A DNA stretch of 59,646 nt, from IMG/VR virus record IMGVR_UViG_3300005613_000073, positions 1-59,646 of that record. One strand, 5' to 3'. This stretch comes from a virus. Shown piece by piece: positions 1 through 59,646 of the stretch. Below the pieces are notes generated by a model. That model worked only from the letters and a program-made list of their open reading frames with translations, was not told the origin of the DNA and ran no database searches. The position numbers and the translations under genes are program-made. Positions within the stretch are counted from its first letter, which is position 1; every line of letters begins with the position of its first letter.

Positions 1-284
1 TCGATGTCTAGTTTATACGATGGACTAGCTGTGCCTATTCCTAAGCGTTTGTTACTGTCATCCCAGAACAGTGCTGAGTCATCATCAAAGCCATCACCAC
101 CGGAGGCACCAAACAGTACCCTACCTTCTGTGATTGCGTTAGTATTCTGAAATTTATATTTAGTAGAACCATCACTTATAAATAAGTTTCCTTCATCCGT
201 TATGAACGCCGGTTCGCCCGAGTCCATTACCGCTGCAGCTAAGTCAGCAAAAGGTCCTTTTCTTAATGTAATCTTATTTGCCAT
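1..284 (-). CDS. Tail-fibre-like protein, N-terminal part (cut by window edge)
   Basis: Partial gene; the 3' end lies beyond base 1 and 94 residues are visible, starting at ATG 284-282. The start is MANKITLRKGPFADLAAAVM followed by a segment ending DEGNLFISDGSTKYKF. That pattern matches the short receptor-binding-protein N-terminal domains (Mtd-N-like) that attach fibres to the tail. It is followed by an LGIGTASPSYKLDI motif, the GIGT-SP repeat common in phage fibres and often found ahead of S74 chaperone domains. There is no signal peptide, unlike the GIGT proteins at the right end of the window. It lies 12 bases downstream of the T7-type tail fibre and is probably co-transcribed with it as an adhesin or adaptor. 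The C-terminal domain is not visible. Confidence 0.75.
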   Translation of the reverse strand, partial: MANKITLRKGPFADLAAAVMDSGEPAFITDEGNLFISDGSTKYKFQNTNAITEGRVLFGASGGDGFDDDSALFWDDSNKRLGIGTASPSYKLDI

Positions 285-296
285 TGTATTCCTCCA

Positions 297-1757
297 TTAT
301 AATGAACCACCGTCAATTACTTCGATGTATCCTGGGTTAGTGCTTAACACACCACCATCTATAGCTGGGTCACTAAAGACTGTTGTAGTCAAAGCTCCAC
401 CATCAATGTCACCACTATAGGCTGTCACTGGTGTTAAACCTATTAATATAGTATTACCAGATTTATCTATGTTCCACATTATACCATTGGTTATATCATC
501 AACAAAAGACAGTTGGTCGCCTGTCTCATGTACAGCACCATTAAGTCCAACAGCTATTGTGTTTATTGAACTAGCATCAGCCTCTACTGACATAGTACCA
601 CCATCATCAGTGACAGTAAATACTACAGATGAACTATCATTGAAATTCAAATTCTTTTCATCACCAATGCTAACATCATTATGCTTAATGTTTACTTTCT
701 GGACACTTGAGCCTTCAACAACATCTGCTGTTAAGACATTACCTGTGTAATCTAAAGTTACAGTTGAGGTATCGTCTATTACATTTCCTAGTGATGCGTT
801 GAATAATGATTGGTCGTAGTACAGATTAACAGTACCCTCGGTCAAGTCATCAGTATCTTTAGCACCAAAGGCTGAATCAAATCTAGCCTGAGTGTAATAC
901 AAGTTAGAACCCTCAGTCAAGTCATCAGTATCTTTAGCTGCGAATGATGCGTTAAACCTTGTTTGTGTGTAAAACAAATGGCTTACACCCTCAGCTAAAT
1001 CATCAGTATCCTTGTTACCAAAGGCTGTATCGAATCGACCTTGGGTGTAATACAAGTTAGAACCCTCAGTTAAATCATCAGTATCCTTAGCACCAAAGGC
1101 TGAATCAAATCTAGCCTGAGTATAATACAAGTTAGAACCCTCGGTCAAGTCATCGGTATCAAAAGGACTAAGTGATATAGTAGGTGTTAATTCGTTAGAA
1201 ACATCTGAATAACTCCAGCTAATACCAGTGCCATCTTGAATAAGATTAGCTACAGCATCGTCTACTCTCTCTGTTGTAAAGTAAAGGTTACTTGAGCCCT
1301 CACCGATATCATCTGTATCAAAGTCATTGATGTCAAATGTAAATTCTAATGTATTGTTACTTGCGTCATACTCCAGTGCTAGTCCATCTCCACTGACCCC
1401 TAGGTAATCATTAGCTAACGTAGCATTGAAGTTCTGAGACTTAGCGAAAGCTAGTGCTTCCTGTGCTAAGTAAAAAGTCTGGTCACTATCTATATTTAGT
1501 GTTTCTGCTAAGCGTATACTTGTGTTTGTAAATAAAATGTCTCTAGTTTCTTTAGTTGTTTCTCTATAGACTATGACCTCTGAACCATCAGCAGGTGCTG
1601 TAGCGAAAACAGCATTACCACCTGAAGGAGTAACTGATGTTACAACCCCATCTACAGTAGCCTTTATTGATGACCTATCAGAGTCATATGATGGGTGAGC
1701 AAAAGCAACTTGGTTGCCGTCACCCTCATAGATTAAAACAGCAGGGTAATAACTCAT
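297..1757 (-). CDS. T7-type tail fibre with TDDLTEGSNLYYTQ repeats
   Basis: 486 residues; ATG preceded by AGGAGGGACA. Residues 1-110 resemble the T7 gp17 N-terminal tail-attachment domain (GDGNQVAF, then a VIVYRETTKE segment, then an AQEALAF helix). Residues about 145-345 hold six copies of a roughly 25-residue repeat with consensus DTDDLTEGSNLYYTQ-RFDSAFG-K, likely a fibrous beta/coiled shaft. The rest is beta-rich with no recognised receptor domain. It lies directly after lysozyme and before a second fibre-like gene, the T7 gp17 position. Role: host recognition by the left module's virion. The repeats are partly conserved at DNA level and may expand or contract by recombination. Confidence 0.88.
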   Translation of the reverse strand: MSYYPAVLIYEGDGNQVAFAHPSYDSDRSSIKATVDGVVTSVTPSGGNAVFATAPADGSEVIVYRETTKETRDILFTNTSIRLAETLNIDSDQTFYLAQEALAFAKSQNFNATLANDYLGVSGDGLALEYDASNNTLEFTFDINDFDTDDIGEGSSNLYFTTERVDDAVANLIQDGTGISWSYSDVSNELTPTISLSPFDTDDLTEGSNLYYTQARFDSAFGAKDTDDLTEGSNLYYTQGRFDTAFGNKDTDDLAEGVSHLFYTQTRFNASFAAKDTDDLTEGSNLYYTQARFDSAFGAKDTDDLTEGTVNLYYDQSLFNASLGNVIDDTSTVTLDYTGNVLTADVVEGSSVQKVNIKHNDVSIGDEKNLNFNDSSSVVFTVTDDGGTMSVEADASSINTIAVGLNGAVHETGDQLSFVDDITNGIMWNIDKSGNTILIGLTPVTAYSGDIDGGALTTTVFSDPAIDGGVLSTNPGYIEVIDGGSL

Positions 1758-1766
1758 TGTCCCTCC

Positions 1767-2267
1767 TTATTTCTTCAATTGTTCAACGATTCGTTTACCT
1801 CGGTTTTTAACCTGTGCATACCAGTTAGAGCACTTAGCACACATAGCTACTTTACCCCAGTTAACTTCATCTTTGTTAAGCTCAGATAGCATACCTTTGA
1901 ACTTGGCTAACCTTGGTCTACCTAAGTTATAACACATATTTATCAATGCTAGCTGTTTTTCATATGGAAATAGCTTGAGCTTTTCCTCTGGAATTAAAAC
2001 AGCTAAATCCTCAATTGCAATCTTAAGCCATTTTATGCATCTCTTTTTAGCTTCCATTATAGATATAACCTCAAAGTATGCTCTGGCTGGTGTACCGTAG
2101 CCTATGCTCCAGCGCTGTTCACCGTTGATTACACCATCTTTGTATGCTGTGTGATGTGGTGCACCATTAATGTATATCATATCACCTGGACCTTCATCTA
2201 GCATTATTCGTTCTAGTAAAAGCTTGAAGTTTTCCCTATTAACATACATATGTTTTTGTATAACCAT
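1767..2267 (-). CDS. Phage lysozyme (GH24-like endolysin)
   Basis: The longest open frame extends upstream to 2588 but overlaps the NlpC/P60-like gene, so I take ATG 2267 (166 residues; ATG 2249 is also possible). Neither start has a clear Shine-Dalgarno site, which suggests coupling to the overlapping gene. The motif LLERIMLDEGPGDM carries the probable catalytic Glu (about residue 25), followed by RWSIGYGT as in T4/P22-type lysozymes (normally E...D/C...T). The C-terminal QLALINMCYNLG segment matches the family's second lobe. Expected reaction: cleavage of peptidoglycan glycan strands at lysis. No SAR or signal helix is present from the chosen start. No holin was recognised nearby. Confidence 0.75.
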   Translation of the reverse strand: MVIQKHMYVNRENFKLLLERIMLDEGPGDMIYINGAPHHTAYKDGVINGEQRWSIGYGTPARAYFEVISIMEAKKRCIKWLKIAIEDLAVLIPEEKLKLFPYEKQLALINMCYNLGRPRLAKFKGMLSELNKDEVNWGKVAMCAKCSNWYAQVKNRGKRIVEQLKK

Positions 2268-2697
2268 GGTGTTCAAGCGCTTTAAAGAGTCTCTCAGGAT
2301 AGTATACGTGGTCTTCTTTTTTAATACATCCTCTAGCTTTAGTTGATCTTGCGATAGAAGCAGCGAACTCTGAGCAGAACCATTTATCAGGATGCTCTCG
2401 TCTCCAAGGTGTCCAACACGTGAGTGCACCGAGGAAGTCATAATCATAGCTACCATTGCAAAAACTATCCAACATTGCTTTAACATTAGCTGTATTACAC
2501 TCGAGTTTAATAATTTTGACTTCACATCCTTTATACGGGTGATTACATGACTGTATTTTTCTACAGCCAACAAACGGATATGCTTCATAATATGTACTCC
2601 CTATCTTAATAGCCACATGAGTTGACCACCCTGTAAGTCCTATAATTTTATCCAAAAAAGATTTACCTTTCATAAAATGTAGTTCAATATAATTCAA
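2239..2697 (-). CDS. Permuted NlpC/P60-like (YiiX-type) cysteine hydrolase
   Basis: I place the start at TTG 2697, which has TAAGGAGG at ideal spacing, rather than ATG 2718 upstream of that Shine-Dalgarno site; this gives 152 residues. The order of THVAIKIG (His near residue 27) and then KWFCSEF (Cys near residue 108) is that of circularly permuted papain-like NlpC/P60 enzymes, where His precedes Cys. Such proteins cleave peptides or amides, often in cell walls. It sits between the gp16-like ejection protein and lysozyme, so a wall-degrading role in entry or lysis is plausible but inferred. Its 3' end overlaps the lysozyme start in another frame. Confidence 0.68.
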   Translation of the reverse strand: MNYIELHFMKGKSFLDKIIGLTGWSTHVAIKIGSTYYEAYPFVGCRKIQSCNHPYKGCEVKIIKLECNTANVKAMLDSFCNGSYDYDFLGALTCWTPWRREHPDKWFCSEFAASIARSTKARGCIKKEDHVYYPERLFKALEHHGYTKTYVC

Positions 2698-2717
2698 AGT
2701 TTCCTCCTTAGGTTGCA

Positions 2718-2737
2718 TGGGTGACCGAAGCCACCCA
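2718..2737 (-). terminator. UUCG-capped RNA hairpin after the gp16-like gene
   Basis: In minus-strand RNA, TGGGTGGC-TTCG-GTCACCCA forms an 8 bp stem with one G-U pair and a UUCG tetraloop. It sits between the stop of the 1735-residue gene and the Shine-Dalgarno site of the NlpC/P60-like gene. No U-run follows, so it is either a weak terminator or a processing/stability hairpin. The wobble pair only works in the minus-strand transcript, which fixes the orientation. Confidence 0.55.
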
Positions 2738-2748
2738 CACGTTTCTAG

Positions 2749-5700
2749 CTATCTTTGCTCTAGTTTTGCTTGTTCAACTAGTATTCTATATTTAGCTATA
2801 TCTTCATACTTCTGTGTCATCTGTTCTTTAGCTTTAGCTTTAGCAATAGACATTATACTACTAAACATTTCAGCACGAGAACCTCTATTCAAGGAACCCA
2901 TGATATACTGAGACTTACTACCTTTATCCCATGCTTGACTCTTAACTACTTTAGACATCATAGCCTTAAAGGAATCTCCAGTCATCTTGAGATAATCATG
3001 CCTCTGCTGTGCAGTTAGTTGTTTACCATCTATTTTTCTAGTGTCAGAATAATGACTACCTAAGTTATACTTGTCATTAGCAACGTACCACTTAAGGTAA
3101 TTGCTTATGTTATCTTTATCTGGTTCTTGTATTAAAGGATTACTAATGTTTGGTGCGAATGGTATTTTGTTGAATGAGTCTCTAGGTTCACCTAAGAAGT
3201 CAAGTTTCTCTATTGAGCTATAAGTTTTAGTGAAGTTACCAGAAACCTGCCTTGCTCCGGCAAACATGTGATCTAGAATAGTAACATACTCATTAACAAC
3301 ACCTGGTCTTTCTGTGTTACCTGATAACCTTTTAACAGCTACATCAACTTCACGCATGAACTGAGTAGAACCTAAGAAAGGAACTGGAGTAGATGCAGCT
3401 AACACTTGGCCAGCTAATCTAGTCGTCTGTCTTCTAGGGTCTTTAAGCCAACTAGCTAAGTTCATAAAACCCTGCATAGCAGCTTTGTCTGTCAAAGCGT
3501 GTGCTAATGATGCCATAGCTATTGAGGTAGCTCTTGTCATACCATCTTCATCTACATATTCTGATTCAGCCATCAATTCAAGGGCTTCCATGGTGTCTGC
3601 TGTCAATGCTAAGAATCCAGATAATGGGTCCATTGCATCAAAACTCATAGCACCTTCGCCAGGAACGTAGATGGAATAAGGCATAATACCTGCTTCCTGT
3701 AACTCAGGTTTCTCTAATGGTAGTCTACCATAGATAAGACCATTCTTTTTCATATAAGCACCCATACCTATAACTGAAGCACCTATCATGATTTCTGCAT
3801 GAGCTCGATGTGGGTCAGTCTTAAGTAAATGCTTATACCATTCTGTAGCATGTTGTACAGTAGCCGTTGGTAACTTAATACCACCTGTGCCTTTGAAGAA
3901 ATCTCTCATGCGCTCTGTTGGTGCTTTTTCTGCTAATAGGGTCATCGCTTTACCTGTGCCCTCTTCAAAGAAGAATGACATAGGACCTATAGTTCTGTTG
4001 GCAACAAACATAAGCGCATTGATTGGTTGCTTTATAACAGGAAACAATATCTTAACAAGAGGTACCTCATTAGATATCTTCTGTAATTTCCTTGCTACCG
4101 ATTCCTCTGGTAAGTCACCAGACATTGTGAAATCCTCTGGTATCTGTTTCCATAGATCAGGTTTCTCAGCTATAAGGCTTTTGTTTCTAATAAGAGCATC
4201 TTCAAGAAGCTCAGGAGTTAGTGTCCCACCTTTCTTTGTAAGTTCAGCTACAGCCATGTCATAGGCTAGAGCATTTATCCTTACATTAGCGTTCATTACC
4301 TTAGCCATTTCATCTGTAGCCAGGAGTATATTTAAACTAGTTCGCATTAGTTTACCATACATATCAACCCTACCAGCACCTACGGCTCTAACTAGAGATT
4401 CTCCAGCAGCACCAAAGTTCTCACTAATAGCTGTTGCTGTTACTGATTTAGCATAATAATCTTTATCTGTATGTAACAAAGCGTCTGAGAAAGCAGCACT
4501 CATGTTGTTCTCAATACTGAAGTTAGGTAGCTCTGTTTTAAATGCTTTCTTAGCGTAAGCCCAAGCACTTGCACAAGTGTCACCATAGTTATGGAAAAGG
4601 TATCCTACTCTATCTAGATCACCTTTGAATAGTGAAGAGAGTGACTCAACGCCAACATTCCAAGTATATCCAATAGAAGTACCAAGGACATTCTTCATAA
4701 CAGCTTTACCGGCAAATAAGTTTGCAGCAAATACTTCAGTCCAAGTCTTAACCATTCCTTCCCAGCTACCATTGTTTACTATAGTTCGTATAGCTTTAGC
4801 TGTGCCACCAGGTGAGTGTTTAGCTGTTTTAGCTATGTTCTCCATTATCTGGAGTACTTCTTCTTTACTAATGTCCCCACCTTTGAGTTTAAAGAATTGT
4901 TTAATCTTAGCTAATGCCATAGTAGAGTTACCATCACCAGAGATACCACGTAATATATTAGTATCACGCATAAGCCTAGTTGTACGTGCTGAAGCTGACT
5001 TCATCCTGATGTAGTTATCAAAAACAGTAGCCATTTCAATAACACGAGTAAGGTTCTCTGTCACAGCTTCGTCTGTCATTTTGTGAGCGCCTATAGTACG
5101 GTAGTTCAATACAGTCCTGTCTAGTTCTTCACTCAATGCTTTAACATAGTATGCTGTAGCAGCTAATCTGACAGGAGCAAGTTCAGCATCCCTACGCCAC
5201 GATCTGACAGCCTTAGGGACATCAGAATCACCTAAGTGATTCAACAAGTCTTTACCCATATCAAGTAGCTCTGGTATTGCATAGTTTTCTTTGTCCTTAA
5301 ACAGCGCTGTACCAAGTGCATCTAAAACAAAAGCAAACTCTTCATCACTATCGTAATTATGTCTGCTTAACCAAGTAGCATCTGTTATAGCTTCATTATC
5401 TAAGAACTTCTTAATGTACTCTGCTGTACCTTCTTTATCTCTTTTAGTCAACTTAGCTCTGAACTTAGGTTCTACCTTGTTATACTCATACTTAGATACT
5501 TCGAGTGTAACCTTAGGTCTACCTTCTTTAGAAATCACCTTTGGAGCTTCAGTTACATTAGACTCTGGCACACCTTTAGCATCAGCTGTTTGAGTAGCTG
5601 TGTCTGGTATTGTAGATTCTTTAGCAACATTATCGGCAGCACCTGTTGTTTCTTTAGTTGACTTAATTAGGTCATTTATCAATCCCTGAGCTTTCTTAAA

Positions 5701-7956
5701 GTCTTCAGGGTTTTCTATCATTTTGTTTATCTTTTGTATACTTGCTTCAACATTGTCAAACATCTTAAGAACATTATCAGGGGCAACACCTTCAAGTAAA
5801 TCTGGGTACTGCTCAAGTAAAGCTCTTTTAGATTCTTCTGTCATTTTCAATGTGCTTTTAAGGAAGTCAATAGTATTCTCAGTCATAAGCTTCTTAAAGC
5901 TCTTCCTAGCTGCTCTGTAGCCTTTAAATTTGCCACCCATGTATGCTGTAGCACACAAGATAACAGCAGATGATATCAGGTCATCAGTATCTATGAAACC
6001 ATCTTCATTAAAGTCTGCTAGTGATAACATTGGGCTTGCAACTATAGGAGCTAAAGCATGTGAGAAGAACCTGGCTCCACCTGAGCCTGTCTTATGAAAG
6101 ACATCTGCAGCTTCACCAGCTTTCAATTCAGTAGTTTTAACTAGGTTAATAGCACCTGAGTCTGCACTGAAACCGTTATCAACTCTATGTTTATTAAAAG
6201 CATCATAAAGTAAACCCATTTCAACAGTTCTCACCTGTCCTTTCTTTGGTATACCTTTACCTATAGTGCTCTTATATCTAACATGATGCCCTGTGTTGTA
6301 AGCAGACATTACCTTACTTGCTCCAACCTCGTTTACATCAAACGCATGTACTAACTCATGATATGCGTTAGACAAAACAGCATCATCTGTAATACCTTTA
6401 CCATTTAAAAGTATCATACTAGCTGATTTATTTGGGTATTTCTTTACAGATGCTATTAGACCTTTAACTTCGCTTCTAATTTTAGCATAAGCACCAATGT
6501 TAGTATTACCTTTGAGATACTTCTCCTTCTTAATACGTTTCATTATACTATCAACTGTATCACCTTTTCCTATAACGATTGTCCCACCGTCAACAGTACT
6601 TTTACTAAGGTCTAGTCCAGATACCATCCCAACTAGTGGTGCATCAGGACCATTAGCGTAATGCATTTTAACCCAAGTAGCCATATCTTCTGGAGTATGT
6701 ATATCGTTAGCTCTAAAGAAGTTACCCATGAGGCTATCCATTAAGTCCTTAGATTTCTTGAACTTAATATGTTTCTCAGCAACACCTTCGGCATGCTTGA
6801 ATTGATTGCCAGCGATCTCAGCAAAAGCAGACATTAGCTTCTTATCTGAGACACCCTCTAAGGTTTCAACACCTAAGATTTTCTTAGCCTTTTCCATGAC
6901 AACTGAGATTACTGATCTAGCGTCTTCAACATCTGGTGACTGGTATGGTACGCCATTGTTGTGTAAACCAATGGACGCTCCTGTCTCAGGGTTGTCTAAA
7001 ACAGTAAAATTATCCTCAACATCTATCAATGGATGTGCTGGAGTTTCACTTATCTGGTCAACACCTTTAGTAGGTGTAACCTCTGGAGCTACTGTATCTG
7101 CCTTGATCTCATCAAGTATTTCTTTTGTTCTTGATGTCATAGCTTCATCATAGGATTCTCCTAAGGTTTCACCTGCTTCAACTAATATCTTTTTGGTATT
7201 CTCAAGTTTATCAACTGAACCTATTACTTTACGTAATTTACCTAAGCCACCAATTACGGTATCAAAGGTTAAACCTACAGCAGAACCAACCATTGCCTGT
7301 TTAAGCCTACCTGTAGCCTCTGAATCTTCCTCATCAGCTGCTAAGTAATCTGAAACTGCACCAAGTAATGGCACATCAGCATCTCTTATAAAGTTTGCAA
7401 GGTTTTCAGTTGATGGTTGAATCATATCAACCACAGCACCTACACCTGCGTCTTGTATAACTCTACCCCAAAACTTATGTTCTTTAGCTAACTGTGTTAA
7501 CTTGCTAAACATTTTAAATTTAGTTAAAGCTTGTAGTTTACTAAGTTTATTTACTAGAGCAGTACCTGTCAAAAACGGTACTAGAAATCTTGTTGTTTCA
7601 TATGCGAAAGCATCAAGCATGTCATCAGGTCTTTCAAAGGTTAAGTCAAAACTATGTGGATCAACTTTAGCACCAAAGGCTCTCATTGTCCCTTTTGATA
7701 TCCACGATGCAGTGTCTGCAACATCAGCTACAGATTGACCAGCGCCTTTACCGATAGCTCCTGTGAACTCGCCAAATTGTTGCCACATTGTCTTATCAAC
7801 GCCAATATCCATACCAACAGCATCACCTATACCACTGATGTTATTAAGTATTCTGTTGTTCTCTCTGTTTAGTTCTTCGATAGACATATTAGCATATGGA
7901 TTAACACCTTGAGGTTTACTCTGGTTATTCTCATTATAAGCTTGGTCTAAAGCCAT
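2749..7956 (-). CDS. Giant internal virion/ejection protein (T7 gp16-like) with zincin and EF-hand motifs
   Basis: 1735 residues; overlaps the gp15-like gene by about 20 bases. It occupies the T7 gp16 position just before lysis and fibre genes, so it is probably ejected into the host envelope during entry. Visible motifs: an HExxH metallopeptidase-type site (NAYHELVHAF, H533/E534/H537); a canonical calcium-loop pattern DFNEDGFIDTDD (about 648-659) followed by a hydrophobic stretch; hydrophobic, Gly/Ala-rich segments near 120-160; and a C-terminal region from about 1150 containing KILFPVIKQPINAL, resembling the membrane-associated C-terminal domain (LPD38-like) of large phage polyvalent proteins. 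I see no lytic transglycosylase motif like that at the T7 gp16 N-terminus. Confidence 0.75.
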   Translation of the reverse strand: MALDQAYNENNQSKPQGVNPYANMSIEELNRENNRILNNISGIGDAVGMDIGVDKTMWQQFGEFTGAIGKGAGQSVADVADTASWISKGTMRAFGAKVDPHSFDLTFERPDDMLDAFAYETTRFLVPFLTGTALVNKLSKLQALTKFKMFSKLTQLAKEHKFWGRVIQDAGVGAVVDMIQPSTENLANFIRDADVPLLGAVSDYLAADEEDSEATGRLKQAMVGSAVGLTFDTVIGGLGKLRKVIGSVDKLENTKKILVEAGETLGESYDEAMTSRTKEILDEIKADTVAPEVTPTKGVDQISETPAHPLIDVEDNFTVLDNPETGASIGLHNNGVPYQSPDVEDARSVISVVMEKAKKILGVETLEGVSDKKLMSAFAEIAGNQFKHAEGVAEKHIKFKKSKDLMDSLMGNFFRANDIHTPEDMATWVKMHYANGPDAPLVGMVSGLDLSKSTVDGGTIVIGKGDTVDSIMKRIKKEKYLKGNTNIGAYAKIRSEVKGLIASVKKYPNKSASMILLNGKGITDDAVLSNAYHELVHAFDVNEVGASKVMSAYNTGHHVRYKSTIGKGIPKKGQVRTVEMGLLYDAFNKHRVDNGFSADSGAINLVKTTELKAGEAADVFHKTGSGGARFFSHALAPIVASPMLSLADFNEDGFIDTDDLISSAVILCATAYMGGKFKGYRAARKSFKKLMTENTIDFLKSTLKMTEESKRALLEQYPDLLEGVAPDNVLKMFDNVEASIQKINKMIENPEDFKKAQGLINDLIKSTKETTGAADNVAKESTIPDTATQTADAKGVPESNVTEAPKVISKEGRPKVTLEVSKYEYNKVEPKFRAKLTKRDKEGTAEYIKKFLDNEAITDATWLSRHNYDSDEEFAFVLDALGTALFKDKENYAIPELLDMGKDLLNHLGDSDVPKAVRSWRRDAELAPVRLAATAYYVKALSEELDRTVLNYRTIGAHKMTDEAVTENLTRVIEMATVFDNYIRMKSASARTTRLMRDTNILRGISGDGNSTMALAKIKQFFKLKGGDISKEEVLQIMENIAKTAKHSPGGTAKAIRTIVNNGSWEGMVKTWTEVFAANLFAGKAVMKNVLGTSIGYTWNVGVESLSSLFKGDLDRVGYLFHNYGDTCASAWAYAKKAFKTELPNFSIENNMSAAFSDALLHTDKDYYAKSVTATAISENFGAAGESLVRAVGAGRVDMYGKLMRTSLNILLATDEMAKVMNANVRINALAYDMAVAELTKKGGTLTPELLEDALIRNKSLIAEKPDLWKQIPEDFTMSGDLPEESVARKLQKISNEVPLVKILFPVIKQPINALMFVANRTIGPMSFFFEEGTGKAMTLLAEKAPTERMRDFFKGTGGIKLPTATVQHATEWYKHLLKTDPHRAHAEIMIGASVIGMGAYMKKNGLIYGRLPLEKPELQEAGIMPYSIYVPGEGAMSFDAMDPLSGFLALTADTMEALELMAESEYVDEDGMTRATSIAMASLAHALTDKAAMQGFMNLASWLKDPRRQTTRLAGQVLAASTPVPFLGSTQFMREVDVAVKRLSGNTERPGVVNEYVTILDHMFAGARQVSGNFTKTYSSIEKLDFLGEPRDSFNKIPFAPNISNPLIQEPDKDNISNYLKWYVANDKYNLGSHYSDTRKIDGKQLTAQQRHDYLKMTGDSFKAMMSKVVKSQAWDKGSKSQYIMGSLNRGSRAEMFSSIMSIAKAKAKEQMTQKYEDIAKYRILVEQAKLEQR

Positions 7957-9814
7957 AGTCTCCTCCTTGTGGTGCTGTTGGTTTCTTAAGTTTCATTTGA
8001 TATGCTTCATGTAACATTTTATAATCATTTAGGTTTTTATCTACCGCTTCTAGGTGTGTCCTAAGATGTTCTTTAGCAGCTTTATCTGTTTCACTTGCAA
8101 TCTTGTCTTCTATGTGATTACGTAATGCGTTTAAAGAAGCAAAATTCTCAGAAGATGCTTTGTCATTTAGTTTAGCCTTAAGGTTAAGTTTCTTAACAGC
8201 AGCCTCAACTCTGGCGCTACTATGCTTAATTGTATTATACGCACGTACCTGACCTTTGTTAAACTCAATATACTTATCAGTGATATCCTGTTTTTCTTTC
8301 TCAGATAGTTTAGCATAGTTGTTAATTGCATATTCGTTAGCTAACATGAATGTGCCTAAAGCTTTATTATAGATTGAAACAAAAGGATGTTCACCAAGCA
8401 GTCTTGACTTCTGATCACCATTCTCAGCATTTTTGAGATGCACTAGTAATTCACTGAAGCCATCACCATATTCTTCATCAACAACTAAAGTAGCCTTAGC
8501 TCTCTGTTGGTAACCAAAGGATGCTGGATAAGAAGAACCCATTAGTGCAGAAGTGAGTACATTATCATAATTAGTTAACTGCTGTATAAAAGCTTTTGTT
8601 TCTTCAAATGTGAAACCTTTAGCCTGGAAGTCAACTACTTGCTGTTTCAATTTTAGATACTCAGGTGAACCTATTTTAACTTTAATGTCTTCGCCTTTCT
8701 TCTCAGCATTAAGTTTTTCCATTACTGTAACATATGTTGCTCCACTTATGGATGCCCTGTTCTCCTCAAGAAACTCAACTACAGCATCAGTTGAGCCAGT
8801 GGTTACCGAATCCCCATATATTCTAAGTAATTCGTTAGTAGTGTCACGTTCATTTTTCATTGCTGCACGCTCTACTTCAGCCTCGTTCTTCTTCATAACA
8901 GCTTCAGCACTTCTAAATGCTCTTACTATTGTATCAGCGTAAAGTAGGTTACCACTTTTATCTGTGACAGACATTAATGATAAACCGTTTTTACCTTTGG
9001 AGTTTACAGCTTCTACCCACTTTTCTATAGCAGCGGTATTGTTAGTCTCAGCTAACTGTTGTAACTCATTAGGTAACCTGTTAACAATATAATTAATATA
9101 AGTCTTTTTATTTCCACCTGCAGAAGTAACCATGGCACCAACGTTATCCCATTGTGCCTCAATAGCTTGCATTGCGTTCTCGCCCTCACCTAAGACATTA
9201 ACTATCTTACTAACTCTATCAGTGAGGGAGTTTAAGGTGTACTCCAAGTGCTGACCATGTAATCTAACCATAGCTTCTTCCTTAAGTCTACCACTAAGGT
9301 TAGAAAGCATCTGAGCTGCCCCAATCTTCTTATGGTCGCTTGCTGTTTCTTTGAACTCTGCTAGTGTACTGTCTATTGTATTTTGAATATGTTGCTCAAT
9401 AAATTCTTTCTTAGTCTCATAGTCAGCGTTTGGTTGGAAGTCCTCTAAGTTCAAACCGTAGTTTGATTTACTTAGTGCATCTGATATAGCTAAACCATAA
9501 TCAGTTGCTTGTCTTTGTCCTTCAAGCTGATCCCAAGCTGCTTTATAACCTTTCTTAAATATCTTAGGTTCTTTAAATTCACCACTTAAGAAATCTGCTT
9601 TAGCTTTCTCTATGTTCTTAAACTCTTTATTGTTGTGTATACTTTCAATTGCTTTAGCACCTTCAGCGACTAAACCTAGTGTTTGTCTAAGTATAGCAGC
9701 TTTATTCGCCTGCACAGATGATGGCTCAAGTCTAACATCTTCAACATAAGGTGAACTCGGCGTACCGAAATTATACGATTGAGATTCTAGTTTTACCTTC
9801 CTATCTATAGGCAT
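7934..9814 (-). CDS. Internal virion protein, T7 gp15-like
   Basis: 626 residues, mostly charged alpha-helix with no catalytic motif that I recognise. Assignment is by position (after gp14-like, before gp16-like) and by length: the right module's equivalent has 639 residues, and both begin MP-x(n)-V followed by a Gln/Ala-rich stretch. In T7, gp14, gp15 and gp16 form the capsid core and, after ejection, a channel through the envelope for DNA entry. It starts one base after the gp14-like gene ends and overlaps the next gene, as in a tightly coupled late operon. Sequence homology to gp15 itself is not evident by eye. Confidence 0.6.
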   Translation of the reverse strand: MPIDRKVKLESQSYNFGTPSSPYVEDVRLEPSSVQANKAAILRQTLGLVAEGAKAIESIHNNKEFKNIEKAKADFLSGEFKEPKIFKKGYKAAWDQLEGQRQATDYGLAISDALSKSNYGLNLEDFQPNADYETKKEFIEQHIQNTIDSTLAEFKETASDHKKIGAAQMLSNLSGRLKEEAMVRLHGQHLEYTLNSLTDRVSKIVNVLGEGENAMQAIEAQWDNVGAMVTSAGGNKKTYINYIVNRLPNELQQLAETNNTAAIEKWVEAVNSKGKNGLSLMSVTDKSGNLLYADTIVRAFRSAEAVMKKNEAEVERAAMKNERDTTNELLRIYGDSVTTGSTDAVVEFLEENRASISGATYVTVMEKLNAEKKGEDIKVKIGSPEYLKLKQQVVDFQAKGFTFEETKAFIQQLTNYDNVLTSALMGSSYPASFGYQQRAKATLVVDEEYGDGFSELLVHLKNAENGDQKSRLLGEHPFVSIYNKALGTFMLANEYAINNYAKLSEKEKQDITDKYIEFNKGQVRAYNTIKHSSARVEAAVKKLNLKAKLNDKASSENFASLNALRNHIEDKIASETDKAAKEHLRTHLEAVDKNLNDYKMLHEAYQMKLKKPTAPQGGDYGFRPSL

Positions 9815-10363
9815 TTACCCTCCCATGCTAGCATATGTCATTAACCCTGATGTACCAACCTGTAGTGCACCTAGTACTGGGCTAACGTGATTTGATTTAA
9901 CTACACTGGCTTCATTAATAGCTTCAACATTACGGTTACGTCTGTTTAACCAGTTTATTGCATTGGTGTCCTCAAGCTTACCTAAGAACGCCTCTTTCTC
10001 GCTGGCGACTTTACCTAGTTCAAAACCTGTCTGAACGTCTATACTATTAACCGAAGCTAACAAAGACTTTGAGCCTGAGCTTATACCAGCACCTGCACCA
10101 GCAGCCTCAACTGTAGCTTTATTCTTTAAACTAGTGCGTGCCAGATCAAACTTGGCTTGCATCTCATTCTTTATTGCGTTTACTTCCTGTCCTTCTAACT
10201 GTGAACGCCTAGTGTCGTAGGCTATATCAGCCTGAGTGTCACGCTGCTCGATAGCACGTAACTGAGCTCTAACAGTAGCGTTCTGTTGTTTTATTTTAGC
10301 ACCTTCAGCACCCATAGAGGCAGCTGTGGCTATGATCTGTAGTGTAGCTGGGTCTAAGCACAT
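9815..10363 (-). CDS. Internal virion protein, T7 gp14-like
   Basis: 182 residues starting MCLDPATLQI; a Gln/Arg/Ala-rich helical middle and a Gly/Ser-rich segment (AAGAGAGISSGSKSLLASV) resemble the small internal virion protein B of T7-like phages, which inserts in the outer membrane at infection. The right-hand module has a counterpart of 168 residues that also begins with MC and has an NVALGSGSPADW segment in the same place. The start overlaps the 3' end of the gp13-like gene by 10 bases. Function is assigned from position and pattern. Confidence 0.62.
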   Translation of the reverse strand: MCLDPATLQIIATAASMGAEGAKIKQQNATVRAQLRAIEQRDTQADIAYDTRRSQLEGQEVNAIKNEMQAKFDLARTSLKNKATVEAAGAGAGISSGSKSLLASVNSIDVQTGFELGKVASEKEAFLGKLEDTNAINWLNRRNRNVEAINEASVVKSNHVSPVLGALQVGTSGLMTYASMGG

Positions 10364-10836
10364 ATGTCCCCCTCGTAAGTAAACTCAAAGTACTGGTTAT
10401 CGTTGATCTTAGGGCCTAGCCCTATGACACAACCTAGGTAAGCTAACAGTTTCAAACCATTGTAATTATTAGCCCACATATAATTCTTCAAAGTACCTTT
10501 TCTACTTAGCTCAGTAAATATCTTTTTTATCTTTCTTAGTTTAAACACTGGGTTTACATCAGCCATACTATTTTGGATGTACCAAGGATAAATAAAGCCC
10601 CCTCTTTCAGAGTAACCCCATACGCCTATAACCTCTGGAGCATCATCAATAACTCTACCAACCATATATGCGTTATCTGAGTTATACGCAGATAAAGCCA
10701 ATGCCTCAACAGGATAAGACTTAGGGTAAAAATCTATACATTCCATTGATTCAGCGTAGTTGATAGCGAATTTCCTCAATTTAAGTTCGTCTAGTATTAA
10801 ACCAATACCCCAATTGCTTATATCTATTGTAAACAT
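10354..10836 (-). CDS. gp13-like, GNAT-fold-like virion-associated protein
   Basis: 160 residues. The pattern of an N-terminal Leu-rich helix, a central EVIGVWGYSERGG strand pair followed by PWYI, and a late NYNGLKLLAYLGCVIG segment resembles the acetyltransferase-like fold found at the T7 gp13 position (between tail tubular B and gp14) in many podoviruses. The right-hand module has an equally long (161) protein with the same layout. Enzyme activity is not implied, because the acetyl-CoA P-loop is not obvious. Probable role: virion assembly or internal core. Confidence 0.6.
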   Translation of the reverse strand: MFTIDISNWGIGLILDELKLRKFAINYAESMECIDFYPKSYPVEALALSAYNSDNAYMVGRVIDDAPEVIGVWGYSERGGFIYPWYIQNSMADVNPVFKLRKIKKIFTELSRKGTLKNYMWANNYNGLKLLAYLGCVIGLGPKINDNQYFEFTYEGDICA

Positions 10837-10872
10837 TGTCTCTCCTAAAGTAGAGCTAGGGAGTTACCCTAG

Positions 10873-13800
10873 CTATACAGTATTAATAATCTCGTCTATC
10901 TCACATTTAAAAACTATTGTATCAAAACTATGGAATAGTCCTGAAGAACACTTTAGTCTAAACTCAGCTGACCTTAGATTACCTTGTAGTGGTAAGTCCA
11001 CTATCTGGTTTCTAAAGTAATTACTATACAAATCACCGTAGTCTTCTAGTAAAGTAACATTCAACGTCTCTGTGCTGAACTTATCTGCTAGAGTAACTTC
11101 AACTTCACCATCACCGAAGTGTGACAAAGTTATAGAACGTATAGCAGGATCAGCGGTAACATCACCTATGTTCTGCGGTGTCTTTAAAAGTATATTTCTT
11201 AGTATAGCTTCTGAATCATACAGAACACCAATACAGTAATCATTATATGTGATGGAACCATTATCAGGAATAAACGTGTGATAGCTAGTATTGTTTACTA
11301 TATCAGTCTCTAACACAACAGGTAAGTGGTCGTCGTCTGTGTAAGCTAAGGTTATAATATCCTCATACTTACTAAGTACAGTTAGCAAACCATTAGCCTC
11401 ACCTATTGAGCTATTTGAGGCATCAAATATTATAGAGCCATCAAGACACACTGGGATAGGTTTATCTGGTGATAAATGTTCATTGACATAACCATGTTGG
11501 AATACATCTAATAAGAAGTAACCAACGCCTACGCCGTGCACAGTATCAACCATGAAACCTAAAGTATCATTAAGTTTAAAACAGTAACTAGAGTTTAAGC
11601 GTAAACTAAATTTACACCACTGATTCTGTACTCTCTGGTTATCTGGAGTTTTAAACTCTTTAAAAACAGTAAATATCTTTTCAACAGGCGACCAGAAAAC
11701 CAATGTATCTAAGTTATCAAATGTTGTCATTCTTATATCATCTATAGCTATAGGATTACTTAACCCTGTCATGTATTGTGGCACATGTGCATTAAGCTGG
11801 TTGCTGGCAACGCCACCATTGTTTTGTATGACCAACTCATATACACCGTATTCTCCACCGATCTTAGAGATATATACTATAGTATCATTAAACGTCTGAG
11901 GCTTAACACTAGCTACAGTGTCTACCTGTTTTAAGAAGTCTATACCACAGTTAGTAGGGGTTAAACCTAAGTCACCATGGATTAATCTAAACAAACCTTT
12001 GCTTGACATTGCAAATACATTAGCACCAATCAAATGTGTTGATATAAAGGACGAACCATTGTTCTGTCCTGATGCAATATCTATAGGGTCTGTATCAAGC
12101 ACGTCTGTCGCTGTCTCAGCAAAGAAGTTAAAGTAATCTCCAGTCCTAGATAGTATGAAGTTCTCACCAGAGATAAAACCTAGTCTATTCTGATAGAAGA
12201 ACATATCTGAAATACCTTTACCCACAAATGATGGCTCAGGTACAGACTCGGAATCACCAACCATTCTGTGACCCCAAGGGTTTGTTTCTTGTGTGAAAGT
12301 TGCAGTACCAGCACCAATGGCTGACACATTAAACACTAATGGCATCGTACTAGCGGATAACCATGCCGAATCTCCTGCACCAGTAGCATCAGAAGGTTCT
12401 ATGGTTTCTTCCCATCGCCCATCTTGTGTATCAAATCTTAAGTAATAAGTACCAGTATCATCTTTAGCATCTGATGTTACCTTAACAATAGAACCATCAG
12501 CTACATCATACGGTGGTAAGTCGTTGAACTTTGAAACAACACCATTGTATACTGACAATGCCTGGTTACCATAGCTATCAGAACCACTGAACTCATCAAA
12601 TCTAGCATAGTTAACTACCGCAGGATTAGCATTAGTATCCACAGGTGTAACAGTTACCACATTACCTTTATGATATACATCTGCAATAGTTGAAGGTATC
12701 CCAGTTGTTACAGTTACACTAGTATCTGTTGCTGTAATAGTAACACCTATCTTGAACCAATTAGGAGCAACCCCACCCTCTACTTCGGTTATAACATGTT
12801 TACCATTAGCAGCTGCTGTTGAACATCCAGATATTTCTACAGTACTGCCTACAACAAAAGCTCTACTGTTTAAACCAGAGTTTATGCTGATTATATCAGT
12901 ACCTGTTGTTGCGGTGCAAGTGTAGGACTGGGGTTCCATAGCAGCAGCAATGAAGCTTGCTACGTCTTCTGATCTCGGGTTAGGATGATCATCTCTAATT
13001 TCAACACCAGAGTTAACAACTGGCATTATTACTGCAGGCGTTCCTATTGCGTAGTCTATGTAGAATATATTAGCAGGAGTACATTCAACTCTTTTAATGA
13101 AGTGATACTTCTGGTCAACACCTGTGTGTCCTGTACCATCAATGTATACTCTACTACCTTCATAGAAATCTCTATTAACATTAACTGTGAACTTAGCTTC
13201 ACTTGTTGTACCAACTGGCGCAACACTACCGGCTACTGTACCGTTTGATATCTGAGGAACAACATGTTCAAACACATAATCATCTGTACCATGTGTAAGC
13301 TTAACATTATATTTAGCCCCAGCTATTGGTCTTTTAACATACACTATGCCTGCGTAAGGCGCTGGTGGATGTAAGTCTACAGGAGTAGTTGACATAGCCA
13401 CAGTAGTGTTCCTATTAGAAACTATAAGTCTACTACCTAAAGTATACACGCTTATATCTGATGCTTTAGTGTTAGCTGTTGACAAGTAAGAAGAGCCTGT
13501 GAAAGCTAACAAATCATCAGTAACCATGTGCATAGGAACCAGTGTCAAAGCGTCTGTATCTTCATGTTTATAAACACGTAAATCTCCAGCCTGGAAGTCT
13601 ACTAAAACAGTAAACTTACCTGTAACTCCAGAGCTATCCTGAAGTTCAACTTCTTGTGTGTATACATATTGATGCTTAGGAATATCCTGTGGAGGGGTTA
13701 AGTTTATGCTACTATTATTATAGTCGTACAATGGTCTACAACCTGGTCTCCTGCTGAGCCCTGTGGTTATATCACCAATCATATTTTCTTGTTTATGTAA

Positions 13801-13881
13801 CTGGTTGTCAAGCTTAAGTGCAGCAATTTGTTCGGTTACACCATTGTACAATCCTGCTATCATTTTGTTTAACTTTTGCAT
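10873..13881 (-). CDS. Tail tubular protein B (nozzle), T7 gp12-like
   Basis: 1002 residues. The start MQKLNKMIAGLYNGVTEQ followed by SRRPGCRPLYDY matches the T7 gp12 family opening (GVSQQP...RRPG). The body is beta-rich, with gp12-like segments such as DMFFYQNRLGFISGENFILSRT. The protein forms the hexameric tail nozzle bound to tail tubular A, to which fibres attach. It is longer than T7 gp12 (794) and than the right module's protein (862). The ATG overlaps the tail tubular A stop region, with AGGAGACC upstream. Confidence 0.9.
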   Translation of the reverse strand: MQKLNKMIAGLYNGVTEQIAALKLDNQLHKQENMIGDITTGLSRRPGCRPLYDYNNSSINLTPPQDIPKHQYVYTQEVELQDSSGVTGKFTVLVDFQAGDLRVYKHEDTDALTLVPMHMVTDDLLAFTGSSYLSTANTKASDISVYTLGSRLIVSNRNTTVAMSTTPVDLHPPAPYAGIVYVKRPIAGAKYNVKLTHGTDDYVFEHVVPQISNGTVAGSVAPVGTTSEAKFTVNVNRDFYEGSRVYIDGTGHTGVDQKYHFIKRVECTPANIFYIDYAIGTPAVIMPVVNSGVEIRDDHPNPRSEDVASFIAAAMEPQSYTCTATTGTDIISINSGLNSRAFVVGSTVEISGCSTAAANGKHVITEVEGGVAPNWFKIGVTITATDTSVTVTTGIPSTIADVYHKGNVVTVTPVDTNANPAVVNYARFDEFSGSDSYGNQALSVYNGVVSKFNDLPPYDVADGSIVKVTSDAKDDTGTYYLRFDTQDGRWEETIEPSDATGAGDSAWLSASTMPLVFNVSAIGAGTATFTQETNPWGHRMVGDSESVPEPSFVGKGISDMFFYQNRLGFISGENFILSRTGDYFNFFAETATDVLDTDPIDIASGQNNGSSFISTHLIGANVFAMSSKGLFRLIHGDLGLTPTNCGIDFLKQVDTVASVKPQTFNDTIVYISKIGGEYGVYELVIQNNGGVASNQLNAHVPQYMTGLSNPIAIDDIRMTTFDNLDTLVFWSPVEKIFTVFKEFKTPDNQRVQNQWCKFSLRLNSSYCFKLNDTLGFMVDTVHGVGVGYFLLDVFQHGYVNEHLSPDKPIPVCLDGSIIFDASNSSIGEANGLLTVLSKYEDIITLAYTDDDHLPVVLETDIVNNTSYHTFIPDNGSITYNDYCIGVLYDSEAILRNILLKTPQNIGDVTADPAIRSITLSHFGDGEVEVTLADKFSTETLNVTLLEDYGDLYSNYFRNQIVDLPLQGNLRSAEFRLKCSSGLFHSFDTIVFKCEIDEIINTV

Positions 13882-14465
13882 TACAAAGGTCTCCTATCAA
13901 CAAGTCTCTGATATGTTGGGTTATCTGATAACGCTGGACGATCGTTGTCCATCTCATTCTCATGTATCCTGTTTAAAGCAGACAATCGTTTTGCTTCAGA
14001 GAACTGGATAGGAACCGCTTTACCTTTGAGTACTAAATAGTTACCTATTGCAGCTATCTTAATATATTCTTTAACTACTTCGGACATGTCATCGAAGTCC
14101 ATAAGTATGCTGTAGTCTAAATAAAGTTCATCGTAATCACTAAAGTCATCAGTCAATTCTGCCATATCGTATAGCTTACCATCTTTAATAGTCATCTTAT
14201 CTAGTTCTGTGTTTTTGTATAAACATATGAGATTAAGTCTAACTGTGTAAGTATCTGCAGGTAAGTTTATGTGACCAGAGGTGTCTGGTATAAACCGCTG
14301 ATTTGAGTAAAACGCACGACGTAAGTCCATACGCTGGACACTTGCTATTACTGACTCTAGTACTATAAGAGCTGGGGATATTAAGTTATAATTTGTTGTA
14401 AGGTCTGATACTGGAGGACTACCTGTCCACACTAGCATCTCATTAATGATGTCAAGTTTTGTCAT
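13881..14465 (-). CDS. Tail tubular protein A (gatekeeper), T7 gp11-like
   Basis: 194 residues, typical of T7 gp11 (196). The N-terminus MTKLDIINEMLVWTGSPPV has the family's usual opening (short helix, then a G-x-P-V turn). It forms the dodecameric ring between portal and nozzle. It follows the capsid gene across a terminator hairpin and runs directly into tail tubular B. Identification rests on the N-terminal pattern, length and neighbours. Confidence 0.85.
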   Translation of the reverse strand: MTKLDIINEMLVWTGSPPVSDLTTNYNLISPALIVLESVIASVQRMDLRRAFYSNQRFIPDTSGHINLPADTYTVRLNLICLYKNTELDKMTIKDGKLYDMAELTDDFSDYDELYLDYSILMDFDDMSEVVKEYIKIAAIGNYLVLKGKAVPIQFSEAKRLSALNRIHENEMDNDRPALSDNPTYQRLVDRRPL

Positions 14466-14484
14466 GACTCCTCCAATAAAAGTA

Positions 14485-14508
14485 AAGGGACACCCGAAGG
14501 TATCCCTT
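14485..14508 (-). terminator. UUCG-loop terminator directly after the capsid gene
   Basis: Minus-strand RNA folds AAGGGATACC-TTCG-GGTGTCCCTT: a 10 bp stem with one G-U and a UUCG tetraloop, followed by TACTTTTATT. It lies 9 bases past the capsid stop, the same place as the T7 T-phi terminator after gene 10. Partial termination here would make capsid transcripts more abundant than tail transcripts. Confidence 0.85.
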
Positions 14509-14516
14509 ATGTTTTC

Positions 14517-15539
14517 TTATGAATAAGATAAAGTTGATCCAGCGAACTGTACACAACCTGATGGATTAATCCAATCACTTCCGTACATTTCTCTTGCAAC
14601 TATGATGTCGGACTGACTTAAGATATGCCTACCGACTTCAAAACCGAGTCCTTTACGAACTAAGTTTGCAATACACTCTTTCTGCCAAGCTATACCTACA
14701 GTCTTAGAAGCATCGTAAGTATGGTTCAACCATTTGCTTGTGTCAGAAACATCAGTGTGAGGGATATTGTTTGACTGGATAATTCTGAAACCTAAAAGCA
14801 TATTAATAACACCTTTAGAGATAGAACCTGATCCATCAATATCTTTGTCGATTACGGATACAACTTCATTCTTAGCGTACTGAAGCAGTGAACGATACTG
14901 TTCTGAAGGAAGTGCAACGTATCTGTCTTCCCCAGGAACGTTCTGCTTGTTCATAGCGTCATATGCTAATCCAATAGCTTCATATACAGAAGCACCAAGT
15001 TCGTTCATTGTTGCTGCTCCACCGCCGGATGGGTTAAGAATGAGCTTGTCACTTTCAATCTTAGTACCAGAACCGGCTTCACTATCGTCAAGAACGTGAG
15101 AAGCTTCGGAACCTTTAAGGATTGAAAGGAAGTTAATGTAATCTTTTTGTCTAGCAAGTGCTCTAGCAAGCTTCGTAATAAGAGGCTGTCTAACATCATA
15201 ATGTAAGATGAACTGCTCAACATCATGGAGAATACCATGTGATACTCTAAGTCCATCAATTAAGATATTTTTCTTAGCGAAGTTTACTGCACTTCCAGTC
15301 ATTTCATAGCCAGAAGCTAAGAGTTCAGCGTCTGCTTCACCCATTGCGTCGAATGTGGCTGATTCACCATAAGCAATGTTCTTTTCAGTGAACATGCCTT
15401 TTGTAACTAGTTTCTTATGGTAGATGGACAGGAGCTCGAACAATAACATATCACGAAATAGTTCTGTCATGTCTCCACCGCTCTGATTTAATTCCCCTGG
15501 TCTAATGGCAGAGAAATCAGTAATTGCTTGTATACCCAT
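14517..15539 (-). CDS. Major capsid protein (T7 gp10-like, HK97 fold expected)
   Basis: 340 residues (T7 gp10A has 345). The start MGIQAITDFSAIRPGELNQS and the segment ALFRDMLL-type helix followed by GMFTEKNIAYGESATFDAMG fit the T7-like capsid N-arm and E-loop region. The ATG is preceded by AAGGAGATACTA. It lies after the scaffold gene and before a strong terminator. A 126-base gap separates it from the scaffold gene. Forms the icosahedral shell of the left module's virion. Confidence 0.9.
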   Translation of the reverse strand: MGIQAITDFSAIRPGELNQSGGDMTELFRDMLLFELLSIYHKKLVTKGMFTEKNIAYGESATFDAMGEADAELLASGYEMTGSAVNFAKKNILIDGLRVSHGILHDVEQFILHYDVRQPLITKLARALARQKDYINFLSILKGSEASHVLDDSEAGSGTKIESDKLILNPSGGGAATMNELGASVYEAIGLAYDAMNKQNVPGEDRYVALPSEQYRSLLQYAKNEVVSVIDKDIDGSGSISKGVINMLLGFRIIQSNNIPHTDVSDTSKWLNHTYDASKTVGIAWQKECIANLVRKGLGFEVGRHILSQSDIIVAREMYGSDWINPSGCVQFAGSTLSYS

Positions 15540-15665
15540 TAGTATCTCCTTGTTTTAGTTGTTAGCTAAAGGACGTATGATTAAAACAAAGGTATCCGTG
15601 CAATCGTCATTCCGTAGAAGGACAAAGACGGGCTAAGGTAACCATGAGTACCTAGTTGCTTATAG
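15540..15665 (-). other. Intergenic leader between scaffold and capsid genes
   Basis: This 126-base gap contains the capsid Shine-Dalgarno site at its 3' end and a short dyad (AGGTA / TACCT flanking eight bases). No convincing bacterial promoter or open reading frame is visible. By analogy with T7 phi-10 it is the place to expect a late promoter or RNA leader boosting capsid expression, but I see no T7-type promoter consensus. Confidence 0.35.
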
Positions 15666-16436
15666 TTATCTAATAGCTTTCCTATTAGTAACACTCAATC
15701 TGTTCTTAACGTGTTCGGTGTAGTGCATATCTTCACCGTATCTTTTATCATGCATAGCATTAAGTACTTCAGTTTTTGAATTGAAAGGCTTAACGACTGC
15801 TGCGTTTCCACCACCGCCACCTCTTAAGAGGTTAGGGTTAGCTTTATTGTATTGTGTATGTAAGTCCTTAACTGCTTTCTTGATTGTACCTAAGTTAGTA
15901 GACTGGAGCATTTCATTGTAAGTTTCCTTTTCTTCCTGACTTAAGTTCGACCCAGCCCAGTTAAGTATAGTTTTAAAGTTCTCTTCGCCACCAACTACTT
16001 CAGCTACTTCTTTTCTATTCTGCTGTTGGTTGACTTTTGATGTCTCTATAAAACTATTAATAACCTCATCGTTAACACCAAGTTTATGTAATGATGCTCT
16101 AGTTGCTTCAGACACTTCACCTGTCTCATGGAACTCAAGTGATGCTTTAGTAACAGCGTCATTCATAGAGGATGGCTCTGCATCATCCCTAGTTGCAGCG
16201 TCTTTGACATCCTTAGGGTCTACCTCTGGTGGTGTATTTGGATCATCACCATTAGTTTCTGTGTTCTGGTTAGAACCCAGCTTCTTCTGTAACTCTTGAT
16301 ATCCTTTCTCAAGTTCTTCTACACTTTTATATTTACCTGCTAATAGCTTTACATCATCATTGTTATCTGATGGCTTATCTACAGTAGTGTCTTTTGTAGG
16401 TTCATTGGTTGGTATCTGTAAGTTAAGTTCTGGCAT
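15666..16436 (-). CDS. Capsid assembly scaffold protein (T7 gp9-like)
   Basis: 256 residues, acidic and Asn/Asp/Thr-rich N-terminus (NNDD, EVDPKDVKDAATRDD) with helical middle (LEKGYQELQKKLG) and basic C-terminal end, as in podovirus scaffold proteins. Position between portal and capsid is decisive. It directs procapsid assembly and leaves or is degraded before maturation. The start ATG overlaps the end of the small upstream gene. Confidence 0.82.
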   Translation of the reverse strand: MPELNLQIPTNEPTKDTTVDKPSDNNDDVKLLAGKYKSVEELEKGYQELQKKLGSNQNTETNGDDPNTPPEVDPKDVKDAATRDDAEPSSMNDAVTKASLEFHETGEVSEATRASLHKLGVNDEVINSFIETSKVNQQQNRKEVAEVVGGEENFKTILNWAGSNLSQEEKETYNEMLQSTNLGTIKKAVKDLHTQYNKANPNLLRGGGGGNAAVVKPFNSKTEVLNAMHDKRYGEDMHYTEHVKNRLSVTNRKAIR

Positions 16437-16642
16437 TATGCGTCTCCTTGAGGTTTATTAGGTGCTTCTTTTTTCTTATTAGTCTTCTTAGTTTTAACTG
16501 GTTTAGTTGTGTCAATAACTCCGGCTCCTGGCTGTCCTGCCTTGGTTACTGTGAAATCCCCCTGCTGTGTAATTACAGTAGGTCTCTTTTCTAAAGGTAC
16601 TTTAGCTGTAAGTGATTTTTTACTGCCTCTCTGTGTTCCCAT
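16436..16642 (-). CDS. Small basic protein between portal and scaffold
   Basis: 68 residues, Lys/Thr-rich (TKPVKTKKTNKKKEAPNKPQ) and predicted disordered. It overlaps the portal 3' end by 23 bases and the scaffold start by one base, so it is translationally embedded in the head operon. No family recognised. The right module has an unrelated 107-residue Bbp19-like protein at the same place. Confidence 0.6.
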   Translation of the reverse strand: MGTQRGSKKSLTAKVPLEKRPTVITQQGDFTVTKAGQPGAGVIDTTKPVKTKKTNKKKEAPNKPQGDA

Positions 16643-18173
16643 CTTGCATTGCCTCCTTAGCTATTACTGGTGCGAGATTTCCAGCAACCTCATTTGCCTG
16701 AGCTGCCTGCATCTCTTGTTGAATATCTTCGTCAGACTTAAGTAAATCACCTTCGTCTAACTGCATTGCTCTTGATAAAGCATCAAGAAATGTACCATCT
16801 TTAAGTCTCTGGTTCCACTTAGGATTATTAGCTATGAATGATCCAAATGTCATAAGTCTTTCAGCATTGTGTCCTTTACCTAAGACCTCATAACCGCCAA
16901 CAATCTTTAGACTTACTCCAGCTTTGTCTAGTACTGTAGTTATACCAGTGACTAAACCTTTCTTACGCATGATTCTGAAAACAGTATGAATCATAGGTAG
17001 CTGTAGTGTAGCGGATAGTTTGCTGTAGATACCACCTAAGGCGTTTTCTAAAGCTAACGCTAGTCTCTTGATTTCTTCTGCAGTTACCCTCTCCCCAGAG
17101 CGTTGTATTGATATTTTGTCAGCATAAGACATACCTAATTCTCTCTTAGTATTAGTTATATGTTCAAGTAAAGCTCTCATGTCCTGAGTCTTGTTAGGTG
17201 ATATAAAAGCTAAATCATCTGACTCACCTGTCTCGAATGGTATATCCTTTTTACTATCAGCTAAGTCTCTAGCTAACTTACTATTTCTACACAGACCTAC
17301 TGTCATAGAAGATATAGTAATAATCTTATTTAAAACACGAGAAAATTCCTCTACTGTATAGGCATCACCGTAGTAGTCCTCAGCAAATGCTCTACCATAT
17401 GATGCATTAGGTAACAGTATTAAAACAGGAAAAATGTATGGAGATTCTCTTTCTAGCACAATAGTTTCTTCAGTGACTACAATATCATTAATCTCTTGCC
17501 AAATCTTTACTTTGTCCTTGTTGACTCTCTCAATACCAGTGTATAACTTAACTGAATCAGTCTCCAGAGTTTTCTTATCACCAGTGAATACATCAGTTGT
17601 TAGTAAGTCTCTAGTCTCTTGATCTAACATACGTACTGACATTGTTTCTTCAATGACTGCCATGATGATATTGCCTCTACAATCCCTACTAACAGTGTAC
17701 TGCCAAAGCGGTATTACACTAGTAGACCCATCATCTTCAGTGTAAAGACACGTATTACCACCAATGATGAGCTGCCGTAAAGCTTCGTATAGACTTGAGT
17801 TAGCCATCTGGTTTCTAAAATACGAGTGGACTGCGTCTTCTTCTTTGAATAACTTCTTTCTAATCTCTTGAATATCTTTAATGTTTACATCATCAGGATC
17901 GAGTGCAAAGAATCGTCCTTGTGGAGGAAACAAAGTAAGCAACAAACTACCTGCTAGGGTATTAACATAGCGTGCAGTTGAGCTCTGATAAGTCGTGTGT
18001 AACTTCATTTCATCCGATGTATTGACATCGCTTGGAAACAGTGAGGGTATGGTATACATTGACATCTTTTGAGCACGTGCCAGTACCATGTCCCTTGTAC
18101 TTTTCATTGTTTGATACCTTGATTCTAGTGAACCATTTAGTACATCTTTAAAATCTTTTATGTTCATTTCCAT
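16620..18173 (-). CDS. Portal (head-tail connector) protein
   Basis: 517 residues, close to T7 gp8 (536). N-terminal helix LESRYQTMKSTRDMVLARAQ, then TTYQSSTARYVNTLAGSLLL and LFPPQGRFFALDP match the podovirus head-tail connector family. It forms the dodecameric portal through which DNA is packaged. The stop is preceded by an overlapping small gene; upstream lies a small MC-protein gene, an arrangement repeated in the right-hand module. The left module's terminase genes are not in this window. Confidence 0.92.
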   Translation of the reverse strand: MEMNIKDFKDVLNGSLESRYQTMKSTRDMVLARAQKMSMYTIPSLFPSDVNTSDEMKLHTTYQSSTARYVNTLAGSLLLTLFPPQGRFFALDPDDVNIKDIQEIRKKLFKEEDAVHSYFRNQMANSSLYEALRQLIIGGNTCLYTEDDGSTSVIPLWQYTVSRDCRGNIIMAVIEETMSVRMLDQETRDLLTTDVFTGDKKTLETDSVKLYTGIERVNKDKVKIWQEINDIVVTEETIVLERESPYIFPVLILLPNASYGRAFAEDYYGDAYTVEEFSRVLNKIITISSMTVGLCRNSKLARDLADSKKDIPFETGESDDLAFISPNKTQDMRALLEHITNTKRELGMSYADKISIQRSGERVTAEEIKRLALALENALGGIYSKLSATLQLPMIHTVFRIMRKKGLVTGITTVLDKAGVSLKIVGGYEVLGKGHNAERLMTFGSFIANNPKWNQRLKDGTFLDALSRAMQLDEGDLLKSDEDIQQEMQAAQANEVAGNLAPVIAKEAMQDGNTERQ

Positions 18174-18175
18174 AG

Positions 18176-18394
18176 TTATATCCTCGGTATACCTAAGCCA
18201 GTAACATTAGGTGTATACTTAGTAACACCACTAGCTCTTGAGGTAACTTTTTTCTTTTTCTTGTTTACCGCTGAGTCATCACCTAACAGTGGCATCTCAA
18301 CTTCAGACTCTTTCATGGGTATGATTGGTTCAGGAGAAGGAGGTTGCTTAGGAATTTCATAGGTGGGTGCTTTACGATTACCAAATAAACACAT
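18176..18394 (-). CDS. Small MC-type virion-cluster protein upstream of portal
   Basis: 72 residues: MCLFGNRKAPTYEIPKQPP, a Pro-rich stretch, a KKKKK run and the end VTGLGIPRI. T7-like phages commonly carry a small protein of this type before the portal. The right-hand module has a counterpart (86 residues, starting MCTPV and ending with a NRTGGLGLL segment) at the same position and with a very similar AGGGG-TATAATT-ATGTG leader. Function unknown; gp7.3-like assembly or adsorption role is a guess. Confidence 0.6.
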   Translation of the reverse strand: MCLFGNRKAPTYEIPKQPPSPEPIIPMKESEVEMPLLGDDSAVNKKKKKVTSRASGVTKYTPNVTGLGIPRI

Positions 18395-18397
18395 AAA

Positions 18398-18592
18398 TTA
18401 TAACCCCTTTAACTCTTTAATAAAGTTTCTTTTGAAATCCTGTAGTGCTGCCATTTCTCTTAGTTCATTATCTGTCATCTTTCTTGATATACGATCTGAG
18501 TCGATCATCTTATTTAAAACAGAAAGAACTGCTTTACCTGATAAAGACTTCACAGTTAAGTCGTCTTTGTCACTGTTGATGGTATACTCCAT
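18398..18592 (-). CDS. Small hypothetical protein, first gene of the left late operon
   Basis: 64 residues: an N-terminal beta-like half (MEYTINSDKDDLTVKS) and a helical C-terminus (DNELREMAALQDFKRN). Strong Shine-Dalgarno (TTAGGAGGTTT) upstream. It lies immediately downstream of a terminator and so heads the structural transcription unit. No family recognised. Confidence 0.6.
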   Translation of the reverse strand: MEYTINSDKDDLTVKSLSGKAVLSVLNKMIDSDRISRKMTDNELREMAALQDFKRNFIKELKGL

Positions 18593-18616
18593 ATAAACCT
18601 CCTAAGTGTTATACAT

Positions 18617-18647
18617 AAAAAAACCCACCTAAGTTAATAGATGGGTT
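18617..18647 (-). terminator. Rho-independent terminator after the exonuclease operon
   Basis: Minus-strand RNA: AACCCATCT, 8-base loop, AGGTGGGTT (9 bp with one G-U), then a run of seven U. It separates the replication operon (22422 to 18738) from the left structural genes starting at 18592, so the latter need antitermination, read-through or their own promoter. Confidence 0.88.
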
Positions 18648-18664
18648 GTAATGCTAAAGTGAAT

Positions 18665-18696
18665 ACTTAAGTATACATCTTAGATATTACTTAAGT
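18665..18696. promoter_or_regulatory. Two ACTTAAGT palindromes, 24 bp apart
   Basis: Identical 8-bp palindromes at 18665-18672 and 18689-18696 lie in the gap between exonuclease stop and terminator, start-to-start spacing 24 bp (near two helical turns). The sequence between is AT-rich (TATAC, TAATATC). It could be an operator pair or the late promoter region for the left structural operon. No other function is evident in this 145-base gap. Confidence 0.4.
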
Positions 18697-18737
18697 GTTT
18701 GTTTTCCCTTCGTTAGTCAGGGGATGAGTTATGTAAA

Positions 18738-19577
18738 CTATTCTGGTGGATTCCAAAGTACCACTTGACCATCGAGATTTTCTTGACTTCTTAATATAAA
18801 TGCCATTCGAGCATTTCTTATTGCATCATTGGTACTATGGTCTTTGTCAAGAAAAGTTTGCACGACCGCTGACCAAAGACCGACCGGATTACCAAAGTAA
18901 GGTCTAAGTATCTTATCTGCACGCTTTTCACCAATACCTTTACAACCACCAAAACCATCAGTAGGGTCACCTTTCAAAATTTGTTTGTAAAAGAAGAAAT
19001 CAGCTTCGTCTTCCGATGGTTTTTCAAAAGTTCTTTTATACCAGTTGTAACAATGGCATGGAACTTGCTTGAGGTCTTTATCAATAGTTGCAATAACAGA
19101 ACCGTAGCTACCATAGATGCCCATGATATCATCAGCTTCCAAGTGTCTTACAAACATTACAAACACTGGTATACCTAGCAATTCACTTATGTACCTTATC
19201 CTGTTTTTATTACCAATGTTATGCATAGTTTCCTTAAGAGTATCAAGTAAACTTTTGTATGGTAAAGTGGTGTTTTTTCTGTTTGACTTGTAGTCTGGAT
19301 ACAAGCCATGTCTAAAGTACTTACCAGATGGACATGACACTGCAAAGATTACACAGTTGACATCATCGTCACGTCTGTATAGTACTTCGGTTGTTATTGT
19401 GTTAACAAGTTCATATATCATCTGTAGTGCTTGTTCTTCATGTTGTATTAACTCTGGTTCTGTACCGTCTTCCCAGTCGATTACATCTGATGATAGGTAA
19501 CTTGCTTTGTGAAACAGGATATCTCCGTCGATTACTAGTGTCTCCTCTGGGTGGAACTCGTCTAATGCTCTGGTCAT
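18738..19577 (-). CDS. 5'-3' exonuclease, T7 gp6-like
   Basis: 279 residues from ATG 19577, chosen over an upstream ATG because GGGGAGGT sits at the right distance and ATGA overlaps the previous stop. N-terminal TLVIDGDILFHKAS, then LEADDIMGIYGS, TIDKDLKQVP and KGDPTDGFGGCKGIGEKRA give the acidic-residue clusters and the helix-hairpin-helix-like Gly motif of FEN/T7 gp6 nucleases. Likely roles: RNA primer removal, concatemer and recombination processing, host DNA degradation. In T7 phages gp6 precedes the portal region, as here. It is the last gene of the coupled operon before a terminator. Confidence 0.9.
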   Translation of the reverse strand: MTRALDEFHPEETLVIDGDILFHKASYLSSDVIDWEDGTEPELIQHEEQALQMIYELVNTITTEVLYRRDDDVNCVIFAVSCPSGKYFRHGLYPDYKSNRKNTTLPYKSLLDTLKETMHNIGNKNRIRYISELLGIPVFVMFVRHLEADDIMGIYGSYGSVIATIDKDLKQVPCHCYNWYKRTFEKPSEDEADFFFYKQILKGDPTDGFGGCKGIGEKRADKILRPYFGNPVGLWSAVVQTFLDKDHSTNDAIRNARMAFILRSQENLDGQVVLWNPPE

Positions 19578-19753
19578 TTTACCTCCCCAAATGTCTCTAT
19601 ACATTTTTTACACCTTTTATAATACCCTTCTATGTCTTGTTTGCATAATAAACAATAATTAAGTCTAGTTTCTAAAAAAGGACAATGTAGAGAACAACCA
19701 TTAACACTTGACACTACAATTGTTGTTTCCACTTTTTTTGTTATTCGTTTCAT
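19574..19753 (-). CDS. Small zinc-ribbon-like protein
   Basis: 59 residues starting MKRITKKVETTIVVSS. Cysteines occur as C-x3-C (NGCSLHC), C-x2-C (NYCLLCKQ) and C-x2-C (KRCKKC), a likely zinc ribbon or finger. Its ATG overlaps the YopX-like stop (ATGA) and its own TGA overlaps the exonuclease ATG (ATGA), so three genes are translationally coupled. It may bind nucleic acid with its neighbours. No known family assigned. Confidence 0.72.
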   Translation of the reverse strand: MKRITKKVETTIVVSSVNGCSLHCPFLETRLNYCLLCKQDIEGYYKRCKKCIETFGEVK

Positions 19754-20163
19754 TTTTCCTCCAGAAGCTCTGGGTTTTCGTATATGTTGCCGATTATTTC
19801 GTAAGTAACTTCAAATACGCCTTTACCATACCAACGGCACAAACAACCTTGGATGCCAGTTTTAACCGCTTCCACCGTGTTACTATTTTTAATAAGCCAT
19901 TTAGTCGAACAACCATCACCGCAGAATAACTTTGTTTTTACTATATGCCCTTCGTATATCAAATCACCGTTCTTATCTTTTAGTCCTGTGCATTGTATTG
20001 CTTTGTAATCCGTATTAGCGTATCTGATGGGATTATGGCAACTAATGTGTTCAATACATAAATTTCCTTCAAAATCTATATAAAAGTAATCTGCTTCTGT
20101 TTCCTCTAAAAATTTATTTGTCGTAGTGTCTAAAACCTTAAACTTAAATCTGTCGTTGTTCAT
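19750..20163 (-). CDS. YopX-family protein
   Basis: 137 residues. The order of IQCTGLKDKNGDLIYEGHIV and the C-terminal VFEVTYEIIGNIYENPELLE is the hallmark of the YopX family (beta-barrel-like proteins found in many phages, function poorly known). Strong GAGGAGGGG ribosome site. Lies between primase-helicase and the zinc-ribbon gene in the replication operon. Many family members lie beside replication or early genes; a regulatory role is possible. Confidence 0.88.
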   Translation of the reverse strand: MNNDRFKFKVLDTTTNKFLEETEADYFYIDFEGNLCIEHISCHNPIRYANTDYKAIQCTGLKDKNGDLIYEGHIVKTKLFCGDGCSTKWLIKNSNTVEAVKTGIQGCLCRWYGKGVFEVTYEIIGNIYENPELLEEK

Positions 20164-20184
20164 TTCCCCTCCTCATATATCATT

Positions 20185-22161
20185 TCATTCTCCTTTTTGA
20201 AGAGCGATAAATCCATCCTGGTTACTGACAAGTACGCCATAGTAATCAATCGGATCTTCGCTAATTAATCTGTTCACGTGCTTTCTCACTGTGGAAAGCT
20301 TTCTATCCTCTCCCATGTTTTGAAGCTCTGGGTATATATCATTGAGTCTATACTTACCAGGATTTAACTGGACTAATATGTTCAGGAAATCTTTGTCCTT
20401 GTCAGGAAGTTCTGCAGAAGCTTCTTTCTTAAGTTCAACTGGCTCAAGAATACCTATGGATTCGCCGTTAATGATAGATACTGATTCACGCTTATACCAT
20501 TTTGTCCTGTCTGTAGGAGCAGCCAGGTTCAGCTTTGCATCATCCATTCTTACATACCACTTAGAATATTCTTTTGGTATGGAAAAATCTTTGGCTTCCT
20601 TCTCTGACATAACGGATAAGGTATGTGAAAGCCTGGCAGCTGATATAAGTGAGCTGGCTCCCCTTGCTGTGTCTTGGTCTCCAGGAGCTCCAACACCATT
20701 CTTTTTTCTGGAGTGATGGACAAGAACTATACCACAGTGTGCTTTGTCTGCAATGTCCGTAAGTTCAAATACAACTCTATCAATTGCAGAGTTATCGTTC
20801 TCGTTGCAGTCATGGAGTCTGACAAACGGATCCATGTACACAAGAGATATCCCATAATTCTTAATCATGGTTACCAAATACTCTGAAACAGCCTTATCGA
20901 CTTGGAGTCCATCTTTAGTAGATCTAACCAACCTGAGAGGCAATTCCCTGCCTGAAGTGGTAAATAATTTCCCTTTCAGTTCTGACAATGGGATATTGTA
21001 GTATTTACATGCAGCTTCAAGTCTCATATCTATTTCTTCTTGAGGATCCTCAGCATTGTATACCCAGACCTTTCCAGGTTTTCTGATGTGTTCTCCTGAA
21101 ATGTTTTTTCCTGTTGCGTAAGATATTGCATCCATGAAAGCCAAAGTAGATTTTCCAACTCCACCTGGTGCAATGATTACTGATAGGTATTTCTTTAATG
21201 CTCTGAAACCAATAAGCCATTCTCTGGCTGGTGTTTTATGTGGATCAATATCTCCAGCATCGTGCATCCAAGACACGTTTTGCGTGAAAGCTTTGAAAGC
21301 TTCTTGAGCTTTTGCCTCTGGAGTAGCAGACCCTGGTCTTTTCTTAGCAAAGTTATAAGCGTTCTTTACTTTTAGTTCTATGCTCCCTTCCCAGGAGCTG
21401 TATGATTCTATCTTCTTAGCGTAGTAGTTATGCATTATTTCCGTGCATTGCAGTTCACTGACTGCAAGATCTCTAACAGAACAAGCTACTTTGTATATTG
21501 CATTATCTCTGTTCCCTTCATAAGCAGGCTCAGCCTGTTTAACATACTCGATAGCCCTTTCGATGTTTTCTGGAAGATCCCATTCTACAAGAGACACATC
21601 AGACTGTTCATCTCTTTTCATTTCTGTTCCTACTATCTTTGCGAGCCAGGCAGGAATGTCTCTAAATGGTATCTTGTTTATTATTTCATACTTTCCTTTT
21701 TCAAATTCGCAATCGAAAAGTACCACATAACCGCCAATACTTTTCATGTCCAGACCTTCTTTAAAGTTTGTCCTGGATGGTAAGCGACCCTTGAAGTAAT
21801 GATGAAAGCCACCAGATGGTGTTTTGACGGTGAAAGTTTCTTCCAGATTCTCGTTCTCTGTTTGCAGATCTGACAGTACTATAGATCCCTGCTTACCCTT
21901 GTGGTTGTCAACATCTAGCACAGCTAGTCCTGATTTCTCACAGTCTAATGCCCAGGAACAATTTGGATACTGCATACCCCAAGTCTTGACCTGTTCTACA
22001 TCATTAGAAGAGAGAGATCTCCAGCTGAACTTGTAGTGCGGGATCTTTTTTCCTGCTTGCAATGGAAAAACATATAATCCTGATTGAGCAGCTATTATAG
22101 CATTGTTCAATGTTCCCCCTTGATTATGAGGACACTTAATAGTATTATTAAGATGACTCAT
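20185..22161 (-). CDS. Bifunctional prim-pol / RepA-like replicative helicase
   Basis: 658 residues. N-terminal prim-pol domain (about 15-190): GLYVFPLQAGKKIPHYKFSW, acidic LDVDNHKG, and TPSGGFHHYF. C-terminal RecA/RepA-type ATPase (about 300-560): Walker A APGGVGKST near 330, NAEDPQEE, Walker B LVYMDPF, and the HHSRK sensor segment. A final winged-helix-like region (YRLNDIYPELQNM) may bind origin DNA. Makes primers and unwinds DNA at the fork; it is the only replication initiator visible for the whole window. Preceded by the HTH gene and followed by the YopX-like gene with a short gap. Confidence 0.92.
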   Translation of the reverse strand: MSHLNNTIKCPHNQGGTLNNAIIAAQSGLYVFPLQAGKKIPHYKFSWRSLSSNDVEQVKTWGMQYPNCSWALDCEKSGLAVLDVDNHKGKQGSIVLSDLQTENENLEETFTVKTPSGGFHHYFKGRLPSRTNFKEGLDMKSIGGYVVLFDCEFEKGKYEIINKIPFRDIPAWLAKIVGTEMKRDEQSDVSLVEWDLPENIERAIEYVKQAEPAYEGNRDNAIYKVACSVRDLAVSELQCTEIMHNYYAKKIESYSSWEGSIELKVKNAYNFAKKRPGSATPEAKAQEAFKAFTQNVSWMHDAGDIDPHKTPAREWLIGFRALKKYLSVIIAPGGVGKSTLAFMDAISYATGKNISGEHIRKPGKVWVYNAEDPQEEIDMRLEAACKYYNIPLSELKGKLFTTSGRELPLRLVRSTKDGLQVDKAVSEYLVTMIKNYGISLVYMDPFVRLHDCNENDNSAIDRVVFELTDIADKAHCGIVLVHHSRKKNGVGAPGDQDTARGASSLISAARLSHTLSVMSEKEAKDFSIPKEYSKWYVRMDDAKLNLAAPTDRTKWYKRESVSIINGESIGILEPVELKKEASAELPDKDKDFLNILVQLNPGKYRLNDIYPELQNMGEDRKLSTVRKHVNRLISEDPIDYYGVLVSNQDGFIALQKGE

Positions 22162-22174
22162 TTATTTTACCTTT

Positions 22175-22199
22175 AGACCTGTTCATCAGGTCTTTTTTT
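22175..22199 (+). terminator. Plus-strand terminator between repressor and primase genes
   Basis: AGACCTG-TTCAT-CAGGTCT followed by seven T on the plus strand: a 7 bp stem and U-run in the rightward direction. In minus-strand RNA no U-run follows, so it does not stop the operon. It overlaps the HTH stop codon. Its job would be to stop antisense rightward transcripts before the control region. Confidence 0.75.
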
Positions 22200-22422
22200 G
22201 TTTCAGATAGTTCTTGAAAAGCGGATTATCACTAGACTCTGGACAGTTCCAGTCAAACAAACTGGTCTGGTAACCTAGTTCATAAGCAGCTTTGTTCAAT
22301 CTTTGTGCGTGCTTCAGTTTACATCTCCTCCTTCCTGATAAGATATCGCATACTAATTGTGGTGAGATCCCTGACTTTCTGGCCATTTCTGAGATGTCTC
22401 CATGCTTGAATTTCTTTTCCAC
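22186..22422 (-). CDS. Cro/CI-type helix-turn-helix repressor
   Basis: 78 residues from a GTG with GGAGG upstream. Helices GDISEMARKSG and SPQLVCDILSGRR form a lambda-type HTH (XRE family), followed by a short helical tail; there is no cleavable CI-type C-terminal domain. It is the first gene of the leftward replication operon and lies directly beside TTGCGTAA sites that overlap its own -35, suggesting autoregulation and control of the divergent early promoter. Could be CI-like or Cro-like; the sequence does not decide. Confidence 0.85.
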   Translation of the reverse strand: MEKKFKHGDISEMARKSGISPQLVCDILSGRRRCKLKHAQRLNKAAYELGYQTSLFDWNCPESSDNPLFKNYLKQKKT

Positions 22423-22440
22423 TTTATCCTCCTATAAGTT

Positions 22441-22481
22441 TTGCGTAAATTAATAATACGCAGATATGTCATTTTACGCAA
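22441..22481 (-). promoter_or_regulatory. Leftward promoter with three GCGTAA-type operator sites
   Basis: Minus-strand -35 TTGCGT (22481-22476), 17-base spacer, -10 TATTAT (22458-22453), reading into the HTH gene. Sites: TTGCGTAA at 22441-22448, ATACGCA at 22456-22462 and TTACGCAA at 22474-22481, so operators overlap both promoter elements. The same 8-mer recurs in the array at 27029-27252. Confidence 0.7.
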
Positions 22482-22522
22482 GTGGTTTTTTGGTACGAGG
22501 TCAATACTAAGGAATATTTTTA

Positions 22523-22550
22523 TTGACATGTATTACGATAGGAGTATACT
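22523..22550 (+). promoter_or_regulatory. Rightward early promoter
   Basis: TTGACA (perfect -35, 22523-22528), 16-base spacer and TATACT (-10, 22545-22550), about 50 bases before the first plus-strand gene. It diverges from the repressor promoter, forming a classical lysis/lysogeny-type switch layout. No TTGCGTAA site overlaps it directly; the closest ends 42 bases upstream. Confidence 0.78.
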
Positions 22551-22598
22551 TAGAAGTATGAAGGTCAGATGACCGAACAAAATTAAAGGTGGTACATC

Positions 22599-22760
22599 AT
22601 GAAAAACCAATTTAAACATTTCAGTAAAAGTCAGTTGAATCTTATTGCTGGCAATTTAGAAAACTTACTCAGTGACAAAAGCATACCTTCCTATATAAGA
22701 GCAGAGAAAAAAGAAAAGCTTGAAATAATAGAAAACATTTTAAAAGGAGAAAACAAATGA
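22599..22760 (+). CDS. Small early protein
   Basis: 53 residues, helical and charged (SQLNLIAGNLENLLSD, then RAEKKEKLEIIENILKG). ATG preceded by AAAGGTGG. First gene after the rightward promoter. No family recognised; the position is typical of Cro, antitermination or host-takeover proteins, but no HTH is visible. Confidence 0.6.
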   Translation: MKNQFKHFSKSQLNLIAGNLENLLSDKSIPSYIRAEKKEKLEIIENILKGENK

Positions 22761-22812
22761 ATGAATTAGAAGGTTTCAAAAACTGCTTAGATCATAGTGA
22801 AGGAGTGTAATT

Positions 22813-22959
22813 ATGAAAAAACACCAAGTAACAAAAGAAATGATCGAAAATGCTGATGTTGTAGACGTGGAAATAGTATGGGATGATAAGCTTCAGGAAA
22901 TACAGGACAGAGCGCATGCTCTGTTCGCAAAGCTTGATAGCCAAAATATAGAATATTAA
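22813..22959 (+). CDS. Small early protein
   Basis: 48 residues, acidic (VVDVEIVWDDKLQEIQDRAH). AAGGAGTG ribosome site upstream, and the gene is followed by another with an identical GGGAGTGTAAT leader. No family recognised. Confidence 0.5.
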   Translation: MKKHQVTKEMIENADVVDVEIVWDDKLQEIQDRAHALFAKLDSQNIEY

Positions 22960-22973
22960 AAGGGAGTGTAATC

Positions 22974-23630
22974 ATGAAAAGTAAAAAATTTAAAAATCTA
23001 GAAGAAGTAAGAAACTGGATTATTGAAAATCTTGAGCCAGCAATGGTTCAGCACCCTTTAAGCAATTCAACCGCTTTCTGGAATTTACCAGAAAGTTTGG
23101 TAACAAATTGGGTATATTCGGCAGAATTTGAGGAAAATTCTGGTAATATAATAGGTGATTATGTGAGAGAAGTTATAATCTTTTCTGGGTATTCGGAAGG
23201 AAAGGTATTTTATTATCTAAAATACAATACCTTAGGCGATGATATGATCGGATATGCAGGGAATACTAATATACCTATTATATCAGAAAATAGTCTGTTT
23301 TCTTTTCAAAAACATTCAACAAATTCAGGGTCTTTCTCCAATCCAGAATTTATACCCAAAATTTACAAAAAGATAACAGAACCTAAGTTTGAGTATAATA
23401 CAACTTCAAACGGATCTGCTTTTTCACGAAGTATAGAAATCGTTTGCGTATCTTTGATGCGTAAATTCGATGGAAGAAGTTATAAGAATATAGTAGAATT
23501 ACCGGGAAGAAAATATGCAATAATCTCCTATGTAGAAGGAGATGCTTATTACTTTGATAGTTTAAAATTCCGAGAAATCTCGGAAAGAGAAGCATACGAC
23601 TATATACAAAAATGGAAAATAGAAGATTAG
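22974..23630 (+). CDS. Hypothetical early protein, 218 residues
   Basis: No family recognised. N-terminal helix (NLEEVRNWIIENLEPAM), a beta-rich aromatic middle (EVIIFSGYSEGKVFYYLKYN) and a C-terminal strand/helix pair (YVEGDAYYFDSLKFREISE). No membrane segment or Cys cluster. It has a good ribosome site and its own terminator immediately downstream, so it ends the first early transcript. An independent accessory gene (anti-host or superinfection function) is possible but unproven. Confidence 0.65.
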   Translation: MKSKKFKNLEEVRNWIIENLEPAMVQHPLSNSTAFWNLPESLVTNWVYSAEFEENSGNIIGDYVREVIIFSGYSEGKVFYYLKYNTLGDDMIGYAGNTNIPIISENSLFSFQKHSTNSGSFSNPEFIPKIYKKITEPKFEYNTTSNGSAFSRSIEIVCVSLMRKFDGRSYKNIVELPGRKYAIISYVEGDAYYFDSLKFREISEREAYDYIQKWKIED

Positions 23631-23636
23631 TATTCC

Positions 23637-23669
23637 AGCCTTGCAGGTTCAAAGCTTGCAGGGCTTTTT
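23637..23669 (+). terminator. Rho-independent terminator of first early transcript
   Basis: AGCCTTGCAGG, 7-base loop, CTTGCAGGGCT (11 bp with two G-U pairs), followed by TTTTT. Starts seven bases after the stop of the preceding gene. Downstream early genes therefore need antitermination or another promoter. Confidence 0.88.
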
Positions 23670-23696
23670 AATCAAAAAAAAATAAGGTGGTTAATT

Positions 23697-23897
23697 ATGA
23701 AATGTTTAGGATTAAGTTATTCAAAAGTTAGTTTTTATTTAGATGACAAAAAAGTCATCGTTGAGTGTCCGGAAAGTTTCCCAGTCTGTGCTTGTTCAGA
23801 ATACGAATTAAAACAAGTCCAATCGAAGTATATTTATAATATTATTTTAACTGAAAAGCAGAAAGACAAGTATTTGCATACTATTAAAGTATATTAA
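23697..23897 (+). CDS. Small hypothetical early protein
   Basis: 66 residues, MKCLGLSYSKVSFYLDDKKV then a Cys-containing ECPESFPVCACSEYE segment and a charged tail. AAGGTGG ribosome site. Its last third lies in the first copy of a 123 bp tandem duplication, so its C-terminus is repeated downstream without a start. No family recognised. Confidence 0.5.
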   Translation: MKCLGLSYSKVSFYLDDKKVIVECPESFPVCACSEYELKQVQSKYIYNIILTEKQKDKYLHTIKVY

Positions 23898-24055
23898 AAA
23901 AACTTAAAGGTGGTACTATTATGAGAAAAGAAAAAACAAGTCCAATCGAAGTATATTTATAATATTATTTTAACTGAAAAGCAGAAAGACAAGTATTTGC
24001 ATACTATTAAAGTATATTAAAAAAACTTAAAGGTGGTACTATTATGAGAAAAGAA
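23810..24055 (+). repeat. Perfect tandem duplication, 2 x 123 bp
   Basis: Bases 23810-23932 and 23933-24055 are identical as read. Each copy holds the 3' end of the 66-residue gene, the spacer, the AAAGGTGG ribosome site and the first codons (ATGAGAAAAGAA) of the next gene. The first copy's ATG opens only a 13-residue frame ending in the duplicated tail. 123 is a multiple of 3, but a stop codon prevents read-through. Confidence 0.93.
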
Positions 24056-24709
24056 CAACTTTACAGACTATCAAAGGGTATAAAAAAGAAGTCAAAAAAA
24101 GAGATTTATACAGATATTATTAATTCCGCTGTAATTATTGAAAACGATTCTTCTTTACAAAATTTGTTTGTTGATTTATTTAATTTCTTTCAACCAACAA
24201 TAAGTAAAAAAGATAAGTTCATTGTTAATGCTATAGATAAAAATCACTATAAACCATCATTACTTTACGCTAGAGTTGAGAACGGTTATATAAGTTCAAC
24301 TGATGGTAAAAGGTTGCATCAGGAAACAACAACTTTAAAAAATGGCTATTATGATAGGAATATGAATAAAGTATATGAACTAGATACAAATGAAGTTTGC
24401 TTTCCAGAATGCAATGAAATTACAGAATCAGCGGTTAAAAAAAATAAAAGTCATTTAAATATTACAGTAAAAGATTTTATTGTTATGCTTGAAATGCATA
24501 ATCCAGCTCAGAATCAAATAAAAATAAAGTTTGGTGATGAGAACTATTACTTTAACCAAAAGTATATATATGATGCCTTATCTGGTTTAAAGGATGATGA
24601 TATAATAGATATATATTATAATGAAAATAATACTTTAGCACCATTGCTTATTAAAGTTGAAACCAAAAATAAAAGATTGGCATTAATTATGCCAATGCGA
24701 AAACAATAA
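24044..24709 (+). CDS. DNA sliding-clamp-like protein (shortened DnaN-like)
   Basis: 221 residues. The segment LLYARVENGYISSTDGKRLHQ resembles the clamp motif with ISTDGHRL, and the C-terminus (YDALSG..DIIDIYYNEN..APLLIK...LALIMPMR) matches the last domain of DNA polymerase III beta, which ends with a YLIMPMR-like strand. E. coli beta has 366 residues in three domains, so this would be about two domains. It could act as a phage processivity clamp or as a decoy that binds host clamp partners. A second protein with the same layout lies at 25690-26277. Assignment is from pattern only. Confidence 0.55.
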   Translation: MRKEQLYRLSKGIKKKSKKEIYTDIINSAVIIENDSSLQNLFVDLFNFFQPTISKKDKFIVNAIDKNHYKPSLLYARVENGYISSTDGKRLHQETTTLKNGYYDRNMNKVYELDTNEVCFPECNEITESAVKKNKSHLNITVKDFIVMLEMHNPAQNQIKIKFGDENYYFNQKYIYDALSGLKDDDIIDIYYNENNTLAPLLIKVETKNKRLALIMPMRKQ

Positions 24710-24793
24710 AAGGGAGTAAACAAATGAACGATGAAATAAAAGTATTAAAAGCCAAAATAATTAAATTTGGAAGATGAACTAGGAGGATAAATA

Positions 24794-25183
24794 ATGGCTA
24801 CAAAAAAAGAAATGGAAAAAACAATTAAGATCCTGCGAGGGGAACTGAAAGCTGCCAATGATAATGCTAGAATGCTTTTTGAAAAAGCAAACATTTTTGA
24901 TGAAATTAAAGCTGAATTAGATAAGAAAGCTAAATTAGTGTCATGGTATATAGAAGAAAACACCAGATTAGTAAATACTTTAAGGCACTCACAGGACAAA
25001 GTCAAAGCTCAGCAGATAGCAATAGAAGAAAGGGACGAATTAATTCAGGGCTTGGAGTCCTCACTCGAAGCCTTCCGGCAAAATGAGAATGAAATGGCTA
25101 CAAAAATCATTGAACAGGAAGGAATTATCGAGGCACTTAATCACGCATTGCACCTCATGTTTGAAAAACAAAGAGTCAATTAA
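24794..25183 (+). CDS. Coiled-coil early protein
   Basis: 129 residues, almost all predicted alpha-helix with heptad-like Leu/Ile spacing (MEKTIKILRGELKAANDNA, then EERDELIQGLESSLEAF). No Cys or membrane segment. GGAGGATAA ribosome site. Located between the two clamp-like genes. No family assigned; oligomerising adaptor or structural role possible. Confidence 0.6.
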   Translation: MATKKEMEKTIKILRGELKAANDNARMLFEKANIFDEIKAELDKKAKLVSWYIEENTRLVNTLRHSQDKVKAQQIAIEERDELIQGLESSLEAFRQNENEMATKIIEQEGIIEALNHALHLMFEKQRVN

Positions 25184-25198
25184 AAAGGAGAAAGAATA

Positions 25199-25546
25199 AT
25201 GAATAATAAAATTAAAGAGATATATATTGATGTGTTTGACAAAGAGCCTATAGGTACAGAACAGGAAGCACTCAGAGACCTCTTCAAGGAGGCCTTAGCT
25301 CAAGAGAGCTTCCACGGGGTATTATATTGTACTACGCATAAGCCAGAGGCTGTGAAGTATAGCGAAAATTCAAGCAAGCTTTTTGGTCCAAAAGAGATCC
25401 TGGAGCTGAGCAATCAGGCTTTTAATTATTGTCAGGATGTAATACGAAATGAATTTTACGTCATTAACAAAAAAGAAGATAAATACTATTTCAGCTACTA
25501 TCATTTACCCTGCAAGATTGATGTAAAAGGAGAAGACAATGAATAA
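25199..25546 (+). CDS. Hypothetical early protein
   Basis: 115 residues: KIKEIYIDVFDKEPIGTEQE, a helical middle and an aromatic C-terminal hairpin (KEDKYYFSYYHLPCKI). AAAAGGAGAAAG upstream. Overlaps the next gene's start by eight bases. No family recognised. Confidence 0.6.
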   Translation: MNNKIKEIYIDVFDKEPIGTEQEALRDLFKEALAQESFHGVLYCTTHKPEAVKYSENSSKLFGPKEILELSNQAFNYCQDVIRNEFYVINKKEDKYYFSYYHLPCKIDVKGEDNE

Positions 25547-25697
25547 AATGATTAAAGTGAAAGAGACAACCTGGTCTTTATTGAAAGACATAAGAGATAT
25601 AGAGCGCAAAAAACAGGACAAAACACTCACTTTAGGTGCTACTATCAGGCACTTATGCTTAATATATCTTAAAGAGGATCTGAAAAACAATGATTAA
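25539..25697 (+). CDS. Ribbon-helix-helix-like small protein
   Basis: 52 residues: a short N-terminal strand (MIKVKETTWSLLKDI) leading into a helix, a linker and a second helix (GATIRHLCLIYLKEDL), the layout of MetJ/Arc-type ribbon-helix-helix DNA-binding proteins. AAAAGGAGAAGACA ribosome site, overlap with both neighbours. A DNA-binding regulator is inferred. Confidence 0.5.
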   Translation: MNKMIKVKETTWSLLKDIRDIERKKQDKTLTLGATIRHLCLIYLKEDLKNND

Positions 25698-26277
25698 AAA
25701 AGAAGTTTTAAAATACATAAAAAGAGTAAATGCTATTAACCAGAAAAGCATAATGAGTAGAGTTCATGTTGAGAATGGTATACTTTGTGCCTTGTCGGAA
25801 GATGGTTCGATAGGACTTACAGCCCCTACAGAACTTAGAGACGGGCAGTACAACACAAGAGGACTGCCAGACTCTACTATTTTTTATAGCAAAAGGCCAA
25901 AAGAAAACAGCCTGGTTGATAAAAATGGAATACCTCTATCTTTTATACAGGAGGTAGTTAGTCCTCCAAGAGCATCAGTTCTTTTATCAATTTTTCCTGA
26001 TGCTTTTCATGCCAGATTGTTCAATGATAGGTCTGAACTTCTTAAAGAAGATATAGAAGCTGAAAAAAGAACATCAATAAAAGTTGAAAAGCAAAAAAAC
26101 TTCATCAACATTAACGGCAACATGTTTTATGAATCGAAAATAAAAAGAGTCTGGGATCCTGAAGAATGCATGGATCTGATAATCAGTGCCGATAAAAAGC
26201 TGAAACATAAAGTGCTAATTCTACGACCCCAGGATGCCGCAGGAGTTTCTATAGTTTTGGCTCCTGTTAGGGTTTGA
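25690..26277 (+). CDS. Second sliding-clamp-like protein
   Basis: 195 residues. SRVHVENGILCALSEDGSIG followed by LRDGQYNT lines up with ARVENGYISSTDGKRLH...LKNGYY of the protein at 24044-24709, and the end (LKHKVLILRP..GVSIVLAPVRV) has the strand-loop-strand pattern of a clamp C-terminus. The canonical MPMR is changed to APVR. Likely a diverged paralogue or partner of the first clamp-like protein, perhaps forming a hetero-oligomeric ring. Overlaps the ribbon-helix-helix gene by eight bases. Confidence 0.42.
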   Translation: MIKKEVLKYIKRVNAINQKSIMSRVHVENGILCALSEDGSIGLTAPTELRDGQYNTRGLPDSTIFYSKRPKENSLVDKNGIPLSFIQEVVSPPRASVLLSIFPDAFHARLFNDRSELLKEDIEAEKRTSIKVEKQKNFININGNMFYESKIKRVWDPEECMDLIISADKKLKHKVLILRPQDAAGVSIVLAPVRV

Positions 26278-26323
26278 AAATGGAGGTGGGATGTGAACGG
26301 AACAGAAAACATGAGGAGAAAAA

Positions 26324-26398
26324 ATGAACAAAACAAGAAACATAATATTTTTAACGGTGCTATTTAGCCTATTCTTACTGGCTTTGTGGGTGGCGTGA
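26324..26398 (+). CDS. 24-residue single-membrane-helix peptide
   Basis: MNKTRNIIFLTVLFSLFLLA followed by LWVA: a short basic N-terminus and one hydrophobic helix, with GAGGAGAAAAA upstream. Its stop overlaps the next gene's ATG by one base. Small membrane peptides in phage early regions can act in superinfection exclusion or membrane modulation; this is only a possibility. Confidence 0.45.
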   Translation: MNKTRNIIFLTVLFSLFLLALWVA

Positions 26399-26604
26399 TG
26401 GAAAATAATTTTTCTAATTTTTGTAAAAAAGTAAAAGATAAATTGCCCAATAAATGTAACCACATGGGCAAATGCATTGAAGAGGAATACGGAGATATTA
26501 TGGAGCATATCGAAAAAACAAGAGACAGGCGAAGAGCTGTAGAAAGAAGAATGAAAAGAAAATGTAAAAACTGTTGGAGGAAAAATGAAAAATCACACAC
26601 ATAA
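26398..26604 (+). CDS. Small basic Cys-containing protein
   Basis: 68 residues from ATG 26398 (an upstream in-frame start at 26386 lies inside the preceding gene). Four spaced cysteines (NFCKK, NKCNHMGKC, KCKNCW) and an Arg/Lys-rich helix (KTRDRRRAVERRMKRK) suggest a nucleic-acid-binding zinc protein. Overlaps both neighbours. Confidence 0.5.
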   Translation: MENNFSNFCKKVKDKLPNKCNHMGKCIEEEYGDIMEHIEKTRDRRRAVERRMKRKCKNCWRKNEKSHT

Positions 26605-26755
26605 AAAAGTAGAATGGAACCTGCCGGCCGGTAAAGCACCTAATACAGGTCAGAAGCTTCATAAATGTGCAAATTGCAAAACCAGGCAATTCTTCTGCAT
26701 TGACGAGACTGAAAAGATGTGCTGGAAATGTAAGCATAAGGAGTTTGTTGTATGA
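26585..26755 (+). CDS. Small zinc-ribbon protein
   Basis: 56 residues with two CxxC knuckles: HKCANCKTRQF and MCWKCKHKEF, 15 residues apart, the pattern of a minimal zinc ribbon. TTGGAGGAAAA ribosome site. ATGA overlap with the following HTH gene indicates translational coupling, so the two may act together. Confidence 0.65.
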   Translation: MKNHTHKKVEWNLPAGKAPNTGQKLHKCANCKTRQFFCIDETEKMCWKCKHKEFVV

Positions 26756-26943
26756 ACTTCTATAAAACAGCAAGAAAGATAAACGGCTTCTCGAAAGAGG
26801 AAGCTGCTCAAAAAGCTGGGATTACTTGCGAAGAATTGACAGCTATCGAGACAGGTAAATTTGTGCCAGATCATAAACTCAGGGACAAATTAATGTCAAT
26901 ATATTATGTTATTTTCTGTGCAGAAGATAAGGGGGTATTATGA
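26752..26943 (+). CDS. Small XRE-type helix-turn-helix protein
   Basis: 63 residues. FSKEEAAQKAGITCEELTAI and ETGKFVPDHKLRD follow the XRE pattern (helix 2 KEEAAQKAG, recognition helix TCEELTAIE, then the Gly turn). It lies directly before the gene-free array of palindromes and TTGCGTAA motifs, so it is a candidate binder of that array, along with the repressor at 22186-22422. Possibly Cro- or CII-like. Confidence 0.75.
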   Translation: MNFYKTARKINGFSKEEAAQKAGITCEELTAIETGKFVPDHKLRDKLMSIYYVIFCAEDKGVL

Positions 26944-27310
26944 CCTTTTTCAGCCTCGAGAAAATAAGAAATGCCTCAACCATAGTATCCGGACATGTGG
27001 CACGCAAAACATGCCAAATGGCACGAATTTGCGTAAAACATACCTGCACAACTACTGCACCAAAGGGAGTAGCGATCAGCATATTACGCAGAATACCCCT
27101 GGAGGTATACAAGAATCCTAAAAATGCTCTCAAATGCCAGATGGCACGCATTTGCGTAAATTGTACCGCACACCCTCTGCACCTAGGTGCACACTTGTGC
27201 CAGATGTCCGTTTTGCGTAATATCGCATGCCAGGTGGCACGCATTTGCGTAAAGTGTGCTAGAGACCTACTGCACCATAGTCTGCACAGGTGTCGCCTTT
27301 TAAGTGGCAT
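26944..27310 (+). repeat. Iteron/operator-like array (TGCCA-NN-TGGCA plus TTGCGTAA)
   Basis: Gene-free segment. Three 12-bp palindromes, TGCCAAATGGCA (27012), TGCCAGATGGCA (27135) and TGCCAGGTGGCA (27228), are each followed exactly 17 bases from their start by TTGCGTAA (27029, 27152, 27245). A fourth degenerate unit has TGCCAGATGTCC at 27198 and TTGCGTAA at 27213, and a reversed TTACGCA lies at 27084. TGCACC/TGCACA motifs recur between units. Open frames across it on both strands look like shadows. Candidate replication origin, operator array or partition site. Confidence 0.75.
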
Positions 27311-27316
27311 TTTGGT

Positions 27317-27353
27317 ACTAAGTGTACCCCCTAAAGGGGGTAACACACTTAGT
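27317..27353. other. Long imperfect inverted repeat
   Basis: ACTAAGTG-TACCCCC, 4-base TAAA loop, GGGGGTA-ACA-CACTTAGT: 15 paired positions with a 3-base bulge. No T-run follows on either strand, so a terminator is unlikely. Adjacent to the iteron-like array; may be an origin hairpin, a nicking or cleavage site, or an RNA structure ahead of the RusA gene. Confidence 0.7.
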
Positions 27354-27421
27354 ATCTTCCCTGAAGGTCGATACACGTGTTCCGCCTCGGCTCACTTAGT
27401 CCAGTTCCCAGGGTTGATTTT

Positions 27422-27859
27422 ATGAAATGGATATTATATCTTGAACCTGTTTCTCAGGGTAGACCGAGAACAGTCAGGATGAAAAATGGTCATGTCATGA
27501 CTTACACTCCTGAGAAAACAAAGAACTTCAGGGAAGCTGTTCTGCTCCTGCTGCAACAGGACAGACCTGAATATCTTTTGGAAGGTGCAATCAAATTGAC
27601 AATCAGGTTCTACAGATCTATACCGAGATCCTGGAGTAAGAAGAAAACTAGAGCAGCAGTTGAAGGTGATATCATGCCTGTCACCAAGCCTGATCTGGAT
27701 AATTATACGAAAGCAGTCAAGGATTCAATGAAAGGTGTGGTCTGGGTAGATGATAGCCAGGTTGTTGAGTATGGTGTAGGTCATGGGAAGTACTACTCAG
27801 AGGTTCCCAGGATAGAAATAGAAGTTGAAGAAATCAAGTCCAGGAATCCCCTGGCATAA
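27422..27859 (+). CDS. rusA: RusA-family Holliday junction resolvase
   Basis: 145 residues from ATG 27422; the longer frame from 27377 runs into the non-coding array. MKWILYLEPVSQGRPRTVR start and the motif TKPDLDNYTKAVKDSMKGVV followed by WVDDSQVVE give the catalytic aspartates (about D91, D93, D110/D111). RusA cuts four-way junctions and is used by phages to resolve recombination or replication intermediates before packaging. It lies between the array and the terminases. Confidence 0.95.
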   Translation: MKWILYLEPVSQGRPRTVRMKNGHVMTYTPEKTKNFREAVLLLLQQDRPEYLLEGAIKLTIRFYRSIPRSWSKKKTRAAVEGDIMPVTKPDLDNYTKAVKDSMKGVVWVDDSQVVEYGVGHGKYYSEVPRIEIEVEEIKSRNPLA

Positions 27860-27873
27860 AATGGAGGAAACAA

Positions 27874-27996
27874 ATGAGAGACAGAATCGAAGAATTAATT
27901 AAAAAGTTCACACAAAAACACAACAAGCTATGTACGTGCAAAGTGTGTTGCTTTGCTCGTGCTATCAAAGAAGCGATGGAGGCGACTCATGGCTAA
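27874..27996 (+). CDS. Small cysteine-rich protein
   Basis: 40 residues with CTCKVCC cluster in a helical, basic context (RDRIEELIKKFTQKHNK). AATGGAGGAAACAA ribosome site; its 3' end overlaps the next gene's ATG. No family recognised. Confidence 0.5.
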   Translation: MRDRIEELIKKFTQKHNKLCTCKVCCFARAIKEAMEATHG

Positions 27997-28318
27997 GATA
28001 CTTAATTTTAAAGGCCTTAAAAACGAAGAAAGCAGATTGGACAACTTGGATCTCTCTTCACCTATTGGACAGATTGCTCAGAAATTTAAGGATGGAGAGC
28101 TTGACACAAGATACCAGGTAGCTTTGATACTTGCTGCTCTGGATATCAGTCTTGTTCTTGAAGCAGATCTTAAGGCAAAGAAAACAATGATAATTCATAA
28201 GAGAGATATCATCAGGAGACAGATCTCTCAGGAACTGCTCACAGTTGTCAAGACTCATCTGGATACTGCATCAGACTTGATAGTTGCTGAAGAGACAGAG
28301 GTTGAAAATCCTGAATAG
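27989..28318 (+). CDS. Hypothetical protein upstream of terminase
   Basis: 109 residues from ATG 27989 (GATGGAGGCGA upstream), chosen over a longer start inside the previous gene. Helical, acidic C-terminus; helices QVALILAALDISLVLEADL and ISQELLTVVKTHLDTASD. No family recognised. Followed by an 84-base gap with nothing obvious before the small terminase. Confidence 0.6.
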   Translation: MAKILNFKGLKNEESRLDNLDLSSPIGQIAQKFKDGELDTRYQVALILAALDISLVLEADLKAKKTMIIHKRDIIRRQISQELLTVVKTHLDTASDLIVAEETEVENPE

Positions 28319-28402
28319 ATAAGTTATTATTGATAGTGTGGACAGGTGCAGCATTTTCCTACCATCTTTAGTGCTGTGCCTTTTCCGCATCAAGGGGGAC
28401 AC

Positions 28403-28984
28403 GTGAAGCATTTAACTGAGCAGCAAGCATTGTTTGTGGCTGAATACCTGAAAGACAGGAACAGGTATAGAGCTCATGAAGTTGCTTATGGCAATAGAGA
28501 TCCTGGCAATACCGGCAAGGTCTTTAAGAATAAGAAAGTTAAAGCAGCAATTGCAAGGATATCCAAGCGTATGCAGAGAGAGGCTAAGGCCAATGCTCTC
28601 GATGTTTTAAAAGAATTAATGAAGCTTGCCTTCTCGGACATTTCGGATTATGTAGAGGTTTACCAGGAGAAGGATCCGAAGACAGGCAAACTTAGAACAG
28701 TGTTCAGTGTGAAGCCTGAAGATGAATGGTCTGACACATCTGCTTGTATCCAGGAGATAGCCTGGAAGAAAGGTCAAGTCAGTGTAAAGCTTTACGACAA
28801 GAAAGCAGCTCTGGATAGTATAGCTAAGCATTTAGGTATGTATCTGGATAAGATTGAACATTCAGGAAAGATCACAGCTGACACAATTGTCCAGGTCATG
28901 ACAGGCATCACTCGACAGCCTACTGATCCTGTGCCTGAACTTCCTGATAAATATGATCCAGAGAATGACCCATGCCTACAATAG
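28403..28984 (+). CDS. terS: Terminase small subunit
   Basis: 193 residues from GTG 28403 with AAGGGGGAC upstream; a longer frame begins at 28346 without a ribosome site. LTEQQALFVAEYLKDRNRYR and the following HEVAYG segment match the small-terminase N-terminal HTH (Terminase_2 type), followed by a helical oligomerisation region. Recognises the packaging site and hands DNA to the large subunit; overlaps its gene by 13 bases. Confidence 0.85.
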   Translation: MKHLTEQQALFVAEYLKDRNRYRAHEVAYGNRDPGNTGKVFKNKKVKAAIARISKRMQREAKANALDVLKELMKLAFSDISDYVEVYQEKDPKTGKLRTVFSVKPEDEWSDTSACIQEIAWKKGQVSVKLYDKKAALDSIAKHLGMYLDKIEHSGKITADTIVQVMTGITRQPTDPVPELPDKYDPENDPCLQ

Positions 28985-30300
28985 CTGTTGATACGGGATA
29001 CAGGCCTAACATCTATCAGCAGTATATCCACGATCACCTTAAAAGGTTTTCAATCCTTGTATGTCACAGAAGATTCGGTAAGACCATACTGGCTATCAAT
29101 GCCTTGATTGATTCAGCAATCCGAAGCAAGAAGGTGCTGCCTAAGTATGGATACATTGCTCCTCAGCGTAATCAGGCGAAGATGATTGCATGGGACTACT
29201 TGAAGTATTACACCAGGAACTTCCCTGGCATCAAGGTCAATGAGTCTGAACTCAAGGTTACCTTCCTGCACAATTCAGCATCTGTCACATTGTATGGAGC
29301 TGACAATCCTGACTCTATTAGGGGTGGATACTATGATGGTGTTGTGCTTGATGAAGAAGCGGACATGAAGCCTGATATGTGGACTAAGGTAGTCTGGCCA
29401 ATGATTACAGATAGGCAAGGCTGGGTGCTGTTCATCGGAACACCGAAAGGTCAAAACCAATTCTACAATAAGTACAATGCAGCTCTTAAAGATCCTGATT
29501 GGTTCGCAGGGATATATCCTATCTGGGATACAGTTGATAACATCTCCTGGCTGAACAGAGAGGATATCATAAAGATTCAGAACGATCCTAATGTTGATGA
29601 AGCTACATTCAGGCAAGAGTGGGAGTGTGACTTCACTGCTTCATGTGATAATACTTTAATCACTATAGATATGGTCAACGCAGCCAGAGGTAAGAACTTG
29701 ATGCTGCATGAATATGATTATGCTCCAAAGGTCATAGGTGTGGATGTTGCCAGGTACGGAAGTGATTCTTCTGTAATCTTCAGAAGGCAGGGTCGAGCTA
29801 CCTGGAAACCTGCAAGATATAACAGAGTTGATAATATAACATTAGCTAACTATGTGATGCACGATACCAGGGATTTCAAGTCCGATGCTGTGTTCATTGA
29901 TGGTGGGAGAGGAGAAGGCGTAATTGATTACATGAGAAGTTTGCACCATTCACCAGTTGAAATACAGTTTGGAGGCAAAGCTCCAGATCCTAATCACTAT
30001 GTAAACATGAAAGCTTACATGTGGGATAAAATGAAACTGTGGCTTATCCAGGGTGGAACACTTCCTGATGATGATATACTCTGTCAACAGTTGACAGCAG
30101 TAACTTACTCTTTCGATTCGTCGAGCAGGCTGAAGCTTGAAAGTAAGCAGGATCTGAAGAAGAGATTAGGCTGGTCACCTGATGAAGCTGATGCATTAGC
30201 ATTGACTTTTGCAGCAGAAGTGGAGAGAGATGTTAGAGATCCGATGCTTTCATTCTTGAGACCACATACCAATGTGAATAATGAATACGATGTATTATAG
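28972..30300 (+). CDS. terL: Terminase large subunit
   Basis: 442 residues. ATPase: Walker A CHRRFGKT (31-38) and Walker B VVLDEEAD (about 124-131). Nuclease (RNase H fold): VIGVDVARYGSDSS, AVFIDGGRGEGV and SPDEADALALTFA supply the acidic residues. Packages concatemeric DNA into procapsids. It is the only terminase in the window, so it clearly serves the right-hand module; whether it serves the left one too is unknown. Confidence 0.95.
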   Translation: MPTIAVDTGYRPNIYQQYIHDHLKRFSILVCHRRFGKTILAINALIDSAIRSKKVLPKYGYIAPQRNQAKMIAWDYLKYYTRNFPGIKVNESELKVTFLHNSASVTLYGADNPDSIRGGYYDGVVLDEEADMKPDMWTKVVWPMITDRQGWVLFIGTPKGQNQFYNKYNAALKDPDWFAGIYPIWDTVDNISWLNREDIIKIQNDPNVDEATFRQEWECDFTASCDNTLITIDMVNAARGKNLMLHEYDYAPKVIGVDVARYGSDSSVIFRRQGRATWKPARYNRVDNITLANYVMHDTRDFKSDAVFIDGGRGEGVIDYMRSLHHSPVEIQFGGKAPDPNHYVNMKAYMWDKMKLWLIQGGTLPDDDILCQQLTAVTYSFDSSSRLKLESKQDLKKRLGWSPDEADALALTFAAEVERDVRDPMLSFLRPHTNVNNEYDVL

Positions 30301-30348
30301 TTGCAATCTGTGTTATAGTAAGCTATATTTGATGTAGGGGGTATAATT

Positions 30349-30609
30349 ATGTGCACACCGGTAATAGCAGCAATACTGACAAGTGCGGTAGCTGTAAAAT
30401 CGCTAGTCAGTAAGAATAAAACTCCTGATGCTCCGGCTCAGGCAACAATGCCAGAGACTATGAAGCAAGCGGACTCTAGGGTATCCTTAGCAAGGGATAG
30501 ATCTAAGAGACAAGCTGCTTTAATCGGCATGGGTGGAACAAATAGGACAGGTGGACTTGGATTACTTTCAGGTGCTACCTTAACTACTAAAACATTGCTA
30601 GGCCAATGA
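30349..30609 (+). CDS. Small MC-type protein upstream of portal
   Basis: 86 residues: MCTPVIAAILTSAVAVKSLV, a disordered middle, then GGTNRTGGLGLLSGATL. Similar small proteins precede portals in BPP-1- and T7-like phages. It mirrors the 72-residue MC-protein before the left portal in position, start and leader. Hydrophobic N-terminus might associate with membrane. Function unknown. Confidence 0.65.
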   Translation: MCTPVIAAILTSAVAVKSLVSKNKTPDAPAQATMPETMKQADSRVSLARDRSKRQAALIGMGGTNRTGGLGLLSGATLTTKTLLGQ

Positions 30610-30737
30610 GCGATTATAGTGTAGAGCTAATAAAGTTCGCTAAGCGGACTATAAGTATATTCCTGAAGATTTGTAACGATAAGGAATTGAGAGAGATAGA
30701 GATCTGGGTAAACCAGGAAAAGAGAAATAGAGAGTAA
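30606..30737 (+). CDS. Small hypothetical protein
   Basis: 43 residues, basic and helical (ELIKFAKRTISIFLKICNDK). ATG overlaps the previous stop (ATGAG context), implying coupling. No family recognised. Followed by a terminator. Confidence 0.5.
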   Translation: MSDYSVELIKFAKRTISIFLKICNDKELREIEIWVNQEKRNRE

Positions 30738-30764
30738 CTTAGACTTTTAAGCAAAAGAAACTAG

Positions 30765-30808
30765 GCCTCAGAACAAGTACAATCATTTGTGCTATTCTGA
30801 GGCTTTTT
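30765..30808 (+). terminator. Rho-independent terminator before the right portal gene
   Basis: GCCTCAGAA and TTCTGAGGC form a perfect 9 bp stem around 21 bases (with an inner ACAA/TTGT pairing), followed by TTTTTCTTTTT. Separates the packaging genes from the structural genes. Confidence 0.85.
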
Positions 30809-30824
30809 CTTTTTAGGGGATTAC

Positions 30825-32501
30825 ATGAAGCCAAATGCAGAACTAAAGAAGCAGATTGATGCCAGATGGAGCGAGCTGGATAAGCAGTTTTCCACCTGGG
30901 AGCAGCATTACATGGAAGTTAAACAGAATGTACTTCCCTGGAATGGCCGAGGGCTAGATCATCAGGGGACTTATGAATATAACAGGGGTGACAAAAAGCA
31001 GCAGAAGATATTTGACTCTGTGCCTTCAAGAGCATTGGGTGTTCTTGCATCAGGTATGCAATCAGGACTGACAAGTCCAGCCAGACCCTGGTTCATAATT
31101 AAGCCTAGTAATCCTGATCTGAATGATGTGTATACTGTAAAGAAATATGTTGATGAAGTCACAAGAAGAATGCTCACTGTCTTTGGCAAGAGTAATCTTT
31201 ATAACAGCTTGCATCAGTTGTACATTGAGCTGGCAGGATTTGGAACAGCATCAATGGCTGTGCAGCAGGACTTCAATGATATTATAAGATGCAGAACTTT
31301 TACTACTGGAGAGTTCAGGCTGATCCTTGATCACCATGGAAGAGTTACAGGATTTTACAGAAAGTATAACAGCACAATAGGCCAGGTAGTGGAGCAGTTT
31401 GGTAAAGAGAATTGTTCTGAAGCTGTTGTGAAAGCTTATGATCTTGGTAAGCTTGAAGATGCTGTTCGAATTGGACATATCATTGAGAAGAACGATAGCA
31501 GAATTAAGATAAAAGAAATACTGAACAGGCCTTTCAGATCTATTTATTATGAGATTGGTAAAGAGAACCTGGGGCTTTTAGAGATATCAGGATATGAAGA
31601 AATGCCGGTTATGGGATGTAGATGGAATCCTGTGGCCAATGATACATATAGCACAAGTCCGTCAATGGATATGCTGCCAGATATAAAGACATTGTATAAA
31701 CTCGTAAAGAAATACTTGATAGCTACAGATAAAGTGATAGACCCACCATTAAAAGCTTCAAGTTCATTAAGAAAAAGTATGATTAATCTGATACCTGGCG
31801 GAGTAACATTCTATAACGATATGAATGGTTCAGGCGGACTTGAACCTTTGTACAATGTAAACTTTGATTTAAATGCTGCCCAGGCTAAGATCTTAGACCT
31901 GAGACAGTCAATCAGTCAAGGCTATTATAATGATCTGTTCCTGATGCTTGCAGGACTTCCACCTAATCATCAGATGACAGCTACTGAAGTAGCACAAAGA
32001 CATGAAGAGAAACTTATGATGCTTGGTACAGTTATCCATAGACTCCATAGTGAATTGTTGAATCCTTTGATTGATAGAACATATAACATTATGTACAGAA
32101 TGGGAGCCTTGCCTGAAGCACCTGTGGAATTGCAGGGTGCAGATCTTAAGATAGAATACATTAGTATCCTTGCTCAAGCTCAGAAGATGGTAGGTATAAC
32201 CGGAATGGAAAGATTTCTCGGATTTGCCGGAAACATATCTTCAGTATTCCCTGAGGTTCTGGACAAGATTAATCCTGATGAAGCTCTGGATGAATACGCT
32301 GATGCTCAAGGTGTTGCAGCCAGTGTGCTCAGACCTGATGAGGAAGTTCAAGCTATCAGGGAGCAGAGAAGGCTACAGCAGGAACAGCAGGCAAATGCTG
32401 AAGCTGCACTTGCAGTAGCAGATGGAGCAAAGACTTTAAGTGAAACACCCGTTGGTAATAACTCAGCATTAGATATGCTAATGAATAGGCCTCAACAATG
32501 A
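30825..32501 (+). CDS. Portal (head-tail connector) protein
   Basis: 558 residues. The segment QKIFDSVPSRALGVLASGMQ followed by GLTSPARPWFI and LYNSLHQLYIELAGFGTASM is typical of the podovirus head-tail connector family (T7 gp8, BPP-1 type). Gln/Ala-rich C-terminus with QEQQANAEAALA. Second portal gene in the window, only patterns (not close sequence) shared with the left one. Overlaps the Bbp19-like gene by four bases. Confidence 0.93.
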   Translation: MKPNAELKKQIDARWSELDKQFSTWEQHYMEVKQNVLPWNGRGLDHQGTYEYNRGDKKQQKIFDSVPSRALGVLASGMQSGLTSPARPWFIIKPSNPDLNDVYTVKKYVDEVTRRMLTVFGKSNLYNSLHQLYIELAGFGTASMAVQQDFNDIIRCRTFTTGEFRLILDHHGRVTGFYRKYNSTIGQVVEQFGKENCSEAVVKAYDLGKLEDAVRIGHIIEKNDSRIKIKEILNRPFRSIYYEIGKENLGLLEISGYEEMPVMGCRWNPVANDTYSTSPSMDMLPDIKTLYKLVKKYLIATDKVIDPPLKASSSLRKSMINLIPGGVTFYNDMNGSGGLEPLYNVNFDLNAAQAKILDLRQSISQGYYNDLFLMLAGLPPNHQMTATEVAQRHEEKLMMLGTVIHRLHSELLNPLIDRTYNIMYRMGALPEAPVELQGADLKIEYISILAQAQKMVGITGMERFLGFAGNISSVFPEVLDKINPDEALDEYADAQGVAASVLRPDEEVQAIREQRRLQQEQQANAEAALAVADGAKTLSETPVGNNSALDMLMNRPQQ

Positions 32502-32821
32502 TTGATAGAGAATTAGTACTTAAACAGATCAATGAACTGCAAGCCATTAAAACAGTAATGCAGACAAAACAAGGAAGATCAGTAATGTTCAATATCCTGG
32601 AAAGGTGTGGAGTGTATAGATCCATTATGACAGGATCCTCTAAAACTTTCTACCTGGCAGGTAAACAGGATATGGGACATGAGATATTAGCTTTGCTGCT
32701 TCAGGCAGATCCTGAAAGCTATAAACAAATGGAAACCGAACATTTAATAAAAGGAGAATCTCACCTGGAGAATCTCCAAAGAAAACTAACGGAGGACAGT
32801 GATGGAAGATCAAAACGTTGA
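32498..32821 (+). CDS. Bbp19-like phage protein
   Basis: 107 residues. GRSVMFNILERCGVYRSIMT, then FYLAGKQDMGHEILALLLQA and ADPESYKQM match the Bbp19-like family found next to the portal in BPP-1-type podoviruses. Function unknown; likely virion assembly. ATGA overlap with portal, 3' overlap with the scaffold gene. Confidence 0.8.
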   Translation: MIDRELVLKQINELQAIKTVMQTKQGRSVMFNILERCGVYRSIMTGSSKTFYLAGKQDMGHEILALLLQADPESYKQMETEHLIKGESHLENLQRKLTEDSDGRSKR

Positions 32822-33446
32822 TGTGATGCCTGAGCAGACTAACACCGATCAGGACACTAACAATCAAGATCCGGCTGATGTGATGTATCCTGAAAAAGAT
32901 ACAGAAGTGAAAGAGGAAAAAACAGAAGAACCAGTGAAAGAGGAAAAAACAGAAGAACCAGCTGAAGAAGAGAAAACTGAGGAAAAGCAGACGGATACTG
33001 AAGAAGTAGCTTATGAGTTCAAGGCTCCTGAAGGTATGGAGATGGATGTTGATACTAAACTACTTGAAAGTTTTAAACAGTTTGCTAAGACAGAAAACAT
33101 TTCTCAGGAGTCTTTCCAGAAGCTGGGTGATATGTATGCAGAACGTATGATGGAGATGCAGAAGTCCTACAAAGCTGCTGAAGCTGCACAGCTTGAGAAG
33201 TGGGAAGCGGAGATCAAGGCTATGCCAAACTCTGAAGAATCCCTTGCTCATGCTAAGAACTTCCTTAGCAAGTTTGGGGACGAGGAAACTATTGCTCTTT
33301 ATGAAGCTGAAAAGATAGGCAGTCATCCAGGAACTATTAGGATGCTGGCTAAAGCTGGAGCATTGTTATCCGAGCCTTCAATTAAAGAAGGTGCTGTCTC
33401 TAGTGATTCAGACATTCTGAATACTATGTATAATAATACACCATAA
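32799..33446 (+). CDS. Capsid scaffold protein
   Basis: 215 residues, very acidic N-terminus with two perfect 27 bp DNA repeats (32907-32933, 32934-32960) encoding VKEEKTEEP followed by a degenerate third. C-terminal half helical. Position between portal and capsid fits a scaffold. GGAGGACAGTG ribosome site. Confidence 0.8.
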   Translation: MMEDQNVDVMPEQTNTDQDTNNQDPADVMYPEKDTEVKEEKTEEPVKEEKTEEPAEEEKTEEKQTDTEEVAYEFKAPEGMEMDVDTKLLESFKQFAKTENISQESFQKLGDMYAERMMEMQKSYKAAEAAQLEKWEAEIKAMPNSEESLAHAKNFLSKFGDEETIALYEAEKIGSHPGTIRMLAKAGALLSEPSIKEGAVSSDSDILNTMYNNTP

Positions 33447-33458
33447 AGGAGAGACGAT

Positions 33459-34454
33459 ATGTCAACAATTTTAAGTAATGAATGGCCTACCCTTGCGACA
33501 TTAGCAAGGAGAATGGATTCAAAGGGAGCTATAGCAAATATAGCAGAAGTGTTAGAGAAGATGAACCCTATGGTAGAAGATATGCCTTTCATGGAAGGTA
33601 ACCTTCCTACAGGCCATAAGAGTGTTCAGAGAATTACTTTACCAGCTGGTCAGTACAGAGCCTACAATGAAGGTGTAAATGCTGAAAAGAGTGAAACAGA
33701 GGACATCACAGACAACTGTGCTATGATGGAATCTTATGCTGAAGTTGATATGGCTTTAGCAGACCTTAGTGGGAACGCTAAGAGTTTCAGGTACACCGAA
33801 GATCTTGCCTTCATGGAAGGGATGAGTAACACTTTCAGTGATAACATGATCTATGCTAACTATGCTGCCAGTCCTAAGAAGTTTAATGGATTCACAGTAA
33901 GATATAATAGTATATCTACAGACCAGGAAAACAGAGATTTCAATGTTATAGACGGCGGGGGAAGTGGATCAGATAATACTTCTATCTGGCTTGTCAACTG
34001 GAGCCCTCAGTACTGTTTTGGTATTTTCCCGAAAGGATCTAAAGCAGGTATGCAAATGAAAGATCTCGGTCAAAAGACTAAAGTTATGGATGATGGTTCC
34101 CAGATGGAAATCTATAGAAGCCATTACAAATGGGATCATGGACTTGTAATCAGAGACTGGAGATATGTTGTAAGAATAGCTAATATAGACTATTCAGACC
34201 TTGCAGGCGGTTCAGCAGCTAACTTAGTTAACTTGCTTATCGATGCTCAGGAAAGAATCCCTACTACTGGCTTATCAAGACCTGTTCTTTATTGCAACAG
34301 ACAGATCCTTTCTTACCTCAGAAAGCAGATCATTGCTAAGTCTAATGTTAATCTTACCTTTGAAAATGTTGCTGGTAAAAGAGTAACAATGTTTGACGGT
34401 ATTCCAATACGCAGATGTGATTCAATTATGAACACAGAAAGCACAGTATCATAA
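33459..34454 (+). CDS. Major capsid protein (BPP-1 Bbp17-like)
   Basis: 331 residues. RRMDSKGAIANIAEVLEKMN, PAGQYRAYNEGVNAEKSET and YFGIFPKGSKAGMQ-type segments match the major head proteins of BPP-1-like podoviruses. Followed by a Bbp16-like cement protein. Different family from the T7-like capsid of the left module, so the two shells are not simple duplicates. Confidence 0.9.
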   Translation: MSTILSNEWPTLATLARRMDSKGAIANIAEVLEKMNPMVEDMPFMEGNLPTGHKSVQRITLPAGQYRAYNEGVNAEKSETEDITDNCAMMESYAEVDMALADLSGNAKSFRYTEDLAFMEGMSNTFSDNMIYANYAASPKKFNGFTVRYNSISTDQENRDFNVIDGGGSGSDNTSIWLVNWSPQYCFGIFPKGSKAGMQMKDLGQKTKVMDDGSQMEIYRSHYKWDHGLVIRDWRYVVRIANIDYSDLAGGSAANLVNLLIDAQERIPTTGLSRPVLYCNRQILSYLRKQIIAKSNVNLTFENVAGKRVTMFDGIPIRRCDSIMNTESTVS

Positions 34455-34464
34455 GGGGGAAATA

Positions 34465-34857
34465 ATGTTTGATAAACTATTACAATTCAGTGCATCTCAG
34501 GCAGTACTAGCTACAGCAGTAGGTGATGGTATTGCTCAGGTTGAAGCAGGTGATGCTTATAAAGGTTTGTTCTTTGAGGTTCAGATCCCTGAAGCTTATT
34601 CCGGTGGCACGTCAGTTAAGATCCAGCTCATGACAGCAGCTACTAAAGATGAGATTGATGCAGGAACAGGAACAGTGCTTATTGATTCTGGAGCTATTGC
34701 AGTTGCAGATCTTACACTTAATGCCAGACCGATAGTCCAGAGAGTTCCTTTTGGAATGAAAAAGTATTTAGGTGTCTACTACACAGTAGTTGGCTCACCG
34801 ACAGCAGGAAAAATCTCTGCTCATCTTAGAGCTGATGTTCCTCTTAACCAATCATAA
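34465..34857 (+). CDS. Bbp16-like capsid cement protein
   Basis: 130 residues, MFDKLLQFSASQAVLATAVG, beta-rich body and VPFGMKKYLGVYYTVVGSPT, matching the Bbp16 cement family that forms clamps on the capsid surface. Ten bases after the capsid gene. The left module has no counterpart, where a terminator follows the capsid instead. Confidence 0.82.
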   Translation: MFDKLLQFSASQAVLATAVGDGIAQVEAGDAYKGLFFEVQIPEAYSGGTSVKIQLMTAATKDEIDAGTGTVLIDSGAIAVADLTLNARPIVQRVPFGMKKYLGVYYTVVGSPTAGKISAHLRADVPLNQS

Positions 34858-34868
34858 GGAGATTGAAA

Positions 34869-35696
34869 ATGAATAAATTATTAGTAACTTTTATATTAGT
34901 CCTTTTAGTTTGTTCTGTGCCAGGTGCTTCTGCATCTTGGTACAGAGCTGACAGAACAGCTCTTGTGAGTGATGTTCTTTATACTAAAGGTGAGTTTTAC
35001 TATGGCGCTTCTAATCCTTCCTCGAGCTATTTCACTACAGTAGAGGCAGCAGATTACACTACCAGCTATTTTGGTGATACTAAGATAGATCTTGATGGTG
35101 TTGTGTATACTCAGAGCACAGGTAGATCATTAGCTAATGTGCATGTATCCGCTTCATCCTACAAATTCCTGAAAGGTTTTACAGTTGATGGTTCTGCTTC
35201 TAACTTCAATGAAGCAGGTGGAGATTATGACTTTAAGATCGAAGGTGATACAGACACAGCTTTATTCTATGTAGATGCCGGTAATGATAGAATCGGTATC
35301 TCTACTTCCACACCTGCGACAGCTTTTGAAGTTCAAGGGACATCAACAGTTGATGCAATTACAATCGGTGGAGCAGTATCTCAGGATGCTGGTGCGGTAG
35401 CTTTCAATGAAGCTGGTGCAGACTATGACTTTAAAGTTGAAGGTGACACAGAAGCCAGTTTACTTTATGTAAATGCAGGGACAGATAATGTAGGTATAGG
35501 AACTAATGCACCTACTGCTACCTCCATACTTGATGCAGCCGGTACAGTAGAAGCCACTTGTTTCAGAATTGAAGCAGCTTCCACACCTGGTGACTCTACA
35601 GAAGTTGGAGTATTGGGCGAAATGAAATTCGATGCAGATTATATATATATTTATACTACCGATGGCTGGGAACGAGTAGCTATCGCAGCATGGTGA
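34869..35696 (+). CDS. Secreted GIGT-repeat, fibre-like protein
   Basis: 275 residues from ATG 34869 (AAGGAG at good spacing; a TTG at 34863 is less likely). A typical Sec signal peptide: MNKLLVTFILVLLVCSVPGA, cleavage near SASA-WYRAD. Two repeats follow (FNEAGGDYDFKIEGDTDTAL and FNEAGADYDFKVEGDTEASL, each with a GIST/GIGT motif), then a short C-terminal beta hairpin. Such repeats are usual in fibres, but a signal peptide on a gene between capsid and tail genes is odd. It may be exported to the cell surface or periplasm, or may be a lipoprotein-like decoration; no lipobox Cys follows the hydrophobic region at the normal place. Confidence 0.8.
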   Translation: MNKLLVTFILVLLVCSVPGASASWYRADRTALVSDVLYTKGEFYYGASNPSSSYFTTVEAADYTTSYFGDTKIDLDGVVYTQSTGRSLANVHVSASSYKFLKGFTVDGSASNFNEAGGDYDFKIEGDTDTALFYVDAGNDRIGISTSTPATAFEVQGTSTVDAITIGGAVSQDAGAVAFNEAGADYDFKVEGDTEASLLYVNAGTDNVGIGTNAPTATSILDAAGTVEATCFRIEAASTPGDSTEVGVLGEMKFDADYIYIYTTDGWERVAIAAW

Positions 35697-35705
35697 GGAG
35701 GATAG

Positions 35706-36050
35706 ATGCCGATTAAAACAGTTAAAAATCAAGGTGAATTAGCACATTGTATCAATGACACTTTCCAGAACGGGCATATGTTCCAGAGAGGATATTCATA
35801 TCCTGTGCCAATGGTACTGAAAGATGTTCATGTAAGTGGGTACAAATTCTTTGAGAACCTTCCAGCTAAAGCAATGAAGCTTTATGAAGAATGGAAGAAA
35901 GAAAAGGATGAATTGAAATCCGTTAATGAAGCTAACGAAAGTGAAGTTATCCAGCTCAAGAGAGTGGTAGCAGAGCTTAAGGCTCAGAACGAAAAGCTGA
36001 TTGCTAAATGTGAAGCACAAATGGCAGCACAGCCTAAGTTTAAAAAGTAA
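35706..36050 (+). CDS. Small coiled-coil protein in the head-tail region
   Basis: 114 residues: a globular N-terminus (QNGHMFQRGYSYPVPMVLKD) and a coiled-coil C-terminal half (EEWKKEKDELKSVNEANESE). GGAGGATAG ribosome site. No family recognised; position after the cement/fibre-like genes suggests a minor head or joining protein. Confidence 0.55.
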   Translation: MPIKTVKNQGELAHCINDTFQNGHMFQRGYSYPVPMVLKDVHVSGYKFFENLPAKAMKLYEEWKKEKDELKSVNEANESEVIQLKRVVAELKAQNEKLIAKCEAQMAAQPKFKK

Positions 36051-36059
36051 GTTAAGATA

Positions 36060-36083
36060 GGGGGGATTAATTTCCCTCCTTTT
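36060..36083 (+). terminator. Weak rho-independent terminator
   Basis: GGGGGGA, 6-base loop, TCCCTCC (7 bp with one G-U), followed by TTTT. Between the coiled-coil gene and tail tubular A, the same relative place as the T-phi-like terminator of the left module. Confidence 0.6.
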
Positions 36084-36098
36084 CCTGAAGGGGGTTGT

Positions 36099-36710
36099 AT
36101 GGCTAAGACTAAGATAGATGCGTGTAATATGGCTCTTGCTCATTTAGGGCAGAGTAAAATTCAAAACCTTCTGGAGAAAAATCCTTCTTCCAGGTTCTGC
36201 AACTTGTTCTTTGATGCAGTCCTTGAAGCTGTCCTATCTGATTATACCTGGAGTTTTGCAACTAAGTTCTCTGATGTGCTTGCTGAAGTATCAGGTGAAA
36301 CTACTGAATACAGTTATGTATACTCCATACCTTCTGATATATTGCTACCGATTAAGCTTGTCATAGTCAATGAGTCTGATGCCTCTGAGATTATAGACTG
36401 GTCAACGATAACAAAGAATGAAATAGCATATGAGATTATTGGTGACTACCTGCATACAAACGAATCGAATGTGAAGTTATTGTATATTTTTAAAAATGAA
36501 AACACAGCTAAGCAGAATAGTATATTCTACATAGCTTTCAGTTATAAGCTGGCATCAATGCTGGCTATGCCATTGACCAATAAGAAAGATCTTAAAGTGA
36601 CAATGGAACAATTCTATCAAGCTGAAGTAGCTAAAGCCAGAGCAGCTGATACTTCTACAGATAGAACTGAGTTAAGACTGGGTTATGACCTGGTTGATGC
36701 GAGAGATTAA
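36099..36710 (+). CDS. Tail tubular protein A-like (gatekeeper)
   Basis: 203 residues. MAKTKIDACNMALAHLGQSK is the usual start of the T7 gp11/BPP-1-type head-completion or tail tubular A family; length matches. AAGGGGGTTG ribosome site. Forms the adaptor ring between portal and nozzle. Confidence 0.85.
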   Translation: MAKTKIDACNMALAHLGQSKIQNLLEKNPSSRFCNLFFDAVLEAVLSDYTWSFATKFSDVLAEVSGETTEYSYVYSIPSDILLPIKLVIVNESDASEIIDWSTITKNEIAYEIIGDYLHTNESNVKLLYIFKNENTAKQNSIFYIAFSYKLASMLAMPLTNKKDLKVTMEQFYQAEVAKARAADTSTDRTELRLGYDLVDARD

Positions 36711-36712
36711 AT

Positions 36713-39301
36713 ATGCCAGTTAAGTTAATACAGCCTTCTTTTGCAGCAGGTGAGTTGGCTCCTTCCTTGTTCGGAAGGGTTGACCTGGCTAAATACCACA
36801 CAGGTGCTAGATACCTTAGTAATTTCTTTGTGCATAGACATGGTGGAGTATCTACTCGACCAGGTTTTAAATTTATAGGAAAGTGTCCAGGTGTAAGCAG
36901 GCTCATACCTTTTGAGTTTTCTGTAACTCAGGCATACATTCTTGAGTTCTCTGATGCTCTTATGAGAGTAGTTAAAGACAGTGGTTATGTGTTGACTGAG
37001 ATAGTTAAAGCAGGGACATACCAGTGGGATGCTTCAGGTGTGGCAGGGGAATACTACCTCCAGCTCAACGGTGGTGGAGACCCTGGCGTATTAGAAATAA
37101 ATGGACTGTTTGATGCAGATGGGGTAAGCTATACTGAAGGGACTCTTGGAAGTTTAGCAGAATCTGAGTGGGCGTATGGAGATAATGATACTCTAGGATT
37201 CAACACATTCTATGTTAAGATACCCGGAGGAACTGATCCTGATGCTGAGGCAGATGGCTTTCTGAACATGATATATTCAGTAACATCGCCGTATGCTGAA
37301 GCTGATGACTTTATGTTGATTAAGTTCACACAATCAGCAGATACAATGTATCTTGCACATCCCAAGTATAAGCCAAGATCATTGACCAGAACAGATCATG
37401 ATGCTTGGAGCTTTACATCTTTGACTTTCGCTCCAGTTGCTACTGCTCCTACTGGGCTAGCAGGGACAGTTAACAAGGTGTTAGTAGCTTCCCACACAGC
37501 TGATTGTGATTATTCCGTGTCTGCTATTGTGGACAATGAAGAGTCATTGCCTTGTGCTGCTGTGACTGTTACGGTCAACAGGCCATGGCAAACAGGTGAT
37601 ACAGTAAGTTTAACATGGAACGCAGTGGCTAATGCTAAGTATTATAGAGTATATAAAAAATATAACGGGAAGACAGGGTGGATAGGTGATTCAGATACTA
37701 ATAGTTTTATTGATGATTATATCGGCAGTTCTCCTACAGATGGAGTCCAGTCAAGCAATGATCCTTTCGGGGCTGATGCTTCTAATGATTGCCCTGGTAC
37801 TGTGGGTATATTCCAGCAAAGGGTAATATGGGCAAGAACCAATAATCTCCCTCAAACAGTATTCACTACTCAGACAGGATTACTTAAGAATATGAGTACT
37901 TCAATACCACTTAAGGATACTGATGCTATCCAGGTTACAATAGCTTCAAAACAAGTTGATGAAATAAAACATATACTACCTTTAGACAAATTAGTAATAA
38001 TGACAACAGGAGCAGAATGGCTGATGACTAATGGAGGAAACTCTGAAGCATTAACACCTACTTCTGTACAATTCTTACTCCAGTCTTATAGAGGATGTTC
38101 AGATGTTGTGCCTATTACAATAGGCAATACTGTTATATTCCTGCAAAGAGGTAAACAGATTGTGAGAGATCTGTATTATGCTCTTGAAACAGATGGTTAC
38201 ACAGGCAATGACTTATCGGTATTGGCTAACCATTTATTTAAGGATCGTACAGTAGAGGACTGGTGTTACCAGGAAAAACCTGATTCCATAGTGTGGTGTG
38301 TAAGAGATGACGGTAAGTTACTAGGCTTCACATACTTGAGAGAGCATGAAGTCTGGGCATGGCATCAGCACGAAACACCTAATGGTGAGTTTGAAAGTAT
38401 AGCTTCTATTCCAGGAACTAATCTTGATGAGGTTTATGCTGTGGTCAAGAGAACTATCAACGGATCTACAGTAAGATATCTTGAACAATTGACAGAGAGA
38501 TTACCTAATACAGAAATTAGAGATGCTTTCTTCCTGGACAGTGGAGCAACACTGGATAATCCTATTACAATTACAGATATAACACAGGCTAATCCTGGAG
38601 TTGTTACGGCAGCATCACATGGTTTCAGTGATGGAGATTATGTGGACATATTTGAAGTGGAAGGAATGACAGAGTTAAATGGTATCAGGTTCAAGGTTGC
38701 TAATGCCACTACTAATACTTTCACACTTCAGGATCAAAATGACAGCAGTAATATTAATACTTCTACTTATACTGCATACGCAACAGGCGGTAAGGTCAGA
38801 AAAGCAGTGACTACTGTAACAGGACTTAGTCATTTAGAAGGTGAGTCTGTCAGTGTAATGGCTGACGGATCTTATAAAGGTGAAAAGACAGTAAGTAGTG
38901 GAAGTATAACTTTAGACAGGAGAGCTTCCAGGATCCATATAGGCTATAAATATAACTGTGATATCGAAATGCTTCCTATAGATATGCAAGCACAAGGCAC
39001 TGTGCAGGGCAGAAAAAAGATAATACCTAATGTATCTATCAGGTTTGAGAATACCAGACAGCTTCATGTCTGGGCAAGCAGATCCGATGCTACTGGAGAT
39101 AATTCAGAAAATAAGGTGACAGTAGTTAAGTTCAAAACCGATGAAGCTTATAATGCACCAACAGCAATGTTCACAGGAATTAAGAGCATACCTTTTGAAT
39201 CCTCTTATGGATTTGATGGAAGCATGTATCTTAGAGTTCCTGACCCTGTTCCCACTACCATACTGGCAATAATGCCTAACCTGGAGGTAGGAGATGGTTA
39301 A
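36713..39301 (+). CDS. Tail tubular protein B-like (nozzle)
   Basis: 862 residues. PVKLIQPSFAAGELAPSLFG and FVHRHGGVSTRPGFKFIG match the podovirus nozzle family N-terminus. Contains fibronectin-like DYSVSAIVDNEESLP and a WAWHQHETPNGEFESIASIP segment. Two bases after tail tubular A. Equivalent to the 1002-residue left nozzle. Confidence 0.9.
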   Translation: MPVKLIQPSFAAGELAPSLFGRVDLAKYHTGARYLSNFFVHRHGGVSTRPGFKFIGKCPGVSRLIPFEFSVTQAYILEFSDALMRVVKDSGYVLTEIVKAGTYQWDASGVAGEYYLQLNGGGDPGVLEINGLFDADGVSYTEGTLGSLAESEWAYGDNDTLGFNTFYVKIPGGTDPDAEADGFLNMIYSVTSPYAEADDFMLIKFTQSADTMYLAHPKYKPRSLTRTDHDAWSFTSLTFAPVATAPTGLAGTVNKVLVASHTADCDYSVSAIVDNEESLPCAAVTVTVNRPWQTGDTVSLTWNAVANAKYYRVYKKYNGKTGWIGDSDTNSFIDDYIGSSPTDGVQSSNDPFGADASNDCPGTVGIFQQRVIWARTNNLPQTVFTTQTGLLKNMSTSIPLKDTDAIQVTIASKQVDEIKHILPLDKLVIMTTGAEWLMTNGGNSEALTPTSVQFLLQSYRGCSDVVPITIGNTVIFLQRGKQIVRDLYYALETDGYTGNDLSVLANHLFKDRTVEDWCYQEKPDSIVWCVRDDGKLLGFTYLREHEVWAWHQHETPNGEFESIASIPGTNLDEVYAVVKRTINGSTVRYLEQLTERLPNTEIRDAFFLDSGATLDNPITITDITQANPGVVTAASHGFSDGDYVDIFEVEGMTELNGIRFKVANATTNTFTLQDQNDSSNINTSTYTAYATGGKVRKAVTTVTGLSHLEGESVSVMADGSYKGEKTVSSGSITLDRRASRIHIGYKYNCDIEMLPIDMQAQGTVQGRKKIIPNVSIRFENTRQLHVWASRSDATGDNSENKVTVVKFKTDEAYNAPTAMFTGIKSIPFESSYGFDGSMYLRVPDPVPTTILAIMPNLEVGDG

Positions 39302-39779
39302 TGTGAATAAAGCCAAGCTTTCTGATGTGTATGAAATATCTGCTAAACTCAGAGAAGAGGATGTACGAGAAGTACGTGCTGCAGAAAACAAATGTGCTTT
39401 TGAAGCAGTCCTTGTTTCCTTTGATAGATCTAAAGAATGTTACACCATAAGACATAATAACAATGCTGTGGCTATGTTCGGTGTTGCACAGGTAGATATA
39501 GACTCAGCTTTCTTTTCCCCTTGGCTATTGGGGACTGATGGGATAAAAGATATTAAGAAATCATTCTATAAGATAACTAAGTCATATGTGAAGGACTTTC
39601 TGGACAGATATGAAAACTTAGGTAATTTTGTAGATGTGAGAAATAAAACAAGCATAGCCTGGTTGAAAGCATTAGGTTTTACAATCCTTGATCCTATTGA
39701 ATATGGACACGAGCATAAGCCATTTCATCCAGTATATTTAGTCAAGGAGGTTGATTATGTGCATTGTTGCAACAAATGA
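39294..39779 (+). CDS. gp13-like GNAT-fold-like protein
   Basis: 161 residues. DVYEISAKLREEDVREVRAA, NAVAMFGVAQVD and SIAWLKALGFTILDP follow the acetyltransferase-like pattern of gp13-position proteins in podoviruses. Same length and place as the 160-residue left-module protein. Overlaps both neighbours. Confidence 0.68.
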   Translation: MVNVNKAKLSDVYEISAKLREEDVREVRAAENKCAFEAVLVSFDRSKECYTIRHNNNAVAMFGVAQVDIDSAFFSPWLLGTDGIKDIKKSFYKITKSYVKDFLDRYENLGNFVDVRNKTSIAWLKALGFTILDPIEYGHEHKPFHPVYLVKEVDYVHCCNK

Positions 39780-40263
39780 TACTAGTAACTTAGATAAGTT
39801 TTCCTCCCTGTTCAATACTATAGGATCCTATAAAACAGCACAGGCACAGAGGCAGGCAGCTAACTATAATGCAGCAGTTCTTGAGAACAATGCTGCTATC
39901 ATTGATATGCAGAAAAAACAGTCAGCTACTAAAGCTGAGATTGAAAGAAAACGATTCCAGGAACAGGTAGCTAAACAGGTTGCTAAGGGAAGAACTAACT
40001 ATGCAGCAGGTAATGTAGCTCTAGGTTCAGGATCTCCAGCGGACTGGGAAGTTGATATGGCTACTCAAGAAGCGGATAATCTTTTATGGTTAGATTACAA
40101 TGAAGAGCTTAATCAGTGGGGCTATGGAGTTCAGGCGGATAATCTGAGACAGCAAGCAAGCATGACAAGGAAAGCGGGAAGCCAAGCTTATACTTCAGGA
40201 CTTCTTGAAACAGGTAAATCAATACTGGGTGCTGCTAAGCTGCATGGCTTTAAATTTGGGTAG
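39757..40263 (+). CDS. Internal virion protein, gp14-like
   Basis: 168 residues from ATG 39757 (AAGGAGG six bases upstream); a TTG at 39751 is less likely. MCIVATNDTSNLDKF start, Gln/Ala-rich helix and NVALGSGSPADWEVDMATQE segment mirror the left gp14-like protein. Part of the ejected core. Confidence 0.65.
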   Translation: MCIVATNDTSNLDKFSSLFNTIGSYKTAQAQRQAANYNAAVLENNAAIIDMQKKQSATKAEIERKRFQEQVAKQVAKGRTNYAAGNVALGSGSPADWEVDMATQEADNLLWLDYNEELNQWGYGVQADNLRQQASMTRKAGSQAYTSGLLETGKSILGAAKLHGFKFG

Positions 40264-40271
40264 GGGGTAAT

Positions 40272-42191
40272 ATGCCAAGAGTACCAGAACAAGTTCAGCA
40301 AGTTAATGTTGCATCAGCTCCTTCTGTACGTCAAACACCAGGTGCTACTGCTCAGGCTTTTGGAGCTGGAGTAGGGCAGTCGATGAGAAGTGTGGCGGAA
40401 GCATTGCGAAAATTCGCTATACAGAAAGATAAGGCTAAAGCTACTGAAGCTTTTAATAGTATTAATGCTGATATCAATAGCTATTTGCATGATCCTCAGG
40501 AAGGTGTTTACACTCGAAAAGGTAAAAATGCATCAGGACTTCCTCAGGAATTAAATGGATATTTAGAATCTGCTTATGGTAAGTACACAAAGGATATGAA
40601 TCCACGTCAGAAAGAGATGTTCAATCAGATGTATGAGCCTAAGAGACAAGCTACTACTAACAATGTTATGACTCATACCCGAAGAGAGTTTGAATCGTAT
40701 GCCATAAGTGAAGCGGATGCTTTCATTAAAAATGCGGCCAGAGATGCAGAGGTAGCATACAACAATGAAGCTTCTATCCAGGAAGCTATGAACAGAGGTG
40801 AGTGGAAGATAAAAGAGATAGCTTCAGATCTGGGAATGTCAGCAGAGGAAAAAGAAAACAAGTTGCATACTTTCAGGACTCAGACATATACTAATGTGAT
40901 TAACAGGCTGATATCTGAAGAGCAGCTGGATCAGGCTAAGAACTATTTTGAAAAGAAAAAAGATATGATAGATCCTAAGCAGAGACAGGCATTAAAAGAA
41001 AATCTGGAACGTAAAGATAAAACTGTTGAAGCTCAGGAAGCTACAGATATACTGGTATCCAAGCATGGGTTAGATGGTGAGTCTTTAGCATTAGAAGAAG
41101 CCAGAAAGAAATACTCAGGTGAGTTGGAAGATGATATTGTGAACAGGATCCAAGCCAGATACATAGACATGAAAAGACATCATAATGAGGTGTTGGTTAA
41201 ACAGCAGACAGAATATCTGGATGCTATAGATGCATCTCCTACTTTAGCTGAGCAGCTTAAAATAGTTGGAGATATAAAGAATAGGACAATAAGAGAGAAC
41301 GTTGAAGATTATGTTATTGCTAAAAATCAACCTCCGCCTGAGAAGAAAACTTTTGCTAATTCAGTAGCTTCTGATGGCATACTTGATCTTATCAGAGCAG
41401 GTGTTATTCAGAATAAAGCACAGCTTACAGTGATGGCTAAGAAGGGTGGCCTAACCGGAAGTCAGTATGAATCCTGTGCTAATTTTCTCGATGGCCAAGG
41501 TAAGATTAAAGGCGTATCACTTAACAAAGCAGAAGAGGTTCTTAAAACTATAATGGGTAATAAAGCAGAGATGCAGGACTACCCTGGATTTTATACGACA
41601 CTTACAGATCTCCTTCCTGATGATGCAGAAAGGATAGATGATAGAAAACTGTTCGATGCTGCTACTGTAATACTTAAAGAGACATTACCAGCCAGAGTTA
41701 AACCTAAAGGTTTCTTTAACTTTAAGGAAACTGTTATGGAACAGGCAGAGAAGGGTGTGCCTTTTGCTGAGGTGGATCTGGAGATATCCAGGCAGGACAG
41801 AAACAATATTATAAAAGCCTTGAAAGCGAATAAGAAGCCAGTGACAGAGACTATGATCCAGAAAGTATACAAGTCAGGAATGATAAAAGATGTGACAGGC
41901 ATGGACTATTCAGGACTCAATAGACAAAGCATAACTAAGCAGATGGAGAAGGAAGCAGAAAAGGTAGCATATCCTGGATATGTTGAGCCTCCTAAACCTA
42001 CTGAAACAAAGATACCTGTAACTAAAAAAGATCCTACGGTTGAAGAGAATGTCAAGAAAATAGAAAAGGAAGAACAGAAAGGTGGATTAAGCGAAGTTAT
42101 AGATGCGTATAAGAGGCTGGGCAAGGACACAAAGAAATTTGTATTCGATGCTTTTAAAAGAGGATACAGAAATATTAGGGGTAATGAATGA
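40272..42191 (+). CDS. Internal virion protein, gp15-like
   Basis: 639 residues, helical and charged, beginning MPRVPEQVQQVNVASAPSVR. Position and length parallel the 626-residue left protein. No catalytic motif seen. Likely forms part of the trans-envelope ejection channel. ATGA overlap with the giant gene. Confidence 0.6.
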   Translation: MPRVPEQVQQVNVASAPSVRQTPGATAQAFGAGVGQSMRSVAEALRKFAIQKDKAKATEAFNSINADINSYLHDPQEGVYTRKGKNASGLPQELNGYLESAYGKYTKDMNPRQKEMFNQMYEPKRQATTNNVMTHTRREFESYAISEADAFIKNAARDAEVAYNNEASIQEAMNRGEWKIKEIASDLGMSAEEKENKLHTFRTQTYTNVINRLISEEQLDQAKNYFEKKKDMIDPKQRQALKENLERKDKTVEAQEATDILVSKHGLDGESLALEEARKKYSGELEDDIVNRIQARYIDMKRHHNEVLVKQQTEYLDAIDASPTLAEQLKIVGDIKNRTIRENVEDYVIAKNQPPPEKKTFANSVASDGILDLIRAGVIQNKAQLTVMAKKGGLTGSQYESCANFLDGQGKIKGVSLNKAEEVLKTIMGNKAEMQDYPGFYTTLTDLLPDDAERIDDRKLFDAATVILKETLPARVKPKGFFNFKETVMEQAEKGVPFAEVDLEISRQDRNNIIKALKANKKPVTETMIQKVYKSGMIKDVTGMDYSGLNRQSITKQMEKEAEKVAYPGYVEPPKPTETKIPVTKKDPTVEENVKKIEKEEQKGGLSEVIDAYKRLGKDTKKFVFDAFKRGYRNIRGNE

Positions 42192-45100
42192 AAGACGTGA
42201 TAGAAAATGTAGATCTTCAGATAAGGAAAAATGCAGAAGCTGCTGTCAATATGAGCAGCTTTCTTAATCCAGATAAAGAAGCTGAGATGTTTGAACTTCA
42301 TAAGAGTACAGAAGTTCCTGTTAATCTACTTAAGAATTTGTCTCCAGATCAGATAAGATCTTTGAAGCACGGCAATCCTCTGGACAAGATAAGCAGAGAG
42401 TCAGCTTTAATAGATTACTACTCTGTGCCGGAGAATGCTGCGATATCAGGAGATGATGCTGATAATCTGAGCAAGGTAGAAGCGGACTGGAAAGCATTAA
42501 AGGCTAATGACTCTAAAGACAAAAGTATCTTTGATGAACTTAAGGAAGCTGGTACATCAATATCTGAAAAGTTTGAGCAGGGTCAGATAGAGAATACACT
42601 TGGAGATCTTTATTTCAAAAAGATACTACTGGGACAAGAGATAGATGAAAATGAGATTGCAGAACTGGAAGCCAGGCTAGAAGAGATTACTTTAACTGCT
42701 AGTCCTGATACTGCTGATTATGCTCTAGGTGAAGCTTCTAAGATAGCCGGTCAGATGTTTGATGCTGTATGGAAACATAAAGGAGCAATTGCGGGATCTA
42801 CTGCTATAGGTGCAGGAATAGGTTCTCAGATACCTGTTGCAGGTACGCTTACTGGTGCTGGGTATGGAGCTTTAACAGGCTTTGTAGGAAGTCAGGCTAA
42901 AAATGCTTACTTTGTTGAAGCTGGTATGGCAGCCAAAGACCTTTCAGATATCAGAGACGATAACGGTGTACCTATAGATCCTGAGATAATTAAAGTAGCT
43001 GCTCATGCTGTTGGTGCTATCAATGCCAGCTTAGAGTTAGCAGGGATAGGTTTCTTATCGCTAATAGCTAAAAATGTTGGCGGTAAGGTAATTGCTAAAG
43101 GTACTGTCAGATCTCTAACAAAGAAAGCTCTCAGGGATAAAGTAGTTATTGAAGCATTAGGGAAGGTTGCTAAGGATTATGCTATCGGTGTGGCAGGTGA
43201 CGCTGTGACAGAGGGTATGCAGGAAGCTGTCAATATATTAAGTGAATACATCTCCAAAGAGGTATCACAGAAAATAGAAGGTACAGAATTTTCAGAGAAT
43301 GAATTGTTCACTGCTGAGAATTTCGGAAGAGTAGGCACGACAATGAAAGACGTTTTTGTTGGTAACACAGTGCTTACCATACCCGCTGGTGGAGTAAGTA
43401 CTTATAACACTTTCACTAAAGCCAGAAAAGCACAGCAATTCAATGATGCAGTTAAAGGCATAAACGAAACATTGGAGAACTCAACAACAAAGCAGAGAAG
43501 TCCTAACAAAGTTGCAGAAGCTTTAAGTGTGCTTGGTATGGAACAGGATGTGTTTATTGATCCTGACGATGCTAAAACAATGTTCCAGGATAATCCTGAG
43601 TTATTGGCAGAGCTGGAGCTGGATGATGCTACCATAAGTAATTACAGTGCAGAAGGTAAGCTTATACCTTTTAAACTTAATAAGCTGTTTGCAAAACTTA
43701 ATAAGGAACAGTTCGATATTGTAAGACCCTGGATAAGAGCTTCAGAAGCTGCTATGAATATTAAGGATCTTCAGAACAAAGATATGCAAAAAGAGCTTAA
43801 TAATGTTATTGAACAATATGAAACGGCTACTAAGGATGAAGATTATTTTCAGGAAAATATTAAAAGAGTTAAACAGGAATTGGTTGACTCAGGATATACA
43901 GAGCAGGATGCTCAACACGTTGTTGACCTTTGGGAAGCTTTCAGTAGAAGAATGGCTTTTGAGGGTAGAGAACTAAGCGAAACGTTAGAACGAATAAATA
44001 TTGAAAGAATTAAAAGAGATGAATTTAAGAAAAGGCAGAAGTCTGGTGTGCAGCTACCTTTGAACACAGCAAGGGTACAGAAAAGAAAAGCTCCTAAGGT
44101 AACTGTCCCAAAGGAAAAGGTATTTAAACCTAAGACAGTTACAGAAGTTAAGAAAGTTAAAGACATTAAAAAAGATATGCCAGGTGTAACGGTTCTAAAA
44201 TCTAAAGAGATTATATATGATCCCGAAAGATTTCAGTTTAAAGTTACTGGCAAAGAGAAAGCAGGAAAAGGACTTTCAGGTAAAAAGTTTAACGTCAAGC
44301 TACTTGGTGTTTTGGATGTTTGGAAAGATCCAGAGACCGATAAGATATATGTTGTCAATGGTCATAACAGGTTGCAAAAAATAAGAGAAGAGAACTTTCC
44401 TTATGTGCCTGTTAATTTTATAGATGCTAAGTCAGCTAAAGAGGCTAGAGCAATAGGTGCTTTGCTTAACATAGGAACTGGTTCTGGTTCAGCAATTGAT
44501 GCAGCTATATTCATTAAAGAAAGCGAATACACTATTCAGGAAGTTACAGAAATGTTACCTGAAAAGAAAGTTGTAACTGATGGTATAGCTTTAAGCAGGT
44601 TATCCAGGAAGGTTTTACTAGAAGTCCAAAGAGGTGAGTTTGATGAGGATCTGGCTGTTCTTATTGGTGCTAATCTGGAAAACATTGAAGACCAGAAAGA
44701 AGTTATAAGTGCAGTTAAAAGAAAAGAAAATCCATCAAAGAAATGGTTAAGAGAATATATTAGACAAGTTCAGTTTGCTCCACAGATAGAAGAGTCTACA
44801 ATGGGATTGTTTGGAGAAATGGTATCAACCAGATCACTGTTTAATGAGAGAGCTGAAGTAAGTAATGCTATTGTTACCAGGTTAAGTAAAGATAAACAGC
44901 TTGGTACTATTGCAGCTAAAGCTGGTTTTATTGAGGAGAAGGGAGCAGGGAAAATAAATGTTAAAACTGCTAAAGGATTAGCTCAGTTCGCTAAACAGGC
45001 AACAGAAGTTTTTCAAAAGTTATCTGTAACTAAGGGTGAGATATCGAATATAGTTAACAAGTATGCTATGGAATTACAAAAGTCAAAAGATAAAAATGCT

Positions 45101-48100
45101 GTCTATGATGCAGCATATAAAGAGATACGAGATGTTTTAGCAGGTCAGTTAGAGTCTGGTAAAACTTTAAAGCAATCTCAGGCTGAACGTACAGCGAAGT
45201 TACGGCAAGAGCATAACAGATTCCCTGGTGATACTAAAGCTTCAATGGTCAAAGAATTTTTTGACACAGGAAAACTTGTTAATAAAAGAAAAGATGGTTC
45301 TATAAAATACACTTTTACTAAGTCTGCTAAAGATAATAGCCTTATCCAGAGAACTACTTTTGATAGTAAAAACCAACCGATGAGTGACAAGGAAGCTCCT
45401 TTCACTAAAGAAGGCTTGGAAAGTCTTATTGATGATAGTGATATCCTGGTAACAGAGAAAAGAATTAAAAGACCAGACATTCCAAAGTCAATGCGAGTAA
45501 GGGAAGGTTCACCACTTAATTTCTTATACAAAATAAAAGAAACAGCTCCTGAAGGTCGCATAGCCACAAGAGGAGATGTTGTTGTATATGATACTGTACT
45601 ATCTCAGGAAGAGATTGACCAGCATGGACTTACTCCTATTGGCTATGAAGATAAAACGCCCGTATTCTATCAGTTCGGTGGGATAATGGCGGAAAGAGCA
45701 GACTTAGGGAAGCATGATATAGCTGAACGGATGGAGTATGAGAACAAGAGTCCTGAAGAAATAAGGAAAAAAACAGGATGGTTCAGAGGCTTAGACGGTA
45801 AGTGGAGATTTGAAATATCTGATAAAGGGATGAAGCTAAAAAGGAAAGAGTTTAATAAACACATGAGCACAATTCTCTTGTCAGGCAATTCCACCACTCT
45901 CGGAAAGCTGATTGACCATAAAGCATTATTCAGCCAATACCCTGTGTTAAAAGGTACAGAAGTTGAATTTGAACATAGTGTGAACAAAGAACCGGGGACG
46001 TGGGGTGCACAGGTTATAAGTCCGTCTGGTTCGCCGTTTAACAAGAAGATAGTACTTAATGTTAAAAACCTGAAAAACAAAAGATATATAATTGAAGATG
46101 TGTTAGTCCACGAGATACAACACCTTATTCAGACTAGAGAAGGCTTTGCACCTGGTGGTAGTACAGACACAGGTAATGCCGTACTGACAAAAGTTATACA
46201 GGGTTTTCTACCTGTTATCCCTCGCTTAAGGATGTTTTTCAATGAGGAATATTTTAAGAATCTGTTTGAGATTGTTGACGGACTTAACGAGAAAGACTTG
46301 GAGAAAAACTATATAAAGTTTAAATCCGATTTTGAAGAGGCTATAAAAAAATATATGCCTAAGCACGACACAGAAATGAAAGACTTGATATATAGTGTTA
46401 GCAAAAAAGGTGTTGATCTTAGTATGCAGAGTTTTAAAGAGTTAATGAGAAACAGGCATTACCAACTAGGCTATGAAATATTTGTCAGAAGAAAAGAGCT
46501 TTTGGAGAAAGCAAGAGAACGGAACGAGTACAAACAGATGTTAGCAGATAAATATAATACTACTGCATATGGCAACCTCATCACAAAAGAAGAACATAGA
46601 ACACTCGTCGAGAAATCGGACGAATTGTTTAGAGTCAAAAAGGATATGCGAAATTATGCGACATTGAGATTACGTAATGACACATATGCGCATGCTATGT
46701 ATTTAGAGGATGCTGATAATCCTAGAAATGGGTATAATCGAATGTATCAGTATTATCTTAAAGACTTCCTGAAGACTCCTTTTGAAATATATGAAAGTAT
46801 CAAAGGCGAATTTGAAGCAAGGGAAACTTCTAATAGATCAAAGATGACTCAAGCCGAAAGAAAAGGTTTAGAGCCATATGTTTTAACCTTCCAGAAAGAA
46901 GGGCTGCAGCCGGGTGAACTAGTGGAAGTTGATGAGGGTATCTACTATCAAGACGGAAAAGCGGATATAGAAAGACTCAAACTTGAAACTGAAAAATACT
47001 TAGATATAAGCAGTTATGCTGAATTATCTGAAGGTAAAGAACTAAAAACAGCGGAGCAGATAGCTCTTCATAATACAGTTGTTGAGATAAAACAGGTTCT
47101 TTGGGATACTGGCTATTTTAGTGACAACGCTCTTTATGAGATGAGAAACGTAAAGAGTCTTGACGACATGGAGTATGTAGAAGAATACTTAGAACAGGCA
47201 GGAGACCTAAGAACAAAAGAAGAGATATACGAAAGCAATCTTGAAGTTATAAGTGAAGATTTAGAAGCTGGTATAGCTCCCGAAGAATTAGTTAATGAGT
47301 TTTATGAGGAAGCTTTAGAAAATCCTTTTGAACTATCAAAAAAAACTATGGGTGTCACTGAAGACTTAATGGAAGCAGGATACATACTTCCTGATGGTAC
47401 GCTGTTAGATTTTTCAGGAAAACGAGAAGGTGGTCCTATAGGCAAAAGAAGTATGGATCATAGGCAGATAAGCTTGCCTTTTAAATCAGGCATAAGCGGA
47501 ACAGACGCTATGGTGGCTTTTCAGAAAATGGGAGCTATGCGTATAGATGTTCGTTCAGGATTAGTGGATTTAGAAACTAAACCTACCAGAAGCCAGTTAG
47601 ATAATTTAAAAGATATGATTCTTTTTTCTGAAGAGGGAGTTCTTACTGTTGATTTACAAGACGGGGATAGAAAACTTTCCTTTGATACGACATCCGCTTC
47701 TGAAGCTATCAGGAAGATAAGCGATTTTTACAAGGTGTCCGAAACACTATTCCAAGCAGGAACAGAAGATATTTACTATCAAGACGGAAAAGCAGATACA
47801 TACTTTTATGGTGGCACAGATTTAAACCTCAGAGAGCCTGCCCCTTTTGATACTGGTTTTGGTAAAGCTGTTGTATTAGCCAGAAGTGATGCTGAAGCAA
47901 GGGAACAAGGTGGCAACTATGTACAAAGAGTTTCTGTAAATACTAATAAAATCTTGAACTTAGATGAAGGTGTAAAGTATGAAGATGCAAAAAACACTAA
48001 AGCCTGGAAAAAGAAAAAAGCTGAACTTCAGGAAGAAAGAAAGCAAGCTGTTCTTAGAGAGGAAATAGATCCAGAATATACTTTTTTGAGTGCGGAAGAT

Positions 48101-51100
48101 CTTGAAGACTCTTTCAAAGAAGAAATGGGTAATGAGGGCGATTTTGTTTTCCAAAGAGAGCTGATAGAAGAATTAGGATATGAGGGTGTAGTTTTACAAA
48201 AAGGTGAAAGAGATGAGATGCTTTATGTATTTGATCCTAAGAATGTTTCTTTTGATCCGCAGAGCAACAATATATACTTCCAGACCTATAACACTTTAGA
48301 CCGGATTAATGAGGTTCGGGATACTGGGAAAGCAAGCAGAGATACTGAATACTTAGAAGCCGTAGAGAGCGGTGACACAAGTAAAGCCCAGCAGTTCGTT
48401 GATGATGCAGCTAACAAAGCAGGATATAATGTAGAAGCTTTTCACGGAACTACTCACGATTTCAGAGTTTTTGATCCTGAGAAAAAAGGAAATGTTGAAG
48501 GATTTCTGGGTAAGACCAATTACTTTACATCGGATCAGACAGACGCTGAAAGTAACTACGGCTCGATTGGAGGTGCTGACTTAGCAATAAGAGTTGAAGA
48601 AGCGACAGAACAATTACTTAATAATCTAGAAGGTGAACAGTTTGATATAGATGATATAACAAGATTGACAGGCTTGACAGAAGAACAGCTTCAAGAGCGT
48701 AATTACATAGACCAGGATTTAGAAGTCATTGATGAAAACAGCAGAGAGCTGGCAGAATTAATGGCTCAAAAAGATTTGTATGGCGGAGAGGACAAAGTTC
48801 TTGATGTCCGTTTAAAAATGGAAAAGCCTGTTACTGTAATGGCCAACAAAGACAGAAGGGGTGTAGCAGTATTTACCAGTGATGAATATATTGATAATGG
48901 AATCGAAGGGCTCGACTTAGAGGAAGCTTGGCAAGATGTTAAAGAAGAGCAAGGGTTAGAAGATTCCGACAGGGGAGATTATGCTTCTGAAATCAGACAG
49001 TTTGCTTTAGAAACTTCAATGCGAGAACCGAGAATTGTGGAAGTATTAAGAGAAGTGATAGGTCAAGAGTATGGTGGAGAGGAAGCTGTTCAAGACATAC
49101 TCGAATCGTTAGACTACAGTGTATACGAAGATGAAATCAACGCAGGTGAGTTGATGACGGTTATGAAGCAGTCAGAGCATTTAAATTATATTCAAGATGA
49201 ATACGATGGTGGTTTGATAAGCAGTGATCTAATAAGAAAAGTATTTGAAGAATTAGGATATGACAGCATTATATTAGAAAATGCTGAAAACGCTTTTTCA
49301 AATATGGGTTTAGATTACGACACTACTCATTATCATATTTTTGATTCTAATAATATTAAATCTGCTGATCCAGTAACATACGATACAGAAGGTAATGTTA
49401 TACCTTTATCCGAAAGGTTTGATACAGGGAAAGAAGATATCTACTATCAAGACGACCTTGGCTACTTCTCGGCTTTAGAACAATCAGTATCTGATCTTCA
49501 ATTCAAAACCATGCCCGCCAAAGACCTGGCTAACAGAATTAAAAAGATCCCAGGGCTCAAGCAAGAAGAGATGGAATGGACAGGTGTTATTGAATGGTTG
49601 GAGCTTCAAGGAAATGAGAAAGTAGCAAAGGCTGATGTCATGACTTTTATTGAGGCTGGTGGGGTTCAGTTGAGTGAAGTTGGATCCATACTAAGCAAGG
49701 AGGAAAGAGAGGAAAGAAGGCAGGAGTTTAGGGAAAATCAAGAAGAACAAGCTCGAGAAGATGTGCGAGAGGCTTTTGAAGATATATATGTAGATAAGAC
49801 AGGGCGTCCAGGGCCTGATGCATGGGAGCACTTTATAATTGACGAGGATGCGGATGTTATTTCTTTGTTGAATAAAATAAAACATACCGAGGAATATAAG
49901 GAATGGGATGAACAATATGAGAAAACTCTTACTGATGCTGAGGTTATAGAAAAGATAAGTGAATCCTATGTCTTTGCTGTTGAGATAGCACAATTATTTG
50001 ATGATGCGAATAATGATGGTGCTATATCACTTGAAGACACAAATATGGGAAGGGAGGAGTGGTTTGAATATCTTTACGATGATTTGTATGAAGCTGCTTT
50101 AGAAAGCATACAAGAGGCAGATGCTTGGGAAGAAAATGCCCCTAGCGGTAAACACGAAGATTACATACACCCTTCGCCAGAATATAAAAACTACAATGAA
50201 AAATTATTGACCGCGCCTAGGATAAAAGGGGATTTTTACCATCAGCAACATTGGGGTTCTGTCCGAAACGTATTAGCGCATCTAAGGAGCACAGAAAGAA
50301 AATTATTAATTCAGAAAAGTGATTTGCAGGATACTTTCCATATCGAAGAAATCCAGTCTGATTGGCATCAGAAAGGGCGAGATTATGGGTATATAGGAGG
50401 CCCACTTGGTCTAAAAATAAAAAACTTAATTAAACAGTTGGAAAAAGTCGAAGCTGAGTATCGTACTGAATTAGAAAGAGTGTTAAGTACTGAACTTAAA
50501 AAGATGACAAGACTTGAATATGGCCTTATGAGGAAGCCAAATGCAACTGAAGCTAGAATGGAAGCGTATCTAAGGGAGCAAGGGATAGACCCTAATGCTG
50601 AAGTGTATTACGATACTGAAAGCAGACAAATGTTTAGAGAACCAATTAGCCCTAAGCGCAGAGAGGCTGAAGTATCTATCACAGTAGGTGCTTTGTTGAG
50701 AGATTTAAAATACAAGATAGATGACCTCAAAACAGAAATACGAATACAGAAAAGGCAAGAGGTGCCTGATGCCCCTTTCAAAAGTTCAAATGCTTGGGCT
50801 TTACTAGTATTCAAAAGAGCTTTAAGACTTGCTATTGATTCGGGGCATGATTATATTTCATGGAATCCTGGCGAAGTTAATGCTGATATGTATAATATAA
50901 GAAAACAAGTTAGAAGTATAAGCTACAACAGAAGTAGTAAAGCATTTGCATATATTACACTAGCAGGAGACCAAAGAGTTAAGAGTAATGTATCAGAAGA
51001 AAAACTGAAGGGTTATGTAGGCAGAGAAGCAGCTGAGAAGTTGCTGACTAAGGAAGGCGATTACATAACCCTAGAAGAAGAAGGTCTTGAAGTTGGTGGG

Positions 51101-54100
51101 CATGGCATGAGAGCTTTTTACAATACAATGATCCCTAATATAGTTGGCAACTACCTTAAAAAATTAGACAAAAAAGCAAAAGTCTCTGTGAGCAAACTTT
51201 CTACAGGTGAGGAAGTCTGGTCAGTTAATATAACTGATAAAATGAAAGACAAAGTTCTTGAAGGCCAAACCCTGTTTCAAAAAGCACAGGGGCTGGAGCC
51301 TAGAGGATCTATAAAGATGTCAAAAAACAGAGCTCAGTATTTTATATCCCTTTTCCAGAGAGCTAACCTTTCAACAGCTCTGCATGAACTTGGCCACGCT
51401 TTTCTTTTAGAATTAACTGAGTTAGTCCATTCAGGAAACGCACCTACTAAAATGCTCCAGGACTGGGAGATTGTCCGCAATTATTTGGGTACTGAAATTG
51501 GAAAACTCCCAAACCGAATGCAACATGAAAAATTTGCAAATGGCTGGCTTCAGTATCTCAGGACGGGTAAAGCTCCTAACAGCAATTTAGTACCTGCCTT
51601 TGAGCATTTCAGAAAGTGGATGACTTTTTTATTTAAAGACTATGAAGATCTTCCTGGTATGACTCCTGAAATGGAAACATTCTTTAACCGGATGCTCAAT
51701 GCAGATCAGGAAGCGAACGCAGCTATTGAAGATAATACTTTGAGCCTATTAACTCCTTCTGTTCGCAAAGCTTTAAATTTAACCAATGCAGATGCCCAGG
51801 ACATTGATTCTTTAATCAAGAAAATGAAACTACAGACCAGAGTTGATGTAGAGTCTGACAGAAACAAGAATCAAGAAAAGCAAAGAAAAGAATGGGCAGA
51901 GGAAGCAAAGCAACAAAGAAACTCAGAGCCTGTATATAAATTGGCTACTTCATTAACGGAAAACAAAGGGCTGGACGAAAATGAAATTTTTATGGAAGTA
52001 GGTCAAGAAGGGCTTAATGAATTAAAGCGTAAAGATCCAAAACTTGTGCAGAAAAATGGAAGATCTGTAAAAGCGGCAGCAGATACATACAATTTTCAGA
52101 GCCCTATGGATATGGTTGTGCAACTGTTAGACATGCAGACTGAAAAGCAGTATGTTGAAGAATACGTACAGCAGAAGCAAATTATATCTGATTCTGAAAC
52201 AAAAGCCGAGGCAGTAGCTTACGAGCAGAAAGCATACGAGCAGATCTTACGCAAGACCGCTGAATACATTCAGCGTAATAACAAAGGGTCCGACACTCGT
52301 GTATCTATGAAAGAGATAAAAGATCAGGCAGAAAAACTTATTGCTAATATGACAATGAGAGATGCCACAGCTTCCTATAAGTATTTAGGCGCTTTGAAGA
52401 AAGCCAATAGGCTTGAAAAGAAAGCTATTATGAAGCAAGACTGGTTCGAGGCTGCAAGACAGAACAGAATGGCCAGGCTTAACTTTGAGCTTTACAAAAA
52501 GTCTATGGACATGAAAAAGAATACAGAAGCCAAAGCCTTAAGCAAGGCTAAAAGATATGCTTCTGCTAATCCATCTAAGACTTTGTCTTTTGAGTTCTTA
52601 CAAGGCATCAAAGAATTGGCTACTAGATATGGCCTGGTCCCTGATGGTGTTCAGAAATATTTACCTGATAAAATAAACAGAAAAAGAAATCTCACAGATC
52701 TTTTAAGTTCTGATGATGATCTTCTGGATACAGGGGCTGCTTTTTCTGACAGATTCTTTACAGATGAGTATGTGAACTATAAAGATCTTACAGTGGGTGA
52801 ATTTAAAAACCTTACAGATTTTATAGATCATTTATACCACAGGGGAAGAAGTGAAAAGCAGAACACTATTGAAGAGGGTGAAACAAAACTTATTGATGCA
52901 GTTATGGCTTGCATAGAACCTATGGAGAAAATAGGGGATATCGCTAAAGTCGATGATAACTCTAGATGGGGTAAAACTGTTAGGCAATTAAGAGACTGGT
53001 TTGCAGATCTCAGTATGTTTCAGTTCATTGTTCAAAGAGCAGATGGCTTTAAAACAGATGGACCTAATCACAGATACATCTGGAACAGATTGTCTGCTGC
53101 TGACAGTAAAAAAGCGGAGTTAAAAGAAAGAGTAGCCAAACAACTTGAAGGTCCTCTTAAAAGATTGCAGGAAAAAATAAGTTCAATGCCTGCTACTCTC
53201 AGGACAAAAGTTCCTGTTCCTTATTTCATGCAAAATGAAGGGATTAACTGGACACCTGAAAGAGCTCTTGCAATAGCTCTAAATATGGGTAATGATTATA
53301 ACTTTGATACAACAATACAAGGATATGAAATATCAAGAGCTGAAGCCTTTGAATTGACCTCTTTCCTGTCTGATTCAGACTTAGATGACATTCAGGTCAT
53401 CTGGGACACTGTAAACAGCTTATGGCCAGAATTAAACAGAGAATTTTACAAGATTAATGGCTACTACCAGGACAAGGTTAAGGCTAAAGAAATAATATTC
53501 CCTAGTGGTAAGAAATTAAAAGGTGGATATTATCCTATAAAATATGATCCTAAACTTTCGGACATAGCAGGTGAGTGGAAAGAAAAAGAAGATATTATGA
53601 ATGCTTCGGGCGCTTTGTTTCCTGTTGTATCTGTTAAAGCAGGGCACATGAAGGGGAGACTTGGGGGCGCAGGACGACCTGTTTATTTAAGTTTATCTGT
53701 GTTATCTGAGCATATTGAGACTGCTACAAGTTATATCGCTTTTGGTAGTGCAGCCAGAGAAGTATATAAAATAATGAATCATGGCCAGTATAAAGAAGCC
53801 ATGACTAAAACTTTTGGAAGTGCTTTAAAAAGTAAAGTAAGGCCAATACTAGCTTCTGTGGCAAGACCTCAGCCAAATAAAATGACCGCAATAGGCAGAC
53901 TCATGAACAAGCAAAGATCTTTGGCTACTGCTTACATATTAGGTGCTAATGTGTCTGTGGCGCTTAAGCAGCCATTCTCAGTGTTTGGTTGGGCTAATAG
54001 AGAAGGTATGAGTGCCTTATTAGATGCTTTTTATTTTTGCTGTTTTGACAGGGGTGAAACTTTCAGAGTAGCTACTGAATACAGCACAACAATACGCAAC

Positions 54101-54940
54101 AGAGATACAAATTTATCAAAGTCTATTAATGAAACAATGGCCAATATAGATTTCAGAGATGCCAAGTTTTTAGGTGTTAATAAGAAAGATGTAGCTGATT
54201 GGCTATTTGCTTTGATTAAGTTTGCAGATATGTTTACTGTACTTCCTATATGGAGAGCCTCCTACAAAAAAGCAACATCTGAAGGGCTTACGCACAAGCA
54301 GGCAGTTATAAAAGCAGACAGTGCAGTATCTGCTACTCAGCCCATGAACAGAAAAATAGATCTTTCAAATCTGCAAATAAGTGGAGATGGAGCATATCAA
54401 ATGTTTGCAATGTTCAGTTCATTTACAATGAAGTATGGTAACAGGCAGTCATATCACTGGAGCGGGTGGGCCAGAGGAGCTATTAACAATAGGGATTTCT
54501 TAACATTCTTACTGGTAGAAACAATGGCACCTGTGCTGGGTATGCATTTATTGTTTGGATTATTGCACGGAGAAGATCCAGAAGATTTAATTAAAGACCC
54601 TAAAATGATAGTAGATCTTTTATTGTATGCAGTATCGGGTACACCTATCGTAAGAGATGTGGCTTCTGCTGCTGCTAAGGGGTTTGGAGTTAACAGCCCT
54701 ATTATGGAAGGTATGGATCTCGCAGGAAATGCCCTTGGCTCTTTGATTGCTTTTGCTAAAGATCTTGGAGATGATGACTCTTTTGAAAAAGCCATGTGGG
54801 CTTTCTTTGAATTGTTATCTTACGGCACAGGAATACCAGCCAGCAGGCTTGTACATAAATTCAAAAAAGGAATGGAACAATACAAAAAAGGTGAGGGTAC
54901 AGCATTCAATATTCTGGCACCGGCACCAAGGAGGAATTAA
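42188..54940 (+). CDS. 4250-residue polyvalent ejection protein (gp16 position)
   Basis: A single open frame of 12.75 kb. Features in order: Gly-rich hydrophobic segment (about 199-237) and a second near 275-300; ParB/sulfiredoxin-like motif VVNGHNR (722-728); HExxH site VLVHEIQHLIQ (H1308); ADP-ribosyltransferase-like region (about 1868-2020); a second one starting AFHGTTHDF (about 2084) and ending HYHIFDSNNIKSADP (about 2395); EF-hand-like DDANNDGAISLED (about 2605); the phage polyvalent-protein motif EEIQSDWHQKGRDYG (about 2720); HExxH zincin LHELGHAF (H3066); and an LPD38-like hydrophobic C-terminus (about 3918-4168). YYQ, YFQ or LFQ linkers recur at domain borders. Position just before the tailspike, as for T7 gp16, implies it is packaged in the virion and ejected. 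Confidence 0.85.
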   Translation: MKDVIENVDLQIRKNAEAAVNMSSFLNPDKEAEMFELHKSTEVPVNLLKNLSPDQIRSLKHGNPLDKISRESALIDYYSVPENAAISGDDADNLSKVEADWKALKANDSKDKSIFDELKEAGTSISEKFEQGQIENTLGDLYFKKILLGQEIDENEIAELEARLEEITLTASPDTADYALGEASKIAGQMFDAVWKHKGAIAGSTAIGAGIGSQIPVAGTLTGAGYGALTGFVGSQAKNAYFVEAGMAAKDLSDIRDDNGVPIDPEIIKVAAHAVGAINASLELAGIGFLSLIAKNVGGKVIAKGTVRSLTKKALRDKVVIEALGKVAKDYAIGVAGDAVTEGMQEAVNILSEYISKEVSQKIEGTEFSENELFTAENFGRVGTTMKDVFVGNTVLTIPAGGVSTYNTFTKARKAQQFNDAVKGINETLENSTTKQRSPNKVAEALSVLGMEQDVFIDPDDAKTMFQDNPELLAELELDDATISNYSAEGKLIPFKLNKLFAKLNKEQFDIVRPWIRASEAAMNIKDLQNKDMQKELNNVIEQYETATKDEDYFQENIKRVKQELVDSGYTEQDAQHVVDLWEAFSRRMAFEGRELSETLERINIERIKRDEFKKRQKSGVQLPLNTARVQKRKAPKVTVPKEKVFKPKTVTEVKKVKDIKKDMPGVTVLKSKEIIYDPERFQFKVTGKEKAGKGLSGKKFNVKLLGVLDVWKDPETDKIYVVNGHNRLQKIREENFPYVPVNFIDAKSAKEARAIGALLNIGTGSGSAIDAAIFIKESEYTIQEVTEMLPEKKVVTDGIALSRLSRKVLLEVQRGEFDEDLAVLIGANLENIEDQKEVISAVKRKENPSKKWLREYIRQVQFAPQIEESTMGLFGEMVSTRSLFNERAEVSNAIVTRLSKDKQLGTIAAKAGFIEEKGAGKINVKTAKGLAQFAKQATEVFQKLSVTKGEISNIVNKYAMELQKSKDKNAVYDAAYKEIRDVLAGQLESGKTLKQSQAERTAKLRQEHNRFPGDTKASMVKEFFDTGKLVNKRKDGSIKYTFTKSAKDNSLIQRTTFDSKNQPMSDKEAPFTKEGLESLIDDSDILVTEKRIKRPDIPKSMRVREGSPLNFLYKIKETAPEGRIATRGDVVVYDTVLSQEEIDQHGLTPIGYEDKTPVFYQFGGIMAERADLGKHDIAERMEYENKSPEEIRKKTGWFRGLDGKWRFEISDKGMKLKRKEFNKHMSTILLSGNSTTLGKLIDHKALFSQYPVLKGTEVEFEHSVNKEPGTWGAQVISPSGSPFNKKIVLNVKNLKNKRYIIEDVLVHEIQHLIQTREGFAPGGSTDTGNAVLTKVIQGFLPVIPRLRMFFNEEYFKNLFEIVDGLNEKDLEKNYIKFKSDFEEAIKKYMPKHDTEMKDLIYSVSKKGVDLSMQSFKELMRNRHYQLGYEIFVRRKELLEKARERNEYKQMLADKYNTTAYGNLITKEEHRTLVEKSDELFRVKKDMRNYATLRLRNDTYAHAMYLEDADNPRNGYNRMYQYYLKDFLKTPFEIYESIKGEFEARETSNRSKMTQAERKGLEPYVLTFQKEGLQPGELVEVDEGIYYQDGKADIERLKLETEKYLDISSYAELSEGKELKTAEQIALHNTVVEIKQVLWDTGYFSDNALYEMRNVKSLDDMEYVEEYLEQAGDLRTKEEIYESNLEVISEDLEAGIAPEELVNEFYEEALENPFELSKKTMGVTEDLMEAGYILPDGTLLDFSGKREGGPIGKRSMDHRQISLPFKSGISGTDAMVAFQKMGAMRIDVRSGLVDLETKPTRSQLDNLKDMILFSEEGVLTVDLQDGDRKLSFDTTSASEAIRKISDFYKVSETLFQAGTEDIYYQDGKADTYFYGGTDLNLREPAPFDTGFGKAVVLARSDAEAREQGGNYVQRVSVNTNKILNLDEGVKYEDAKNTKAWKKKKAELQEERKQAVLREEIDPEYTFLSAEDLEDSFKEEMGNEGDFVFQRELIEELGYEGVVLQKGERDEMLYVFDPKNVSFDPQSNNIYFQTYNTLDRINEVRDTGKASRDTEYLEAVESGDTSKAQQFVDDAANKAGYNVEAFHGTTHDFRVFDPEKKGNVEGFLGKTNYFTSDQTDAESNYGSIGGADLAIRVEEATEQLLNNLEGEQFDIDDITRLTGLTEEQLQERNYIDQDLEVIDENSRELAELMAQKDLYGGEDKVLDVRLKMEKPVTVMANKDRRGVAVFTSDEYIDNGIEGLDLEEAWQDVKEEQGLEDSDRGDYASEIRQFALETSMREPRIVEVLREVIGQEYGGEEAVQDILESLDYSVYEDEINAGELMTVMKQSEHLNYIQDEYDGGLISSDLIRKVFEELGYDSIILENAENAFSNMGLDYDTTHYHIFDSNNIKSADPVTYDTEGNVIPLSERFDTGKEDIYYQDDLGYFSALEQSVSDLQFKTMPAKDLANRIKKIPGLKQEEMEWTGVIEWLELQGNEKVAKADVMTFIEAGGVQLSEVGSILSKEEREERRQEFRENQEEQAREDVREAFEDIYVDKTGRPGPDAWEHFIIDEDADVISLLNKIKHTEEYKEWDEQYEKTLTDAEVIEKISESYVFAVEIAQLFDDANNDGAISLEDTNMGREEWFEYLYDDLYEAALESIQEADAWEENAPSGKHEDYIHPSPEYKNYNEKLLTAPRIKGDFYHQQHWGSVRNVLAHLRSTERKLLIQKSDLQDTFHIEEIQSDWHQKGRDYGYIGGPLGLKIKNLIKQLEKVEAEYRTELERVLSTELKKMTRLEYGLMRKPNATEARMEAYLREQGIDPNAEVYYDTESRQMFREPISPKRREAEVSITVGALLRDLKYKIDDLKTEIRIQKRQEVPDAPFKSSNAWALLVFKRALRLAIDSGHDYISWNPGEVNADMYNIRKQVRSISYNRSSKAFAYITLAGDQRVKSNVSEEKLKGYVGREAAEKLLTKEGDYITLEEEGLEVGGHGMRAFYNTMIPNIVGNYLKKLDKKAKVSVSKLSTGEEVWSVNITDKMKDKVLEGQTLFQKAQGLEPRGSIKMSKNRAQYFISLFQRANLSTALHELGHAFLLELTELVHSGNAPTKMLQDWEIVRNYLGTEIGKLPNRMQHEKFANGWLQYLRTGKAPNSNLVPAFEHFRKWMTFLFKDYEDLPGMTPEMETFFNRMLNADQEANAAIEDNTLSLLTPSVRKALNLTNADAQDIDSLIKKMKLQTRVDVESDRNKNQEKQRKEWAEEAKQQRNSEPVYKLATSLTENKGLDENEIFMEVGQEGLNELKRKDPKLVQKNGRSVKAAADTYNFQSPMDMVVQLLDMQTEKQYVEEYVQQKQIISDSETKAEAVAYEQKAYEQILRKTAEYIQRNNKGSDTRVSMKEIKDQAEKLIANMTMRDATASYKYLGALKKANRLEKKAIMKQDWFEAARQNRMARLNFELYKKSMDMKKNTEAKALSKAKRYASANPSKTLSFEFLQGIKELATRYGLVPDGVQKYLPDKINRKRNLTDLLSSDDDLLDTGAAFSDRFFTDEYVNYKDLTVGEFKNLTDFIDHLYHRGRSEKQNTIEEGETKLIDAVMACIEPMEKIGDIAKVDDNSRWGKTVRQLRDWFADLSMFQFIVQRADGFKTDGPNHRYIWNRLSAADSKKAELKERVAKQLEGPLKRLQEKISSMPATLRTKVPVPYFMQNEGINWTPERALAIALNMGNDYNFDTTIQGYEISRAEAFELTSFLSDSDLDDIQVIWDTVNSLWPELNREFYKINGYYQDKVKAKEIIFPSGKKLKGGYYPIKYDPKLSDIAGEWKEKEDIMNASGALFPVVSVKAGHMKGRLGGAGRPVYLSLSVLSEHIETATSYIAFGSAAREVYKIMNHGQYKEAMTKTFGSALKSKVRPILASVARPQPNKMTAIGRLMNKQRSLATAYILGANVSVALKQPFSVFGWANREGMSALLDAFYFCCFDRGETFRVATEYSTTIRNRDTNLSKSINETMANIDFRDAKFLGVNKKDVADWLFALIKFADMFTVLPIWRASYKKATSEGLTHKQAVIKADSAVSATQPMNRKIDLSNLQISGDGAYQMFAMFSSFTMKYGNRQSYHWSGWARGAINNRDFLTFLLVETMAPVLGMHLLFGLLHGEDPEDLIKDPKMIVDLLLYAVSGTPIVRDVASAAAKGFGVNSPIMEGMDLAGNALGSLIAFAKDLGDDDSFEKAMWAFFELLSYGTGIPASRLVHKFKKGMEQYKKGEGTAFNILAPAPRRN

Positions 54941-54943
54941 ATT

Positions 54944-57820
54944 ATGACTGTAGCAAGCAGTGTAAACAAGACAGCGCGGTTAGCTTGTGACGGTGTAATC
55001 ACTCGTTTTGACTTTACTTTCAAGATCTTTGAATCCGCAAATCTTCAGGTTTATTTAACGAACGTGCAGACAGACGCGGAGGCCTTGCAGACTGAAGTCA
55101 CTGATTACACTGTAACAATTAATGATGATTACACAGGATACATCACGTTCGGCACAGCTCCGAGTTCTGCATATGTTGTCACAATTATTAGGGAATTAGA
55201 TATTGTGCAAGAAACAGATCTCAGTAACCAGGGTGCGTTTTTTCCTGAGGTACTTGAAAAACAACATGATAAAGGCATTATGATAGCTCAGCAACTTAAA
55301 GAAGAGCTAGACAGATGTCTTAAAGCTCCTTTGACAAGTACCGATGACCCCACTACTTTATATGGCGAACTAGAAGCGGCTGCAAATGCTTCAGAAGCGT
55401 ACACCAGCACTTATGAAGAAACTGTCACCGACTTAGTTAAGCAGACATTTACAGTAGATTTTAACATAGATGCTACAAAACGAAATGTAGCCATACATGT
55501 GAATGGCCTGAAGCAAGCAGGATCTGCTTTCACTTTAGTAGACGCAAGTGGGAATGTGGTAGTTTCAGGCACAACTAAATATGTGAAGCTTAACGAATAC
55601 ATCAATCAAGGAGATCTTTTTGAGGCTTCTTCTCTTGATATTACAGGAACAGGAACAAGCTCTTACAGTGCTGAAACTTTATTATCTACCTTTGGAGGAG
55701 ACTTGGCTACTGCAATAACAACAATAGGTGCTCTTGACAGAACACTATTGATGGATACAGCTATTAATCTTACTGAGGATGTAACTGTACCTAGTAATAT
55801 AAGTCTAAGATTCACACCTACTGGAGTAGTTACAATTGCTTCAGGTAAGACTCTTACCATTAATGGCAATATTGATGCAGGAGCTTATCAGATATTTGCA
55901 GGCAGTGGAACTGTTGCAGGAATAGAAGGGCATGACATATGGGTTGAGTGGTTCGGTGCTTATAACGACCCTGCAAATGTTGGAGGTGCAGCAGCCATAT
56001 TAGCTAATACTACTGCTTTTCAAACTGCTTGTTCTTATGAGGGTAGTAGAGTTACTACTCTTAGAAGTACCTATTATCTAGATGAACAAGTGAACTTATA
56101 CCCTGGGGTGACTTTAGATTGTGCGGACAGTGTTATACATTTCAATAAGAAAATAACTTCTGTTGGCTCTGGTTTTTTCTTGATTCGAGATAACAAGCTT
56201 TGCAATATTCAGTTGCTATTTTTTAATTGTGCTAATGCTGCTGCGGGTGCAGCTCTTTCGATAATTCAGATAGGCAGACATTATACTGATTCTGGTGTAG
56301 ATGCTCCTATACCTGTTGGATGGGTTGAAGCCAAAAACTGTATTGTAGAGAATATTACTTTTGACGCTGAAGGACTTTTGGACGCAGGTGGTCAATATGT
56401 CAATCCAATTTTTTATTCCAATAAATCTTATAACATTACAATTAGAAATATTGAGGCTATTGGTAGAGACATATTCTATAACCTGATACACAATGAAGGG
56501 TCGCAGGATTATTCTGGGGCAGGTACAGTTTTTGATTTCAGTTATAATGTTTTAATAGAAAATATTAGAGCATATGATTTTGACACACTCGATAAAGAGT
56601 CAGTAGTTATAAGTGTTAGATCAGGTAATACAGTTATAAGAAATGTTGAGGTAGAAGGGTGTGGCCAGACAGTGCATTTAACTACTGCACCTGTGTCTCA
56701 AAATGAAAGTGACAACGCTTACATATCAGGCAATCACCAGTTAGTGGACAATGTTATTTGCATTGATACTAAAGTTAAAGCGGTAGCAGGTCCTCTTGCT
56801 ATAATCAAAGTATTTTCTCAGACAACTGATGAAACAGACACGGAAGAAATAGCAATGCAGACCGTGAGAAATGTGAGTATAAGAGCTAATACTCCAGGCG
56901 TAGGGTATACAGGTTTTTTCCATGGCGTGCAAATTAACGAAACAGCCTTTATAGCAGGTTCTGTAACTCGTAATGTAGTAGTAGATCAATGCGACATTGC
57001 CAACTGCGATGTGGGGATATGGGCTTATGGCGGTAGAAACATTACTATCAGAAATTGCCGTAGCAGAATGAACAGAGGAAATGGGATATCTATTGTAAAA
57101 ACTGACTTAGCCGTTATAGATAACTGCCATGTATACAACAACAATGTGGATTCTGATTATTCTAACGAAGCCAGTTATTCTGGGCATGGTATACAAGTTA
57201 GACCTTATCTTAATTCTATGTTCTATATTACTAATTGTAGACTTGGAAGTTCAGAACAAACGATTGGAGCAGAAACACAGTTAAATGCGATACATATACA
57301 CACGCATGACGGTGATAAGCACCAGGGTGTATATGGGCATATTCAGAATTGTATTATTGATAACTACAAATCAGGAAAGTATGAGGTGTATTGTATAGAT
57401 AATGATTCTTTTATAACTATGGATAATGTAATTAACACTAATAAAGAATTAAGACTATCCGGCATATATGACCACACAGCTAAGCCTACAAAATATATGA
57501 TTGAAAAATATCATATCACATACAACAGAAACCTGGCAGCAGCAGCCACACCAGGTTGGCAGTGTGTGAGTAGATATGACGATGCTTTAACAGGGACCAC
57601 AACAGCAGGTAATGCTACTTTAGCTTTTGCGGACACTTCAGGTATGTTGGCTACTGATGTTGTTGGGGTATTGAATGATAGCGGTGATTTTGAATGGTTT
57701 ACCATTTCAAGTGTAGATTCAGGTATTCAGATAACATTGTCAGGTAACTTGGCTGTTACAGCCACTACAGGCAATAGAGTTGTTTTTTGTAGATGGGCTG
57801 CGTTAGCAGTATTAACATAA
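54944..57820 (+). CDS. Tailspike with T7-type attachment domain and parallel beta-helix
   Basis: 958 residues. Residues 1-150 resemble the T7 gp17 N-terminal domain (GVITRFDFTFKIFES, VTIIREL, then a coiled LEKQHDKG helix). From about 320, WVEWFGAYNDP and later repeating asparagine-ladder-like turns (NCIVENITFDAEG, NITIRNIEAIG, NITIRNCRSRM) indicate a right-handed beta-helix of the pectate-lyase type, as in polysaccharide-degrading tailspikes. C-terminal small beta domain from about 880. It likely binds or cleaves host surface glycans. Confidence 0.88.
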   Translation: MTVASSVNKTARLACDGVITRFDFTFKIFESANLQVYLTNVQTDAEALQTEVTDYTVTINDDYTGYITFGTAPSSAYVVTIIRELDIVQETDLSNQGAFFPEVLEKQHDKGIMIAQQLKEELDRCLKAPLTSTDDPTTLYGELEAAANASEAYTSTYEETVTDLVKQTFTVDFNIDATKRNVAIHVNGLKQAGSAFTLVDASGNVVVSGTTKYVKLNEYINQGDLFEASSLDITGTGTSSYSAETLLSTFGGDLATAITTIGALDRTLLMDTAINLTEDVTVPSNISLRFTPTGVVTIASGKTLTINGNIDAGAYQIFAGSGTVAGIEGHDIWVEWFGAYNDPANVGGAAAILANTTAFQTACSYEGSRVTTLRSTYYLDEQVNLYPGVTLDCADSVIHFNKKITSVGSGFFLIRDNKLCNIQLLFFNCANAAAGAALSIIQIGRHYTDSGVDAPIPVGWVEAKNCIVENITFDAEGLLDAGGQYVNPIFYSNKSYNITIRNIEAIGRDIFYNLIHNEGSQDYSGAGTVFDFSYNVLIENIRAYDFDTLDKESVVISVRSGNTVIRNVEVEGCGQTVHLTTAPVSQNESDNAYISGNHQLVDNVICIDTKVKAVAGPLAIIKVFSQTTDETDTEEIAMQTVRNVSIRANTPGVGYTGFFHGVQINETAFIAGSVTRNVVVDQCDIANCDVGIWAYGGRNITIRNCRSRMNRGNGISIVKTDLAVIDNCHVYNNNVDSDYSNEASYSGHGIQVRPYLNSMFYITNCRLGSSEQTIGAETQLNAIHIHTHDGDKHQGVYGHIQNCIIDNYKSGKYEVYCIDNDSFITMDNVINTNKELRLSGIYDHTAKPTKYMIEKYHITYNRNLAAAATPGWQCVSRYDDALTGTTTAGNATLAFADTSGMLATDVVGVLNDSGDFEWFTISSVDSGIQITLSGNLAVTATTGNRVVFCRWAALAVLT

Positions 57821-57832
57821 GGAGATTTTAAA

Positions 57833-59365
57833 ATGAAAAGATTATTAGTAGTATTTTTAATTGGCTGTAGCATTTATGCAGCAAGTGCTGATCTGCCAAG
57901 TTGGGACACAGATAAATCCTACCCGCCTCAGTTGAGGTTCGGGTGGAGTGATACAGATCCTAAGGCTTTCAATGTAGGCACAGACGGGATCTTAAAAGTT
58001 ATATTTAGTTCACCACTTCAAGCTGCTCCTACTTGGAGCAGTAGTAAACATTATCCTTTCAGTTCTATGTTTGGGTATGATACTGATGCGGGGGATGGAA
58101 CTCTAAAAGGTATAGCGACAGACTCAGACGGTGCAGTATATGTTCAGGCTTTAGGTACAATGGAAGTGGATACAATTGAAGCTACATTCATCGGGGACAT
58201 AAGGACAAACAGCATTTGCAATTGTACAGGTTCACAAACTTTAACCATAGAAGTCTCAGACAATATGGAAAGAGCTTTCTGGATTGTTGGAGATGATGGA
58301 CAAAGATACATGTGTGTTGACACACTTAACACTGATCCTGCTGTCAGGTTAGGTTGCGTGTCCGGCGAGAATGTGTTTGAGGTTGGTTCTTCAGGTATAG
58401 TTATTAATGAACTTGGAGCATCCTACAACACAAGAATTGAGGGCGACACAGACGCAAACTTATTCTTTGCGGATGCTTCTGCTGATAAGATTGGCATCGG
58501 CACGAGTAGCCCTGGTACACTTTTAGAACTTGCTCAAACTAATCCGGACTTTGCTTTAAATTCAACAGGTAATTCAGACTGTTATCAATATTTTAAACAA
58601 AATGGAACCGTTAAAGGTGCTTTTTGGCTTGATGAAAATGTAATCGGTGGAAGCGAAAACGAGTGTATACGGCTCGATGTTGGAAGTTTGGGAGATGGCG
58701 ATTTTATTTTTACTCCAACTGGAAAATTAGGCATAGGCACGAGTAGTCCATATACACCTCTTCACGTTGAGAAAAATGATGCAACTGCTTATGATGAATC
58801 AACAGCATTAACAACTTACAAAGAAGTATCAAGATTAGTTAATTCAAATACAACTGCGCAATCATTTACTGGTTTAAATTTACGTGCTGGTTCAGCAGAT
58901 ATGGGAATTGTTGGAATATATGAAGCTGCAAATCAAGGAGAACTCGCTTTTTTACTCGATAATTTCGAAGCGATGAGAATTAATCATTCCGGCTATGTTG
59001 GCATCGGCACGAGTAGCCCAACGCAAAAGCTACAACTAGAAACAGGTAATTCCGCAGGTGTTGGAATGAATTTAAAAAACACTACAGGTAATGGTGTAGT
59101 TGGTTTGGACGGTGGTGAGGATATATATTTGGATGCTCAGACAGCAGGAGCGGGAATTGAGTTTAGAACGCAGACTGTCAACAGAGCTATTGTGACCGCT
59201 ACCGATTTTAGACCAGGTGCTGATGATACATATTATGTGGGTAAAAACGATGACGACAGTCCGGCAGCATGGAAAGGTATTATCTTAAAAGACACTACCA
59301 ATGGGACTTATTACAGAATAGAAGTTATCAACGGCACTATAACTGCAACTGATTTAACGGATTAA
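57833..59365 (+). CDS. Secreted GIGTSSP-repeat fibre-like protein
   Basis: 510 residues with a Sec signal peptide (MKRLLVVFLIGCSIYAASA, cleavage before DLPS). The body has three GIGTSSP motifs, encoded by nearly identical DNA at about 58495, 58732 and 59002, spaced 80-90 residues apart. The C-terminus (GTYYRIEVINGTITATDLTD) resembles the ends of phage spike or collar proteins. Ribosome site AAGGAGATTTTAAA. Placed right after the tailspike, it should be a tail protein, yet it has an export signal, as do its neighbours at 34869 and 59377. Confidence 0.82.
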   Translation: MKRLLVVFLIGCSIYAASADLPSWDTDKSYPPQLRFGWSDTDPKAFNVGTDGILKVIFSSPLQAAPTWSSSKHYPFSSMFGYDTDAGDGTLKGIATDSDGAVYVQALGTMEVDTIEATFIGDIRTNSICNCTGSQTLTIEVSDNMERAFWIVGDDGQRYMCVDTLNTDPAVRLGCVSGENVFEVGSSGIVINELGASYNTRIEGDTDANLFFADASADKIGIGTSSPGTLLELAQTNPDFALNSTGNSDCYQYFKQNGTVKGAFWLDENVIGGSENECIRLDVGSLGDGDFIFTPTGKLGIGTSSPYTPLHVEKNDATAYDESTALTTYKEVSRLVNSNTTAQSFTGLNLRAGSADMGIVGIYEAANQGELAFLLDNFEAMRINHSGYVGIGTSSPTQKLQLETGNSAGVGMNLKNTTGNGVVGLDGGEDIYLDAQTAGAGIEFRTQTVNRAIVTATDFRPGADDTYYVGKNDDDSPAAWKGIILKDTTNGTYYRIEVINGTITATDLTD

Positions 59366-59376
59366 GGGGGTGAGGT

Positions 59377-59646
59377 ATGAAAACAATTCTAATTATAATG
59401 TTATTGTTGGCTACTCTTTTGCAGGCGAACACAAAGATCAGAAGATCATCACTTGATTCTTCTATCTTTGCGGATACAGCAGAGGCTCAATATATGACAA
59501 TTGAAACTTGCATCATGAACCCTGTCAATGTGCAACAAGCCATAGATAATTATTCATATAATTCTACAGAAGTATGGACAACAGCAGAGGTAAGATCTAA
59601 TACTATTAATACCAGTGCTGAAGTCCGCACAATCATAGATAATTAT
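59377..59646 (+). CDS. Secreted fibre-like protein, N-terminal part (cut by window edge)
   Basis: 90 residues visible. Signal-peptide-like start MKTILIIMLLLATLLQANTK, then a repeated Ala/Glu/Val segment (TTAEVRSNTINTSAEVRTII). GGGGGTGAGGT ribosome site. Continues beyond the window. Third signal-peptide-bearing protein of the right-hand module. Confidence 0.7.
   Translation, partial: MKTILIIMLLLATLLQANTKIRRSSLDSSIFADTAEAQYMTIETCIMNPVNVQQAIDNYSYNSTEVWTTAEVRSNTINTSAEVRTIIDNY

Follow-up and report, generated by a model that had tools for sequence, protein, structure and literature searches.

An uncultivated-virus record carrying two podovirus morphogenesis modules is most likely a composite of two phage genomes

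Two outward-facing morphogenesis modules

The DNA analysed here (the window) is the whole 59,646-base IMG/VR record IMGVR_UViG_3300005613_000073, which is classed as 'linear' and whose ends share no long repeat indicative of circular closure. Matches to Pfam and PHROG profiles, with E-values far beyond chance, confirmed the two outward-facing morphogenesis modules that a first-pass annotation had read from the sequence, in the gene order it had given. The left module, which we assign to a phage A, is of the T7/autographivirus type and occupies the minus strand from ~0.3 to 18.2 kb. Upstream of it on that strand lies a T7 gp6-type 5'-3' exonuclease (18738-19577; PF02739; phrog_107, 7e-47), the last left-phage gene before the joint described below. 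Two small ORFs visible in the sequence (18174-18737; a 65-aa product and an 'MC' protein) separate the exonuclease from the portal gene (16620-18173; PF12236; phrog_449, 6e-102), and a hairpin scan placed a terminator-like hairpin at 18647-18622 on the same strand. The scaffold (15666-16436; phrog_1052, 6e-48), a major capsid protein of the T7 gp10A type (14517-15539; PF21703 Gp10A, 6e-16; phrog_267, 5e-43) and tail tubular proteins A (13881-14465; phrog_446, 1.8e-21) and B (10873-13881; phrog_457, 2.5e-101) follow. Internal virion proteins fill 10836 to 2749 and include gp13-like (phrog_308) and gp14-like (phrog_805) proteins, a putative gp15 recognised by position and size only, and a gp16-like protein of 1,735 aa (2749-7956; phrog_6651, 4e-25). 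The module ends in a lysozyme-like gene (1767-2588; phage lysozyme, 2e-4), the N-terminus of a T7-type fibre (297-1757; PF03906, 2.7e-9) and a fibre-like gene that is open at the window end (3-284; PF18454 Mtd_N, 2.9e-5). Phage A therefore shows the T7 arrangement, a gp6-type exonuclease followed by portal, capsid and tail genes of T7 type and in T7 order. Its capsid protein is nearest, in the phage collection, to that of the temperate Desulfovibrio phage ProddE (29%) and its portal to that of HTVC031P (33.5%). As phage A is truncated, we call it T7-like and assert no membership in the Autographiviridae.

The right module, from a phage B, lies on the plus strand (~28.3-59.6 kb) and is of the BPP-1/epsilon15 type. 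It opens with the small and large terminase genes, TerS and TerL (28346-30300; PF03592, 3e-22; phrog_2, 2e-47), and continues with a block that runs from portal to gp15-like gene (30825-42191). Profile matches within this block identified the portal (PF12236, 7e-152; phrog_332), a scaffold/protease (phrog_458), a BPP-1-type capsid protein (33459-34454; PF20911 GP7, 4e-125; phrog_212), tail proteins (phrog_394; phrog_376, 1e-205) and gp13-like (phrog_308), gp14-like (phrog_418) and gp15-like proteins. Downstream are a 4,250-aa polyvalent protein of the internal/ejection type (42188-54940; PF18838 LPD23, PF18834 LPD22), 21-23% similar to giant genes in right-type relatives, and tail fibre genes (54944-59646; phrog_1640, 7e-28; phrog_9942, 5e-13), the last of them open at the window end. 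Phage B therefore combines a GP7/phrog_212 capsid and a phrog_332 portal with upstream TerS and TerL genes. The capsid protein is 50% identical to that of BcepC6B and 47% to that of BPP-1; for TerL the figures are 42% with MW202640, a circular Manatee Spring podovirus, and 50% with a genome from IMG/VR.

As first proposed, the capsid types differ, with Gp10A on the left and GP7 on the right. No left protein matched a right one by pairwise blastp at E<=0.01, and links between the two sets are confined to profile families, PF12236 and phrog_308 among them. Duplication of one module into the other is ruled out by this deep divergence. The pairing of gene lengths, noted earlier, thus reflects generic podovirus sizes, and it breaks down for the gp16-like proteins (1,735 versus 4,250 aa). 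Both sets of particle genes are truly present, and each comes from a different phage that is ordinary in itself and a distant, new representative of a known group. Their description as 'complete' was too strong for the left side, which has no terminase in the window and is missing the T7 early half. Close relatives of the left portal, the right capsid, the primase described below and the 59-aa ORF at the joint were absent from the viral contigs, and those of the primase also from the genome contigs searched. The outcome named in advance as refuting a single two-module genome, each half type occurring alone as a complete phage, was observed among distant relatives but not among near-identical ones.

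One terminase pair and one primase-helicase are visible in the window, as had been noted. A helper/satellite-like fusion, with one module parasitising the other, would fit these single sets of packaging and replication genes. Typical satellites, however, lack a portal, scaffold and capsid of their own, whereas both modules here are full-size sets that encode all three. Furthermore, the other terminase should lie past the left end of the window, since terminase follows the fibre gene in ProddE. We regard such a fusion as extremely improbable.

Early genes and the codon-usage break

The genes between the modules had been read as a single replication core shared by both. On the minus strand they comprise a small HTH regulator (22186-22422; phrog_925, 2e-5), a protein that joins a Prim-Pol domain to a RepA-type helicase (20185-22161; PF09250, 6e-24; PF13481, 4e-35), a full-length YopX protein (19750-20163; PF09643, 7e-15) with weakly right-like codon usage, and a Cys-rich orphan ORF of 59 aa (19578-19753), without a PHROG or credible Pfam match and of uncertain side, that bridges YopX and the exonuclease. 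Small ORFs with mostly right-like codon usage occupy the plus strand from 22599 to 28318; among them are genes for a clamp-like protein (24044-24709; phrog_947, 2e-7), a second protein with HTH matches (26752-26943) and a RusA resolvase (27422-27859; RusA, 1e-36). The window holds five exact copies in all of TTTGCGTAA (at 22440, 27028, 27151, 27212 and 27244). With its RusA gene, these sites and the HTH gene, the interval from 22.2 to 27.9 kb goes with the right phage. In relatives, matches to RusA and YopX lie near right-type TerL genes. Prim-Pol was found in 3 of 24 right-type and 0 of 22 left-type records, a difference too weak to make it, on its own, a marker of right-type phages.

To locate the change from one phage to the other, we scored synonymous codon usage per gene, leaving the scored gene out of the training set and balancing training sizes, and then scanned the consecutive minus-strand genes (HTH, primase, YopX, 59-aa ORF, exonuclease and portal) for a change point. 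The best estimate was 19,588, with a 2-log-unit support interval of 19499-20031 (~19.50-20.03 kb) and a fit better by ~29-31 log units than that of either uniform alternative. With one gene left out at a time, scores were homogeneous on each side, with 14 of the 16 chunks on the left and 26 of the 29 on the right assigned to their own side. The primase-helicase (z=-2.6) is right-like, as are most central genes and the right module; the exonuclease (z=2.9) is left-like, as are the left structural genes. Glycine codons illustrate the break: GGT makes up 15 of 18 in the exonuclease versus 18 of 57 in the primase, YopX and 59-aa ORF together (p=2e-4), and 68% on the left versus 41% on the right overall. 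The codon distance from the early genes is 2.99 to the right block and 10.06 to the left, and sub-blocks within each side differ little (-0.07 and 1.2). Because the exonuclease, an early type of gene, shares the usage of the left late genes and the primase that of the right late genes, the break marks a change of phage, not of expression stage. On these results the idea of a shared replication core fails in its details: the primase, YopX and the central genes at 22-28 kb have the codon usage of the right phage. Nor does the junction lie in that 22-28 kb centre; the break falls within the minus-strand gene run at ~19.6 kb.

The distance between the two halves of the window (8.4) is to be read against 20 related single genomes, in which it spans 0.5 to 19 (at most 6.5 in the low-GC ones). 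Since halves of single genomes can differ as strongly, codon usage alone is no proof of two genomes, and we rejected half-to-half distance as a stand-alone test. Two other positions for the joint were considered and are not favoured. One is a perfect 123-bp tandem repeat (23810-24055), on both sides of which ribosome-binding-site style and codon usage are alike, and where reading a single copy keeps the flanking genes intact. The other is the divergent promoter at ~22.4 kb; the primase beyond it is right-like and the codon-usage change comes only at 19.6 kb.

Gene order in relatives provided a second line of evidence. The comparison covered seven near-complete left-type IMG/VR genomes and ProddE, all eight of which carry the exonuclease gene ahead of the portal gene, with both on one strand. 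In each of the seven IMG/VR genomes, the exonuclease is preceded on its strand by two polymerase genes, one for DNA polymerase A that ends 0.4-0.8 kb before it and one for a T7-type RNA polymerase 5.7-8.7 kb before it; in ProddE the two are 2.8 and 9.6 kb before the exonuclease, respectively. In the window, the 59-aa ORF, YopX and the Prim-Pol/RepA primase occupy the place of the polymerases. Family A DNA polymerase, present in all eight compared genomes, is absent from the window, as is the single-subunit T7 RNA polymerase, for which the same search was positive in 13 of 15 left-type records. Phage A is thus cut immediately upstream of its exonuclease, without the DNA and RNA polymerase genes found there in relatives. 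What the window holds of it (~0-19.6 kb) would be the late half of a T7-like phage, from exonuclease to fibre, and the remaining 40 kb (~19.6-59.6 kb) a nearly complete BPP-1/epsilon15-like phage; the latter stretch is open at its right end, and a full genome of this group is expected to measure ~38-46 kb.

Origin of the joint

We conclude that the record is most likely a composite of two podovirus genomes rather than one virus that makes two kinds of particle. A join made during metagenome assembly or scaffolding is the most probable account, which we hold with moderate confidence. Phage B would then have a bidirectional early region around 22.4 kb, with the HTH regulator, the Prim-Pol/RepA primase-helicase and YopX read leftward and the small early genes, RusA, the terminase and the late module read rightward. 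Phages A and B would meet between YopX and the exonuclease, at ~19.6 kb, and in nature would be separate phages, each building its own ordinary virion.

The joint itself is clean. YopX and the 59-aa ORF overlap at an ATGA, the stop of the 59-aa ORF likewise overlaps the start of the exonuclease at an ATGA, a Shine-Dalgarno sequence lies just before that start, and no recognisable gene is cut short. Since joining errors at random positions would mostly interrupt genes, this clean boundary counts against a composite, as do the similar GC content on both sides and the codon heterogeneity of single genomes, which can equal that seen here. The start/stop overlaps and the ribosome-binding site leave room for juxtaposition in a host chromosome or for a true hybrid.

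In the first case the joint would be real and located in host DNA, with a B prophage inserted in or beside a T7-like A prophage or its remnant, or with both in a cointegrate plasmid-like prophage; each phage would excise and package alone, or A would be defective. An insertion site could account for the clean gene boundary. B-like phages are often prophages, judging by the right-type TerL genes found on long contigs of bacteria (e.g., 174-492 kb, from Elusimicrobiales and Desulfovibrio), and temperate T7-like phages also exist, such as ProddE with its integrase and repressor. The closest matches of the phage B helicase are RepA-type proteins of plasmids (42%). Against this account, the window has no tRNA, no host gene anywhere and, as the first-pass annotation had stated, no integrase (tyrosine integrase search with PF00589, in a window where phage B is incomplete). 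Moreover, two intact abutting prophages would keep the early half of A on the B side, where it is missing. We consider this origin doubtful, if tenable.

Alternatively, recombination at a gene boundary could have put a T7-like late module behind the leftward early operon of B, generating a genuine hybrid phage with one replication system for two morphogenesis modules and, potentially, two capsids. The run from primase through YopX and the 59-aa ORF to the exonuclease is translationally overlapping, includes no broken genes and is followed by the terminator-like hairpin, so it could be one early operon. Yet the codon usage changes sharply at the joint, the T7-type RNA and DNA polymerases are missing, and a search of the left intergenic regions for a repeated phage-promoter-like or T7-type promoter motif gave no signal above shuffles. 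Size also speaks against a hybrid. Relatives with either capsid have genomes of 37-46 kb, and the larger Klebsiella records, examined as seeming exceptions, proved to be prophages flanked by host DNA. Judging from these relatives, a record of at least 59.6 kb with both ends open would exceed the known packaging of either capsid type.

A second example was not found. None of the ~150 right-type and ~80 left-type loci that we fetched carries both structural kinds, and no second contig with both modules emerged among the contigs searched. When 36 right-type and 38 left-type records were searched over their whole length (one of these searches lacked a positive control within its record set), the only such match was a weak one to a T7-type capsid profile in G013, a single-capsid mosaic. 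Literature searches likewise returned no precedent for a phage with two structural modules. A hybrid is, in our estimation, unlikely. That a single bidirectional Prim-Pol/RepA early region drives two unrelated modules in a true recombinant phage or phage-plasmid, yielding two particle types from one genome, we consider very unlikely. Of the four readings offered initially, an assembly chimera and abutting prophages fit best, and a two-virion genome and a helper/satellite-like fusion are unsupported.

Meaning and comparison with known systems

Were the joint real, a tailed phage would be able to make two unrelated capsids, at odds with the idea that each phage genome yields one virion and with the size limits of headful packaging. 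As it stands, the record is mainly a warning that two phages can be fused neatly at a gene boundary in long records of uncultivated viruses; codon-usage change points and the gene order of relatives can together expose such a joint.

Each part of the record has counterparts among known phages. The temperate podoviruses BPP-1, epsilon15 and BcepC6B and the Manatee Spring phages MW202640 and MW202722 share with phage B the order TerL, portal, scaffold, GP7-type capsid, tail, giant protein and fibre, with TerL identities of 40-42%. Phage B differs in its leftward Prim-Pol/RepA primase, divergent from the terminase, in an AT-rich early region of small orphan genes, and in that no integrase was seen in it. 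This group fits phage B only and not the whole window. Phage A follows the T7 group (HTVC031P, HTVC019P, ProddE and LUZ100) in its order of exonuclease, portal, scaffold, gp10A-type capsid, tail tubular proteins and fibre with a T7-type N-terminus; identities are, however, only 26-34%, and A lacks the T7 RNA polymerase, DNA polymerase and gp4-type primase upstream of the exonuclease. Composite prophage records, such as those of the Klebsiella phages ST11-OXA245phi3.2 and ST512-KPC3phi13.3, likewise combine a BPP-1-type phage with other DNA in >60 kb. In the Klebsiella records the extra DNA consists of host genes, whereas here it is half of another phage.

Early-region proteins and possible plasmid-like features of the right-hand phage

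We identified in the early region attributed to the right-hand, BPP-1/epsilon15-like phage a fusion of Prim-Pol and a RepA-type helicase (20185-22161). Its helicase part has its closest match, at 42%, in a protein from a Methylobacterium plasmid. No integrase was seen in the window for this phage, and a plasmid-like lysogeny is possible for a phage that carries the Prim-Pol and RepA-type helicase without a visible integrase. Where the HTH gene ends, the plus strand contains a good terminator-like hairpin (22175-22193); the window has no plus-strand gene upstream of it.

Further into the region, the product of 24044-24709 matches phrog_947 (polymerase processivity factor; 2e-7), and the neighbouring protein (25690-26277) resembles it only by eye, at the C-terminus. 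The two neighbours may both be sliding-clamp-like proteins.

Repeats in the early region

A perfect 123-bp tandem duplication (23810-24055) runs from the last part of one small gene into the first part of the gene that follows. The duplication is either natural and recent or an assembly overlap left unmerged. The window also holds five exact copies of TTTGCGTAA, all within 22440-22482 and 27028-27252, and those near 27 kb sit inside a longer repeated unit. These sites could serve as operators for the small HTH protein or as origin iterons.

Giant and fibre-like proteins on the right side

A 4,250-aa polyvalent protein (42188-54940) carries LPD22 and LPD23 domains and a weak ADP-ribosyltransferase-like domain. 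Three right-side structural or fibre-like genes (34863-35696, 57833-59365 and 59377-59646) encode signal-peptide-like hydrophobic N-termini, and the products of the first two have in common a 56-aa stretch with 48% identity.

Related loci and the left-end fibre

Among the fetched loci, L248 and L249 are identical 21.3-kb copies spaced ~45 kb apart on a single 84-kb Bacteroidales MAG contig (JAFTWQ010000019.1), a doubling that reflects either a duplicated phage genome or an assembly artefact. In another locus and record (L040 / G013), a TerL and a portal of the right-hand type occur with a weak match to a T7-type capsid profile, and T7 RNA polymerase was not found there; L040 / G013 is possibly a mosaic of the right-hand and left-hand groups. 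At the left end of the window, a fibre-like ORF (3-284) weakly matches the Mtd N-terminal domain. Mtd is known from BPP-1. The Mtd match falls on the left, T7-like phage, whereas BPP-1 represents the other phage type.
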